DNA from: Heliocidaris erythrogramma
Taxonomy: Eukaryota > Echinodermata > Echinoidea > Camarodonta > Echinometridae
Assembly (NCBI GenBank): GCA_025617745.1
Contig: CM046863.1
Coordinates: 58,856,085 to 58,920,084, forward strand
DNA length: 64,000 nt
Direction of reading: 5' to 3'
Shown here: positions 1-64,000 of the stretch, piece by piece
Layout: each line of letters begins with the position of its first letter
Position numbering within the stretch: position 1 is the first letter of the stretch
The notes under the pieces: model-generated
What the model was told of the DNA's origin: nothing
Seen by the model: the letters and a program-made list of their open reading frames with translations, nothing else
Databases searched by the model: none
Made by a program: the position numbers and the translations under genes

Positions 1-1120
1 GCTGCGCGCCGGCTAAAATCTGGTTTTCGCTGGTACACTGAAAAAAAGTTGGCTTCATAGGCTAATACATGAAAAGTGGGAGCAGTGTGCACTTTTGACC
101 CGCCGGAAATGCCCCCATGGAAAGCCGGATGCAGAAGCGGAGTGGAGACCCCTTGTTCGCCTTACACTACAACGCCCTCAGCGACGGCAGTTGCGTGTAT
201 AATATTATGGACATTACAATGATACGCACTACGAAGGCAGTCCAGGCAGTGGACTACCTATTCGCCGGTTCGTAAGAACGAAGGCTGTGTGTGTATAACA
301 CGCGCGTCTATGTGGGTCAACAAACTTTTCATAATTTGACGTCACAATGGAGGGTGCGTGTGAATTAATTTTGTATGTGAGACTGAAAGTAATAAGTTAG
401 GTCATATTTAATTCGCAAAAGTACAATAAAAATAAAAGAACAAAACTTTTTTGTTCCATTATGTATAGTACGTGTTAGTGCATGCATTATTGGGTATTCA
501 TTCGCTATATTTAACGTAAATTTCCTCTAATTTACAGCTTGACAGTCGATTGAAATCTGTCAACCAAATAATGATATATTTTGATTTTTTACTTGAAAAT
601 TTTCTCCAATGCTACGACTGTTTTTTATTATTCTTTGTTTTAATTTTCATTCTAGCTCGTTCAGTAATATTTTCTATTTAATAACTCACACTTCATTAAC
701 ATCTTCTCATTCCTTTCTCATCATTCATAACTATTCTCCCAAATCCACTTTCATCCTCTTTCACACGCCTGTTTTAAGATAATTATGATAATCACTTTCA
801 AAAAGATGAGATGAACTAGAAAGTATACAGAGAAAGTCTGTTTATTTCAAAATTGCAATCAAATTAAGTTAATTTCAAGACAGCATTCATATCCTTTTCA
901 ATCCATCAATTTCTATTTATTTCATAAGGAGTCATTTTAAAATTAATTTAAAAACATCATCCAATGAGCGTACTTCAAGCTCATAATTTAATCAATTAAA
1001 TTCATTACCATATATTCAAGAAGTTTGGATATATATAATTTTGAAGTACAAGACTTTGTTCCTACTGTTAATTTGTAATATAATTTTATTTAATTCAATA
1101 ATAAAATGATAATCTATTTG
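1..1120. other. Spacer with no recognised gene
   Basis: The first 360 bases are moderately GC- and CpG-rich. The remainder is AT-rich. I see no convincing exon, RNA gene or transposon end. One copy of an interspersed motif (TATTCGCCGGTTCGTAAG) lies near 260; further copies are at 4.5-4.8 kb. Confidence 0.5.
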
Positions 1121-1125
1121 ACTTT

Positions 1126-1282
1126 TTACTTATAGTTTCAAATTATCATTGTACATATGAAAGCAGAAAGAAGCTGTATAGTTTTTTTTAAATGAAACAT
1201 CAAATTTTACTTAGAGTTTCAAAAAATCATTATATAAATGACAGCAGAAAGAAGCTGTAGCTTTCTCATGAAACATCAACAA
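1126..1282. repeat. Tandem duplication of about 80 bp
   Basis: Two adjacent degenerate copies share a TTACTTATAGTTTCAAA-like start, the block GCAGAAAGAAGCTGTA and the ending ATGAAACATCAA. Divergence is mostly in A/T runs. No function is apparent. Confidence 0.7.
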
Positions 1283-1715
1283 TTTTGATTTAATCAACAA
1301 TGCATTTACATTACCACAAAGATAGAGCTTTGCTAATCGGTTATTAATACTGCTCTTATTTGGCACCAGTGTAAGAATATAAGAGCCACTTCATATGTAA
1401 AATGAAAAACTGCAATCTCCTAAATTTCTAGAATCATTCTGTTTTCCGTTTGGATTCAATATTTACAAATAGCAAATATGAGTATGTATACTTCGGAGTT
1501 CATTAGAAACTGGAATGAAGTTACAGAATATCTATTAAACATCAAATTAAAAAAAAAAATCATTGTTCTTTTTATATAATTCAATTATATTCAGATTTAT
1601 TCGTCATAAACAAGGAAACAATATATTTGGCATAAAATCCTTTTCCAACTTTTTCAGCAAATATACAAAATATCACAAAGTCAGAAATATAGTCAGGCAG
1701 CCCAGTGACTTTTGA

Positions 1716-1969
1716 TCAAACGAACGAGGTACCAATATCTGAGTATTGGAACATCCCGGGGGAACCTAGCTCGCTATGTTCATAGTGCCAAGGGCCCCCA
1801 AAATTGGGGGCCCCGATCAAACGTAGAAGATACCACTTGAAACTAATTTCAAATGAATACATGAATACCACACCACAAAGCACAGAATGGCCCATGCCAG
1901 ACAATCCTGATGCCTGAGTTGGGAGAGCAGTAGGTTGCATCTGAAATCCTGATGCCTGAGGTACTGGAC
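1716..1969 (-). CDS. Putative 3'-terminal exon of repeat-containing gene
   Basis: Minus-strand exon inferred from an acceptor (CAG at 1970-1972) identical in context to the acceptor of the next exon upstream. It opens in the same phase (two bases complete a split codon). It encodes one clear and one degenerate copy of the PTQASG-type repeat seen in that exon, then a unique tail of about 65 residues (SGLSGMGHSVLCGVVF...) ending at a stop at 1716. The length, 254 nt, equals 2 nt plus 84 codons including the stop. I do not recognise the protein. The unique tail is partly low-complexity, so it may be fortuitous read-through rather than real coding sequence. Confidence 0.4.
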
Positions 1970-2117
1970 CTGTTGAATAATCACATGTATTATGAAAATA
2001 TATTAGCCAACTAAATCATGGACAGACAAAAATATCATCAAATATTTTCCACCTCTGAGTCACTGATTAAAAAACGCAGTTTTAAGATAACATTATGGCA
2101 TGCAGCAAATTTCTCAC

Positions 2118-2396
2118 CATTGTGATTCTGGCTTTGGCAAGAAGCTTGATCTGAAGGGATGGGAGTACATGTAAGTTGCATCTGCAATCCTGATGCCTGA
2201 GTTGGGAGATCAGTAGGTTGCATCTGCAATCCTGATGCCTGAGTTGGGAGATCAGTAGGTTGCATCTGCAATCCTGATGCCTGAGTTGGGAGATCAGTAG
2301 GTTGCATCTGCAATCCTGATGCCTGAGTTGGGAGAGCAGTAGGTTGCATCTGCAATCCTGATGCCTGAGTTGAGAGAGCAGTGGGTTGCTTCGGAC
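2118..2396 (-). CDS. Exon encoding five 14-residue PTxLPTQASG repeats
   Basis: Minus-strand open segment with an acceptor (TTCAGCAG|GTCC) at 2397-2399 and a donor (AATG|GTGAGA) at 2116-2117. It is 279 nt long and symmetric phase 1-1, so it can be duplicated or skipped without breaking the frame. It encodes repeats of the form QPT(A/D)LPTQASGLQM. A unique segment follows with three serine/glutamine-rich turns (PIPSDQASCQSQNHNG). Proline, threonine, glutamine and serine richness with no membrane segment suggests a disordered linker. Flanking sequence is tandemly duplicated with a period near 420 bp. The protein family is not recognised. Open frame, splice sites and phase agree, but expression is unproven. 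Confidence 0.5.
2175..2384. repeat. 42-bp coding minisatellite, five units
   Basis: Five head-to-tail units start with GTTGCATCTGCAATCCTGAT (plus strand). Each is 42 bp, so 14 codons, and keeps the minus-strand frame open. Units differ by a few substitutions and no indels, which suggests selection on frame or recent expansion. Confidence 0.9.
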
Positions 2397-2744
2397 CTGC
2401 TGAATAGTTATAATGAAAGTTATTAGTCAACTAAATCATGGACATACAAAAGTCATCACAAATATTGTCCAACTTCTGGGTCACTAATTGAAAAATACAG
2501 TTTAAAGATGACATTATGGCATGCAGCACGTTTCTCACCATTGTGATTTTGGCTTTGGCAAGAAGCTTGATCTGAAGGGATGGGAGTACATGTAGGTTAC
2601 ATCTGTAATTCTACGGTATGAGTTGTGACGTGATATGTTATTCTAGGAAAGTCACTCAAACATTGGTTGTCAATTAATGCAAATGGTATGTTATCTTTAA
2701 TCACTTGAAATATGCAAAAAAGAATAAAATCCTGTCATACTTAC

Positions 2745-2804
2745 ATATCTTTGTTTGCTCCTCAGAAAGACTGCAAATCTTGGGGATTGAATTGATTTTC
2801 CCAA
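2745..2804 (-). CDS. 60-nt internal exon of the minus-strand gene
   Basis: Between a pyrimidine-rich acceptor (CTTGTGTTACAG) and a near-perfect donor (AT|GTAAGTATG) lies a 60-nt minus-strand segment. In phase 1-1 it is open and reads GKINSIPKICSLSEEQTKI. This phase matches the downstream repeat exon at 2118-2396, so the two would splice in frame. It is too short to place in a family. Agreement of both splice signals with phase is the main support. Confidence 0.5.
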
Positions 2805-2999
2805 CTGTAACACAAGAATTAATCAAAGAAACACAAGAGCAATACCATACTGATTAGAACTTTAATTTTATCCTTAACATATTCATACATTTTACAGTGG
2901 ATTTATTTCAACCAAAACTTTCCCAAAATAATTTTTCTTCATTCTGCATGATGATAACATCGTAAGTCACATAATCTTATTCTTAGTACATTGTATTTA

Positions 3000-3165
3000 G
3001 AGTTTACTAAACAACAAAAAATCTACAATCACGTGGTAGTCGAAATCGAAAAAAAATTTCTTTATGCATCCATCATAACTACACATTGTGCAGTTTTGAC
3101 TTTCATCCTCGTCACTGTCATCTGCATCTCCAGCATTGTCAGTGTCATCATCTTCTATATTCTGA
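3000..3165 (-). CDS. Possible acidic exon, same minus-strand gene
   Basis: The minus strand is open through an aspartate/glutamate-rich run (IEDDDTDNAGDADDSDEDES) followed by NCTMCSYDGCIKKF. An AG acceptor (CCTTCTCAG) lies at the upstream end, and a weak donor (ATGT|GTAGTT) would leave phase 1, fitting the exon at 2745-2804. The donor is poor, and a LINE remnant begins at the upstream edge. Coding status is uncertain. Confidence 0.22.
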
Positions 3166-3487
3166 GAAGGCTCCATTGGTTGACAGTTCGTCAAAGAATT
3201 TTTCATTTAAAATTTTGTTAATTGTTTATAAATCTTTGAGTGGTCAAGCTCCCAGTTATATTACCGAATTACTTAAACCCAAAGTCCAGTCACACAGTCA
3301 TAGCCTGCGCAGTTCCAGAGATGCATTCATGCTCCAGATACCCCATATTAAAACCAAAATCACCCTTGGTGACCGAGCATTTGCCATTGCTGCTCCAAAA
3401 CTTTGGAACAGCCTACCTATTGAAATAAGAAGTTCTCAATCTGTAAATGTCTTCAAATCAAAATTAAAATCATATTTGTTTTGTTGA
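3166..3487 (+). pseudogene. LINE (CR1/L2-like) reverse transcriptase C-terminus remnant
   Basis: With one frame break the segment reads LHWLTVRQRI, then FKILLIVYKSLSGQAPSYI, then GDRAFAIAAPKLWNSLP and a final FKSKLKSYLF before a stop. This order is the hallmark of the extreme C-terminus of CR1/L2/jockey-type non-LTR retrotransposon proteins. Everything 5' of it (endonuclease, RT catalytic core) is missing, as expected for 5'-truncated insertion. No poly-A or target duplication was identified with confidence. Confidence 0.8.
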
Positions 3488-3489
3488 AG

Positions 3490-4500
3490 TAAAACATTTT
3501 ATAATTATGCACATGTTAGGAGCTCTCAAACAGCGCAACTGAATATATTTCGTATAGTAGTTGCGCTACATTGGGGCAATCTGCGAGTTCACATAATAGA
3601 TCTATATTCCATGAACTCTCTTAATAGCAAACATTATGTGGATGTAATATACCTTTATTATAATGTTTAGTATGGTAAGATTATTCCAAATAAGCAATTC
3701 CTCAAAACCCCTTAATAATGCTATCAAAATGTATACTATTCGGGTACAGATCTAGGTAAGATATAAACTTTTTGTGAGAAGACTGTAAGTGTAAACTGTG
3801 TAGTCTGTTCTTCCCCAATACAGAAGTCATTCTACCTTTTTAGATTTCTAGATTCAACTAATTAAGTTAAATCTAATGTTAACTGTTAGTGTTAGATCTA
3901 GATCTAGGCCCAGTCTAGACTCTAGATCTATATTTATAACAGTGAGAAATTTATGAGTAATAATGTCCATCTGAACAGTAGCAGTAAAAGAAATCTAGGT
4001 AAGATATGAACTTAATATCGACTAGACTCTGACTGAGTCTAACGTTAGTCAGACTCAGTCATATTCTAACTTGGTTATATAGACCATTTCTAACTGTAGA
4101 AGTTAGACTAATTTGACCCTGGCCTAGGGTAGTAATGGAATTTATGAACGACATTGGATTTTGCAGAGTTTAACTGCTGTGAGAAAATTCGAATCTTTAA
4201 GTGGTGAATTCAGATTCGTACTTGATCTTAGTTAGATTTACATACAACGTTAGATCGACTATACGGGGACTACGGCTGAGCTTTAGGGAATAACTGCATA
4301 AATACAAGCATAATAATGGGGCTGTAGAAACAGATTTTATGGCATAAGTGACAAAAACAGCTTGCAATATATTTTTAAAGCAAAAACAGTAATAAAAATG
4401 AAAATCCATGAAACACATACATAAAATATGATCTGTTAGGAAAGATTTGGATAAATTAATACATTTATACTCACCTTTTGGATAAACTTTGCTTATAACA
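3490..4500. other. AT-rich spacer with CTAGATCT-like runs
   Basis: No gene is recognised. Between 3840 and 4100 there are overlapping AGTCTAGAC/TAGATCTAG palindromic words forming a low-complexity patch. A weak minus-strand open stretch at 4197-4418 has no coding character. Confidence 0.5.
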
Positions 4501-4503
4501 TGA

Positions 4504-4772
4504 CGTATTCGCCGGTTCGTAAGACCGCGCTACAGCAAACTTCGGTCAGAACAGGCGTCGAATAGCTATTCGCCGCTTCGTAAGAACGCGCAGTGCTATT
4601 CGTCGTTCTAACCAAAATATAAAAAATGATATTACTCTAAAAATAAAGCGATTTGAGTAATGAAATTTTGTTACTCGATAGATTCGGACATATACTATCC
4701 AAATATGCAAAAAAGTCAAAATCGATTTTTGGACCTAAATTTAGGCTATTCGCCGGTTCGTAAGACCGACGA
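4504..4772. repeat. Dispersed TATTCGCCGGTTCGTAAG motif, three copies
   Basis: Copies near 4505, 4565 and 4745 (plus one near 260) share TATTCGCC(G/C)(G/C)TTCGTAAGA. The core GTTC-GTAA-GAAC is a perfect four-base-pair stem with a GTAA loop in the copies near 260 and 4580. Spacing is irregular, so this is not a simple tandem array. Confidence 0.6.
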
Positions 4773-4789
4773 CGATGTGCTTATTCCTG

Positions 4790-5650
4790 AAAAGGCACCC
4801 TTTTTAACCGTTTTTTTTTTTCTACGTGGATGATGTCTGATGTACCGGCCTCAAAGAGAAATCCCCCCCGCCCCCCCCGGTAACCATGAAGCTACATTGC
4901 TACAAAATAATGATATAACTCTATACATGCGTGGAACATAGTACATGCAGTGCATGTAGAAGTACATGTGCTCTGTGTGCTGTTACGCCGTATACATTGA
5001 AGACAGAAGGCAGTATATACATTGAACTGGTATACACACTAGAGCGTGTGGAGCTATGCCTATGCGGATATGGGTTCGGAGTATACAGTCACGTTGTTCT
5101 TTGGCAATACACCAATTGAGGTTTCTTCCCTTCACAGGTTAAGTCTATGGGTTTGGGCATCACATAAGGTACCTTTTCGTACGTACGGCAGTGCGCTGTT
5201 CCATTGGCAGAATTATTACTCCCTCCGGAAATTCAAAGTTTAAAGATGAATTTATGAATAAATGGACGGCAGGTCAGCCCTTAATAAGTGCCTCCTAACC
5301 CTCTAAGAACCATTCCCCGCCAGTGGGTACCAAAAAGGTGGGGACCAAAAGAGCCAGGGGAGGCGTCTATTTGAAAAAAGGGCCCCAAATCCTTAGCGGA
5401 ATACATATTATTAAAAAATGTATATAGATGAAATTCTGTGTAGTATATGTGAATGGGGATGATATTTGGAACGCTTCATTTTTGTTTTTGAAGAAAATGC
5501 GATTAGTTTCTTTAATATATGGGCATGAGCTTATGATAATATATTTCAATATGGCACGAAAAAGAGACATGATAACGAAGCTTTTCGACCTGCACTCATC
5601 AGGTTATCACTCAGGTATATAACAAATTACTTGAAATCAACTATAATACT
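4790..5650. other. Spacer without recognised gene
   Basis: Contains a poly-C tract near 4864-4880. Short open frames on both strands at 4931-5622 lack splice or coding signals. I see no transposon ends. Confidence 0.5.
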
Positions 5651-5683
5651 CGTGAACCCGGACGCAACCTAGACGCCGTAATT

Positions 5684-8175
5684 TCAGAACAATCGCAAAG
5701 CTTGGACGAACTCCTTTTGTCTGCACAGAAGAGGTTCATGCGATTGAATGTAAGCGGCTTCCAGAAAGCGTAAATGCGCTAGCTTCTGGCCCGGGACATA
5801 ATTGAGAATTGACCGTCGGCATAGCTTTGTGCGCAAGCTGGATTGTTCAGCAAGTGGAGACCAATCGCTGAATCGCTCTCTTTGGTCTGTTAGCGTGCAT
5901 TTCAGATTTGCATGCACGGACGGGCTGCGTGCGCTGATTGGTTGTACGGTTCCGAATAGTCGAGGGGATGTGATGTTTAATGCGATCAGCCAACCGCTGA
6001 GAAGTACGGCCCACGTACCTGGCATCGCACCGGCACTGAAGTTGGTAAATAACATTACTCAAGTGGGGGTGGATAGTACATCCTTGCTAGCTGACGGTAG
6101 CATCCTGTGTGTAGAAAACACAATGCGTGTCGAAACCGCGTAATAGCAACGTGACACTGCGTGTTTGATCTGACTGGCGTATTTGTCAGATACACGGGGC
6201 ATTTGGTAGGTCCAAATCTGGTGTCAGATTTGGATTGTGCCTCCAGCGTCGTGTTATGATGCGAGATATAACATGCTCAGGCAGTCAGACCCAACTCCGT
6301 AATACCGAGCACAGGTATATACTCCGAAAACGGCGTATAGAACAGGATGAATATAGAAGCCACATCGTTCAGTATGAGACAGTGTGTACAAAAGGCATGT
6401 GGAAAATCTTGCAAAGTCAACCTGCCGACGATATACATATTCTTAAAAATAATGCTGCGTGTCAATTATCTTCAAAATCCTTGAATGATTCGTCATATGA
6501 AGTGAATTTCAAATGACAAAAATTTGAAATAAATATATCCGCAGCATTATTTTTGAAAAATGTATTATCAACAGCTGGTCGACACTGCACGATTTTCCCC
6601 ATGCCTTTTGTACACACTGCCTGGCACTGAACGATGAGGGCTCTATATTCATCTTGTTCTATACGCCGTTTTCGGAGTATATACCTGTGCTCGGTATTAC
6701 GGAGTTGGGTCTGACTGTCAGGGTAACCATTGTCAAGGAGAATAGTTTTGATTTTCGCGATTTCGGGAGCTAATTTGCACGCAGAGCAAATCCTAAGGGC
6801 GCGGCACACTAAGTTTCTAATGAGCCCAATCTTGTATTAAGTTGCACTGTACGAGTCCCATCTCGTGTATTGCCCGGTGAATATGGGCTTGCAGTAGACG
6901 GAAGTGATAAATTTCCCATCACTTCTCTGCACGAGAACGTCGAGAAATGGGAGCGCATTGGACAGTTCAATTTCACATGTGAATTTTAGCGCGGGATGGA
7001 GCCGGTTCAGTTGTGTAAGGAAAACCTCACACGCTGCGCGGTTATCAAACATAGCTAACGTATCATCAACATACCGACAATACACATGTGGGACTATATT
7101 AAGATCGGTGGCGTTCTGTAGCAGGCGCATTTCATGAAAGCCAACAAAAATGTTAACGAGCGCGGGGCCTAATGGGGATCCCATAGCCACACCATCTATC
7201 TGTGAATACATCGTATCATTGAAACTAAACTAAACCGCGCGAGTGGCCAAGTTCATGAGATCAATGAATACGGGTTCAGGAACAGATGGTGAGTCTAAGT
7301 CGCTATGATAGAGATAAGAAGCACAGATGTCAATATCTTCTTTCAGTGGCACGTTGGTAAATAGGCTAGAGATATCGAATGAACACATAACACAATTCCC
7401 ATTATCAAGGGGCAGATCGCGGACGAGTTTAGCAAACGTAAACGAATCTCTAACAGTATGAACAGACAAACAATCTAAGACTGCCTGAAGTTGCTCGCTT
7501 AGCCATTTTGCCAGTTCATGCTGCGCTGACCCAACCATCGATAGAATAGGACGAAGCGAAACGTTGGTATTGTTGGTTTTGGGGAGGCCGTACATGCGGG
7601 GTCTTAGCGAGCCATGTGGTCGAATTCTATCATAAACTGGCTTAGACAAATCGCCGCGTTTACATAAATCTAATAAATGTCGTTGGAGCTTGGTTTCCAA
7701 AGCGGCTGTGCGATCATGTTCTGGGACAGCACCTATGCGACAAAACTTTGATTCATCATGAAGAATGTCAGACATTTTGTTAACATATATAGGCACTTCT
7801 ATTCAGAATGACGACAACGGTGCCCTTATCGGGTTTGCATATATGAATATCAGGATTGGCTTTAAGTCCGCGTAGTGCCACTAAGCATTCGCGAGTCATG
7901 TGAAAATCTGACATATCATTGGGAATGCCACAATACGCATGCGCAAGATCTGATAAGCGCGCTTTGAGTGACTCCCCGTCTTCCTTGGAAGTAGGGATGT
8001 GTCTAAACAGCTGAGAGTACAACAACTCAAATTCTGCGAATACCTCTTCTCGATTGATTTTCGACTTGGGCACGCCGAAATTAAAACCATGTGCTAACAC
8101 AAATGCCTCTGTGTCGGAAAGCACGTGATCAGAGAGGTTTGCATGCCCGTCCGTGCATGCAAATCTGAAATGCAC
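5684..8175 (-). pseudogene. Penelope-like RT plus GIY-YIG endonuclease, broken
   Basis: Read on the minus strand in order: an N-terminal region (8175-7780), RT fingers with YGLPKTNN and motif A SFDISSLFTNVP (about 7347-7382), motif B DGVAMGSPLGPALVNIF, the catalytic YVDD (7062-7073), LPFLDVLV, and the RT end LLDNGYP just before the foldback insertion. After it comes the endonuclease with VIYQLQCRC...RYVGRTSQRL (5940-6062) and an LRFLEAAYIQSHEP C-terminus. Lesions are a frameshift at about 7780-7796 (after ILNRSAYI), an in-frame TAG at 7230-7232, the 436-bp insertion, and frame breaks within 5.8-6.25 kb. Intact relatives use the RT to copy RNA and the GIY-YIG nuclease to nick DNA at the target. 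Confidence 0.88.
6282..6717. mobile_element. 436-bp foldback MITE with 5-bp target duplication (copy 1)
   Basis: Long inverted repeats of roughly 190 bp begin CAGTCAGACCCAACTCCGTA at 6282 and end with its complement at 6717. They flank a short AT-rich centre. The host sequence TCAGG is duplicated on both sides (6277-6281 and 6718-6722). It sits between the RT and endonuclease parts of a Penelope-like element, whose frame resumes across it. There is no transposase, so it is non-autonomous. The superfamily is not assigned: 5-bp duplications occur in Transib-type elements, but the TIR does not start CAC. A second 436-bp copy is at 56383. Confidence 0.93.
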
Positions 8176-8394
8176 GCTAACAGACCAAAGATAGCCAAAT
8201 GCGATTCAGCGATTGGTCTCCACTTGCTGAACAATCCAGCTTGCGCACAAAGCTATGCCGACGATCAATTCTCAATTATGTCCCGGGACAGAAGCTCAGC
8301 GCATTTACGCTTTCTGGATGCCGCTTACATTCAATCGCATGAACCTGTTCTGTGCAGACAAAAGGAGTTCGTCCAAGCTTTGCGATTGTTCTGA
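8125..8394 (+). pseudogene. Inverted GIY-YIG endonuclease C-terminal fragment
   Basis: The right inverted arm is open for about 90 residues on the plus strand. It encodes the endonuclease tail (AIGLHLLNNPACAQ, LRFLDAAYIQSHEP, LCRQKEFVQALRLF) to its natural stop at 8392. It is more intact than the equivalent part of the main copy, which carries a frameshift. The GIY and RT parts are missing, so this is a truncated copy rather than a gene. Confidence 0.8.
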
Positions 8395-8649
8395 AATTAC
8401 GGCGTCTAGGTTGCGTCCGGGTGTGTCGGTGTACATGTGTACGCATTCAAACCAATGACATCGAACAAAGAGAACAATGGGTCATCGGTAGTAATTCAAT
8501 AGGTCATCGGTTGTCAACAATTGGTGAGGTTTATTCCGTCAATGAATTTTGTGACGCAATTCATTAGTGGAGTCATCGGTTGAAATTCGAACAATAGAAA
8601 ACATAGATGTGTGTCTGTGTGTGAGGGTATGCGTTTGTGTTGATTACTC

Positions 8650-9560
8650 GGAATAGATGTATAAAATAGGCGATTATGAAGGACTGACTTCTAAATTATA
8701 AAATATTTATAGATATATGAATTAAGGAAACCGTTGCGTTTATAAACGCGGAAATAACACATTTAAATAATACATCTGGAATTGCGACTTGCTTTTTGAC
8801 CGCGAGATTATGTACTTTAGATGGTAAATTACGTGAATTTCAGTTTAAATTATTATATAATATCCTATATTGTAATGATAAACTGTATCAATTCGGCTTA
8901 ATATCGTCCAACTTATGTTCTTTCGGAGGAAAGGAAATTTGAGGTATACAATCACTTGTTCATGAAGCGTAAATCAGTTTTAAAATTGTGGCAAGAGATA
9001 GGGGAATTACAAATGACATTGATACACTTAAATACTTTAAAATAGGAGGAAATCTTAGTTGGGTTAGATGGAAAATCAGAAAAAACATATGTACATTAAC
9101 CACAGTACTTAATTATACTCATGAAATATATAATATACGAAGCGAGATCAAAAGGTAAGCCCCCAACAAGGATAGAAATTTATAATGGAGTTTAAGAAAG
9201 TAAACATAATGAACGTAAAAACGCAATAGCTCGAAATAAGTTAAGTCTACTTCTAACAAAAATGAAATATTATGTTGGGCGGAAGGAGAATATACACCAA
9301 AATATCTCAAATAATTATATTGTTACAATATTGCCATACAAACTTTAATGTTTGCACCTATCATGTTTTAATCTATACCTTGTTCAGTTAAATTGTACTA
9401 GGTCTGTTTAATTTTATGAATGACATGTTATGGAAATATATCATTTGTATTCTGTTTATTGCTATGTTGAATTATATTGAGTAATTGAACCTTAATTTGC
9501 AATATTAATGTTGAAAATCCGAATCAAAGAATAAAAAATATGAAATGAAAAAAAAAAAAG
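8650..9560 (+). pseudogene. Decayed L1/Tx1-like LINE 3' end
   Basis: Around 8825-8935 the plus strand reads KLREFQFKLLYNILYCNDKL then FGLISSNLCSF, resembling the zinc-knuckle region downstream of the RT in L1/Tx1-type ORF2 proteins. Further decayed frames (NKLSLLLTKMKYY) continue to 9300. The segment ends with AATAAA-like words and an A-run at 9546-9559. It lies immediately 5' of the NLR Death exon, so it occupies that gene's upstream intron or promoter region. Confidence 0.55.
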
Positions 9561-9600
9561 TAAACTAACATGTTTTCTTCATAAATGGTGATTTCCACAG

Positions 9601-9860
9601 AACAATGGAGTCCGAGTTGATGTCACTTGCCAAACACGTACCACATGACAATTACGCAGAACTTTGTAACGCTCTTGGGTACTCCTTTGCGGAAAGTGAA
9701 AATGCCCGCGTTAAACATCTCAATAACTACAGTAAAGCTATGACGGAGATTCTCATCGAGTGGAAGACCAAACAAAAAGACATCACCCAATCTCGATCCA
9801 TTCTGGCAAGCAAGCTCCGTGAAGTGGATCTTGGAGAACTGGGTGAAAACTTATCCAAAG
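9601..9860 (+). CDS. NLR gene exon 1: Death domain
   Basis: The exon runs from an acceptor (TTTCCACAG at 9600) to a donor (CCAAAG|GTAAAA at 9861). The first Met is at 9605, so the acceptor implies a 5' non-coding or short upstream exon that I could not find. The 85 codons form one Death domain: a helix with LMSLAKHVP, then YAELCNALGYS, ending SILASKLREVDLGELGENL. Death domains pair with one another in apoptotic and inflammatory signalling complexes. The exon ends in phase 1, exactly what the 60-nt exon at 36720 and the NACHT exon need. Domain order Death-NACHT-LRR is common in the large NLR families of sea urchins and lancelets. Joining across a 27-kb intron is inference from phase and domain order. 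Confidence 0.75.
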
Positions 9861-10230
9861 GTAAAATGCTGCTCGAATGAAATTCATTGAAAATAATATT
9901 AGTTTGGTCAAACCATTAAACCAAAACCTAAATACCTGACATGAATGTACTTCAGGGTGTTTGTTTCTCTCATTATTTTGCAGAAAACAGTATTCATGTT
10001 TTGAGTTCATGCAACTCAATCTTGAAGTTTCAGGGGATATTCATTATCAAACTTTATTTATAACAGTTTTAGTACTTCAAGGGTACATCCGATTTCAAAA
10101 TGAATTTTTTTAAAGCAGTCAGACAAAACTATTTTGACGAAAATCAGATAACGTAAAAAAATACATTTCTACGTGTATTTCAGGAAAAAAAAAAGGTTTG
10201 CGGTACAACCATGTGAGTTGGAATAACTCC

Positions 10231-10263
10231 ACGTTCCGGTCAGAATGCTCTGGCCGTCGTCAG
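10231..10263 (-). ncRNA. Hammerhead-like hairpin, degenerate
   Basis: Minus strand reads CTGACGA, one unpaired base, a stem (GG-CAGA...TCTG-CC), then GGAACG where GAAACG is expected. The altered GAA core makes self-cleavage unlikely. Confidence 0.35.
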
Positions 10264-10753
10264 GAGAATAAGAAGAGCGAATAAATCAGCAGAATTTATT
10301 ATATGAAGCGGTAGAAATTCTACAGCTTCAAAACTTGTTTTTAATGTTAGGCAATTCACTTTTAAATGTCTTTGTGTGTGTAGAGAGACTTTAGGTTGTC
10401 AATAATAACCTTAGGTGATCTTTGGAGGTTTGCATGGTGGAGCTTATAATGTGGAGAAGGTTTACGGTTCACCATGTGTGTTGGTAGGAGGAAAGGGAAA
10501 ATAGGAAATTAGAAATGGATAGACGAGAAAGGATGACAAGAGAGAAAAAGAAGAAATATTCTTTCGTGAAAAGGACTGTAAACCAATAGGAAGGTTTACT
10601 GGTTCACCAGGTGTATGGATAGGTGAAGGGTGATGGATGATCTGTAAACCAGATGAGATGAGATGAGAAGACTTGGTAGATGATCGATGGATGAGTAGCG
10701 ATGGATTGAGTAGCGAAGGTTTGAGTAGATGAGGCTTGAGTAGGAGGTTATTC

Positions 10754-10787
10754 GACGTTTCGGACAGGTTGACTGTCCGTCATCAGG
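10754..10787 (-). ncRNA. Hammerhead-ribozyme-like hairpin
   Basis: Minus strand reads CTGATGA, then C, a perfect six-base stem GGACAG/CTGTCC with a short loop, then GAAACGTC. CTGATGA and GAAAC are the invariant hammerhead core segments, and GTC is the usual cleavage triplet. The one extra base between CTGATGA and the stem departs from the textbook core, so catalysis is unproven. Similar motifs mark Penelope-like terminal repeats. Confidence 0.5.
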
Positions 10788-11086
10788 AGTGAAGTGTGCT
10801 AGACGAGCGGCGGGGTTTTACGTAAGAATAACCTTGTTTTAACCTTGTTTTAAAAGTATGCACACAATTTGAATATATTTGTGAACAGGTCTATCGGCAC
10901 TCGTTGCAGATGAAATGTTAAATCAAGAACATGCTTGTCTATACTGATGAATTCGAATTCCAAAATGTTCGCGATCCGAAGCTCCCGTGGATTTGAATGC
11001 TCGTTGGTAAAACTCTATTTGAATAGAATGCGAAGTCTAGCAAAATGCACTCGCTTGCCCTATAAATAAAATCGAATGCTCATTTT

Positions 11087-11795
11087 AAGCCTCGATCGGT
11101 CACAAATACCATTAAGAACTGCTACGAACGCCATACGCACCATTTTTAGACCATTTCGTAAGATCTTCTCAAGAAGCTCGTACGAAACCATCGTTCGTAG
11201 ACCGTTCGTAAATTCGCAGCCTGGTCAATGGTCTTGTCCAAGATTTTCTTTCTTTCAACGTAGTTCGACCCCCCCCCCCCCTCTCTCTCTCTCTTCTTAA
11301 GGCAGCCGTACGAACGATTCTTGGCGTTTGTAAGGCGTTCGTAAAGTGCTCGTAAGGTACACAATTTGTGCAATTGTCGAGTTTTAGGGGTATAAATCCA
11401 AACGCACGAAGTTCAAATCCTCAAACTTTCAACAGTCACTGAATTTTCGACAGTACACGGCAGCGCCTTTTTTGCAACCCGACAAAATATACAAAAAGTC
11501 GTAAGATCTTCCTACGAATGACTTGAGAGTGCTGTGAGTTGCATGTACGACCACCTTGCGACAAGAAAAGTCGTAAGATGGCCGTAAGTCTGACGAAAGA
11601 ATAACTCAAGGCATTCTTACGCAAAACGTACGAACTTGCATTACCTAAAATCACTTCGTTTCTCAAGGTCTTCAGTTGTTCTTGCAAATTAAACGGCCGT
11701 AAGAAGCTATGCCCCATCTACGAATACGAACTTTTTACGAACACTGAGATGCGTACGGACGCATAGTTCGTACGAACCTTTGTGACCGTAGATTT
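11087..11795. mobile_element. CpG-rich inverted-repeat element, unclassified
   Basis: The left end GCCTCGATCGGTCACAAA (about 11090) matches the complement of TTTGTGACCGTAGATTTAGG (about 11780). The interior is unusually dense in CGTACGA/TCGTAAG words. It holds a poly-C/(CT) tract at 11268-11296 and no coding sequence. Target duplication was not established. Confidence 0.5.
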
Positions 11796-12499
11796 AGGCA
11801 ATTGAAATTCAATGTTGATCTTGACGAGCATTCGAATTCAAATGAAATCGAGCGACTGTGCATCAATTTGACTGTTGTTTTCATGAGTTTGACGAGGAAA
11901 ATCTATAATTTAAGCCTTAGTCACAACTGCCCGTACGTTTTTTCAGGACGCACGGTTTCTGCGTTTTTTCGGGGTTGGAAAAAACGTAGAGGTCCGTGGC
12001 AGTTCGCACAGGGAGTATAAGTAGTAGCGTGCTTGCGCGGGCTTCATACACAAGGAGCACGTATGCCTTGCAGTTAACGTGCGGCACGCAAGGCGTCAGT
12101 ACGCCTCAGTCGGAAATTTAATCGTGAGTGTAACGTGCAAATGCCGTGCGATTTGTATGTGCTCCGTGCAGATGACGCAAGGTTCACGTCCGTTAATCGC
12201 ACGTACACCGTACGTGTTGCAAGAACGTACGGGCCTGTTGCGCCACCCCTGATAGCAGAAAGTGTTAAAAAATGACGTGATATTTACGTCGTGGTTTTCG
12301 TCTTTTTTACGTCCTGTAATTACGTCAATAAGACGACAACTTGCACCAACGCAAGACGTCAAGAGGGCGTCTTATTTTGACGTCATCTCTACGTCTTGTA
12401 CACTGTAAAAACTAAAGTGCTACTTTTAGGGGCATGTATAGTGACTGCACCTGAAATGCTGTTGCAGTGTGCTAATTTACCAGCAAAAAAAAAAAAAAT

Positions 12500-12572
12500 G
12501 TGACCGTGGCGAGCCTCGAACCAGGTTCCGCTGATTGAGAGGCGCTGACGTTACCGATGGACTAACGAATGC
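12500..12572 (-). pseudogene. tRNA-like segment (Glu-like), minus
   Basis: A-box TAGTCCATCGG and B-box GGTTCGAGGCT are present with normal spacing, and the anticodon-loop region reads CCTCTCAA. The acceptor stem does not close, so this is a tRNA-derived relic and not a working tRNA. It may keep an internal pol III promoter. Confidence 0.55.
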
Positions 12573-12673
12573 TTCTTGCAATCCAGTTTAGTCATGGGAG
12601 TCAAGTAGATAACATGAACTATGTGGTGTCGTAAATTCACTATGTAACAATATGATCTGCTCTAAATCGTATA

Positions 12674-12745
12674 ATGTGAGTTAGTCTAGCGGTAATGCCA
12701 GCAATTCTCGATCAGCGGACCCTGGTTCGAAGCTCGCCCAAATCA
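12674..12745 (+). pseudogene. tRNA-like segment (Glu-like), plus
   Basis: A-box TAGTCTAGCGG (12682-12692) and B-box GGTTCGAAGCT (12724-12734), with ATTCTCGA in the anticodon region. It diverges from the minus-strand partner about 100 bp away. Confidence 0.55.
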
Positions 12746-13769
12746 TTTTTTTTAATGAATGTTTAGCAGTTTAAGGAGCCGGTCCAGCTCCCGTGAAAGT
12801 GCTGAAATAGCACGCTGTGTGCATTCAATAGCACTCTGAGTGCAGTCCCTATGCATGCCCTCAAAAAGTGCTATATACAGCACTTCAGTTTTTACAGTGT
12901 ACAGATGACGTCAAAATAAGACGTCCTCTTGACGTCTTGCGTTGGTGCAAGTTGTCGTCTTATTGACGTAATTACAGGACGTAAAAAAGACGAAAACCAC
13001 GACGTAATTATCACGTAATTTTTACCACTTTCTGCTATCAGGGACATTCACGCCGGTAGTAGGGTGAAAGCAAGATGAACGTACTAAAACCGTACGGCGA
13101 CAGTACGGTCGGCGGTGGATTTCCACCCTCTTAGCCCCACGTGTTCTCTTCTGACCCCTGCCTCTTGCTCCAGGCATTGTGATTCAAGAGTCAGTCCTGA
13201 TTTAGAAAATGTCTTGAAGAAACGTCGGACCTCCTGAAGACCCTGAAAATTCAGAGCGAAAGTGTGAGAACTCTGTTGCCCGCACGGTTTTTATACCGAC
13301 CCCAAATTGGCCGTACGTTGCACGCACGTGTTTGCATGCGCCGTGGGTGGGACACACGAAGCACGCAAGTCACATGCACGTTTTCAGCTATGATTGGATA
13401 CCCGCGTAACACGCACGTGGCCCGCAAGGAGCGCATGCGCACTTGCGTGACCATCACATGCGTGCCTCGTGAGTGCTGCCTGCGGTATTCGCGCGGTTTT
13501 TACCCCCAGCAAACGTGCGACCCACCCACGCTATTCGCACTACCCTCTTGCGGAGACTGAGTGTTCATTACGTCCTGTCCACGGGCTGCCTGTCGTAGCG
13601 AGAACGTACAAAATAATGTGCATACACATTTTCGGCCTACGGCTTTAGCGTGCTGTCTGCGAACTCGAAATTCCGTACGAACAACCTGCGTCCCCCTTGC
13701 GTTTTCCCAAATTTCTGCCCGTAAACCACCCGTACAAGCCCGTACGGGCAGTTGTGACTAAGGCTTTAG

Positions 13770-14368
13770 TTATTAAATTACGACAAACGAGAGGATTGAC
13801 CGCCAATATTATGTCACAATCGAACCACCAAATTGCCAATAAATTATGATATTCGCATAGATTAAGTGATCTCCTCTCAAAACATCCTATTATCTCTTAT
13901 TTCTTGTCTGATTTCTTGTTTAGAAATCACCAGCTTTGTATTTCTAATTTGTCTGCTTTTACACAAATCATCTTACTACAATGGTTGGATTGCACATTAT
14001 TTTTCTTCTGCGTTTTGTCGCTCGGAGCAGAACACAAATAATAGCATGTTGTAAATTGCATATTGTCATAGGTTCTCCAGAAAAAAAATATCATACCAGT
14101 TAATACTGTGTGTAGGCCGGAAGGGAGAATTGCCCGCCATTACATCACAGAGACATTATACGGATTCGACCGATTTGAAAAGTCCATAAGTGTGTACAGT
14201 GCGCCCCCCCCCCCCCCCCACCAAAAATAAGAGAAAAAACAAACAAAACAGAACAAAAACAAAAATAAACAACAAACAAAAAGCACGAAACCCTAGAGCA
14301 AAGGATTATTGTGACCAAAATATGTCCTCTATGACCGTAATATTCTATTTTTATAAGGTAGAAAAATT
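13770..14368. other. Spacer without recognised gene
   Basis: AT-rich, with a poly-C tract near 14204-14219 followed by an A/C-rich run. Open frames here are proline/lysine-rich artefacts of low complexity. Confidence 0.5.
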
Positions 14369-15631
14369 GGTACACCGTCGCTTGGTCTACCACCACTTGC
14401 TCCAATTATCAGTTCGTCGAACTCCACGTGGTCTAACTTCATTTTGTCTACAACCAGTTTGTCTACTTACCATTTCGTCTAATTTCCACTTGGCCTAAAC
14501 ACCAATTCGCCTAATACCCAGTTTGGCTAACCCCATTTAGTCTAAAACCCATTCGGGCTAATTTTCACTTCGGCTAATTTTCACTTCGTATCTGTATTAT
14601 GACGCCTTGGACAAACAGTGAATTTGCGCCCCCCCCCCCCCCTCCCTCCCCGAGTCAAATTATGTTATGCAAGGAAGCGAAGCGACCGAGCAGTAATTTT
14701 TATTTATTTTTTTATTTTTTTACCCTTCCACGGGGTTCCGTTATTCATCATCAACAACATTTTTTTTTTTACAAAAGATCGTACTTATAGGTTTTTTCCA
14801 TGTTTTGTCATGTAAATACTTAAACAATATAGTATCCATATAATATAACAAATATGCAGCCGCACAGCCGCGGTGTATTGGTTACTTTGACAAAATATAC
14901 GTTGTATATATAAAATACGTAGGCCTACAAAACAGATAAAGAGAACATAGACTCTCTGAAACATTTGGTCAAATGAAACCATTTTTTTTTCTTCTTTCTA
15001 ACAGATATCGGTATTTTTTGTTTTTGTTTTTGACCTCAGCTTAGGATAGAGTCCAGTCAAGAAAGCACCCCGGCCCCCTAGGCCCTTTCAAAAAGCTCTG
15101 GCCACAACCTGTCCAGGGATGGCCAACAAAATGACGCATAGTGTTGGTAGGTGCGTAGACGAAAAGGGAATAGCCCAACAGGCAATTAGCCTTAGTGATA
15201 ATTAGACAAAGTGATGTTTAGACAAACTGACATTTAGACCAAGTGACAATTAGACTAAATGGAAAATGGACTAAATGAAAGTTAGACCAACTGCACATTA
15301 GACCATATAAATGCTACGTAGACCAAAAGGATACTGGACCAAGTGGATTTTAGACCAACTAGTTTTAGACTGACTGGGAATTAGACAAACTGACATTAGA
15401 CGAACTGGTAGTAGACCAAGTGACAACAAAATAAAGTAGACGAAATGGTAATGAGACCAAATGGTAATTAGACCAAGTGATAATTAGCCCAAGTGGTCAT
15501 TAGACCTTCTGGTTATTAGACCAAGTGCAAATTAGACCAAATGAAGAGTGGACCAAAAGGGTTTAGCCCGAATGAAGGTAGCCCATCTGGAAATTAGACC
15601 CAAGTGATTTTAGCCCAAGCGTGCATAAACC
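14369..15631. mobile_element. Foldback element A with GTCTA-repeat arms
   Basis: Ends GGTACACCGTCGCTTGG (14369) and the complement of GGTTTATGCACGCTTGGG (15631). Each arm is a run of degenerate units of about 17 bp (xxTTGGTCTAATxxCCA on the left, its complement on the right). The centre of about 560 bp carries poly-C and AT-rich sequence. The flanks GAAAAATT (14361-14368) and GAAAGATT (15632-15639) match at 7 of 8 positions, an 8-bp target duplication. No transposase is present. Confidence 0.82.
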
Positions 15632-15678
15632 GAAAGATTCTGCTTTTAAATCATACATCTCTACGTACATGCCTTACC

Positions 15679-17983
15679 GGTACACCGTCGCTTGGTCTAC
15701 CACCACTTGGTCTAATTATCAGTTCGTGGAACTCCACGCGGTCTAACTTCATTTTGTCTACAACCAGTTTGTCTACTTATCATTTCGTCTAATTTCCATT
15801 TGGCCTAATAACCAATTCGTCTAATACCCAGTTTGGCTAACCCCAAATAGTCTAAAACCCATTTGGGCTAATTTTCACTTCGGCTAATTTTCACTTCGTC
15901 TATTTCCAAATAGTCTAACAGTCATTTTGTCTACAAGCCACATAGTGTAATTTCCATTTGGGCTACACCTACTTTGGCTAATACCATATGGTCTACCTAT
16001 CATTTGGTCCAATTCCATTTAGTCTAATAACCAGTTGGGCTACTTATCATTTAGTCTAACTGTCATGTGGTCTAATGACCATTTGGTCTACTGTCCAATT
16101 AGTCTAATAACCAGTTAGGCTACTTATCATTTGGTCTAATTTTCATATAGTCTAATGACCATTTGGTCTAATTACTATTTTATTCTTCTCGCCATTTAGT
16201 AGCAAGTTGAGAACTTAAAAAAATGAAACTTCAAAGAAGTCATCTACGTAAATGTGCATTAAAAGAATTATTCACCTTGTTGCTGCTTATATCAAGATCA
16301 ATCAATATCCCTACATTTTATATATTGATTATTTAATTTATGAAAATCGATTATTTAGTATTATTTGTTAGTGTTGGTTTGATAATCTGTTATTCATGTT
16401 TCTTATTTGATATCCGATGTACAAATGTTTGTGCAAGTAGTCAATAAAAGCTTGGGGCGGTGCCAGGGTATCTTCATAGGAGGGGCAAGACGACCCACAG
16501 ACTTGGGGTTTCAACGAACTGGGTACCCTTTTTTGGAAAAGGGGGAACTTAATAAAGGGTGAGGACAATAATGGAAAATGGCGTTTTCATACGTTGCTGT
16601 ACCCCAACATTGTATTTAACACACATTACATTTTAAGGATATATTTTCTAATCTTTGCATACTATGCAATTTTGCTCTACTCCTAACTTGCAGCAATTAA
16701 GCGACCAAAAATACTATGTCCTTGTTGAGTATGCAATTACTATTATTATGACTATTATCATTTTTATTATTATTATTATTATTAATATTATTATTTTTAT
16801 TATTAAAAAACGTAAATTAACTCGCTCGTTGGCAGGGGGCGCAATGCCCCCCCCCCCCCCCATCCTCACCTTTCCAAGCACCCCACAAGTCTCCTGCTAC
16901 CCACAGAAATGCCGCTTTTTATACTTGTTCACTGCCTTCTTTTTCTCTTTTTAAGGCAGTGGCGTATCTAGGTATTATGACGCCTTGGGCAAACAGTGAA
17001 TTTGCGCCCCCCCCCCCCTCCCCGAGTCAAATTATGTTATGCGAGGAAGCCAAGCGACAGAGCAGCAATTTTTTTTTTATTAATTTATTTTTTACCCTTC
17101 CACAAGGTTCCTTTATTCATCATCAACATGACAATTTTTACAAAAGATCTTAAATATGTTTTTTTTTCATGATTTATCAGCGTATAAGCGTATACCATTA
17201 TATAACAAAATATGCAGCCGCACACCGGTGTATTGGATAGTTTGAAAAAATATACGTTGTGTGCAATAATATATTAGCTACAAAACAGGCAAAGAGAACA
17301 TATAGACTCTCAGAAACATATTTTGAAGAAATGCTTTAAGATTTATCTTTGATATATACTTTTCCATATCATAATATATTTTGATAGCTGTCAAAACTTT
17401 TTCAAACCTTGGTAACTGACTTTTACATTTAGTTCAAAATATTACAGGGCTAGGGATGGCCAAAAATGACGCATAGTGTTGTTGGTAGGTGCGGAGACGA
17501 AAAGGGAATAGCCCAACAGGCAATTAGCCTTAGTGATAATTAGACAAAGTGATGTTTAGACAAATTGGCATTTAGACCAACTGACAATTAGACTAAATGG
17601 AAAATGGACCAAATGAAAGTTAGACCAACTGCATATTAGACCATATAAATGCCACGTAGACCAAATGGATACTAGACCAAGTGGATTTTAGACGAAATGC
17701 CTGTAGACCAGCTAGTTTTAGACTGACTGGGAATTAGACAAACTGACATTAGACGAACTGGTAGTAGACCAAATGACAAGAAAATAAAGTAGACGAAATG
17801 GTAATTAGACCAAATGATAATTAGACCAAGTGATAATTAGCCCAAGTGGTTATTAGACCTTCTGGTTATTAGACCAGGTGCAAATTAGACCAAATGAAGA
17901 GTGGACCAAAAGGGTGTAGCCCGAATGAAGGTAGCCCATCTGGAAATTAGACCAAGTGGTTTTAGCCCAAGCGTGCATAAACC
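15679..17983. mobile_element. Foldback element B, same family as A
   Basis: The same termini as element A, with left arm 15679-16190 and right arm about 17490-17983. The exact 8-bp duplication GCCTTACC flanks it (15671-15678 and 17984-17991). The right part of its centre (16960-17490) matches element A; the left part (16190-16960) is unrelated AT-rich sequence. The two elements are separate insertions only 47 bp apart. Confidence 0.88.
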
Positions 17984-17999
17984 GCCTTACCCATCAGTT

Positions 18000-18786
18000 T
18001 GAAAATGACATAAACACACTTGTACCAAACTTGGGTAAAAGCGTGAAAACGTTAGGATCACATGCATGAGCCCATGACCTGAAGGAAACATGAGCTGTAA
18101 AATATAATGAGATATCATGTGCTACTTTTGATAATGGGGGTAATGAGAATTCCCTCATCATAAAATAAAAGGATAAACGGCTTTATGTTGATGGTGGGGT
18201 AACAAAAGGGCTTAAGAAATGCTAAATGCAATCATTATGAACACCCATTTTTGCATTGTTCAGAACTGCCGCTACCCCCCCCCCCCCCCCTTTCTTTTAA
18301 GAACAGAGCAGACAGCAAGGAGATATTTTCATAGAAATGAAGTAAAGGGCATCTTCCATTGTCATCAAATGATATAATATGATATACATGTATATAAAGT
18401 GCAATAAGGGCAAGAGCATTTCAGATTATGCAATTTTCCACCTCAGGATGGAAACCTTTTCAAATAAAAAAAGGAAACATTTTCATTGCTCGATGGAAGT
18501 TTTTTGATTTGGGGAAATCCAGGGGTGTACCCCCCCCCCCCCCCCCTGGAACCCCCCTGGAACCCCCATACATTGGCAATGGGATTTTAAAAATGAGTAT
18601 TACAATTGAATGCATACCATCACACAGTAATGATAGTGGGAATTCGTTTGTCACTTGTTTTTTAATGCTTATAGGGCTACATCAGAAGCATGTTACAATT
18701 TGGGACAAATTTTCAAAACAATGTTGCTCCGTGGAGAATGTAAGGATAAATGCCATGAATGTATCATTTTAAAGCATATTATTTCT
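18000..18786. other. Spacer, no gene recognised
   Basis: AT-rich with poly-C tracts near 18276 and 18528. The open frame at 18428-18772 looks fortuitous. Confidence 0.5.
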
Positions 18787-18835
18787 TAAGAGTATAAGCT
18801 GATCTGTTGTCACACGAAGGAGCAAACGAGGGTTG

Positions 18836-18870
18836 CGACGTTTCGACTGCTAACTGCTAGTCTTCGTCAG
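18836..18870 (-). ncRNA. Hammerhead-like hairpin in Penelope-like tail (left)
   Basis: Minus strand reads CTGACGA, A, stem GACT/AGTC, then GAAACGTC. Core segments are intact, with one extra base before the stem. It lies about 205 nt downstream of the TATA box. Confidence 0.5.
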
Positions 18871-19074
18871 ACAATGTGGACAATAGTGTGTGTGTGTAAT
18901 TGGGTTTTTACAGACGTGTATCAATCAGATATGATTATTTACGTCTGGGACCGACCTTTAACGTCACCATCCGAAAGACGTGACTCAGTCTCGAACCTGG
19001 GTCCGCTGAATCAATTTATAACTTCCACTGGTAGCTGGATTACAGGCGCACGCCACAACGCCCAGCTGCAAGCG

Positions 19075-19135
19075 CCTTTTATAGCTAAGGGCGACGGAAC
19101 TGCCACGCTGCTATTGGTCCGTAAAACCAACCAAT
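19075..19135 (-). promoter_or_regulatory. TATA/CCAAT promoter in Penelope-like terminal repeat (left)
   Basis: Minus strand has TATAAAAGG (19083-19075) preceded within about 50 bp by CCAAT-box words (ACCAATAG and an inverted CCAAT). The same spacing occurs in the plus-strand copy at 34050-34126, which supports a pol II promoter of the element. Confidence 0.55.
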
Positions 19136-19274
19136 CAGAAACCGCGGACTGTGCGACCGGTGGGCAGGCTGCGGACGTCGGGGAAAACCCCGTCGGTGCT
19201 ACTGGCGGGCGAAATGCAGACGTCGGGCGGAGGGCAACGGTAGGGGGCGCATGTCGGCGGATGATGGGGAGCCA

Positions 19275-19499
19275 TTCCTCCGGGATGTCAATGCCGTTAT
19301 CTCTATCGGTGGCTTTCTTCTTCTTAGTGACGCGGTTAAGGAAGGAACGCGGGTATCCATTCGAAACAAGAGCGGAAGCGATGTGTTGTTTCTCAGGGGC
19401 TGTGCACAGGGGTTTGGAAACAATGCGCAATGCTCTGTCATAAAGACACTTAACTACCCCGCGCTTGACGGATTGGGGATGATGCAAGTCATAGGCCAA
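19275..19499 (-). pseudogene. Penelope-like RT C-terminal fragment
   Basis: Minus-strand frame reads HPQSVKRGVVKCLYDRALRI followed by ALVSNGYPRSFLNRV, the conserved end of Penelope-like RTs (VKRGVV... and NGYP). The upstream RT is missing. The frame then runs into the promoter-like block without an endonuclease. Confidence 0.75.
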
Positions 19500-19629
19500 A
19501 TACTGATCGGTGTGTGTGGGCTTTCTTTACACTGTGGTAGTGAGGCGGCCATCACTATCCCGGTGCACTGGTGTGTCAAGTAAGGCGATGTGGCTATTGT
19601 CTTCCATCTCCATATAATCCGGGAGCCAG

Positions 19630-20470
19630 GGGGGTCAACCTAGCTGGAAAGGAAACCAATTTTCATGTGCATGAATGTAAAGATCGCATAGTCCTATATA
19701 ACCAATTGACCGTCTGGCATGTTCTATGTGGTGGGTGTGGCCATGGGGAGGTCACAAAGTGGTCAAAAAAATGAGCTAGATCAGCTGGAAAGGAAACCCT
19801 TAGAAACCTATATCAAAAGATTCGCCATAGTCCCAAGGTACATGAATGGACAATGCCAGACGTTTTAAGTGGTGGGGCGTGCCCGCCAGACGCCCCCAAA
19901 GGGGGTCCAAAAATTGAGCTAGATCAGCTGGAAACGAAACCCTTAGAAACCTATATCAAGACGGTTTAAGTGGTGGAGAGTGCTTGCCAGCCCCCCCCCC
20001 CCGAAAGTGTCCCAACCCCTAATATTGAGCTAGATCAGCTGGAAAGGAAACCCTTAGAAACCTATATCAAAAGATTCGCCATATTCCCAAGGTACATGAA
20101 TGGACAATGCCAGACGTTTTAAGTGGTGGGGAGTGCTTGCCAGACGCCCCTAAAGTTCCCCAACTCCCAATATTGAGCTAGATCAGCTGGAAAGGAAACC
20201 CTAAGAAACCTATATCAAAAGATTCGCCATAGTGCGAAGATACACAAATGACCACTGCCAGACGATTTAAGTGGTGGAGAGTGCCTGCCAGACGCCCCTA
20301 TGGTAATCCATCCACCATTATTGAGCTAGATCAGCTGGAAAAGAAATCTTATGGAACCTGTGGGAAATTACTCACCAGAGTCCAAAGATGCGCAAATGAC
20401 CACATACTAGACCATTTAAGTGGTGGAGAGTGACTGTTAGACGTTATTATACAACCCCTATATGTTGTCC
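19630..20470. repeat. 148-bp satellite, about five units
   Basis: Units begin GAGCTAGATCAGCTGGAAAG at 19772, 19915, 20026, 20174 and 20322, with lengths 111-149 bp and a degenerate unit before 19770. Each contains AAACCTATATCAAAAGATTC and the block CCAGACG...TTTAAGTGGTGG. The reverse complement array is at 30.0-31.4 kb. Confidence 0.88.
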
Positions 20471-23090
20471 AAACTCACATAGATACTGCCAGGAATCATC
20501 ATGATTATATATTGTGGGATCTACCTGCCGCACGCCCCCCCCCCCCCCCCGCCCACCCCTAAAGAATGACACACAAATGTTCCTATTTCATTTCTTTTAC
20601 TTATAAATGGGATACTCGACGTCGGCCCCAAACGCTGTATCAGCAAAATATGATTAATTTAACGCACGTAAGGAGTTTACTCCTATTTAGTACCTTTTAA
20701 CAGTGAAAATTATGGTTTGTTGAGATTGTTCATAATTATAGTTTGTTATATAATTTAAATTGACTGAATTGGTAAAAATCGTATTAGTATTGACGTTATA
20801 ATTTCATAATTATTGCAAACACCAGCAACTGTTGTATTACTTGTTTTATTACTGATCTAAGTTGTAAACTATAAGATTCATTAAAAAATGTTCAGACCTT
20901 TTTTTTTCAAAAAGCGGTAGCGCAAGCTTTAGTCAGATTTTTGTCGATTTAATGATTTCCCCGTAATTTATACAGACGATAATAAACCATTTCATTGAAA
21001 CTTCAACCTATTTAGAATCATATTCCGCTCATTTTGATACAAACCAAATGTATGTACCTCAATAAAAACGGTCCAGGAAAAAGCTACAGTCTCTACAATC
21101 ACTTTTAAAATGATAAATGATAAATGATAAATATTTAATTGGCCAGACCTATTGAAATGTATTAAAATCGTATCCCGATTATCGTTTGATATTACAAACT
21201 GCTGTTAAGATCCAAAGATTTTATTTTTTTTAAAGATCACAATATTCTGATACATGTATTTTAACAATGATATCTAATTACTACTTTGCAAAATGTAACC
21301 GGCTATCAGGCTATAGCTGTGCATTTCAAATTACATAGTCTACACAGAGGCTTTGTTATCAATACTTAATTCCTGATAAATCAGATTTCACTTTTATCCA
21401 CAAACATTAATGTGTGTAACATTGATGTCAGTAATGTCCAATCCTCAATGTTTATATCAAATATGTAGCCTTCTAAGTTCAAGGTTCAAATCATCAAAGT
21501 ACGTTGGGGTCAAGACTTTGGATTGTTAAAAGAAATCACCCTTTTTCAGAGTTTTAGCCTGTATTATTCATAACTCTGTTAAATTATTCATTATATTCAT
21601 AGAAATACCTCATCTCATCATATTTCATTCAACATGTTCAACATAATATGATGTTAGACAGATAATATCAGTATAGAAAGAATCGGAACGTCGCTCGGCC
21701 CAATTAGAAACCTAGTGACATATTCGGATACACACATAAAGGTACAAAAAGGGTAACAGAATAATGATTACACCTGATCTCTGTTTATTTTGGTAAATTA
21801 GATTTGCCACCGATACCATAACTCACAATATATGTATGTATTATATCTCACTCATATTTACGCTGAATTCTTCACGTTCAAAGCAATCTCCGTATAAAAA
21901 AAAAAACATTTGATTTGATTTGATGTTCATTTCTATTTCCATGTACATCATCATAGATTTACAATCTTCATGTATGGTCACATAAAATCATAATTATATA
22001 GAAAAAGGGGTTGTCATAAGTACAGTTCAGGTGGAACATAAGGTCTGTAAATACCAATAACCTTCATAAAACTCCTGACTACTGATTCTTATATTGCAAG
22101 GTACAAGGATACGTGCTGAAAAAACACCTGTAGGTATATTTCTATGCATAATTACAAATGTTGCAGATACAGGCATTAATAATATGTAGACTGTCTTGTA
22201 ATAAGTAGCAAACAATTAAGGTTAGCCTGTAAACTATTGATTAATGATATTGTATATCGCTAGCGATACATGAAGAAGATAATCTTTTAAGTGTTCTTTT
22301 TTAATACACTTTGTTGGGCTTGAATATAAACTATACAGGTCCAGTGTGTCTTATAGATCTATGAGCCTGCCTGAGGGCTGTTTTGGGATAATAATTGTTC
22401 AAATGCATATTAGTAGAAATTCAGGTATGGTATTTATGTAGGACGAGTAATTGCATAAATGCTGCCACGGTAACTGAAGTTTATGTAAACATATATCCAC
22501 TGTTTCAAACAATGCGAAATATCATTCTGAATATTATCTCCAAGTTTCATTGCATCATGATAAGGAATTAAAAAGTAACAGCCTAAAAGGAAAAGGTTCA
22601 AGTGATCAATGTGCTAACAAATATTTAAAAATCTCAAATGTTAACAAAACCGAGGTTTTATGGTACTTTGCAGGGCACTCTGCTGATAAGCATCGAAGAT
22701 GTCCATTATCAAAATGGTGTTTACATGCATCAAAGATATGTACAATATAAATTCACTGTGTGAATATTGTTTGAAACCCATATTAAACCTTAAATATAAA
22801 ATAAAAATCAATTTTCACTCCAAAATATCAAAAACTTAGCAAAAACGTGTCGGTTTGCACTGAACGGTTGTTATGAAAACAGTGTGGTGCATAATTGATC
22901 GGTATTAAAATGTGCGGAATATGATTCTTAATACGATGACTAAGTTTCAATTAAATATACTATTCATACTAAATGTGAACATGTCAAAAAGTCACAATAG
23001 ACATGATAGAAACAGGTCTGTGTATCATGGTATAACTAATGTTTTAATAGAAATATCATTCATGAAATAGTTTCTCATTTAACACATATT
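20470..23090. other. AT-rich sequence, no gene recognised
   Basis: The first 290 bp match, inverted, 29615-29930. A poly-C tract lies near 20535. At 21895-21925 there is a run of TTTGATTTGATTTGAT like LINE 3' tails. I see no exons. Confidence 0.5.
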
Positions 23091-23099
23091 GTTAATCTA

Positions 23100-23880
23100 T
23101 CACTAAAAAACGGCGTTGTTCCTAATAAAATGAAGATTGCAAAGGTTATGCCTATTCACGAAAGGTGACCAACAAGACAAAGATATATTACCGCCCTTTA
23201 TCACTCTTAACAAGCTTCTTTTAAAAAATCTAGAAAAAAATCGTTTATTCTGGACTCATTATATACGTTTTTAGATAATAATCATGTCCTCTCCGCGTCT
23301 CAACATTCACGAATGGGCTTCTATAATATTCATAAATTTGCCAGAGCTATAGACAGTGGCACACACTGCAGGTATTTTCTTGGACTTCTCCAAGGCCTTT
23401 GATACTATAAATCATGAGATATTGTTGTATAAGTTATCTCACTATGGTATCCAGGGAAATGCCTTGGAGTGGTTCAGGAACTAACCTATAGTGATAGAAA
23501 ACAATATGCATACATGAATGGTTTTGAAATGAGCTTTTCTATAACTTTTATGTTCTTGAGATATCTGACTTGTACTTTCTTGGAATCTTGGAATAATTAT
23601 ATATACGAACTCTCGAAAAGTAATTTACCGCATGATTCCTTCCTATTTTCCAACCCAACATTATGCGGTACATTCCTACCCAACTAGACAGACAAACAAT
23701 TTCCACCTCCCCCGAGCCCCAACCGTGTTTGCAAACAAAACAATGACATTTACTGGACCCAAATTCTGGAATAGCCTGAAAAACGAACTGGTTGATAGCT
23801 CCTCCAACAATTCTGTCATGTTGGATCTTACATATGGTCACATAGCCTTTCTTCTTGTTACACTGTCCTGCCTTTACACT
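23100..23880 (+). pseudogene. Non-LTR retrotransposon RT remnant (jockey/CR1-like)
   Basis: Broken frames in colinear order: VPNKMKIAKVMPIHE, SASQHSRMGFYNIHKFA, then RT motif [21 protein letters not shown] (23371 on), [17 protein letters not shown], a stop, LSDRKQYAYMNG, a large deletion, and the C-terminal NNFHLPRAP...GPKFWNSL. The RT would copy element RNA in an intact relative. Several frameshifts and an internal loss between motif A and the C-terminus make this dead. Confidence 0.85.
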
Positions 23881-23886
23881 TTTAAT

Positions 23887-25733
23887 TAGGTGGTCTGTCG
23901 TAGTCGACAGACCACCTCTTAATTTCGTCAGAATTTTCTTTCTTTATTATTATTATTTATTTATTTTTTTATTTTTCCACCACTTTCTTGTAACCATGAT
24001 TCCTCAATATCGGCTGAGTCAATTTTTATGAAAATCTCTACAGTCATGAGGACATATCAGATCAAGCTCGGGTATCTATTTCAAGGTCATCAGGTCATCG
24101 TGACGTCATCCAGGCGCCATTTTGTGAAATCACATTATCAATCATATCTTCATAACGAGTCATCAAAAATAAACCATATTTGACACACATGAACTTCAGG
24201 TCAAGGGTCAACATAAAATGTCATCAAAATCCTTGCGCGCATCATGACGCGCACGTACGCGCGCGTCAAAATTTAAAAATGCTCCAAATCACTTTTTAAT
24301 CAAATTAGAGTATGGTTGAGGACATTTTAAGCATTTCAAAATTTTCTGTCCGTGCGCGTCCGCGCGCGCGTAGAGAACGTAAAAACGCCGTTTTTTCGCA
24401 TGTTTCATCTTCCTGATATTATTCTTGACAATTTCCAACTATTTACAGTCATTCTCGACCTTCCATAATGTCGTACGCGCTCGTCAAACTTTCAAATTCG
24501 TGCGCACGTCAATGGTCATTCTAATGTAAAAAGTGGTAAAAACATGCCCATCTAGAATTCGCCATAGCTCGTCAGAATGCACGGAAATCCCCCAATTTCT
24601 TTACATATTCTGAAAGCCTGTGAGTTGTAGATTTGAATTCATGTAGAATTTTTGCCGATCGCATGTTCCACGTCATATATTTGCATATGAAGTAAAAAAA
24701 AAAAATGATTTTTGAAAAAATGACGTCATCATTTTAAAATTCTTTTTATACTATTTCAGTAATAGGTGGTCGATTTTCTTCCAAATTTTGATATGTTATA
24801 GCGGAGACAATTTTTCATTTTGATGGCGTCATCATAGCGAAAATTTCAATTAAAGATGCCATGTCAGAATTTTCCCTATTTGCGTGTTATGTCTATGGAA
24901 GATGACTTTTTTTCGAAACATGAATCTACATGACATTGTTCTCTGAGCAGTATCTCAGTTATTTTTGGTCTATTTCCTTCCAGATTATTTTTGGTCCAGA
25001 TTTTAATATGTTGTAGCAGAGACTATAAGCTTTTATAAGTGTGGTCTCCAATTTTTGATCAGATGTCGGGATCATGCCCAATTTTTTACTACAAATTGGG
25101 ATATGAGAATCCCGTTTATCGCTTACGTGTTATCTCTATGGGAAATATTTTGGTATATTGGTCAAAGCACTTGCCTCCCATTCCGGTGACCCAGGTTCGA
25201 TCCCCGGTGGGCCATTTTTTTGTGCTTCTTTTTGCCTTTCATTTTACCATCCTCTTCGACTATTATAACATAAACAATCACAAACCATGTAATAAAATGC
25301 CTTATTTTGCATGTTATGTCTATTAGAAAGTAGTGTGCAGTAGTTTGTGTACAACCTTATGGAAATTTTGATTCCCTGTCGTGTATTAGAGCTATGGGGT
25401 TTATCTCCCAAGTATCCTTCAACATCAAATAGTCCTGTTTGATATCACAATTTCTCAAAATTGGCTTAGTGAATTATCTTAAATTATCATATCATCTTAT
25501 CATATCACCATAATCATCACCATTATCATCATCACCATAATCATTTTACAATGACCGTTTCACACATTTTGCTACATTCCTGTCCTGAAGAAGCATCTCC
25601 ATTCGTGGCATTCTTGACTTCCTATCTTCAGTTTAGTATTTCCCCATTATTATGATCATCCTGATTACAATCATGATCATACAAATTGAAAGACAGACCA
25701 CCTAATTCGTCCTCATGACGAATTAAATTTCTA
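23887..25733 (+). mobile_element. 1.8-kb palindrome-ended repeat with tRNA-like module (A1)
   Basis: Starts with a near-perfect hairpin (AGGTGGTCTGTCG, four-base loop, complement) and ends GACAGACCACCTAATTCGTC...GACGAATT...CTAG, giving short inverted ends AGGTGGTCTGTC and a 3' subterminal hairpin. The body holds GCGCGC-rich blocks, a TGACGTCA plus GCCATTTTG pair, a tRNA-like segment and a short ATC-type microsatellite. It is non-coding. The 3' hairpin plus CTAG is suggestive of Helitron/Helentron-type ends. Confidence 0.8.
25151..25214 (+). pseudogene. tRNA-like module, Gly(CCC)-like (A1)
   Basis: A-box TGGTATATTGG and B-box GGTTCGATCCC, with loop CCTCCCA matching tRNA-Gly(CCC). The 5' acceptor strand is lost, so this is an internal pol III promoter-like relic. 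Confidence 0.6.
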
Positions 25734-25760
25734 GTTTTTGCTTCTTTCTTCTTCTTTTTA

Positions 25761-28250
25761 GGTGGTCTGTCGTAGACAGATCACCTTTTAATTTCGTCAG
25801 AATTTTCTTTCTTTATTTTTATTTTTCCACCACTTTCTTGTTACCATGATTCCTCAAAATCGGCTGAGTCAATTTTTATCAAATTTTCATCAGTAATCAG
25901 GTTCTATGAGTTCAAGCTCGGGTATCTTTTTCAAGGTCATCAGGTCATCGTGACGTCATCCAGGCGCCATTTTGTGAAATCACATTATCAATGATATCTT
26001 CATAACGAGTTATAAAAACTGAACCATATTTGACACACATGAACTTCAGGTCAAGCGTCAACATAAAATGTCAACCAAATCCGCGCGCGCATCATGACGC
26101 GCACGTACGCGCGCGTCAAAATTTAGAAATGCTCAAAATCACTTTTTAATCAAATTAGAGTACGGTTCAGGACATTTTAAGCATTTCAAAATTTCCCAAC
26201 CGTGCGTGTCCGCGCGCAGCGCGTACAAAACTTAAAAATGCCGTTTTTTCGCATGGTTTGTCTTCCTGACACTATTCTTGACAATTTCCAACTATTTACA
26301 GTCATTCTCGATCTTCCATAATGCCACAGGCGCGCGTCAAACTTTCAAATTCCTCCGCGCGTCAACAGGCATTCTCATGTAAAAAGTGGGGAAAACATGC
26401 CTATCTAGAATTCGCCATAGCTCCTCAGAATGCACGGATACCCCCAAATTTAATTACGTATTCTGAAAGCCTGTGAGTTGTAGATTTGAATTGATGCAGA
26501 ATCTTTGCTTATCTCATGTTCTGACGTCATCATATTTGCACATGAACTAAAAAATATCATTTTGAAAAAAATGAAGTCATCATGTTTGTATTCTTTAGAT
26601 AATATTTCAGTAATAGGTGGTCGATTTTCTTCCAAATTTTGATATGTTATAGCTGAGACCATTCTCTACCAGATCAGTTGCCACCATTTTTCATTTTAAA
26701 AGAATTCATCATAGTACAATTTTCAATTAAAGACGCCATGTCAGAATTTCCCCTATTTGCGTGTTATGTCTATGGAAGATGATTTTTTTTCGACTCATGA
26801 ATCTACATGACATCGTTCTCTGGGCAGTATCTCAGTTATTTTTGGTCTATTTCCTTCCAAATTTTAACATGTTATAGCTGAGACTATAAGCTTTCATGAT
26901 TGTTGTCTCCAATTTTTGAACACATGTCGGGATTATGCCCAATTTTCAACTACAAAATCGGATTTGAGAATCCCGTTTTTCGTTTACGTGTTATCTCTAT
27001 GGGAAATATTTTGGTATATTGGTCAAAGCACTTGCCTCCCATTCCGGTGACCCAGGTTCGATCCCCGGTGGGTCCATTAAAAAAAATTTTTTTTGCTTCT
27101 TTTTGCCTTTCATTTTACTATCTTGTTCGACTATTATAACATACACAATCACAAACCATGCAATAAACTGCCTTATTTTGCATGTTATGTCTATTGGAAA
27201 GTAGTCTCCAGTAGTTTGTGTACAACCCTATGGAAATTTTGATTCCCTGTCGTGTATTAGTTCATGGTCATATCTTCATAACGGAAAGTCATTTCTCACT
27301 CATATTTGGCAGGATTAAAGCTAATACCAATCCGGTCAATTTCAGAAAATTAGACGCGCGCGTACGCTTATGTTCGCGCGTCAGTGCGCGCACAACAATG
27401 AAAAATGCCAACCCCGATAACTCCTAAACAAGTTGGTCGATCTTTCTGAATCTTTCCACAATCATCACATCTTGACCAAACATCATGCACACAAAAAAGC
27501 ACATTCGTAGCTCAATTATTTTTTTTTTTTTTTTTAAGTGTAGACGTCGTTTTCTTGTCCATCTTTTCCTTAATTTCTCGTCTATCCTCTCATCTACAAC
27601 GAAAAAAATTGTTGAACTTTGGAGGAAATGTTGGACCATTTTACTTCCAATTTAAAGATTCTTCACACTTTTCCTTATTTTCCTCCCATTGACAAATGAA
27701 AAAACGGGAAATTTCATATTAATTCTCAAAAAACCACCAAAACCACTATTTTTTTGCAAGGCCCAATACTTAAAAACTAAATCTTGAATCTTTTTGAAAT
27801 TTGGCACAGCCATAAGGTTTTGTACGAAAACTTGACTGTGAAAAGCACAAGGTCATCATGTCATCTTAAGGTCATCCAGGCGCCATTTTGTGAAAATCAA
27901 CTTATGGTCATATCTTCGTAACGGAAAGTCATTTCTCACTCATATTTGGCAGGATTATACCAATCCGATTAATTTCAGAAAATTAGACGCGCGCGTACGC
28001 TTACGTTCGCGCGTCAGTGCGCGCACAACAATGAACAATGCCAACCCCGATTACTGCTAATCAAGGTGGTCAATCTTTCTGAATATTTCCACAATCATCA
28101 CATGTTGAAGCATCTCCATTCCTGGCATTCTTGACTTCCTATCTTCAGTTTAGCATTTCCCCATTATTATGATCATCCTGATTACAATCATGATCATACA
28201 AATTGAAAGACAGACCACCTAATTCGTCCTCATGACGAATTAAATTTCTA
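25761..28250 (+). mobile_element. Second copy of the 1.8-kb family, expanded (A2)
   Basis: The same 5' hairpin (loop shortened to GTA) and the same 3' end. It is about 640 bp longer than A1. A segment with GGCAGGATTA and AGACGCGCGCGTACGC appears at both 27262-27470 and 27900-28105. A1 and A2 are in direct tandem, separated by about 27 bp. Confidence 0.8.
27012..27076 (+). pseudogene. tRNA-like module, Gly(CCC)-like (A2)
   Basis: A-box TGGTATATTGG (27012-27022) and B-box GGTTCGATCCC (27055-27065), ending GGTGGGTCCA. The same relic as in A1. Confidence 0.6.
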
Positions 28251-29614
28251 GTTCTTCTTTTCTTTAGTCTCTTCCGTCATTTTCTTTTCTTTCCTGCACG
28301 TTATGAGCATTGCTCTCCTTGTTTGGGATCGTTTAGTAAATCTGATATTTCTATTCCGTTTCGCTTTTTATTACATATTAATCACAATTACTTATAATAT
28401 TAAGTACTCTAAACGGGAGCCTAATCATTTACAAGCGATATGCTTTTTATTTAAGCTCCTCGTCGTTTACAAATATCTTTTCCCCCAATCGTTCCTACAT
28501 GTATATCGCTCTAAACTTTCCACCTATTTACCGCACTTTATAGTTGATTTGAGTTCTTTACTCGTACGTTTTGAAATTGACGCTTATATGCTAGTAATAA
28601 CTGAATTGTTTTTTATGTGAAAGTGGAACAAATAAAAATTCAAAATTCAAACTTCAAACTATACCAATATGTCATATACACAAATATTATACTGTGTTAA
28701 TATAAAACTCCTCTCTCCATTCGCACAAAACATCACAGAATGGTCTACTATCTACTGTAGATAGTGTAATCAGTGAACCGGCCCAAATTTGACTATAAAT
28801 TTTTTTGGAATGAATTTGATAATATACAGCTTATATCAGTAATAAAACATTTGATTTGATTTGATTTATTTCTGCATTTTTACAAATATACAAAGTATAA
28901 TTGATATACAATAAGTGAACGGAACATAGTAACACAATACATGCCAATATAATCATCAATACAAAGAATATATACTTTGACATAACAAATTATAGAACGC
29001 AAACAAAACAAAGGTTTGATGAAGACAAAAAATACAGGAGGTTTCCATCATAAGCATATAGCTTGACTGGGATGGGAGCCTCGAGAAGATTTTATACGAT
29101 TTTTGGACATTGTAACGGTTTAATAATTAAACAAAAAGGAAAAGAAAAGAAGAGAAAAAAAAAGAAAAAAAAAATGAATCTGCAGTTTCGGGCGTATGGA
29201 AGTAAAAGTAAAAGTGTGTACACGTGAGTGCATAAGTGTAGAGATGTACCAACAGAGGTATACTTGTGTGACTAAATGGAGAGTCAAACACAATAGATGC
29301 CTTTATTCCGTCAGGCTCGGGTGGCTTTTTTTGCTGCTTGTGTGGATATTTGAACAATAGAGAGAACAAAGGGAAAGACACACAAGTATACCTGTGTGAG
29401 TATGTGTGTGTGCACGTGCATCTTGGTTGATCGATCGTTTTATTGTTTTATTATGTAGGGTGTGTATTGAAGAAGTAGTTCAACTTTTTTTTTTTCATTT
29501 GCTGGTGCTTGCTATAAACATATAAAATAATTATAAGTCTAAGATGAATTATATATTTATAACGACAATACTTGGCAAAACGGAGTTTTTCCGCTGCAGT
29601 CAAGAACTAATGTC
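28251..29614. other. AT-rich spacer with LINE-like tail and A/G runs
   Basis: At 28842-28870 TTTGATTTGATTTGATTTA looks like the 3' tail of a minus-strand LINE. At 29130-29175 there is an A/G-rich run. No protein is recognised; the open frame at 28303-28620 has no recognisable similarity. Confidence 0.45.
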
Positions 29615-31440
29615 AATTATAATTATAACATACTATAATCATTAACAATCACACAAACCATAATCCACGTTGTTAAAAGGTACATATAGGAGTAAATACA
29701 TTACGTGCGTTAAATCAATCATTATTTTGCTTGTTTTACAGCGTTTGACGTCTAGATATCCCATTTATATGTAAAAAAAAAAGGAATAAGAAAAACAATA
29801 ATGAGTGTTGATTTGCACACTTTGAATGTCATTCTTTACATGGAGGATTGGGGGCGTCTGGCAGGTAGATCTCACAATATATATAATCATGATAATTTCT
29901 GGCAGTATCTATGTAAGTCTTGGCAAAGCTAATTCGTTTGTTTGTTTTTGTTTTTTTCTTTGTTCCCACGAACTTTCGTTTGCACAGGTCTGATCTCGCT
30001 CAAAATACAGGGGGTGTATATTAGTAACGTCTAACAGTCACTCTCCTCCACTTAAATCGTCTGGCAGTGGTCTAGCTCAATATTGGGGGTTGGGGACCTT
30101 TAGTGGCGTCTGACAAGCACTCCCCACCACTTAAAACGTCTGGCATTGTCCATTCATGTACATTGGGAATATGGCGAATCTTTTAATGTATATTTGTAAC
30201 GGTTTCGTTTCCAGCTGATCTAGCTAAATTTTTGGACCCCCTTTGGGGGCGTCTGGCGGGCACCCCCACCACCTAAAATGTCTGGCATTGCTCATTCATG
30301 TACCTTGGGACTATGGCGAATCTTTTGATATAGGTTTCTAAGGGTTTCCTTTCCAGCTGATCTAGCTCAATATTGGGGGTTGGGCACTTTGGGGCGTCTG
30401 GCAAGCACTCCCCACCACTTAAAACATCTGGCATTGTCATTACGTTATCCTTGTTTGTTTGTATTTATTTCCGTATTAAGAAAACCACATACATTTCATA
30501 AAATACAACGTATACATGAGCTTAAAAAACGGAGGATGACCCAAATTCAGCAGTATTTACAAAATGCCGCTGTTCTTCCTTGGGGTCCTACATAGCATTA
30601 GATATTAAAAATTATATCATACCACAATTATATAATTAGAAAAAACCCAAAAAAAGAGAAACAAAATAAAAATCCTTGGCGATATGGAGGCAAAATTTCT
30701 GGCGAGCGAAGCAAGCCAGAAAAACCGAGGCTCATGAGGCACGATTTCCTACTGAATTATGCATGAAAACGTGAATAGTTAGATAACCGCGGCGATCGCC
30801 CAGCAAATTGGCCAATGAAATCTTAAGGATTTCTTACTTCAGTTCTGGACTAGTCTATTATTTTTTGGAGGGATTACGTAAATCTCTTGCTCAAAATACA
30901 TTCACAGACAGGTCTGATCTCGCTCAAAATATAGGGGGTGTATATTAGTAACGTCTAACAGTCACTCTCCACCACTTAAATCGTCTGGCAGTGGTCATTT
31001 CTGCATCTTTGGACTATGGCGAATCTTTTGATATAGGTTTCTTAGGGTTTCCTTTCCAGCTGATCTAGCTCAATATTGGGGGTTGGGGACCTTTAGGGGC
31101 GTCTGACAAGCACTCCCCACCACTTAAAACGTCTGGCATTGTCCATTCATGTACCTTGGGAATATGACGAATCTTTTAATGTATATTTGTAACGGTTTCC
31201 TTTCCAGCTGATCTAGCTCAATTTTTGGACCCCCTTTGGGGGCGTCTGGCGGGCACCCCCACCACCTAAAATGTCTGGCATTGCTCATTCATGTACCTTG
31301 GGACTATGGCGAATCTTTTGATATAGGTTTCTAAGGGTTTCCTTTCCAGCTGATCTAGCTCAATATTGGGGGTTGGGCACTTTGGGGGCGTCTGGCAAGC
31401 ACTCCCCACCACTTAAAACATCTGGCATTGTCATTACGTT
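29615..31440. repeat. Inverted counterpart of the 19.6-20.8 kb block, duplicated
   Basis: 29615-29930 is the reverse complement of 20470-20760, and the 148-bp satellite follows in reverse orientation. The block from GGTCTGATCTCGCTCAAAAT is present twice (from 29984 and from 30912). The first copy also carries the 463-bp insert at 30448. Both copies end GGCATTGTCATTACGTTAT. Confidence 0.8.
30448..30910. repeat. 463-bp direct repeat of 32751-33211
   Basis: Nearly identical over its length to 32751-33211, from TCCTTGTTTGTTTGTATTTA to ATTCACAGACA. It contains the SINE-like insert described at 32757 plus Penelope-flank sequence, so it was copied after that insertion. Confidence 0.88.
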
Positions 31441-31880
31441 ATTCTTTTATTGCTTTTACCATTTTGTTTTCCATCTTTCATTATGTTACTGTTTATATTT
31501 ATTCTTTTTATCCTCTTTTTTTATTGCTTTCCATCTTCACTTTGTTATTCTTTGTTCCCTTTTATCATCTTCTCTTCCACCTTTCTTCATGTTTATATTT
31601 ATCTTTTTATGATTTTTCTCTTCTATCTTTCCTTATGTTACTCTTAATATCTTTATCCTTCTATCATTTATGTCTTTATCTTTCTTTATGTTATTCTTTG
31701 TTTTTATCCACTTATTTTTACTTTCCAACTTTCCTTTTGTTGTATTCTTTGTTTCCTTTCACTTTATTTTCTTCCATCCTTCCTACCCTTATATTCTCTC
31801 TTTATAGTTCATGTTTTTCTTTGCATTATCCTATTGTTTTCTTTATTCCCTTGTTTGTCGTTTTTAGCCTGAAAATGGGA
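31440..31880. repeat. Pyrimidine-rich low-complexity tract
   Basis: About 430 bp of T/C-rich sequence with recurring CTTTCNTTATGTTA-like words. Open frames through it are phenylalanine/leucine-rich artefacts. Confidence 0.7.
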
Positions 31881-31905
31881 AAAATCATACGAGATGGACT
31901 CTTTT

Positions 31906-32703
31906 TCAATTTGTCCCCTTGAAAGACACCTTCCTGAAAAATGTTCGAAAATTTCTACCAACGCGACGCGACGTTACCCGACTGTTTAGCAAAAGCCCAT
32001 CGAAAGAGACCATGATCTCGTGATCAAGTATGGTCTCGCTGCGCAAGAAATCAACAAACGCGGCAGAGTTGCAGACTGCATGCTGATTGTTACCAATCAA
32101 GGGTGAGAGAATGTCGGCTAAAAACTTAAAAGTGTTGTCAGCAAATGAACTCACACAAGGTACTATCGGGCGCAACGGGATCTCAGGTTTGTAAATTTTC
32201 GACAATCCATAGATTCTAGGCGGTTGCTTCTGTGAGGTTCTCAGCATACGGTATGTCGAATCATCGATATCACCATTCTTGTGAAAACCGCAGAGAATGG
32301 TCGCAGGCTTGCGGGAGAGACATTCGGTGGGGTCTTTCCGTAGAGCGCGGTAAGGACCTGAGCTGATCAAATCTGACATCTTATCACGGTAAGTAGAGGT
32401 GTCTAATACCACGCTAGCGCGGCCTTTGTCTGCTGGCAAAAACATAATCGAGCTGTCTTCCTTGAGCGACTTCAAGGCTTTGCGCATGCCAGGAGTGACG
32501 TTGGACTTAGGCGGTTCGGCTGAGGAGAGGATCGCATTGACCTCCCTGCGGACTGAGCCGACGGTTTCGGCATCACGGCACCGGACGGAAGATTCGACTT
32601 TGGCAATAATCTCAGCAGCAGGGATGCGCTTAGGAGCTATAGCAAAATTGAGCCCCTTTCTAAGTAAAGCGCTCTCGTCGGTAGTCAGCACACGCGCAGA
32701 CAA
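31906..32703 (-). pseudogene. Penelope-like RT N-terminal half
   Basis: Minus-strand frame of 265 codons in Penelope-like RT order: KGLNFAIAPKRIP, SIMFLPADKGRASVVLD, PPRIYGLSKIYKPEIPLRPI and LADILSPLIGN, then MVSFD, where motif A should continue. The sequence diverges at that point (GLLLNSRVT), so the catalytic core, including YVDD, is missing. It is a different subfamily from the 5.6-8.4 kb element. The upstream side (32.72-33.03 kb) is repeated inverted at 33.88-33.96 kb. Confidence 0.85.
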
Positions 32704-32756
32704 GTTGACAATCCGCCTAGCCTCTTGTCGAGGCCCTGGCGCTGTTGAAATCCTTG

Positions 32757-32972
32757 TTTGTTTGTATTTATTTCCGTATTAAGAAAACCACATACATTTC
32801 ATAAAATACAAGTATACATGAGCTTAAAAAACGGAGGATGACCCAAATTCAGCAGTATTTACAAAATGCCGCTGTTCTTCCTTGGGGTCCTACATAGCAT
32901 TAGATATTAAAAATTATATCATACCACAATTATATAATTAGAAAAAACCCAAAAAAGAGAAACAAAATAAAA
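32757..32972 (-). mobile_element. SINE/LINE-tail insertion with 7-bp duplication
   Basis: A 216-bp insert is flanked by ATCCTTG (32750-32756 and 32973-32979). Read on the minus strand it ends GGAAATAAATACAAACAAA, a retroposon-type tail. The inverted paralogue at 33928-33934 has a single ATCCTTG (as CAAGGAT), an empty site that proves the insertion. Confidence 0.8.
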
Positions 32973-33359
32973 ATCCTTGGCGATATGGAGGCAAAATTTC
33001 TGGCGAGCGAAGCAAGCCAGAAAAACCGAGGCTCATGAGGCACGATTTCCTACTGAATTATGCATGAAAACGTGAATAGTTAGATAACCGCGGCGATCGC
33101 CCAGCAAATTGGCCAATGAAATCTTAAGGATTTCTTACTTCAGTTCTGGACTAGTCTATTATTTTTTGGAGGGATTACGTAAATCTCTTGCTCAAAATAC
33201 ATTCACAGACAAGCACATTATGAAGAATTCGATCTCTAGCTTACAAACCATGGTAATTTGAAATAAGACAAATGTACATATTTCTTAAGTGATCATCATA
33301 TATTAACAAATAATGAAGAATGGGCAATAAAAGTCACCGTTGAACAATGGATGCATCTC

Positions 33360-33687
33360 CATCAATTCTGATAATTATGTAACCAAGGAGTTACCAGCAA
33401 CTTCACTGCCCGGCAAGGCCCCGGGGGATCCGCCTGGCGGCTGGCCCCACTAGCACCACTTTCACTCTCCATCCCTGGCTCACGGAGGTAATCAGCACAG
33501 AGCGGTAGCGCGTGAAAAATAACACTTTTTCCATAACCAGTAGGCAGATTCACAAAAACATCTTGTCCTTTAAGTGCAGATTTGATTGCATCAACTTGCA
33601 AATCTTTGAATCTTGTCAATCTTCAACATTCTAGCGGCATATTCAAATATCGTCATCACTCGTCGTGGAAGAAACGTTGAACGCCAT
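33360..33687 (-). pseudogene. RecQ-like helicase N-terminal fragment
   Basis: A start-like ATG at 33687 opens MAFNVSSTTSDDDI, then frame breaks lead to EYAARMLKID and RFKDLQVDAIKSALKGQDVF, followed by the Walker A LPTGYGKSVIF (about 33515-33547) and HALPLCADYL. This is the N-terminal motif 0/I region of RecQ-family DNA helicases. After CADYL the frame enters GC-rich unrelated sequence and stops, so motifs Ia-VI are missing. It is either a processed or transposed fragment or a broken first exon. Confidence 0.65.
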
Positions 33688-34049
33688 TTTGGGCTGCGAT
33701 TAATTAATATGTAAGAAATAGCGTGCAGTCGAGTCATGAATATTTAACATTACGTCATGGTAGCTCGCGCTTATTGGATGATTTTCACCGACCAAAATTT
33801 GGTCGGAATATTCGTCAAAACAATGAAAGACAAAAGATATTCAGATCGGGTGTCAAGAGGCCGTCGGCGCAAGCGCCTCGGTTTTTCTGGCTCGCCTCGC
33901 TCGCCAGAAATTTTGCCTCCATATCGCCAAGGATTTCAACAGCGCCAGGGCCTCGACAAGAGGCTACCCTCCGCCCAACGTCCGCATTTCGCCCGCCAGT
34001 AGCACCGCCCATCACCGACGGGATTTCCCCGACGTCCGCATCCCGCCCA

Positions 34050-34126
34050 CTGATTGGTCGATTTCACGGACCAATAGCAGCCCGTCAGTTCCGGCGCCCT
34101 GGGAACGCAGCTTACGCTATAAAAGG
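34050..34126 (+). promoter_or_regulatory. TATA/CCAAT promoter in Penelope-like terminal repeat (right)
   Basis: TATAAAAGG at 34118-34126, CCAATAG at 34071 and an inverted CCAAT (GATTGGTC) near 34052. Spacing matches pol II core promoters and is conserved with 19075-19135. Confidence 0.6.
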
Positions 34127-34683
34127 CGCTTGCAGCGGCGATTATAACTATATTGTTTCTATTATAACATTATAGAATTTTTATATAACCATTATATGAT
34201 TTGATTCAGGAATACCTCTTTGCCAGTCTCTATACTCATATCTAGCAGAGAACTGTGATAATATTTTTTTTTTCCTTTTTCAAAAGATAATCACTAGGTA
34301 CCAAGCCCATGATGTGTCACCACCTTTTTTATGTGCCACATCGTGGGCTGGATATCTTTCAAGCATTGTTTCAACTATAACTATTTTGTTTCTATTTTAA
34401 CATCATAGAATTTTTATATAAACATTATTTAAGTATCCAGATCCAAATCCAAATCTAAGATTACAGGCTTAAATAGTCATAATTGACTGGTATAAGCCTA
34501 TAAACAAAACAAAACAAAATAAACAAAGATTGACTGGGCGTTGTGGCGTACACCTGTAATCCATCTAACAGTGGAAGTTACAAACTGATTCACTGAGTCA
34601 CGTCTATCGGATGGTGACGTTAAAGGTCGGTCCCCAGGCGTAAATAATCATATCTGGTTGATACACATCTGTAAAAACCAAAT

Positions 34684-34710
34684 CACACACACACACACAC
34701 ACACACACAC
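34684..34710 (+). repeat. (AC)n microsatellite
   Basis: About 13 AC dinucleotides. The related tail at 18.89 kb has a short GT run at the same place. Confidence 0.95.
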
Positions 34711-34725
34711 GATTGTCCACATTGC

Positions 34726-34763
34726 CTGACGAAGAGTAGCAGTTATTAGCAGTCGAAACGTCG
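34726..34763 (+). ncRNA. Hammerhead-like hairpin in Penelope-like tail (right)
   Basis: Plus strand reads CTGACGA, A, GAGTAGCAG-type stem, then GTCGAAACGTCGC. Same position in the tail as the left copy at 18836. The stem is weaker here (GAGT opposite AGTC). Confidence 0.45.
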
Positions 34764-35299
34764 CAACCCTCGTTTGCTCCTTCGTGTGTCAACAGATCAA
34801 CTTATACTCTTATTGTACTACCACGATGATCAACATCTTCCGCACTATAGAGTACATGTAATTCAAAAATTTACGTTCGTGTATATAGAGTGGAGGGTCT
34901 AAAGTAAAGCTAGGCTTGTTGTGGATAGGCCCCATTTAATAAATAATTTACAGACATGTAGAAGAAAATAATAGTAGAAGGGAGAAAAGAGGAATTAAAG
35001 AAAGGAAGGAAAAGGAAGCTATAGGAAGGGAGGAACTGAACAGAAGAACGAAAACATTATATAACGTAGACAAAGATTGTCACACGAACGGGGACGCACG
35101 GGTACTCTACAAGACAGGAAATGATAAACAGACTTTATTGCAAGGGGATAATTATGCAGCTGTTATTTCAATGTAAAGATTTGTTAACCCTACGTCGCAG
35201 CATAGTAAACAATGTATAAATGAAGCAAGATAATAGAAGCCATGACTCACGATTACGTCATGCCCCATGACGTAATCGTGAGTGTACACATGTAGGTAG

Positions 35300-36235
35300 G
35301 GCACAGAAGACAAAAGGGGCACTTACCAAAAGGGGAAATAATACTATTAGAAAGAAAAAGGGGGCACTGCCCAGAAGTAATAGGGGCACCTAAAAACAGG
35401 CATTTATCAGAGGTGAATAGGGCACTTATCATAAGGAAAATTTGCACTATTAGAACGGAAAATTGGCACTAATCAGACGAAAACAGGGACACTTGTCGGA
35501 TTTCAAAGGGGACACTAGTCTTATCTGAGTTTAAAAGGGGCACTTATCAGAAGGTGAAAGGGCACTTATTAGAAAGAATAAGGGGCAGTCACGGGGAGAA
35601 AAAGGGTCACCTATCAGAGGGGGGAGAAAGGGGAACTTATAAGAAGGAGAAATTGTACTATTAGAACGGAAAATGGGCACTAATCAGACGAAAACAGGGA
35701 CACTGTCTTGTCGGATTTCAAAGGGGACAATTATCTGAACTGAAAAGAGGCACTTATCAGAAGGTTAAAAGGGCACTTATTAGAAGGAAGAAGGGGCAGT
35801 CATAAAAAGAAAAAGGGTCACTTATCAGAGGAGAAAAGGTGCACTTATAAGAAAGGAAATTTGTACTATAATTATGAACGGAAAATAAGCTCTAATTATA
35901 TAGACGAAAAACAAAGGCACACATTTCAAAAGGGGCAGTAATGTATATGAAGTTAAAGGGTGCTCTAATCAGAAGGTGAAAATGGCATTATCAGAAAGAA
36001 GAACGGGCGCAGTTATACGAAGGAAAAAGAGCACTTATCAGAAGTGAAAAGGACACTTATCAGAAGGAAAAATTACACGAAAAAGGGCAATCATATAGGA
36101 TTCATAAGGGGCAGTAATGTCTGAGGTGATGTCTGAGGTTAAAGGGCCACTTATCACAAGGTAAAAAGGGCACTATACGAAAAGAACGGGGCACTTATCA
36201 GCTATGAAAAGGGGCACTTTTGGGGTACTTGAAAA
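35300..36235. repeat. Degenerate minisatellite, AAGGGGCACTTATCAGAAGG
   Basis: About forty variably spaced units of 18-27 bp built on GGGCACTTATCAGAAGG. It has no open frame and ends about 480 bp upstream of NLR exon 2. Confidence 0.85.
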
Positions 36236-36719
36236 TGTAGGGGGCATTGTACCCCCGGCCCCCCGGAAGCACCGCCTCTGCCTAGTTGTCTTAGGCTTTA
36301 AACGAATAGTGAATGGAATAGTTTTAGTTGCTTCAGTAAAGTGACGGTGTAATATAGTAAATTGGAGTTAATTCAAGCTTCCATTTCTTTAAAATGTTAG
36401 TAATGTTCAGTTCGTTAGTAATGCTGATTTGTAAAGTAAGTGTTATGTAACATTTTCATATAATTATTATTATAATGCCAAAAGTTACAATATGCGAGCA
36501 GTATTTCAGTAAATTTTGAAACGATATTTCCTCTGTCTATTGTAGGTTCAAAAGCTTTAATTTTCATTACGCTGTGAAAAACAGCAATTGCACATAGGTA
36601 ACAATTATGTTTACAGTCCATTTAGATAAGATATGTTACTTGCAATATGACTCTCGCTTGTTTTAAAGATGTATTGCAATGAGAAGAACAAAGATAAATG
36701 AATTCTTGATCTCTTACAG

Positions 36720-36779
36720 GTGCATATCTACCAAAGAAGCAGGGACCATGTGACGAGAACTACATTGCATGCAACCCAG
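36720..36779 (+). CDS. NLR gene exon 2: 60-nt linker
   Basis: Acceptor CTCTTACAG (36711-36719), donor CCCAG|GTATAC (36780). In phase 1 it is open and reads AYLPKKQGPCDENYIACNP between split codons. It enters and leaves in phase 1, matching the Death exon before and the NACHT exon after, giving an in-frame Death-linker-NACHT protein. The other two frames were checked: one is also open, one stops. No domain is recognised; it is a spacer between signalling and ATPase modules. Confidence 0.6.
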
Positions 36780-37113
36780 GTATACTAACCAAGATATACT
36801 AATGTAACAACAGGGCAACAAATCACATAATTATGACGTCATGTTTATTTCAAATGTTGCCTTTTAACACGCATTTCATTGTGTGGAAATATAAGTTCCG
36901 TTTTATTTATAATTTCCAGTGAGTTTTGATTTTTTTAGTTCATTATCGTTCATTTACTACATAACAGATAGTGTGTAAGAGAGCTATACATTGGGAGGGG
37001 GGGGGGGGATTGATGACCGTCATTTGCCCAACTTCTTCACACAATATACTCTGACACAACATGAGTTAAGATGAAAGGTGAATGGTTTGTCTTTTGTGAT
37101 TGGATCGTTTCAG

Positions 37114-38702
37114 ATATCTACAGTGTGAAGATCTCAGAGTCCTTGACTGTTATGCAATGTTGTGAAAAATTGAAGAATAAGTATCTCAATACGTTATGCA
37201 AAGTCCCAATGGCTCCATGGGATCCACATAAGTATGCTGAGTTAAAGAAAATACATACAGTTGTCACTATGGTGAAAAAGGACGCAAGTGGACAAGAAAC
37301 TGGGGAGAAGCAGGTTCTTCAGGGATCTGTTGCTGAAATATTTTCAACGAAAGTAGACGGCATGTACCCTGTCCGAATCCTCATTTCGGCCCCCGCTGGA
37401 CGAGGAAAAACAACGGCTGTCGCTAAGATGGCTTACGACTGGGCCCACAGGATACAAGGATCCGCGATAGAACACCTGCCTCTCCTCTTCGTTATCAAAC
37501 TCCGAAATACCAGCCAGCAGACATCGATCGGTGAAGCGATCAAATCCCAGCTCTTAAGTGACGTTGGCGATCTTACACCAAATGGGCTCGAAAACTTCAT
37601 CAGAAATAATCAGAATATTTGCAGTATTATGTTGGATGGCCTCGACGAGTATGCCGGTATAAATTCAAAAGAGGATGAAAGGAGCAATATTGTCGAAGTA
37701 ATGCTCTTTAAAGAATACCCGCAGTGTCGAGTCCTTGTAACAACACGGCCTCACCTAGAGAACTTCTTTAATCAAGGGGAGATTGCAAGGGTGTACACAA
37801 AGATGTGGATAGAAGGATTCTCGCAAGAGAGCTCGAAAGAGTACATCGACAAGTTTTTTGTTTCGAATCCTTCTAAGGGACAAGGTCTTAAGGCTTACCT
37901 TGATGGCCAACCCCTGATCTATGAACTTGTGAAAACACCTCTATTTTGTCTCATGGTCTCTCATTTGTGGAGCAAGGGACGACTGGACAAGGATACCGCA
38001 ACCCAGACAGAACTCCTGGACAAAGTGAATGAATTAATGATGCACCATGCCAACGCCCGTTCACAGTCAGGAGCACAGTTCACATCAGATGAATTAAGCG
38101 CAATAATGTGTAGCTTAGGGGAGATTGCTCTAGCAGGTTTACTCGACGATGCTAAAAAGCTGGTCTTCACACCACATGATTTCCGAAGAGTTCCAGCTAT
38201 CCTTGAAAGCGCATGTGAGCTTGGGATAATATCCAAGACGACTGTTACTTCAGAACACCTTTCTCAGTCCCATGAGACCACTTCTACTATCATCGAGTTT
38301 TATCACAAACTCGCGCAGGAGCACTCAGCTGGAAAATATCTAGCTGCTGAATGGAAGAAATGCAAGAAGAGATTCTGGCCAAGGAAGACTTCTAAGTTAG
38401 ACACAGTACTGAAGAAGAAAGAAGCAAACATCGATGACTATGAGCATCTCATCAGATTCGCTGCTGGCACGGATAGAAGCCTCTGCATAAGAATAATGGA
38501 GGCTCTTCTTGCCAACGGATACTTGGATGAGAGCGAGCGATATCGTATTCTCTTTGACTGCTCATCAGAGACCAAGGGTACTGAAGGAAGCGTGTCTTCG
38601 TTGGTTCAAAGATGTGTAACTGCACAAAGTATTGTTCTGAAGTCTCCAACTGTCTACACAGTTGTTGGAATGCAGAATCTTCCACAGCAACTGAAGCTTC
38701 AG
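37114..38702 (+). CDS. NLR gene exon 3: NACHT ATPase domain
   Basis: Large exon from acceptor GATCGTTTCAG (37113) to donor CTTCAG|GTATGT (38703). It has 529 full codons, entered in phase 1 and left in phase 0. After a helical lead-in (MQCCEKLKNKYLNTL) comes the NACHT domain: Walker A APAGRGKT (37389-37412), a PLLFVIKLRN strand, Walker B IMLDGLDEY (37626-37652) and sensor-1 VLVTTRP. The winged-helix region and the conserved FYHKLAQEHSAGKYLAAEW follow. NACHT ATPases oligomerise on ligand sensing to gather Death-domain partners in the cytosol. All nucleotide-binding residues are present and the exon has no stop or frameshift, so it looks functional. The frame is also open for 14 codons upstream, which could mislead a start call to 37071; the splice phase argues against that. 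Confidence 0.88.
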
Positions 38703-38865
38703 GTATGTGGTGTGAATACTTCCACCTCCCGTCACTTAGACAAATAATTAGCATGATATCACATGTAAATTCCTTAAGGGGATTTCAAGTATTAATTTCT
38801 CATTTTTTTACAGCACTGCGATCGTCTACACCAATGAAATGAATATACATGTATACGTATTTTAA

Positions 38866-39806
38866 AGATCACATTGCAAGAAAATTCCATCAAAATAAAT
38901 ATTGGCTTAATAATTATTATTGCATAGATGGCATAAATTATACAAAGTTATCCAAATTCAACGCTTTGAAACATTTGAATTAATGATTATTATCAATTAT
39001 AAAACGGTAAAATACAGCCCCCGATATAGCAGCTGAAGAGCTCCTTGAACGCTGCTGAGATGTGTGACGACACACCAGTCCTGTCTCAGCAGACGATGTC
39101 CCATAACATCTAACACATTTTTCAGTGCCTGTTTTGTCATCTCCTCTTCACTTATTTCTCTTACTTGACTAGCGTCAGTCTTAATGTTAGTCTGTTAAAT
39201 TGCCTCACTCTTTACTTCGTGTATGGTATTATTTTGATGAAAAATGCAGCGTTAAAAAAATAAAAGAATCAGTCACTTGTAAACAAAATAAGACGCCATT
39301 GTATTTTCAGCTGCTTGCACCGGGGCATGTTCGGCGTTTCAAGAGGGAACGAATACAATCTGTGATGTTATTCGGAGGGCTTTTCAATTTGAAAGTGGGG
39401 TTTATTTCATTGATAATTGACCCTTCTCCTGTGTATTTACTATCAAACGCTTTTAGTTATCAGAATCAGTTCACTTTCCCTTTTAGAATGGTGTGAAATA
39501 AGGTCATGTTAAATATACCAAACTCTTTATAATTTGATAAATAATTGCATTGCAATTACGTTCATTCATTATAGGACGTCGTCTGCTTAAGCAGGATCGA
39601 TCCCTTGTGTGACGACATCAAAACATCGCTATATTTCTTGCGAATCCTCGGATATTCCAGATGCTTAGAAGAGCTTTTATTTATGTTGTTTTTATAATCA
39701 TCAGATACGCAGTTGACATAAAACCTATACGATTGCCATCTGTAAGCTTCCCAGTTTCTAGTGATACATTAATTGCCATATTTGTGATTTTCTTGCAATG
39801 TGATCT
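38866..39806. mobile_element. TTAA-flanked DNA element (copy 1) in NLR intron
   Basis: 941 bp with inverted ends AGATCACATTGCAAGAAAAT and TTAA duplications at 38862-38865 and 39807-39810. TTAA targets belong to piggyBac and Kolobok; an AG start rather than CCC favours a Kolobok-like relative (inference). It is non-coding. It lies between NLR exons 3 and 4. An inverted copy is at 57570. Confidence 0.85.
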
Positions 39807-40462
39807 TTAAATCACAAGACAGATATCCGTAGAGAACGTGCAAGAGTCGACATATATAGATATAGATATCGATGTTATACTTATTTAGCGTTAGATTCAT
39901 CCTGTGCCGTTGAGCACATTGGGCAGGAAGCAAAATACTGGGTGAGAGAAAATTAAATGGCACACATTTATCGAAAATACATCGGAATGTACACTCGTTA
40001 AGGAGAGGACTGGATGGGCGATATCCAGATGGGAAACTACATGAAACGTAATGTCTAGAAGGAATGCACACTATCATCACTAGCCGGAATTTGACACGTT
40101 GACTACTGATTTTTCTAATTCCCGTAGGATTAATACAATATGGCCCACACTGTTCCAGTAGCCAATGGGTTACGTGTATTCTCTGATTTTATTTTTGCAT
40201 TACTATTGATAAACCGCGATTAGAACAGGCTGCAAAGAAATATCCTTCCATCAACTTTTAGCGCAGACAATAATCTTTCCTTGCTGCTCTCACTATACCC
40301 TGTTATTTCACAAAGGTCTTATTAAGCACTTTCCTATCATGTTACTTCACTTTATTAAAAATAAAACCCCAGTTAATTCTATTTTGCCGTATCTATATCT
40401 AAATAAAAACCAAACTGCATAATGTTTGTTATCTCTCATTCTCTATCAACTATTAAACACAG

Positions 40463-40986
40463 ATTAGAGAAGTTAAATTCGAGGGGTCTACTATGACTAC
40501 AGACGTGACGAGTGGGTTATGGTCCTGTCTCGCATCATTTTCGACGCTTCATACTCTTGCCATCACCGACTCCTCTCTCAGTTTTCAATCATCTCCTCCT
40601 AAGCTTTCATCCGTCACAAAGCTGATCGCCACGAAATTGATGTCACAGAGCTACGAAGGCCTGATCTCATCGTTACCTGCCTTGAAAGAGATCGATGTCA
40701 CTATTGATGATGTAGAGAGAGACACAACTCATATTACGGCCTCCAGGCCTATGGGGCACAGCAGGGATGAGCATCTTGCTGTACATATCAAGCTACAAGC
40801 CTCGTCATCACTTTCAACAGAAGAGAAGACTGAATCGGGAGCGACGATTGCAACGGTGGGTCTTCTGGTCAGGGAACAAACCCCAAACCGACAATGCCTA
40901 CGTGTTTCCGGTCAGAAGGGCAGGGATGAGGAAGCCTTGGTTGAACTCTTCGGCAAGTCAACACAACTATCTTCATTGAATTTGGA
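40463..40986 (+). CDS. NLR gene exon 4: start of LRR region
   Basis: Acceptor ATTAAACACAG (40462), donor TTTGGA|GTAAGT (40987). It enters in phase 0, as exon 3 requires, and leaves in phase 2 after 174 codons. It contains leucine-rich-repeat-like strands (FSTLHTLAITDSSLSF; LSSVTKLIATKL; ISSLPALKEIDVTI) and ends in a clear LRR start, STQLSSLNL. LRRs in NLR proteins are the ligand-sensing and autoinhibitory part. The open donor means more LRR exons must follow; none is recognisable before the window ends. The possibility that later exons fall in the 500-base gap at 43716-44215 cannot be excluded. Confidence 0.75.
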
Positions 40987-41212
40987 GTAAGTAAATCTAG
41001 CCCTACAGACTATACACTCTGAGTTTTTAGACAATAATTAGTTCTTACGAAGGTCAGGGTAAAGGATATGCTGATATATAGGAACCAAAGCATTCTCATT
41101 TAGGTCTGTTTTTTGTGAAACAATGTCTTGTTCATGGAGCATTATTATAGTTTTGGATCTACGTTAATTTGTTCAGGTAACAATTTCAACCCGGCCTTTT
41201 CTAATCGTTCAT

Positions 41213-42006
41213 TTTTAGGTGGGCTGTACTTCAAGTACAGACCACTTTCTGTTTGTGTACGACATTTTCTTTCTTTATTATTATTATTTTTATTATTTAT
41301 TTTTATTTCTACCCACTTTTTTGTGTCCGCTATATCTCCAAAACTGCTTTGTCAAATGTAATCAAGTTCGATACGATGGTAGATATGGTTATTCTCTTGG
41401 CACACGAACATTTTCAATACAGTCATAGAGTATCGTGACGTCATCTAGGCGCCATTTTGTAAAATTCCGACATATGCTATATCTCTGCAATGGAAAGTCA
41501 TAACCTAACCATATTTGGCATGATGCAAGTTAATTAAAAAGGAAATTAATTGAACATAAGTTGCGTGCGCGTACGCGCGTGTCAGAGAAGTTGAGCTCGT
41601 GCAAAATCTGAAAATGCTCAAAATGGTCTACAATTGATTTGGGCATGTTTCAGGCCATTTTAAACATTTCAAAATTTTCCGCTCGTGCGCGGGCATTGTG
41701 GGGTCATCTAGCCGCGATTTTGTAAAATTCTGACACATGATATATCTCTGCAATACAAAGTCATAACATAACCATATTTGGCATGATGCAAGTTAATTTA
41801 AGAGGAAATTAATTTATCATAAGTTGCGTGCGCGTACGCGCCTCGGTGAAGTTGCGCGCACGCAAAATCTGAAAATGCTCAATATGGTCTACAATTGATT
41901 TGGGCATGTTTCAGGCCATTTTAAATATTTCAAAATTTTCCGCTCGTGCGCGGGCATTGTGGGGTCATCTAGGCGCCATTGTGTAAAATTCTGACATATG
42001 CTATAT
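41213..42006 (+). mobile_element. Diverged relative of the 1.8-kb family, truncated
   Basis: Starts with a related hairpin (AGGTGGGCTGTACTT...AAGTACAGACCACTT) and TTTCTTTCTTTATTATTATT. It then has about 2.1 tandem units of roughly 270 bp containing GGCATGATGCAAGTTAATT and GCGTGCGCGTACGCG. It is cut off by the CCCTGATAGCAG element at 42007. Confidence 0.7.
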
Positions 42007-42968
42007 CCCTGATAGCAGAAAGTGGTAAAAATTACGTGATATTTACGTCGTGGTTTTCGTCTTTTTTACGTCCTGTAATTACGTCAATAAGACGACAACT
42101 TGCACCAACGCAAGACGTCAAGAGGACGTCTTATTTTGACGTCATCTGTACACTGTAAAAACTGCAGTGCTGTATATAGCACTTTTTCAGGGCATGTATA
42201 GGGACTGCACTCAGAGTGCTATTGAATGCACACAGCGTGCTATTTCAGCACTTTCACGGGAGCTGGACCGGCTCCTTAAACTGCTAAACATTCATAAAAA
42301 AATGATTTGGGCGAGCTTCGAACCAGGGTCCGCTGATCGAGAATTGCTGGCATTACCGCTAGACTAACTCACATTGTACGATTTAGAGCAGATCATATTG
42401 TTACATAGTGAATTTACGAGACCACATAGTTCATGTTATCTACTTGACTCCCATGACTAAACTGGATTGCAAGAAGCATTCGTTAGTCCGTCGGTATAAC
42501 GTCAGCGCCTCTCAATCAGCGGAACCTGGTTCGAGGCTCGCCACGGTCACATTTTTTTTTCTGGTAAATTAGCACACTACAAGTGCTATAAACAGCATTT
42601 CAGGTGCAGTCACTATACATGCCCCTAAAAAGTAGCACTTTAGCTTTTACAGTGTACAAGACGTAGAGATGACGTCAAAATAAGACGTCCTCTTGACGTC
42701 TTGCGTTGGTGCAAGTTGTCGTCTTATTGACGTAATTACAGGACGTAAAAAAGACGAAAACCGCGACGTAAATATCACGTCATTTTTAACACTTTTTGCT
42801 ATCAGAGAAGAGGAATGAAGACGTAGAGATGACGTCAAAATAAGACGTCCTCTTGACGTCTTGCGTTGGTGCAAGTTGTCGTCTTATTGACGTAATTACA
42901 GGACGTAAAAAAGACGAAAACCACGACGTAAATATCACGTCATTTTTTAACACTTTCTGCTATCAGGG
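42007..42968. mobile_element. CCCTGATAGCAG element (copy 2) with doubled right end
   Basis: Matches 12247-13043 up to about 42806, then an extra copy of the right inverted repeat (42820-42968) follows. The nested TA-flanked element is 42151-42654 (TA at 42149 and 42655), inverted relative to copy 1. Confidence 0.85.
42151..42654. mobile_element. TA-flanked MITE with paired tRNA-like segments (copy 2)
   Basis: Ends CACTGTAAAAAC and its near-complement. It carries the same two divergent tRNA-like relics (B-boxes GGTTCGA at about 42321 minus and 42528 plus) as the element at 12401. Confidence 0.75.
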
Positions 42969-42969
42969 A

Positions 42970-43449
42970 ATAATACTAATTGTAATAAAACGAAGTAATA
43001 ATAAAAGTATTATTAATAATAATAATAATGATAGCAATAAATCACAAGTAAACAAAACAAAAATTGCCCTGAGAAAGAGCGGGGAGGGGGAGGGGGCGGC
43101 GCTTATTGCCCGAATATCAACTTTTCAATTTCTAAATGTTTGCCAGCGAGCAATTTTTTTATAAAACTTTTTGTAGAGAAAATGCACAGAAGTTTCATAC
43201 AGAAGTTACATGATTATCTCGGAATCTCGCTGCCCAAATAATGTGGATGTTTTATCTCCTCGCTGCCCGACTATGAAATGGTGGTCGCCCGAATATCGGA
43301 ACTTTGAAAATCTTCGGGGCAGGCGGGCTGCTTCCATCGCCAAAGAGGGGGACGCCTTTTGCCCGAATGTTAACCCATAGACTACGGGGACCGGGTGGCT
43401 TCTGTATTGAGCCTATATATATGAGAGTTAATAACTTCACCGACCGAGC

Positions 43450-43480
<31 letters not shown>

Positions 43481-43682
43481 ATGGTCAGTTTTTCAATCTT
43501 TTTCTTTCTTTTTCTTTTCATTTCCTTCTTTTCTTTCTGTTTTTGATTTCCTTTCTTTCCCTTTCCTTCTTTCTCTTCTTTTTTCTTCTCCTTTCTCTTT
43601 TCTCCTCTTCCTTTTCCCTTTTTCCCACACTCTTTTTTTTGGGCCGAAGGAGATGGCGCATTTGCCGACAGCAATTTCGAGT

Positions 43683-43715
<33 letters not shown>
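42970..43715. other. Spacer ending in homopolymer tracts
   Basis: AT-rich, then GC-rich pieces, a 22-base C tract at 43449, a T/C-rich run (43490-43640) and a poly-G tract of about 31 bases up to the gap. No gene is recognised. Confidence 0.5.
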
Positions 43716-44215
43716 NNNNNNNNNNNNNNNNNNNNNNNNNNNNNNNNNNNNNNNNNNNNNNNNNNNNNNNNNNNNNNNNNNNNNNNNNNNNNNNNNNNNN
43801 NNNNNNNNNNNNNNNNNNNNNNNNNNNNNNNNNNNNNNNNNNNNNNNNNNNNNNNNNNNNNNNNNNNNNNNNNNNNNNNNNNNNNNNNNNNNNNNNNNNN
43901 NNNNNNNNNNNNNNNNNNNNNNNNNNNNNNNNNNNNNNNNNNNNNNNNNNNNNNNNNNNNNNNNNNNNNNNNNNNNNNNNNNNNNNNNNNNNNNNNNNNN
44001 NNNNNNNNNNNNNNNNNNNNNNNNNNNNNNNNNNNNNNNNNNNNNNNNNNNNNNNNNNNNNNNNNNNNNNNNNNNNNNNNNNNNNNNNNNNNNNNNNNNN
44101 NNNNNNNNNNNNNNNNNNNNNNNNNNNNNNNNNNNNNNNNNNNNNNNNNNNNNNNNNNNNNNNNNNNNNNNNNNNNNNNNNNNNNNNNNNNNNNNNNNNN
44201 NNNNNNNNNNNNNNN
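43716..44215. other. Assembly gap of 500 N
   Basis: Exactly 500 N, the usual placeholder for unknown size, beginning right after poly-G. It hides the 5' end of the Helentron. Open frames that cross it are meaningless. Confidence 0.99.
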
Positions 44216-45890
44216 TGAGCCAAATGTTTTCCAGTATTATTTCCGCAAGGTCAACCGACATTCCATGATAGAAGAGACGAAAAGAAAACTTTGGGACGCT
44301 ATTTACTGAACCGACTGATGCACGTCGATAACAGATTTGCTCAAAATACGGATTACATCTTTTATGCACAGTATATTTATGAGATTCAACAAGTTTTGTC
44401 ACAAGTTTCTATTGCATTGAGACAAAGTCGAAACAAAAAAGAGGATTCTTCGTCAATAACTGCTTCAGATTTGAAAAATGCCGAGAAAGTTCAAACATAC
44501 TAAAATCAGACAAGGGATATAAATTTCTAAAGCAAATTCGTGGAACACCTCCTTACTGGCAAAAGACACAGAAAGATTATTGGCAATGGTACGACAACTT
44601 GGGAAGCCAACATGGTTTGCATCATTTTCATGTGCAGATATGAGATGGCCAGAAAATAATCAACAATTGCAAGACAAAAGGGAGACAGCAGGAAATTAAG
44701 TGAATTAGATTGGGCAGAAAAATGTAATTCTTATCAGATCGAATCCAGTAACAATAGCACGAATGTATGACAAAAATTTCACAACTTTTCTGAATAAAGT
44801 TATCTTATCTCCAGCTGCACCATAGGCCCCATAGTTGACTATGCCTTGCGACATGAATTTCAAATGAGAGATCAGTTCACACACACGCTTTATTCTGGGT
44901 TGAGCATGGCTCCACAGATGGGAAATCGATAATGATGATGATGTTGTACAATTCGTTGATAAGTACTTTCCTGCCGAAAACCTCATGAAGAAGAAGATCA
45001 AGAACTATACGAAATAATCAGCTCAGTACAACAGCACAGTAAGAAGCATTCTAAATCTTGCAAAAAGAAAGGAACAGCATGTAGATTTAATTTCCCAAGA
45101 CCACCTTCTGAAAAAACATTCCTTGTTAAACCTGTTGAAGAGAATAAAGCTAAGCATAGAAGTAAATGTGAAGTAAAGGATGAAAGCCAAGTGAAAGCTT
45201 CTGAAAATGCTAAAACCAAGGCTAAGGAATTGTTGAATTCTGTGAAAGATGCATTATCTGATGGACTGAATATAACAGTGCTAGGCATCTTTTTGGAAAA
45301 AGTTGGCATTACCCCAAATCAGTTTGAGAGTGCACATAATGAAATTGCCTCACAGGAAAGTATAATGATTAAAAGAGAACCACAGGATGTATGGGAAAAT
45401 CAGTTTAATCCAAATTTACTTCGAGCCTGGAATGCAATATGGATTTGCAGTACGTAACAAACGCATTCGCATGTGTAACGTACGTCGTGTCGTACATGTC
45501 AAAGGCTGAACGAGAAATGGGAATGCTTTTGAATCATACAGTATCTGAGATGAAAGAAGGAAATAAAGATGCTAAGGAAAGCATGAAAAAAGCTTGGTCA
45601 AGTGTACATGCAGAATCGTGAAGTATCTGCTCAAGAGAGCGTCTATCGTGTTTTGCAGTCTGAGATTGAAAGAGTGTTCTAGAAAAGTGGAATTTATTGG
45701 GTGTTGGACCTAACCCTGTCAGAATGAGTTTACCATTGAGCGTGTTAAAAAACAGACCAGATGGTGATGATGACGATGAGAATATCTGGATGCCCAGCAA
45801 ACTCGAGAGATACAAAGCTCGACCCAGAAACCCAGATTCAATAATATGTGTCTCGCAATATTTTGTTCTCAGTATAGAATTCTAACATCA
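44216..45890 (+). pseudogene. Helentron Rep / Helitron-like N-terminal region
   Basis: Frames scattered by at least six breaks give [20 protein letters not shown], then LGKPTWFA, the expected HUH-nuclease neighbourhood near 44880 (scrambled; the HUH itself is not readable), and DDDVVQFVDKYF (44930). Next come [62 protein letters not shown] and GVGPNPVRMSLPLSVLKNRP. These blocks match the order of the Helitron Rep region, which nicks and ligates DNA during rolling-circle transposition. No function is expected here. Confidence 0.82.
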
Positions 45891-46059
45891 TCGCAAATAA
45901 CAAGTATACAAGGAGTAAAAGTGTCTTCAAATTGGATAACAATTTAGGATATATTCAGAAACGTACACGTAGTAAAGACGCAGTCGTAAGGTATCCCGAT
46001 TCTCTCGCACTATATCACCAGAAAACTACTATTTGAGCATATTACAACTTTTTCTGCCA

Positions 46060-47783
46060 TATTCCAAGATGAGCAATTGAAGCCTCCAGGATTTAACACA
46101 TATCAAGATTTCTATGAGACAGGTTTTGTGAAATTATGTGGATGTGAATTGGAGAAAGTCAGCTCAACTGTGTGTAGCAATCAAAAGAAATTTGAAATAA
46201 ATGCTGATTTAATTGATCAGGCACAAGAGCATTTAGAACAATTTGGTGTACCAGAAGATGCATGGGGCCTTTTATGTCCAGAGAGTGAAGTTAGAACGAC
46301 TTGAACATCCCAGGGAGAATGTAGATGTGGAAGATTGCGATGAAGATCTTGCTATTCCTGATTTAAAGGACAAGCCAAAAAGTGATGATTACACCATAGA
46401 ATTTAGATCTGTGAAAATTTCTAAACAGGATAGACATTCTATGATGAGGTCTTTGAACGAGAAGCAAAGGATTGTCTTTTACAAAATACGACAATGGTGT
46501 TTAGATAGAGTAAATGGAAAACTGGGTTGAACCCTTTCATATTTTTATTACTGGTGGTGCTGGCACTGGAAAGAGTCATTTAGTGAAATGTATTTACTAT
46601 GAAGCAACACGCATACTAGCCCGAATGTTGCATAATCCTGATGATGTGTCAGTGTTGAAAATGGCTCCTACTGGAGTAGCTGCATACAATATCAATGGTC
46701 ATACTATACACAGTGTTCTTTCAATTCCAATTAGAGCTCAAATGCCTTATAAGCCACTCGGTGAAGAGAAAATAAGTGTCCTCCGCAATAAGCTAGCTCA
46801 ATTGCAAATTCTAATCATAGATGAAGTATCAATGGTAGATCAGAAGTTAATGTGTTACATCCACAGTCGGCTACGACAAATAAAACAATCCCGTGATCAG
46901 ACTGCTTTTGCTGGTGTATCCGTTATTGCTGTAGGAGATATGTATCAGTTACCTCCTGTTTTTGGAATTCCTTTATATAAAGACACAGTTGAAGGTGCAT
47001 TGTGGAATGATAATTTCAAGAAAGTGGAACTTGATGACATAATGAGACAGAAAGATGATTCTGAATTTGCCCTCCTCCTGAATAGATTACGTGTAAAAGA
47101 ACGTGATGACATTCTCTGCGATGATGACCTAGCAATGCTAAAGGCTCGTGAAACTGGTGAAGTCTTTGAAGATGATCTCCACATTTATTCATGTAACAAA
47201 GAAGTAGATGAATGGAACAAGAAATTATTGCATAAAAAATGTGCTAATGTAATATGTATAAAAGCAGAAGACACTGAGAAAGATGCCAAGAAAGAGAATA
47301 AAATTCGTGAAAAACCTTACACTGGGTGTAGAAGCCAGTTGCCTAGTTATCTGTGGATTGCAGTTAATGCGAGAGTCATGTTTGCTGAAGAACATTGATG
47401 TTGGCAAAGGCTGACAAATGGATGTTTTTGGAAATGTAACTGAAATAGTAATGGATCAGACAAAGTCTAAACCAGTTTGCATCAAAGTTGATTTTGACAA
47501 AGGTAATGTTGGTATTCATTCAGTTGAAAAATCTGAAGAATTACTCGGTAAGAAATATTTAAGGCGACAATTTCCACTTAAACTTGCTTATGCATGCACA
47601 ATTCATAAAGTACAAGGTTTGACATTAAACAAAGCTGTGGTATCATTAAAAGGTATATTTGAATCTGGACAGGCATATGTTGGACTTAGTCGTGTTTGTT
47701 CATTATCTGGACTTGTTATAGAAAATTTTGATCCAAAACGTATACACTGTAATCCTGAAATCAAACAAGCATGGATATTATGA
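46060..47783 (+). pseudogene. Helentron PIF1-like helicase
   Basis: An N-terminal extension (46077-46530) runs by frameshift at about 46515-46530 into the helicase: Walker A TGGAGTGKS (46550-46576), APTGVAAYNINGHTIHS, IIDEVSMVDQ (Walker B), VGDMYQLPPVFG. After a frame break at 47396-47418 come [13 protein letters not shown] and AYVGLSRV, motifs V and VI of PIF1 helicases. All core motifs remain, so only a few indels separate this from an intact SF1 5'-3' DNA helicase. Host PIF1 is unlikely because the flanking Rep and endonuclease parts are colinear. Confidence 0.9.
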
Positions 47784-47799
47784 ATGCATTTATTGAGAA

Positions 47800-48482
47800 T
47801 ATTACTGCTGAAGACATTGATAGATATACATGTAGCTCCTCTTTGATTTTACAAAATGTGCAAGGATTAAGACAGCATTTTATGGATCTTCAATCCCAAT
47901 GTCAATTTTGAATGCAGATTTTATTTGCTTGACAGAAACATGGATTAATGATAATAATATCTCTGATGTTGTTATAGATAACTTTAGATTTTATCATCAG
48001 CCAAGAAATCTTTCATATTGTAAATATGGTGCTGCAAGCGAGTTTAAAGAACGATCACATGGAGGTGTTGGAATGTACATCAAGAACAGACATTCAAGTA
48101 GATTAAACATATCTGTTAACAAACTTGGAGTTTATTGCAGTTCTTGTAACCAATCCTGTTTCTATTGTTCTCGCAGTTGTATATCGACCTCCATCATATA
48201 TATGAATCATTTTGTGAATGTCTAGACAATTTAGTGAATGAATTAAATAAAAGAACCACGAGATGCATTGTGATGGGTGATTTCAATGAGGATTTATTTA
48301 AAGGTTCTTCACAAATATACCAGTTAATGTGTACAAAAGGTTACAAACAGCATGTTGTGAATGCTACTACTGAGAATGGAACATTGATAGATCATGTTTA
48401 CAGCAAGGGATTAGAGTCATTCGAAACAGAAGTTGTCCCTACATACTACAGTTATCATGAAGCTGTTAAAATTATGTTTTAA
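47800..48482 (+). pseudogene. Helentron endonuclease (EEP-type) domain
   Basis: Begins near LILQNVQGLRQHFMDLQ, a frameshift, then LNADFICLTETWI (metal-binding Glu), RSHGGVGMYI, a second frameshift near 48170, and VMGDFNEDL (GDFN motif), NGTLIDHVY. It ends in YYSYHEAV where the family has YSDH; the catalytic Asp is replaced by Tyr. The domain is related to LINE apurinic endonucleases and is a known C-terminal addition in Helentrons. Confidence 0.85.
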
Positions 48483-48589
48483 TAATTGTAAATTCAGATA
48501 AATACATTTACAGTAGATTTTGTGACATTAATTTAAATTTTGTAAAATTAAGCAAATACCAGTTAAAGAATCTATTAAAAAAAAAGAAT

Positions 48590-48860
48590 GTCATGAAATA
48601 TAAAAAGAAAATGGAAAAAGAATGAAGACAAAGGAAGAAAGAAAAGTATAGAGATAGAAAAAAGAAAGAATAGTATAGAGATAGAGACAAAAAAAGAATA
48701 TATACAGATAGACAAATACATAAAAGTAAGAAAAAGAAGGAGACAAAAAAAAACATAAGAGATAGAGACAAAAAAGAATATATACAGATAGACAAAACAT
48801 AAAAGTAAGAAAAAGAAGGAGACAAAAAAAACATGAGAGATAGAGAAAATAGAGTAGAAG
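48590..48860. repeat. A/G-rich tandem repeat, about 98-bp unit
   Basis: Two to three units containing AGAGATAGAGACAAAAAA and ATACAGATAGACAAA. The minus-strand open frames are phenylalanine/serine-rich artefacts. Confidence 0.75.
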
Positions 48861-49199
48861 AAAGAAAAAATAGCAGTATCAGTACCAGTACCAGTCTTGT
48901 CATTGTAAATCATTGAGCTAATATGAATGTGTATGAATGGTGAAAACGTTCTGCAATAGATATTGTGGCAAATGAGATCACTGATATGATGGTTCATGAT
49001 GTCATAAACAAAAATGAACATACTATTTTGAACTGTAATACTTGATATGCTATGGAGATTTTACTTCTGAATTTTGCTTATAAAAATGTTCAAAATGCAT
49101 AATTGTAAAACATGCATACAATACTTTTTAAAACTCTTTTTAACTTCTCAGATGACTTCTTAAGATGATTTTCACGTCACATATCACAACGTAAGTTCA

Positions 49200-49409
49200 G
49201 AAGTTTGTGAAATCCAAGGCAATGGGGGAGAATATGTCCAACAAATCGTCAACTCCTTTTGGCAACATTCAACGAGACATGTTCCTGTCCTGGTGCCGCG
49301 AAAAAGGTGGAACGCGGATCATCAAAATGTCCGTGTTGATGACGTCGCCATATCAGCGGATGCTACGTGGAAAGAGGCTTATGGTTCAGGTGATAAGGTA
49401 CCAGTTTAA
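49200..49409 (+). pseudogene. BEL/Pao-type polyprotein C-terminal scrap
   Basis: A 70-codon frame reads GGEYVQQIVNSFWQHSTRHV then LVPRKRWNADHQNVRVDDVA before a stop. The F-W...PR.KW....N.RV.D.V pattern matches the short domain at the end of BEL/Pao retrotransposon polyproteins, downstream of the integrase. No other part of such an element was found nearby. Confidence 0.45.
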
Positions 49410-50574
49410 AACTCAGAAATACACTGCATAAAGTAAAATCACCATGTAACGCAAAAGGGAATGACCTCATGACACATGACCTTATATTCTTACACTGCCT
49501 TTTTTTGTGTAAGAAAAAATCCATTATTTTCAATTACTTTCATGTTATTTTGTTTTATTTGAATTATAACTATATGATATCCCTGATATTCATTATTGTG
49601 TAATAATACACACTGTATTGCTTAGATTTGTATCATGTCACTTGCGTAAATTTTGTTAAAGTAGACAATTGTGCCCTATACATGTAACTTTGATTTATGC
49701 ACAGGGAATCCCATGTTATAGATGAATAGGGATGCACTGTGATTGGTTAGATTTGTATCATGTAAATTTCGAAAATTTTGAAAATTTTGTTATAACTAGT
49801 GCATGATTGTGCACTATAACTTTCATTTATGCACAACGAATCCCATGTTAAACGAATGGAGATGTATGTATAATATGCACTGTGATTTGTTAGATTAAGG
49901 ATCTATTTAGGCCTACTTTAACAAATAGTGCATGCACCATTACTGGACTGTAGGAACTCCAAGTACTAAATTATCCATCGTGCAACTCTATTTCATCTTG
50001 GTGTTTGGCCTCAGTGAAACAAAACTGCACTTTAGTATTTGTCTTGCACATAAATGTATTATAGTGCAATATAATACATTATAGACCATGCATTATTCAT
50101 GTATAATGTACTCTTGTTTATGTTGTTGTACATGTCCAAACTGTATTGAAGACAGAATCAAACATCTGTCAAGCCAAGAGCACATGTAATTGTATACATA
50201 CATGTAGGTGTAGAATGTCGGGGGGGGGGGGGGGGGGGTGAGCTCAACAACCTGTAGACAATTTCAAAATTACCAAAATTATTTCATTCTATTTTTTAAA
50301 GCTCACTTGATATTTGTTATTATCTATATAAGGCATTTTAGCCGCACATTAAAAACGCATATTTTAGTCTGCTTGAGTTGCGCGTGCAGTATGCTTTCAT
50401 ATTGCACGGAACACTGAATTCCCTATAGGCTACTGTACTAAACTTGCCGTGCAATATTATGCCGTATTTTGTCTGGTCTGTTTGCGTGCACACAAATAAT
50501 GCAACGCATACACACATACGCACATGACGTAATAAAGAGGTTAAGTCAAACCTGTGTGATGACAGTGATGTATC
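49410..50574. other. AT-rich spacer, no gene recognised
   Basis: Contains related segments around GTGCACTATAAC/ATGCACAGGGAATCCCATGTTA (49690 and 49815) suggesting an old duplication of about 125 bp, and a poly-G tract at 50219-50238. Confidence 0.5.
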
Positions 50575-51215
50575 ATGAGGGGCCGTATTAACTGAATATA
50601 GTTGTTGAAATAATTTGTATTAAATTTTTCCTGTGGGGTATAGATAATAATTATATTGGATCGCTTTATTTCATGGAATACCAAAAAATATTACACTCGT
50701 TAGGACCAATATTGCACTCATTTTCGATTCGTGTGATATTGGCCCTAACTCGTGGAATATTCTCTGGTATCCCATTCAGAGCCATGCAATATAATATAAT
50801 TATTATTATCATTATTGCTGTTGTTATTGTTATAACTATTATCATTGCTTGTAAATATGTTTAAAACAGATGCTTGACATATGCATGCATGAGATATTTC
50901 AATTAATTTGATGAGGGGCTGTAATAACTGAATGTAATTGTTGAAATGATTTTTGTTAAGTTCTAAATCATTTTCCTGTGGGGTATAGAAAATAATAATT
51001 ATATTGGATCGCTTTATTTCATGGAATACCAGAAAATATTACACTCGTTAGGACCAATATTGCACTCCTCTTCGATTCGTGCGATATTGGCCCTAACTCG
51101 TGGAATATTCTCTGGTATCCCATTCAGAGCCATCCAATATAATATAATTATTATCATTATTGTTGTTGTTATTGTTATAACTATTATCATTGGTTGTAAA
51201 TATGTTTAAAACAGA
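50575..51215. repeat. Direct duplication of a hairpin-forming segment, about 340 bp
   Basis: Units 50575-50870 and 50912-51215 are over 90% alike by eye. Each contains an imperfect palindrome: ATGGAATACCA...ATATTACACTCGTTAGG pairs with CCTAACTCGTGGAATATT...TGGTATCCCAT. The open frames in both copies follow the palindrome and are not convincing genes. Confidence 0.75.
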
Positions 51216-54140
51216 TGCATGAGATATCTCAATTTGCTGACTATTTATGTAATGAATCTATGGGGCAAATCTTATTTAGCATATGCTCCCTTTATAAACA
51301 TGTATGTATCATTGTGATTTTTACCCAAATTTGTGTATCATTGGGATGATGAGGCACTTTATCCTGTTTAGGAAGGGGGGGGGGGGAGCTGGTCAAATAT
51401 ATTACTGTACACATGCATGAAAGAAAAAAAGAGAGAAAAGAGAAAAGGCGGGTATATGAAAAAGAAAGATAAATGTTCATGAACCAAGTTAGCAAAGGTA
51501 TTTCAATGCAATTCAAGATAAATTTCCTGCTCCAGCCAATCTCAAAATATGGACTATTCATGCACTTGGAAGTTATGCAGTGACCACATACAATAACTGA
51601 ACAGTGATGTACACTTTGCAAAGTGGATGGTACAATCAGAGACATACAGCACTTGGAAAGTTGGTGCAAGGAAGACAACTACAATATACCAAATGATTAC
51701 AAGAAGGAAACTTGTACAGCCATTGCCTTCAAGTCATTAAATAATAGCACCTGATACTGATACTTGGAGGGGGCCAAGCAACAAGATACAATTCCAAACT
51801 TCAAGGACGGAAATGTCGTGTAAGATGAAGACAAACACATAGCGGTCTTCCTGCCAAAAATAATCAGCACACCACATACTAGTATAGCAGATCTTATATA
51901 CTCACCTTGGAGGAAAGTAGAAATAGTTATTGAAGTTCCTGCAAAGGAGAAAAAGTTGAATATAGAGATTTCAGGAGTCACATATTGAGAATCTGCATCA
52001 AATTATTTGGCCTCACAAAGAAATGAGTACAGACATGGACTCTGTATGAAAGGCAGCTTTATGAGCTACATACACTCAGGCTAGCAACAAGTCACTACAA
52101 AGCTATGAGCTAATTGCCTGATACACAATTGCCCTGTAGAAGACAACAAAGCAGAGAGTCAAGAAGAACTACTTCAGACATAGAGGCTAACTTCATACAC
52201 CCTGTGACCAGTCATGTCTTGAATGGAGATTGCACTTTCTTCAACATGTTCCAGTGTGCATATCCTATCTTGTAGATCCCAGTCTTGGAGTCTGCAGGGT
52301 AAAGTAAAGGCATTGGCTTGGCACTGCAGTGTACTTACAGTGCACTTAAATTCCTAGCCTCACAAATAATGACATAACTCACAGGTAGAGAAATGCATAA
52401 CATGTCCTGGCAGTGTCTGCAACTGGAGAAGAAGATTCCTAAGAACAAAGTGGTGAACCCACAGCTGCCCGTCCCAAGTTAAGTGGAAGGTCCAGTATAT
52501 GTCCAAGAACTACAGAATTTACCTCAACCTGAGCTTCATATACCGCATGCACCATCGAGACTGTACACATTCTCATCAAACATCGATGTAGATCAGGATG
52601 TTGCCACACTTGATCATGGATTTAAGACCTGTTCGTGTTAGTCAAAGTGCATGACATGTTTAAGGTATCATATAGGCTAAAACTCGGGGAATATGTTATT
52701 TGTTTCTTCAGTTCGTTAAAACATATTCTTTGTAGAGAATATGTTTCAGAGGATTAAAGGTTAGAGGGATTTGGAATACCTATGGTTATGTGTGTGTACA
52801 GTAGTATATTTCAACTGCACCCCCACCCCCCCCTACTAAAGGAAGAATGTGATACTATTTATAATTTTAGTTAATTGCATACAGACTGGGAATTATCATG
52901 GTGAAGACTTATCTCGCTGCCTTCATCTAAGTAGTTTAATGAGAAAATGTATTTTTTTATTATTTGTCCAACAGAATACTCCCTTTTCATGGCACTTTCT
53001 ACGTATTTTCTACATATGAATACTAGAATAACGAAAGGTTATTTACAATCATTTTATGTTTCTACTGGTAAAGAATTATCAAGATAATTTTCATTGTTTT
53101 TATGACTTTTCAGCTTTTCAATTTTTTAATTTTTTTTTTTTACGTAGGTGTGATATATTTATTTGATTTATGTTATATTTTTTCTTGCATTAATACCCTT
53201 GTTACATGCTTGTAGTAATATGAAAGTTGTTCAACAATTTAAAACTTTGTTGGTTAATAGTTATAATATTTGTAATATGTGATATTTTTGAGCTTTGCTT
53301 AATGTTGTACAAACACAGACATGTAATAAGCCAATTTTACTTAGCTAGCTTCATTACTAATATCTAAAGGCTCTTTATTAGTTTATTTTTATCATTACAT
53401 ATGAGGGAGCGTAGCAACTGAGCAAGACATTTTTTGTTTATTTTTTAATAGTCAAACATTGTATTTTAGAGCATGTTAGCCAAATCCATATTAAAGGCCT
53501 GTTGTAGTTTTCACTGTTTCAAATCTCTAGCTGGACAGTCCTCTCAAAAACCTCCCTACCACTTTTAAGAAGATTTCTATATGAGGAAACTAATAGTGTA
53601 CATCATGATGCACATTATATCCTTGCTCTTGAAAGGTGATTGATATTATCAGTAAATAATTTCAAAACTGGTTATAGATTCTTGAGATTTGATGACTTCA
53701 TAAGTGGAAATAAAAACAAGAGAGTCCTCCAAAATGTGATAAGTATTGAGTGATGGAACGATTATTCTAGTAAAATAGTAAGAAAAGAAACTTATGGTTC
53801 ATTCAATTATACAGATTTTGTGCTGAAAAAAAAAAGGTTTCAGAGTCTGTAGGTGAATAATTTACATGAAAAGTGGCAATCTACCGCTTACATCTGTAGA
53901 CTTGACAAGTATGCAGTTGTCAATCATTATAGCAGTGCGATCATGTTTCAGGATTTGTTTCTGACTTATTTATAGAAAATCTTAATGTTTACATAAAACC
54001 TATAACTAAACTACACCTATTGAAGAGAAAGCGAATGGTGTTTTTTGTACGGTGAAATAGTAACACTGTTAAAAGTTTCAGAAATTGATATTGATATTGA
54101 TATCTAGTGAAGTAAACCTTATGCCTCAGCTATGGCTTGG
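51216..54140. other. Spacer, no gene recognised
   Basis: 51.3-52.6 kb is less AT-rich and has no long frames; it could be decayed exonic or element sequence, but I cannot match it. 52.6-54.1 kb is AT-rich with short A/T runs and a poly-C tract at 52821. Confidence 0.45.
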
Positions 54141-54145
54141 CCTCA

Positions 54146-54212
54146 TGAAATATACAATATACATACATGTATATACAATATACATACATGTATATACAAT
54201 ATACATACATGT
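54146..54212. repeat. 21-bp tandem repeat, three units
   Basis: Units ATATACAATATACATACATG-T in direct order. Confidence 0.9.
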
Positions 54213-55689
54213 AATGAAAGACAATACTTTACTCTCCAGAGCTCCTACTCTGGTTCATCTTTATTACAATTAAAATTATTATTAGAACATGAAGACCTAT
54301 ATCATAAGATATGTCTATTTAAAAAGACATTGAAAGTGGCTGTAAATTAAAAACAGACTGATGTGAGAAAAACGGCCATAATTGTTTCAAACATCAAATT
54401 TTGCTTTTTCAGTATCATGTTAAAAAAAAAACCTTATATTATTATTGATAATCAGTTAGATTATAATTGTGTTTGTGAAACTTCCTTAACTTATAATTGA
54501 AATCAACCTAAATTCTTGTCATTAAAGAAGGTGTGGATTCTACAATGCTCAATAATTAGTATCCAGTTTCTAAATATACCACATTTTGGAGTTTTTTTCT
54601 TGAAAAAACCTTGAAAGATAGAGTTTTCTAGATTATATGTGCTCTTTAAATAATAATGATTTATTTGAACCATATACATATGCCATGAACAGTTCTTTAC
54701 TCAGCAATTCTCGAAAACCTATTTACTTCATTTAGTATCATTGATTACAACAATATGTTCCATGTGTCATATATTCTTTCAAGTTTTAACATGAAAATAA
54801 AGTTTGCCTTTGATTTGTTTCTCGTATATTAAAACCTTTGGGTATTATTTTAAGTCCCTTAATATATCATAAGATGCTCATAAATGGTCGTGGTAATAAT
54901 CACAGAATCAGAGATGATAGGGAAATGATGATAATAGATATAATGGTGATGGTGATCATGATGATGATAGAATGGTGATAATGATTTTGATGATGTGATG
55001 GCGGTTAGAATGGTGATACTGATGGAGATGACAGCACAGTTAGGATGATGTTTGGAATGGTGAAAATGATGGTGATGATTATAATGATGGCTGGAATGGT
55101 AATAATGGTTGCAATGGTAATGAAGATAATGATGACGATGATTATGTTGGTTGGAATGGTGATGATGGTTGAAATAGTGATGAAGATGGTGATGATGGTT
55201 GGAATGGTGATAATGATGGTGATTATGCTGGTGATAATGATCATGATGGTGATGATATGGAGATGATGATGACCATCATGGAATGATGATAGTGATGGAG
55301 ATAATAATGGTGATGATGATATTCGGAATGGTGATTATGATTATGGCAGTGATGATGACGATGGTTGAAATGGTAATGATAGTGATGATAATGGTGATAA
55401 TGATTTTTATGATTTCAGCCTTTTCCTAGCCATTTTCAATTCGTAGACTCTACTACCTATTTTAGTGAAATAGCGCCCCTTTGGTCTCAATAGGGCATAA
55501 ACCGTGTGAAAAATTAATCTGTGACGATTCGTGGAAAGATAAGGATGAAACAGACAAAAGGGGAGGTGAAAGAGGGAGAGAGGAATAAAGGAAAGGGAGA
55601 GAAGAGACAGAGAAAAAGAAAAAAGACAGACAGATAAGAGAGTGATAGAGGAGTAAAGGAAAAGAGAGAGAGAGAGAGAGAGGAGTAAT

Positions 55690-55765
55690 ACATGTGACTT
55701 GTATAGCGCACTTTCCCTTCTGATTAGATGCTCAAGGCGCTCCAGAGCAAATTAATACACAAAGA
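55690..55765. repeat. Small TATAGCGC/AGGCGCT hairpin element
   Basis: CTTGTATAGCGCACTTTC and GATGCTCAAGGCGCTCCAGA form a short inverted repeat. It interrupts the GAGA-rich tract and resembles small palindromic elements spread in many animal genomes. Confidence 0.4.
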
Positions 55766-56382
55766 ATGAGAGATAAAAATTATTAACACTGGAAGAATAA
55801 TGAATAGATAGAAAAAAGAGAGACAGAGTGATAGAGGAGTGAAGGAAAAAGGAGAGAAGAGAGAGGAGTAAAGGAAAGGGAGAGAAGAGACAGAAAAAGC
55901 CAGATAGGAGAGTGATAGAGGAGTAAAGGAGAAGGGAGAGCAGAGAGAGAGGAGTGAAGAAAAGGGAGAAAAAAGACAGAGAGAGGACAAAATGGAAAAA
56001 AAAAAAAACTCAGATATTGCTCAAAGAGAATTGTAATGTAGATTGACGAGTGAAAAGAAATCACTTTCAATAGACATGACACGCAAATATCGAAAATTCT
56101 GACATTGCTGATGATGAGGATAATTTTGGTGATGGTGTTGGTGATGATGGTAATGGTGGTTGTGATGAAGATGATAATGGTGATGATAATGGGGATGATG
56201 ATAATGATGATAATGGTGATTATGATGATGATGATGCAAATGATATAATGATAATAATAATGATGATATGATGATGATGCTGATGATATATATAAAATGA
56301 TGATTGTGGCGATTATGGCGATGATGATAATGGTGATGACAATGATGATGGTGATAATGATGATTAATGGTGATGACGACAA

Positions 56383-56818
56383 CAGTCAGACCCAACTCCG
56401 TAATACCGAGCACAGGTATATACTCCGAAAACGGCGTATAGAACAAGATGAATATAGAGCCCTCATCGTTCAGTGCGAGGCAGTGTGTACAAAAGGCATG
56501 GGAAAATCGTGCAGTGTCGACCTGCTGTTGATAATATATTTTTCAAAAATAATGCTGCGGATATATTTATTTAAAATGTTTGTCATTTGAAATTCACTTC
56601 ATATGACGAATCATTCAAGGATTTTGAAGATAATTGACACGCAGCATTATTTTTAAGAATTATGTATATCGTCGGTAGGTTGACTTTACAAGATTATCGA
56701 GATGCCTTTTGTACACGCTGTCTCATACTGAACGATGAGGGCTCTATATTCATCTTGTTCTATACGCTGTTTTCGGAGTATATACCTGTGCTCGGTATTA
56801 CGGAGTTGGGTCTGACTG
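56383..56818. mobile_element. 436-bp foldback MITE (copy 2)
   Basis: Same length and inverted ends as 6282-6717. Target duplication GACAA at 56378-56382 and 56819-56823. It is inserted in the GAT microsatellite. Confidence 0.93.
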
Positions 56819-57438
56819 GACAATGGTGGTGATGATTATGCTGATAATGATTATTCTGATGATGATAATGGTGATGATTATGATAAGCATCATCATCATC
56901 ATCATGAATATCATCACAGTGATGATGATAATGATGTTGATGATAATCTTGATGATTATAATGATAATGGTGATGACCATGACTGAAATGACATTAACCT
57001 TAGCCATGCCAAATATGAAAGAGAGATGACATTTCGTGAAGAAGATACAATCATTAGTTGATTTTTACAAAATGGCGCCTGGATGACGTCACAATAATCT
57101 GATGACCTTGAAAAAGATGCGGGAACTTGACCTTATTAGGACTGATGACTGACAAAAATTTGAAGATAATTGACTAAGCCAATTTTGAGAAATTGTGATA
57201 TCAAATAAGACGATTTGATATTGCAGGATACTTTGGAGATAAACCCCATAGCTCTAATACACGACAGGGAATCAAAATTTCCATAGGGTTGTACACAAAC
57301 TACTGCACATTACTTTCTAATAGACATAACATGGAAAATAAGGCAGTTTATTACATGATTTGTGATTGTTTATGTTATAATAGTCGAAGAGGATGGTAAA
57401 ATGACACGCAAAAACAAGCACAAAAAAATACAAAATTA

Positions 57439-57503
57439 TGGACCCACCGGGGATCGAACCTGGGTCACCTGCATGGGAGGCAAGTCCTTTGACCAATAGA
57501 CCA
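57439..57503 (-). pseudogene. tRNA-like module, Gly(CCC)-like (A3)
   Basis: A-box TGGTCTATTGG and B-box GGTTCGATCCC on the minus strand; loop region CCTCCCA. Confidence 0.6.
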
Positions 57504-57569
57504 AAACATTTCCCATAGAGATAACACGTACACGAAAAACGGGATTCTCAAATCACATATTGTACTTAA

Positions 57570-58499
57570 AGTAGATATTCAAAGAAAATCACAAATATGG
57601 CAATTAATATATTACTAGAAACTGGGAAGCATACAGATGGCAATCGTATAAGTTTTATGTCAACTGCGTATCTGATGATTATAAAAACAACACAAATAAA
57701 AGCTCTTCTCAGCATCTGGAATATCCGAGGATTCGCCAGAAATATAGCGATGTTTTGATGTCGTCACACTCGGGATCGATCCTGCTTAAGCAGACGACGT
57801 CCTATAATGAATGAACGTAATTGCAATGCAATTATTTATCAAATTATAAAGAGTTTGGTGTATTTAAACATGACCTTATTTCACACCATTATAAAGGGAA
57901 AGTGAAACTGATTCTGATAGCTAAAACCGTTTGATTGTAAATACACAGGAGAAGGGTCAATATCAATGAAATAAACCCCACTTTCAAATTGAAAAGCCCT
58001 CCGAATAATAGCAGGATGGTATTCGTTCCCTCTTGAAACGCCGAACATGCCCGGTGCAAGCAGCTGAAAATACAATGGCGTCTTATTTTGTTTACAAGTG
58101 ACTGATTCCTTTATTTTTTTAACGCTGCATTTTTCATCAAAATAATACCATACACGAAGTTAAGAGTGAGGCAACAGACTAACATTAAGACTGACGCTAG
58201 TGAAGGAAGAGAAATAAGTGAAGAGGAGATGACAAAATAGGCTCTGAAAAATGTGTAAGATGTTATGGGACATCGTCTGCTTAGACAGGACTGGTCCATG
58301 GTGTGTCGTCACATATCTCAGCAGCGTTCGAGGAGCTCTTCAGCTGCTATATCGGGGGCTGTATTTTACCGTTTTATAATTGATAATAATCATTACTTCA
58401 AATATTTCCAAGCGTTGAATTTGGATAACCTTGTTTAATTTATGCCATCTATGCAATAATAAGTATTAAGCCAATATTTAAAATCATTAAAGTTCTACT
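57570..58499. mobile_element. TTAA-flanked DNA element (copy 2)
   Basis: 930 bp, reverse complement of 38866-39806 over nearly all its length. TTAA at 57566-57569 and 58500-58503. The end bases read AGTAGA...TCTACT, so the terminal inverted repeat has diverged. The paralogous copies at 60297 and 63967 show the uninterrupted site. Confidence 0.85.
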
Positions 58500-59655
58500 T
58501 TAAAAATTGGGCATGATGCCGACATCTGATCAAAATTTGGAGACCACATTTGTAAAAGCTTATAGTCTCAGCTACAACATATTAAAATCTGGAAGGAAAT
58601 AGAGCAAGAATAACTGAGATACTGCTCAGAGAACGATGTCATGTAGATCCATCATTCGAAAAAAAATCATCTTCCATAGACATAACACGCAAATAGGGAA
58701 AATTCTGACATGTCGTTTTTAATTGAAAATTTCACTGTGATGACGTCATCAAAATGAAAAACCGTGGTAACTGATCCTGTAGATAATTGTCTCAGCTATA
58801 ACATATCAAAATTTGGAAGAAAATCGACCACCTATTACTGAAATATTATCAAAAGAATACAAAAATGATGACATAATTTTTTCAAAATCACTTTTTTGAG
58901 TTCATATGCAAATATGATGACGTTAGAACATGAGATCGGCAAAAATTCTACATGAATTCATATCTACAACTCACAGGCTTTCAGAATATGTAAAGAAATT
59001 GGGGGGTTTCCGCCCCTTCTGAGGAGCTATGGCGAATTCTAGATGGGCATGTTTTTACCACTTTTTGCATTAGAATGCCCTTTGACGTGCGCACAAATTT
59101 GAAAGTTTGACGCGCGCGTACGACATTATGGAAGGTCGATAATGACTGTCAATAGTTGGAAATTGTCAAGAATATTATCAGGAAGATGAAACATGCCAAA
59201 AAACGGCGTTGTTATGTTCTCTACGCGCTGTGCGCGCGCATGACGCGCGCGCGGACGCGCACGGACAGGAAATTTTAAAATGCGTAAAATGTCCTGAACC
59301 ATACCCTAATTTGATTAAAAAGTGATTTGGAGCATTTTTAAATTTTGACGCGCGCGTACGTGCGCGTCATGATGCGCGCACGGATTTTAATGACATTTTA
59401 TGTTGACCCTTGACCTGAAGTTCATGTGTGTCAAATATGGTTTATTTTTGATGACTCGTTATGAAGATATGATTGATAATGTGATTTCACAAAATGGCGC
59501 CTGGATGACGTCACGATGACCTGATGACCTCGAAAAAGATAGGGGCACTTGATCTGATATGGTCTGATAATTGACAAAAATTTGATGAAAATTGATCGAG
59601 TTGATTTTGAGAAATTGTGTTCACAAGAAAGTGGTGGAAAAATAAAAATAAATAA

Positions 59656-61450
59656 TAAACTAGAATTTAATTCGTCATGAGGACGAATTAGGTGGTCTGT
59701 CTTTCAATTTGTACGATCATGATTGTAATCAGGATGATCATAATAATGGGGAAATACTAAACTGAAGATAGGATGTCAAGAATGCCATGAATGGAGATGC
59801 TTCTTGAGGACGGGAATGTAGCAAAATGTGTAACGGTCATTGTAAAATGATTATGGTGATGATGATAATGGTGATTATGATGATTATAATGATATATAAT
59901 GGCGATGATATAATAGCGATGATGATCATGACGGTGATGATAATAATGATGATGATACAGGATACTTGGCAGATTAACCCCTTAGCTCTAATACAGGACA
60001 GGAAATCACAATTTCCATAGGGTTGTACACAAAACTACTGCACACTACTTTCTAATAGACATAATACGGAAAATAAGGCAGTTTATTACATGATTTGTGA
60101 TTTTTTATGTTATATTAGTCGAAGAGGATGGTAAAATGACAGGCAAAAAGAAGCAAAAAAAAAAATTTTGTTATGGACCCACCGGGGATCGAACCTGGGT
60201 CACCGGAATGGGAGGCAAGTGCTTTGACCAATAGACCAAAATATTTCCCATAGAGATAACACGTAAACGAAAACGGGATTCTCAAATCACATTTTGTACT
60301 GAAAAATTGGGCATGATCCCGACATCTGATCAAAAATTGGAGGGCTTATTAATGAAAGCTTATAGTCTCAGCTACAACATATTAAAATCTGGAAGAAAAT
60401 AGACCAAAAATAACTGAGATACTGCTCAGAGAACGATGTCATGTAGATTCATGATTCGAAAAAAAATCATCTTCCATAGACATAACACGCAAATAGGGAA
60501 AATTATGACATGGCATCTTGCATTGAATATTTCAGTGTGATGACGTCGTCAAAATGAAAAATGGTGGGAACTTATCTTGTAGAGAATTGTCTCAGCTATA
60601 ACATATCAAAATTTGGAAGAAAATCGATTACCTATTACTGAAATATTAGCAAATGAATACAAAAATGATGACGTCATTTTTTCAAAATCATTTTTTTGAG
60701 TTCATATGCAAATATGATGACCTTAGAACATGAGATCGGCAAAAATTCTACATGATTTCAAATCTACAACTCACAGGCTTTCAGAATATGTAAAGAAATT
60801 GGGGGGTTTCCGTATATTCTGAGGAGCTATGGCGAATTCTAGATAGGCATGTTTTTACCACTTTGTACATTAGAATGCCCATTGACGTGCTCACGAATTT
60901 AAAAGTTTGACGCGCGCGTACGACATTATGGAAGGTCAAGATTGACTGTAAATAGTTGGAAATTGTCAAGAATAGTGTCAGGAAGACAAAATATGCGAAA
61001 AAATGGCGTTTTTACGTTCTCTACGCGCTGTGTGCGCGCATAACGCGCGCACGGACGCGCACGGACAGAAAAAATTAAAATGCTTAAAATGTCCTGAACA
61101 ATACTCTAATTTGATTAAAAAGTGATTTTGAGCATTTTTAAATTTTGACGCGCGCGTACGTGCGCGTCATGATGTGCGCGCAAATTTTGATGACATTTTA
61201 TGTTGACCCTTGACCTGAAGTTAATGTATGTCAAATATGGTTCATTTTTGATGACTCGTTATGAAGATATGATTGATAATGTGATATCACAAAATGGCGC
61301 CTGGATGACGTCACGATGACCTGATGACCTTGAAAAAGATAGGGGCACTTGATCTGATATGGTCTGATAATTGACAAAAATTTGAAGAAAATTGATCGAG
61401 TTGATTTTGAGAAATTGTGTTCACAAGAAAGTGGTGGAAAAATAAAAATA
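59656..61450 (-). mobile_element. 1.8-kb family, minus copy A4
   Basis: Begins at CTAGAATTTAATTCGTCATG (3' end) and runs to the A/T run where A5 begins. The 5' terminal hairpin is missing at the junction, so A4 and A5 are fused in tandem. Confidence 0.85.
60174..60237 (-). pseudogene. tRNA-like module, Gly(CCC)-like (A4)
   Basis: Same A- and B-boxes and CCTCCCA loop as A1-A3. Confidence 0.6.
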
Positions 61451-63322
61451 AACTAGACTTGAATTCGTCACGAAGACGAATTAGGTGGTCTGTCCTTAAA
61501 TTGGCACGATCATGATTGTAATCAGGATGATCATATTAATGGGGAAATACTAAACAGAAGACAGGATGTCAAGAATGCCATGAATGGAGATGCTTCCTGA
61601 GGACAGGAATGTAGCAAAATGTGTATCGGTCATTGTAAAATGATTATGGTGATGATAACGGTGATTATGATGATTATAATGACATAATGATGATGGCGAT
61701 GATATAATAGTAGCGATGATGATCATGATGGTGATGATAATAATGATGATGATACAGGATACTTGGGAGATTAACACCATAGCTCTAATACAGGACAGGA
61801 AATCACAATTTGCCATAGGGTTGTACATAAACTACTGCACACTACTTTCTAATAGACATAATACGGAAAATAAGGCAGTTTATTACATGATTTGTGATTT
61901 TTTATGTTACAATAGTCGAGGAGGATGGTAAAATGACAGGCAAAAAGAAGCAAAAAAAAAAAAAAAAAAAATCGGCCCCGGGGATCGAACCAGGTACCTT
62001 GACCATGGTAGTCATGTGCTTTACCGATAGACTAAAATATTTCCCATAGAGATAACACGTAAACGAAAAACGGGATTCTCGAATCCCATTTGGTAGTTCA
62101 AAATAGGGCATGATCCCGACATCTGATCAAAATTTGGAGACCACCTTAATGAAAGCTTATAGTCTCAGCTACAACATATTAAAATCTGGAAGGAAATAGA
62201 CCAAAAATAACTGAGATACAGCTCAGAGAACGATGTCATGTAGATTCATGATTCGAAAAAAAAATCATCTTCCATAGACATAACACGCAAATAGGGACAA
62301 TTCTGATATGTCGTCTTTAATTGAAAATTTCAGTGTGATGACGTCATCCAAATGAATAATAATGAGCACTCATGTTGTAGAGAATTGTCTCAGCTATAAC
62401 ATATCAAAATTTGGAAGAAAATCGACCACCTATTACTGAAATATTATCAAAAGAATACAAAAATGATGACATAATTTTTTCAAAATCACTTTTTTGAGTT
62501 CATATGCAAATATGATGACGTTAGAACATGAGATCGGCAAAAATTCTACATGAATTCATATCTACAACTCACAGGCTTTCAGAATATGTAAAGAAATTGG
62601 GGGGTTTCCGCCCCTTCTGAGGAGCTATGGCGAATTCTAGATGGGCATGTTTTTACCACTTTTTGCATTAGAATGCCCTTTGACGTGCGCACAAATTGAA
62701 AGTTTGACGCGCGCGTACGACATTATGGAAGGTCGATAATGACTGTCAATAGTTGGAAATTGTCAAGAATATTATCAGGAAGATGAAACATACGAAAAAA
62801 ACGGCGTTTTTATGTTCTCTACGCACTGTGCGCGCGCATGACGCGCGCACGGACGCGCACGGACAGGAAATTTTAAAATGCGTAAAATGTCCTGAACCAT
62901 ACCCTAATTTGATTAAAAAGTGATTTGGAGCATTTTTAAAATTTGACGCGCGCGTACGTGCGCGTCATGATGCGCGCGCGGATTTTAATGACATTTTATG
63001 TTGGCCCTTGACCTGAAGTTCATGTGTGTCAAATATGGTTTATTTTTGATGACTCGTTATGAAGATATGATTGATAATGTGATTTCACAAAATGGCGCCT
63101 GGATGACGTCACGATGACCTGATGACCTTGAAAAAGATAGGGGCACTTGATCTGATATGGTCTGATAATTGACAAAAATTTGATGAAAATTGATCGAGTT
63201 GATTTTGAGAAATTGTGTTCACAAGAAAGTGGTGGAAAAATAAAATAAATAATAAATAAATAATAAAGAAAATTCTGACGAAATTAAGAGGTGGTCTGTC
63301 GACTACGACAGACCACCTAATA
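61451..63322 (-). mobile_element. 1.8-kb family, minus copy A5
   Basis: Complete: 3' hairpin (AATTCGTC...GACGAATT) to the 5' hairpin AGGTGGTCTGTCG...CGACAGACCACCT ending about 63317. It is immediately followed by A6. Confidence 0.88.
61973..62034 (-). pseudogene. tRNA-like module, variant type (A5)
   Basis: A-box TAGTCTATCGG and B-box GGTTCGATCCC are kept, but the anticodon-arm region is ACATGACTACCATGGTC, unlike the CCTCCCA type in A1-A4. It is a different tRNA-derived segment at the same site. Confidence 0.55.
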
Positions 63323-64000
63323 AACTAGAATTTAATTCGTCATGAGGACGAATTAGGTGGTCTGTCTTTCAATTTGTACGATCATGATTGTAATCAGGAT
63401 GATCATAACAATGGGGAAATGCTAAACTGAAGATAGGATGTCAAGAATGCCATGAATGGAGATGCTTCTTGAGGACAGGAATGTAGCAAAATGTGTAACG
63501 GTCATTGTAAAATGATTATGGTGATGATGATAATGGTGATTATGATGATTATAATGATATAATGATGATGGCGATGATATAATAATAGCGATGATGATCA
63601 TGACGGTGACGATAATAATGATGATGATACAGGATACTTGGGAGATTAACCCCATAGCTCTAATACAGGACAGGAAATCACAATTTCCATAGGGTTGTAC
63701 ACAAACTACTGCACACTACTTTCTAATAGACATAATACGGAAAATAAGGCAGTTTATTACATGATTTGTGATTTTTTATGTTACAATAGTCGAAGAGGAT
63801 GGTAAACTGACAGGCAAAAAGAAGCAAAAAAAAAAAAAAAAAAATCGGCCCCGGGGATCGAACCAGGTACCTTGACCATGGTAGTCATGTGCTTTACCGA
63901 TAGACCAGAATATTTTCCATAGAGATAACACGTGAACGAAAACGGGATTCTCAAATCACATTTTGTACTGAAAAATTGGGCATGATCCCGACATCTGATC
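63323..64000 (-). mobile_element. 1.8-kb family, minus copy A6, runs off the window
   Basis: Starts CTAGAATTTAATTCGTCATG and continues past the end. Very similar to A5, including the variant tRNA-like module. Confidence 0.88.
63845..63907 (-). pseudogene. tRNA-like module, variant type (A6)
   Basis: Same variant as A5, with A-box TGGTCTATCGG and B-box GGTTCGATCCC. Confidence 0.55.

What the first reader, a model, noticed from the sequence alone, without database searches (positions are those of the whole stretch)
9601..40986. Split Death-NACHT-LRR immune receptor gene reconstructed by splice phase
Seen: four open segments with good acceptors and donors whose phases chain exactly (1, 1-1, 1-0, 0-2), in the domain order Death, linker, NACHT, LRR. 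Known: NLRs of this order are expanded in sea urchins and lancelets. Inference: they form one intact gene with a 27-kb intron and more LRR exons downstream of 40986.
Basis: partly seen in the sequence, partly recalled or inferred. Interest (0 to 1): 0.75.

Follow-up and report, generated by a model that had tools for sequence, protein, structure and literature searches.

The report
Probable Death-NACHT innate immune receptor gene
This stretch of an animal genome holds the exons of what is most likely one ordinary NOD-like immune receptor gene with a Death domain, a kind already described in sea urchins; its splicing and its far end remain unproven.

Summary
The four segments, splice dinucleotides and phases (1, 1-1, 1-0, 0-2) are as described; the joined 809-codon frame has no stop. 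NACHT is certain: Pfam 1.4e-15, NLRC4 2.4e-9. Pfam finds no Death domain and Foldseek no match, but a home-made profile of seven solved Death domains gives 18.1 bits, 0 of 3000 shuffles as good, best of 707 window ORFs. The LRR label is weak: LRR_14 below cut-off; 89 of 3000 shuffles equal it on an LRR profile. The linker is not distinctive: 5 candidates with sites at least as good, itself included, in the 27-kb gap. No further LRR exon was recognised on the + strand to 64000, but these methods barely see exon 4 itself, and a 500-N gap lies there. 'One intact gene with more LRR exons' therefore goes beyond the evidence. Death-NACHT(-LRR) receptors (NLRD) are already described in sea urchin, amphioxus and sponge (PMC11508797, passages). 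A probable new member of a known kind; low interest.

The parts
9601..9860 (+). Exon 1: Death-like domain, ATG at 9605, ends in phase 1
   Evidence: Splice ends and phase; 18.1 bits to a profile of seven solved Death domains, 0 of 3000 shuffles as good; its ORF (17.4 bits) is first of 707, next 5.8; codon score positive in frame, negative in the other two. Pfam: none.
9861..36719 (+). Proposed intron 1, 26,859 nt, rich in repeats
   Evidence: 42% of it matches elsewhere in the window by self-BLAST, matches of 100 nt or more; a DEAD-helicase fragment lies on the other strand at 33365-33622.
36720..36779 (+). Possible linker exon 2, 60 nt, phase 1-1
   Evidence: Splice ends and phase; 5 phase 1-1 candidates of 30-300 nt with sites at least as good in 9861-37113, this one included.
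37114..38702 (+). Exon 3: NACHT NTPase and following region, phase 1-0
   Evidence: Pfam NACHT 1.4e-15; NLRC4 2.4e-9 in PDB sequences, residues 88-454 of the exon; Walker A at 37389, Walker B at 37626, TTRP at 37740.
38703..40462 (+). Intron 3, carrying a repeat (38896-39794)
   Evidence: The repeat is 94% identical, inverted, to 57582-58480.
40463..40986 (+). Exon 4: possible LRR region, phase 0-2
   Evidence: Open for 174 codons; Pfam LRR_14 E 0.043 whole, 0.011 for its first 96 residues, 13 and 15 bits against a cut-off of 40; 89 of 3000 shuffles as good against ribonuclease-inhibitor repeats.

Best explanation
These are exons of one NOD-like receptor gene of the Death-NACHT-LRR type (NLRD) of a marine invertebrate, probably an echinoderm. 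The long first intron and intron 3 were enlarged by repeated, probably mobile, DNA. By analogy with known NLRs, the C-terminal region would sense a ligand or hold the NACHT NTPase closed; nucleotide exchange and oligomerisation would then cluster the Death domains and recruit Death-domain partners. Shown: the frames, splice ends, phases, NACHT domain and a Death-like exon. Inferred: that they are spliced together, the LRR identity, the species group and all signalling steps.
For: Phases and open joined frame; NACHT and NLRC4 relationship; Walker A, Walker B and TTRP motifs in order; Death profile against shuffles and window ORFs; in-frame codon score of exons 1 and 4 (their ORFs rank 6 and 5 of 107 ORFs of 80 or more codons without N); each exon found once in the window, next-best tblastn E 0.33 or worse; NLRD or Death-NACHT in sea urchin and amphioxus in the literature (passages). 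NACHT on the largest exon with other domains on single exons is also the layout of a zebrafish NLR family (PMC4852459, passages).
Against: Pfam and PDB sequence search find no Death domain; the single-sequence model has one long helix (residues 28-73) and Foldseek lists 9 matches, none at E <= 0.001 and none a Death domain. Singly, RIPK1 shows no likeness to exon 1 (1106 of 3000 shuffles as good). LRR support is weak; the 60 best of 73 PDB matches of exon 4 are growth factors, best E 0.17, and the longer of two LRR patterns does not hit exon 4; its structure model is unusable (mean pLDDT 33.4). Three ORFs not part of the model score as well as or better than exons 1 and 4 on codon use. 26.9 kb separate exon 1 from exon 2. 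No stop-bearing 3' exon was identified. No transcript was available, the genome is not held, and no relative was confirmed in viral or prokaryote contigs.
Confidence: 0.62

Rival explanations
1. The Death exon belongs to a different gene or makes a short Death-only protein, and the NACHT exon starts its own gene, for example from the in-frame ATG at 37071, giving a NACHT(-LRR) receptor without Death.
For: ATG at 37071 is in frame with no stop before the NACHT; exon 1 read past its donor stops after five more residues and ATTAAA stands at 9915; 26.9 kb of repeat-rich DNA lies between.
Against: The acceptor at 37114 is among the best 8.4% and the donor at 9860 among the best 4.0% of scored sites; phases 1-1 agree; the sole clearly Death-like ORF is on the right strand and upstream.
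Confidence: 0.2
2. The locus is a degraded or truncated NLR: the 3' LRR exons were lost or replaced by mobile DNA, so no full receptor is made, or a short one ends at the TAA after 40987. This overlaps with the best explanation.
For: No further LRR exon recognised on the + strand to 64000; TAA follows directly if the donor at 40986 is not used, with the nearest polyadenylation-like signal at 41533; repeats surround the exons.
Against: All four exons are open and score positive in frame; the methods that found no further LRR exon barely recognise exon 4 itself, so their silence is weak; exons may lie in the 500-N gap or beyond the window; the donor at 40986 is among the best 3.4%.
Confidence: 0.25

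Closest known systems
NLRD (Death-NACHT or Death-NACHT-LRR) of sea urchin, amphioxus and sponge (PMC11508797, passages)
   Same: Order of Death-like then NACHT then possible LRR.
   Different: LRR region and splicing not confirmed here; the sequences of those genes were not available for comparison.
NLRC4 (solved structures 3jbl, 4kxf)
   Same: Residues 88-454 of the NACHT exon align.
   Different: NLRC4 carries a CARD, not Death (its PDB name gives CARD; architecture recalled).
Zebrafish NLR-B30.2 family (PMC4852459, passages)
   Same: NACHT on the largest exon, other domains on single exons.
   Different: No B30.2 domain found on the + strand downstream; no Fisna match in the NACHT exon.

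Membership tests
NLR with Death domain (NLRD) | NACHT NTPase domain | tested here: met
NLR with Death domain (NLRD) | N-terminal Death domain | tested here: inconclusive
   Met with a home-made profile; not found by Pfam, PDB sequence or fold search
NLR with Death domain (NLRD) | C-terminal leucine-rich repeats (present in some described members, absent in others) | tested here: inconclusive
   LRR_14 below cut-off; 89 of 3000 shuffles as good
NLR with Death domain (NLRD) | All domains in one transcript | not testable with these tools
   No RNA data; phases agree

The most novel reading that the evidence does not exclude
The 60-nt phase 1-1 exon is an optional cassette, so that one gene makes receptors with two lengths of Death-to-NACHT hinge and, through the ATG at 37071, a Death-less form too.
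Probability: 0.08. Interest if true: 0.35.

Novelty: new member of a known kind. Interest (0 to 1): 0.18.

Why it matters
If transcribed as proposed, it adds one receptor to a large known family and illustrates how repeated DNA can stretch an NLR gene so that automatic annotation may split it. It does not change what is known about these receptors.

Tried and rejected
Pfam with max E 10 on the whole and a trimmed exon 1: no Death. AlphaFold on the LRR exon alone: unusable, mean pLDDT 33.4. AlphaFold on exon 1: mean pLDDT 83.3, pTM 0.49, but one merged helix, and Foldseek without a useful match. Relatives of the NACHT exon in viral and prokaryote contigs and of exon 1 in viral contigs: none confirmed. 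The window's own genome is not held. Rfam (gathering threshold) and tRNA scans: nothing. Two LRR patterns: the short one hits exon 4 once but also many places on both strands; the longer one hits 4 places, none in exon 4. A profile of ribonuclease-inhibitor repeats gave no convincing LRR exon among 1896 ORFs of 22 or more residues without N; the best, 8.6 bits, is a 24-residue ORF at 52765, and the ORF of exon 4 is not among the 15 listed. Pfam on + strand stretches: three frames of 40987 to about 53986 and of 54000-64000, but one frame only of 1-14999 and of each half of intron 1. The minus strand was scanned by Pfam only for four chosen ORFs. The splice weights are recalled approximations. 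The echinoid assignment rests on recalled resemblance to sea urchin NLR sequences and was not tested. Two papers were not held. Paper searches were seen as listings; five papers were seen as passages.

Full report
Observation. The four segments exist at the stated places. Exons 9601-9860, 36720-36779, 37114-38702 and 40463-40986 are bounded by AG and GT, and joined from the ATG at 9605 they give 809 codons without a stop. On a splice model with weights recalled from memory, the four donors fall in the best 4.0, 7.4, 0.2 and 3.4% of 3345 scored GT sites; the acceptors in the best 22.8, 3.9, 8.4 and 22.8% of 3498 scored AG sites. The phase chain by itself is modest evidence, about 1 in 27 by arithmetic.

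NACHT. The third exon is a NACHT domain beyond doubt: Pfam NACHT 1.4e-15, NLRC4 at 2.4e-9 and NLRP3 at 3.9e-6 among solved structures, and Walker A APAGRGKT, Walker B IMLDGLDE and TTRP in order.

Death. The first exon is not recognised by Pfam even at E 10, nor by PDB sequences. I therefore built a profile from seven solved Death domains (FADD, ankyrin 1, 2 and 3, RIPK1, TNFR1, CRADD; letters checked). The exon scores 18.1 bits against 13.4 for the best of 3000 shuffles; its whole ORF scores 17.4 and is first of 707 ORFs of at least 40 residues without N, the next scoring 5.8. Singly, four of the seven domains (ankyrin 1 and 3, TNFR1, CRADD) beat all 3000 shuffles; FADD is matched by 16, ankyrin 2 by 33, and RIPK1 shows nothing (1106). 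Three of the seven are ankyrins, so the profile is not broad. The single-sequence structure model merges several helices and Foldseek found 9 matches up to E 10, none a Death domain. I take the exon as a divergent Death domain, likely but not proven.

LRR. The fourth exon looks like an irregular LRR region by eye, but LRR_14 scores 13 and 15 bits against a cut-off of 40, 89 of 3000 shuffles score as well against ribonuclease-inhibitor repeats, the longer of two LRR patterns misses it, the 60 PDB sequence matches shown are growth factors at E 0.17 or worse, and its structure model is unusable.

Linker. The 60-nt exon is open, but 5 phase 1-1 candidates of 30-300 nt with sites at least as good lie in 9861-37113, itself included; 2 of them are 40-80 nt long. 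Its nearness to the NACHT exon (334 nt) favours it. Because it is 60 nt with equal phases, skipping it keeps the frame, so phase cannot tell whether it is used.

Downstream. Pfam on three + strand frames of 40987 to 64000, with X at stops and a break of about 15 bases near 53986-54002, found Helitron-like, PIF1 and overlapping AAA domains, a sub-threshold endonuclease and two chance matches. The LRR profile found nothing convincing among 1896 ORFs, but the ORF of exon 4 is not in its list of 15 either, so these searches could miss real LRR exons of this sort. A 500-N gap lies at 43716-44215. The donor at 40986 is followed by an in-frame TAA if unused. Pfam on intron 1 covered one of three + frames for each half and found nothing; the tblastn and Death-profile scans covered the whole window.

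Coding signal. With codon usage trained on the NACHT exon, the Death, linker and LRR exons score 0.113, 0.16 and 0.087 bits per codon in frame; the other frames are lower, five of six of them negative. The ORFs of exons 4 and 1 rank 5 and 6 of 107 ORFs of 80 or more codons without N. This is helpful but not distinctive: ranks 2 to 4 are ORFs outside the model, two of them over tandem repeats (55009-55263 and 2041-2430) and one at 33818-34063 on the minus strand. By self-BLAST with matches of 100 nt or more, introns 1 and 3 are 42% and 51% repeated in the window, the upstream 18%, the downstream 42%, and the exons not at all (a 60-nt exon could not show up). Intron 3 holds a repeat 94% identical to 57582-58480.

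Comparison. PMC11508797 (passages) describes NLRD, Death-NACHT or Death-NACHT-LRR, in sea urchin and sponge, and Death-NACHT-LRR in amphioxus. PMC2575513 (passages) notes direct Death-NACHT combinations in amphioxus, sea urchin and Nematostella. PMC12909245 (passages) says Death-domain families dominate in sea urchin and amphioxus. PMC13043383 (passages) gives more than 200 NLR genes in sea urchins, many with NACHT and LRR and some with CARD-like domains; the passages seen do not mention Death. In a zebrafish NLR family the NACHT sits on the largest exon and other domains on single exons (PMC4852459, passages). The finding fits this known kind.

Verdict. A probable NLRD gene, ordinary for such a genome, with Death likely, LRR unconfirmed, linker possibly optional, and 3' end unknown.

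Noticed in passing
44562-48419 (+): Helentron-like mobile element: Helitron_like_N (1e-9), PIF1 helicase (8.4e-27 for its ORF) and a sub-threshold endonuclease match in order, just downstream of a 500-N gap at 43716-44215. The name Helentron is recalled.
   Followed up: partly
6840-7802 (-): Two reverse-transcriptase-like ORFs (RVT_1 8.9e-6 and 0.018, both below cut-off); a Penelope-like origin is recalled, not tested.
   Followed up: partly
31909-32778 (-): Open frame of 290 residues inside proposed intron 1 with no Pfam family; it looks Penelope-like by recall only.
   Followed up: partly
33365-33622 (-): Fragment of a DEAD-box helicase (5.1e-6) inside the proposed intron 1.
   Followed up: no
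38896-39794 and 57582-58480: A repeat of about 900 bases, inverted and 94% identical, one copy inside intron 3.
   Followed up: partly
58502-63249: Tandem-like direct repeat: 60302-63249 is 91.8% identical to 58502-61452.
   Followed up: no
2171-2389: Array of 5.2 copies of a 42-base unit, 97% matches, inside an open minus-strand frame, 2041-2430.
   Followed up: no
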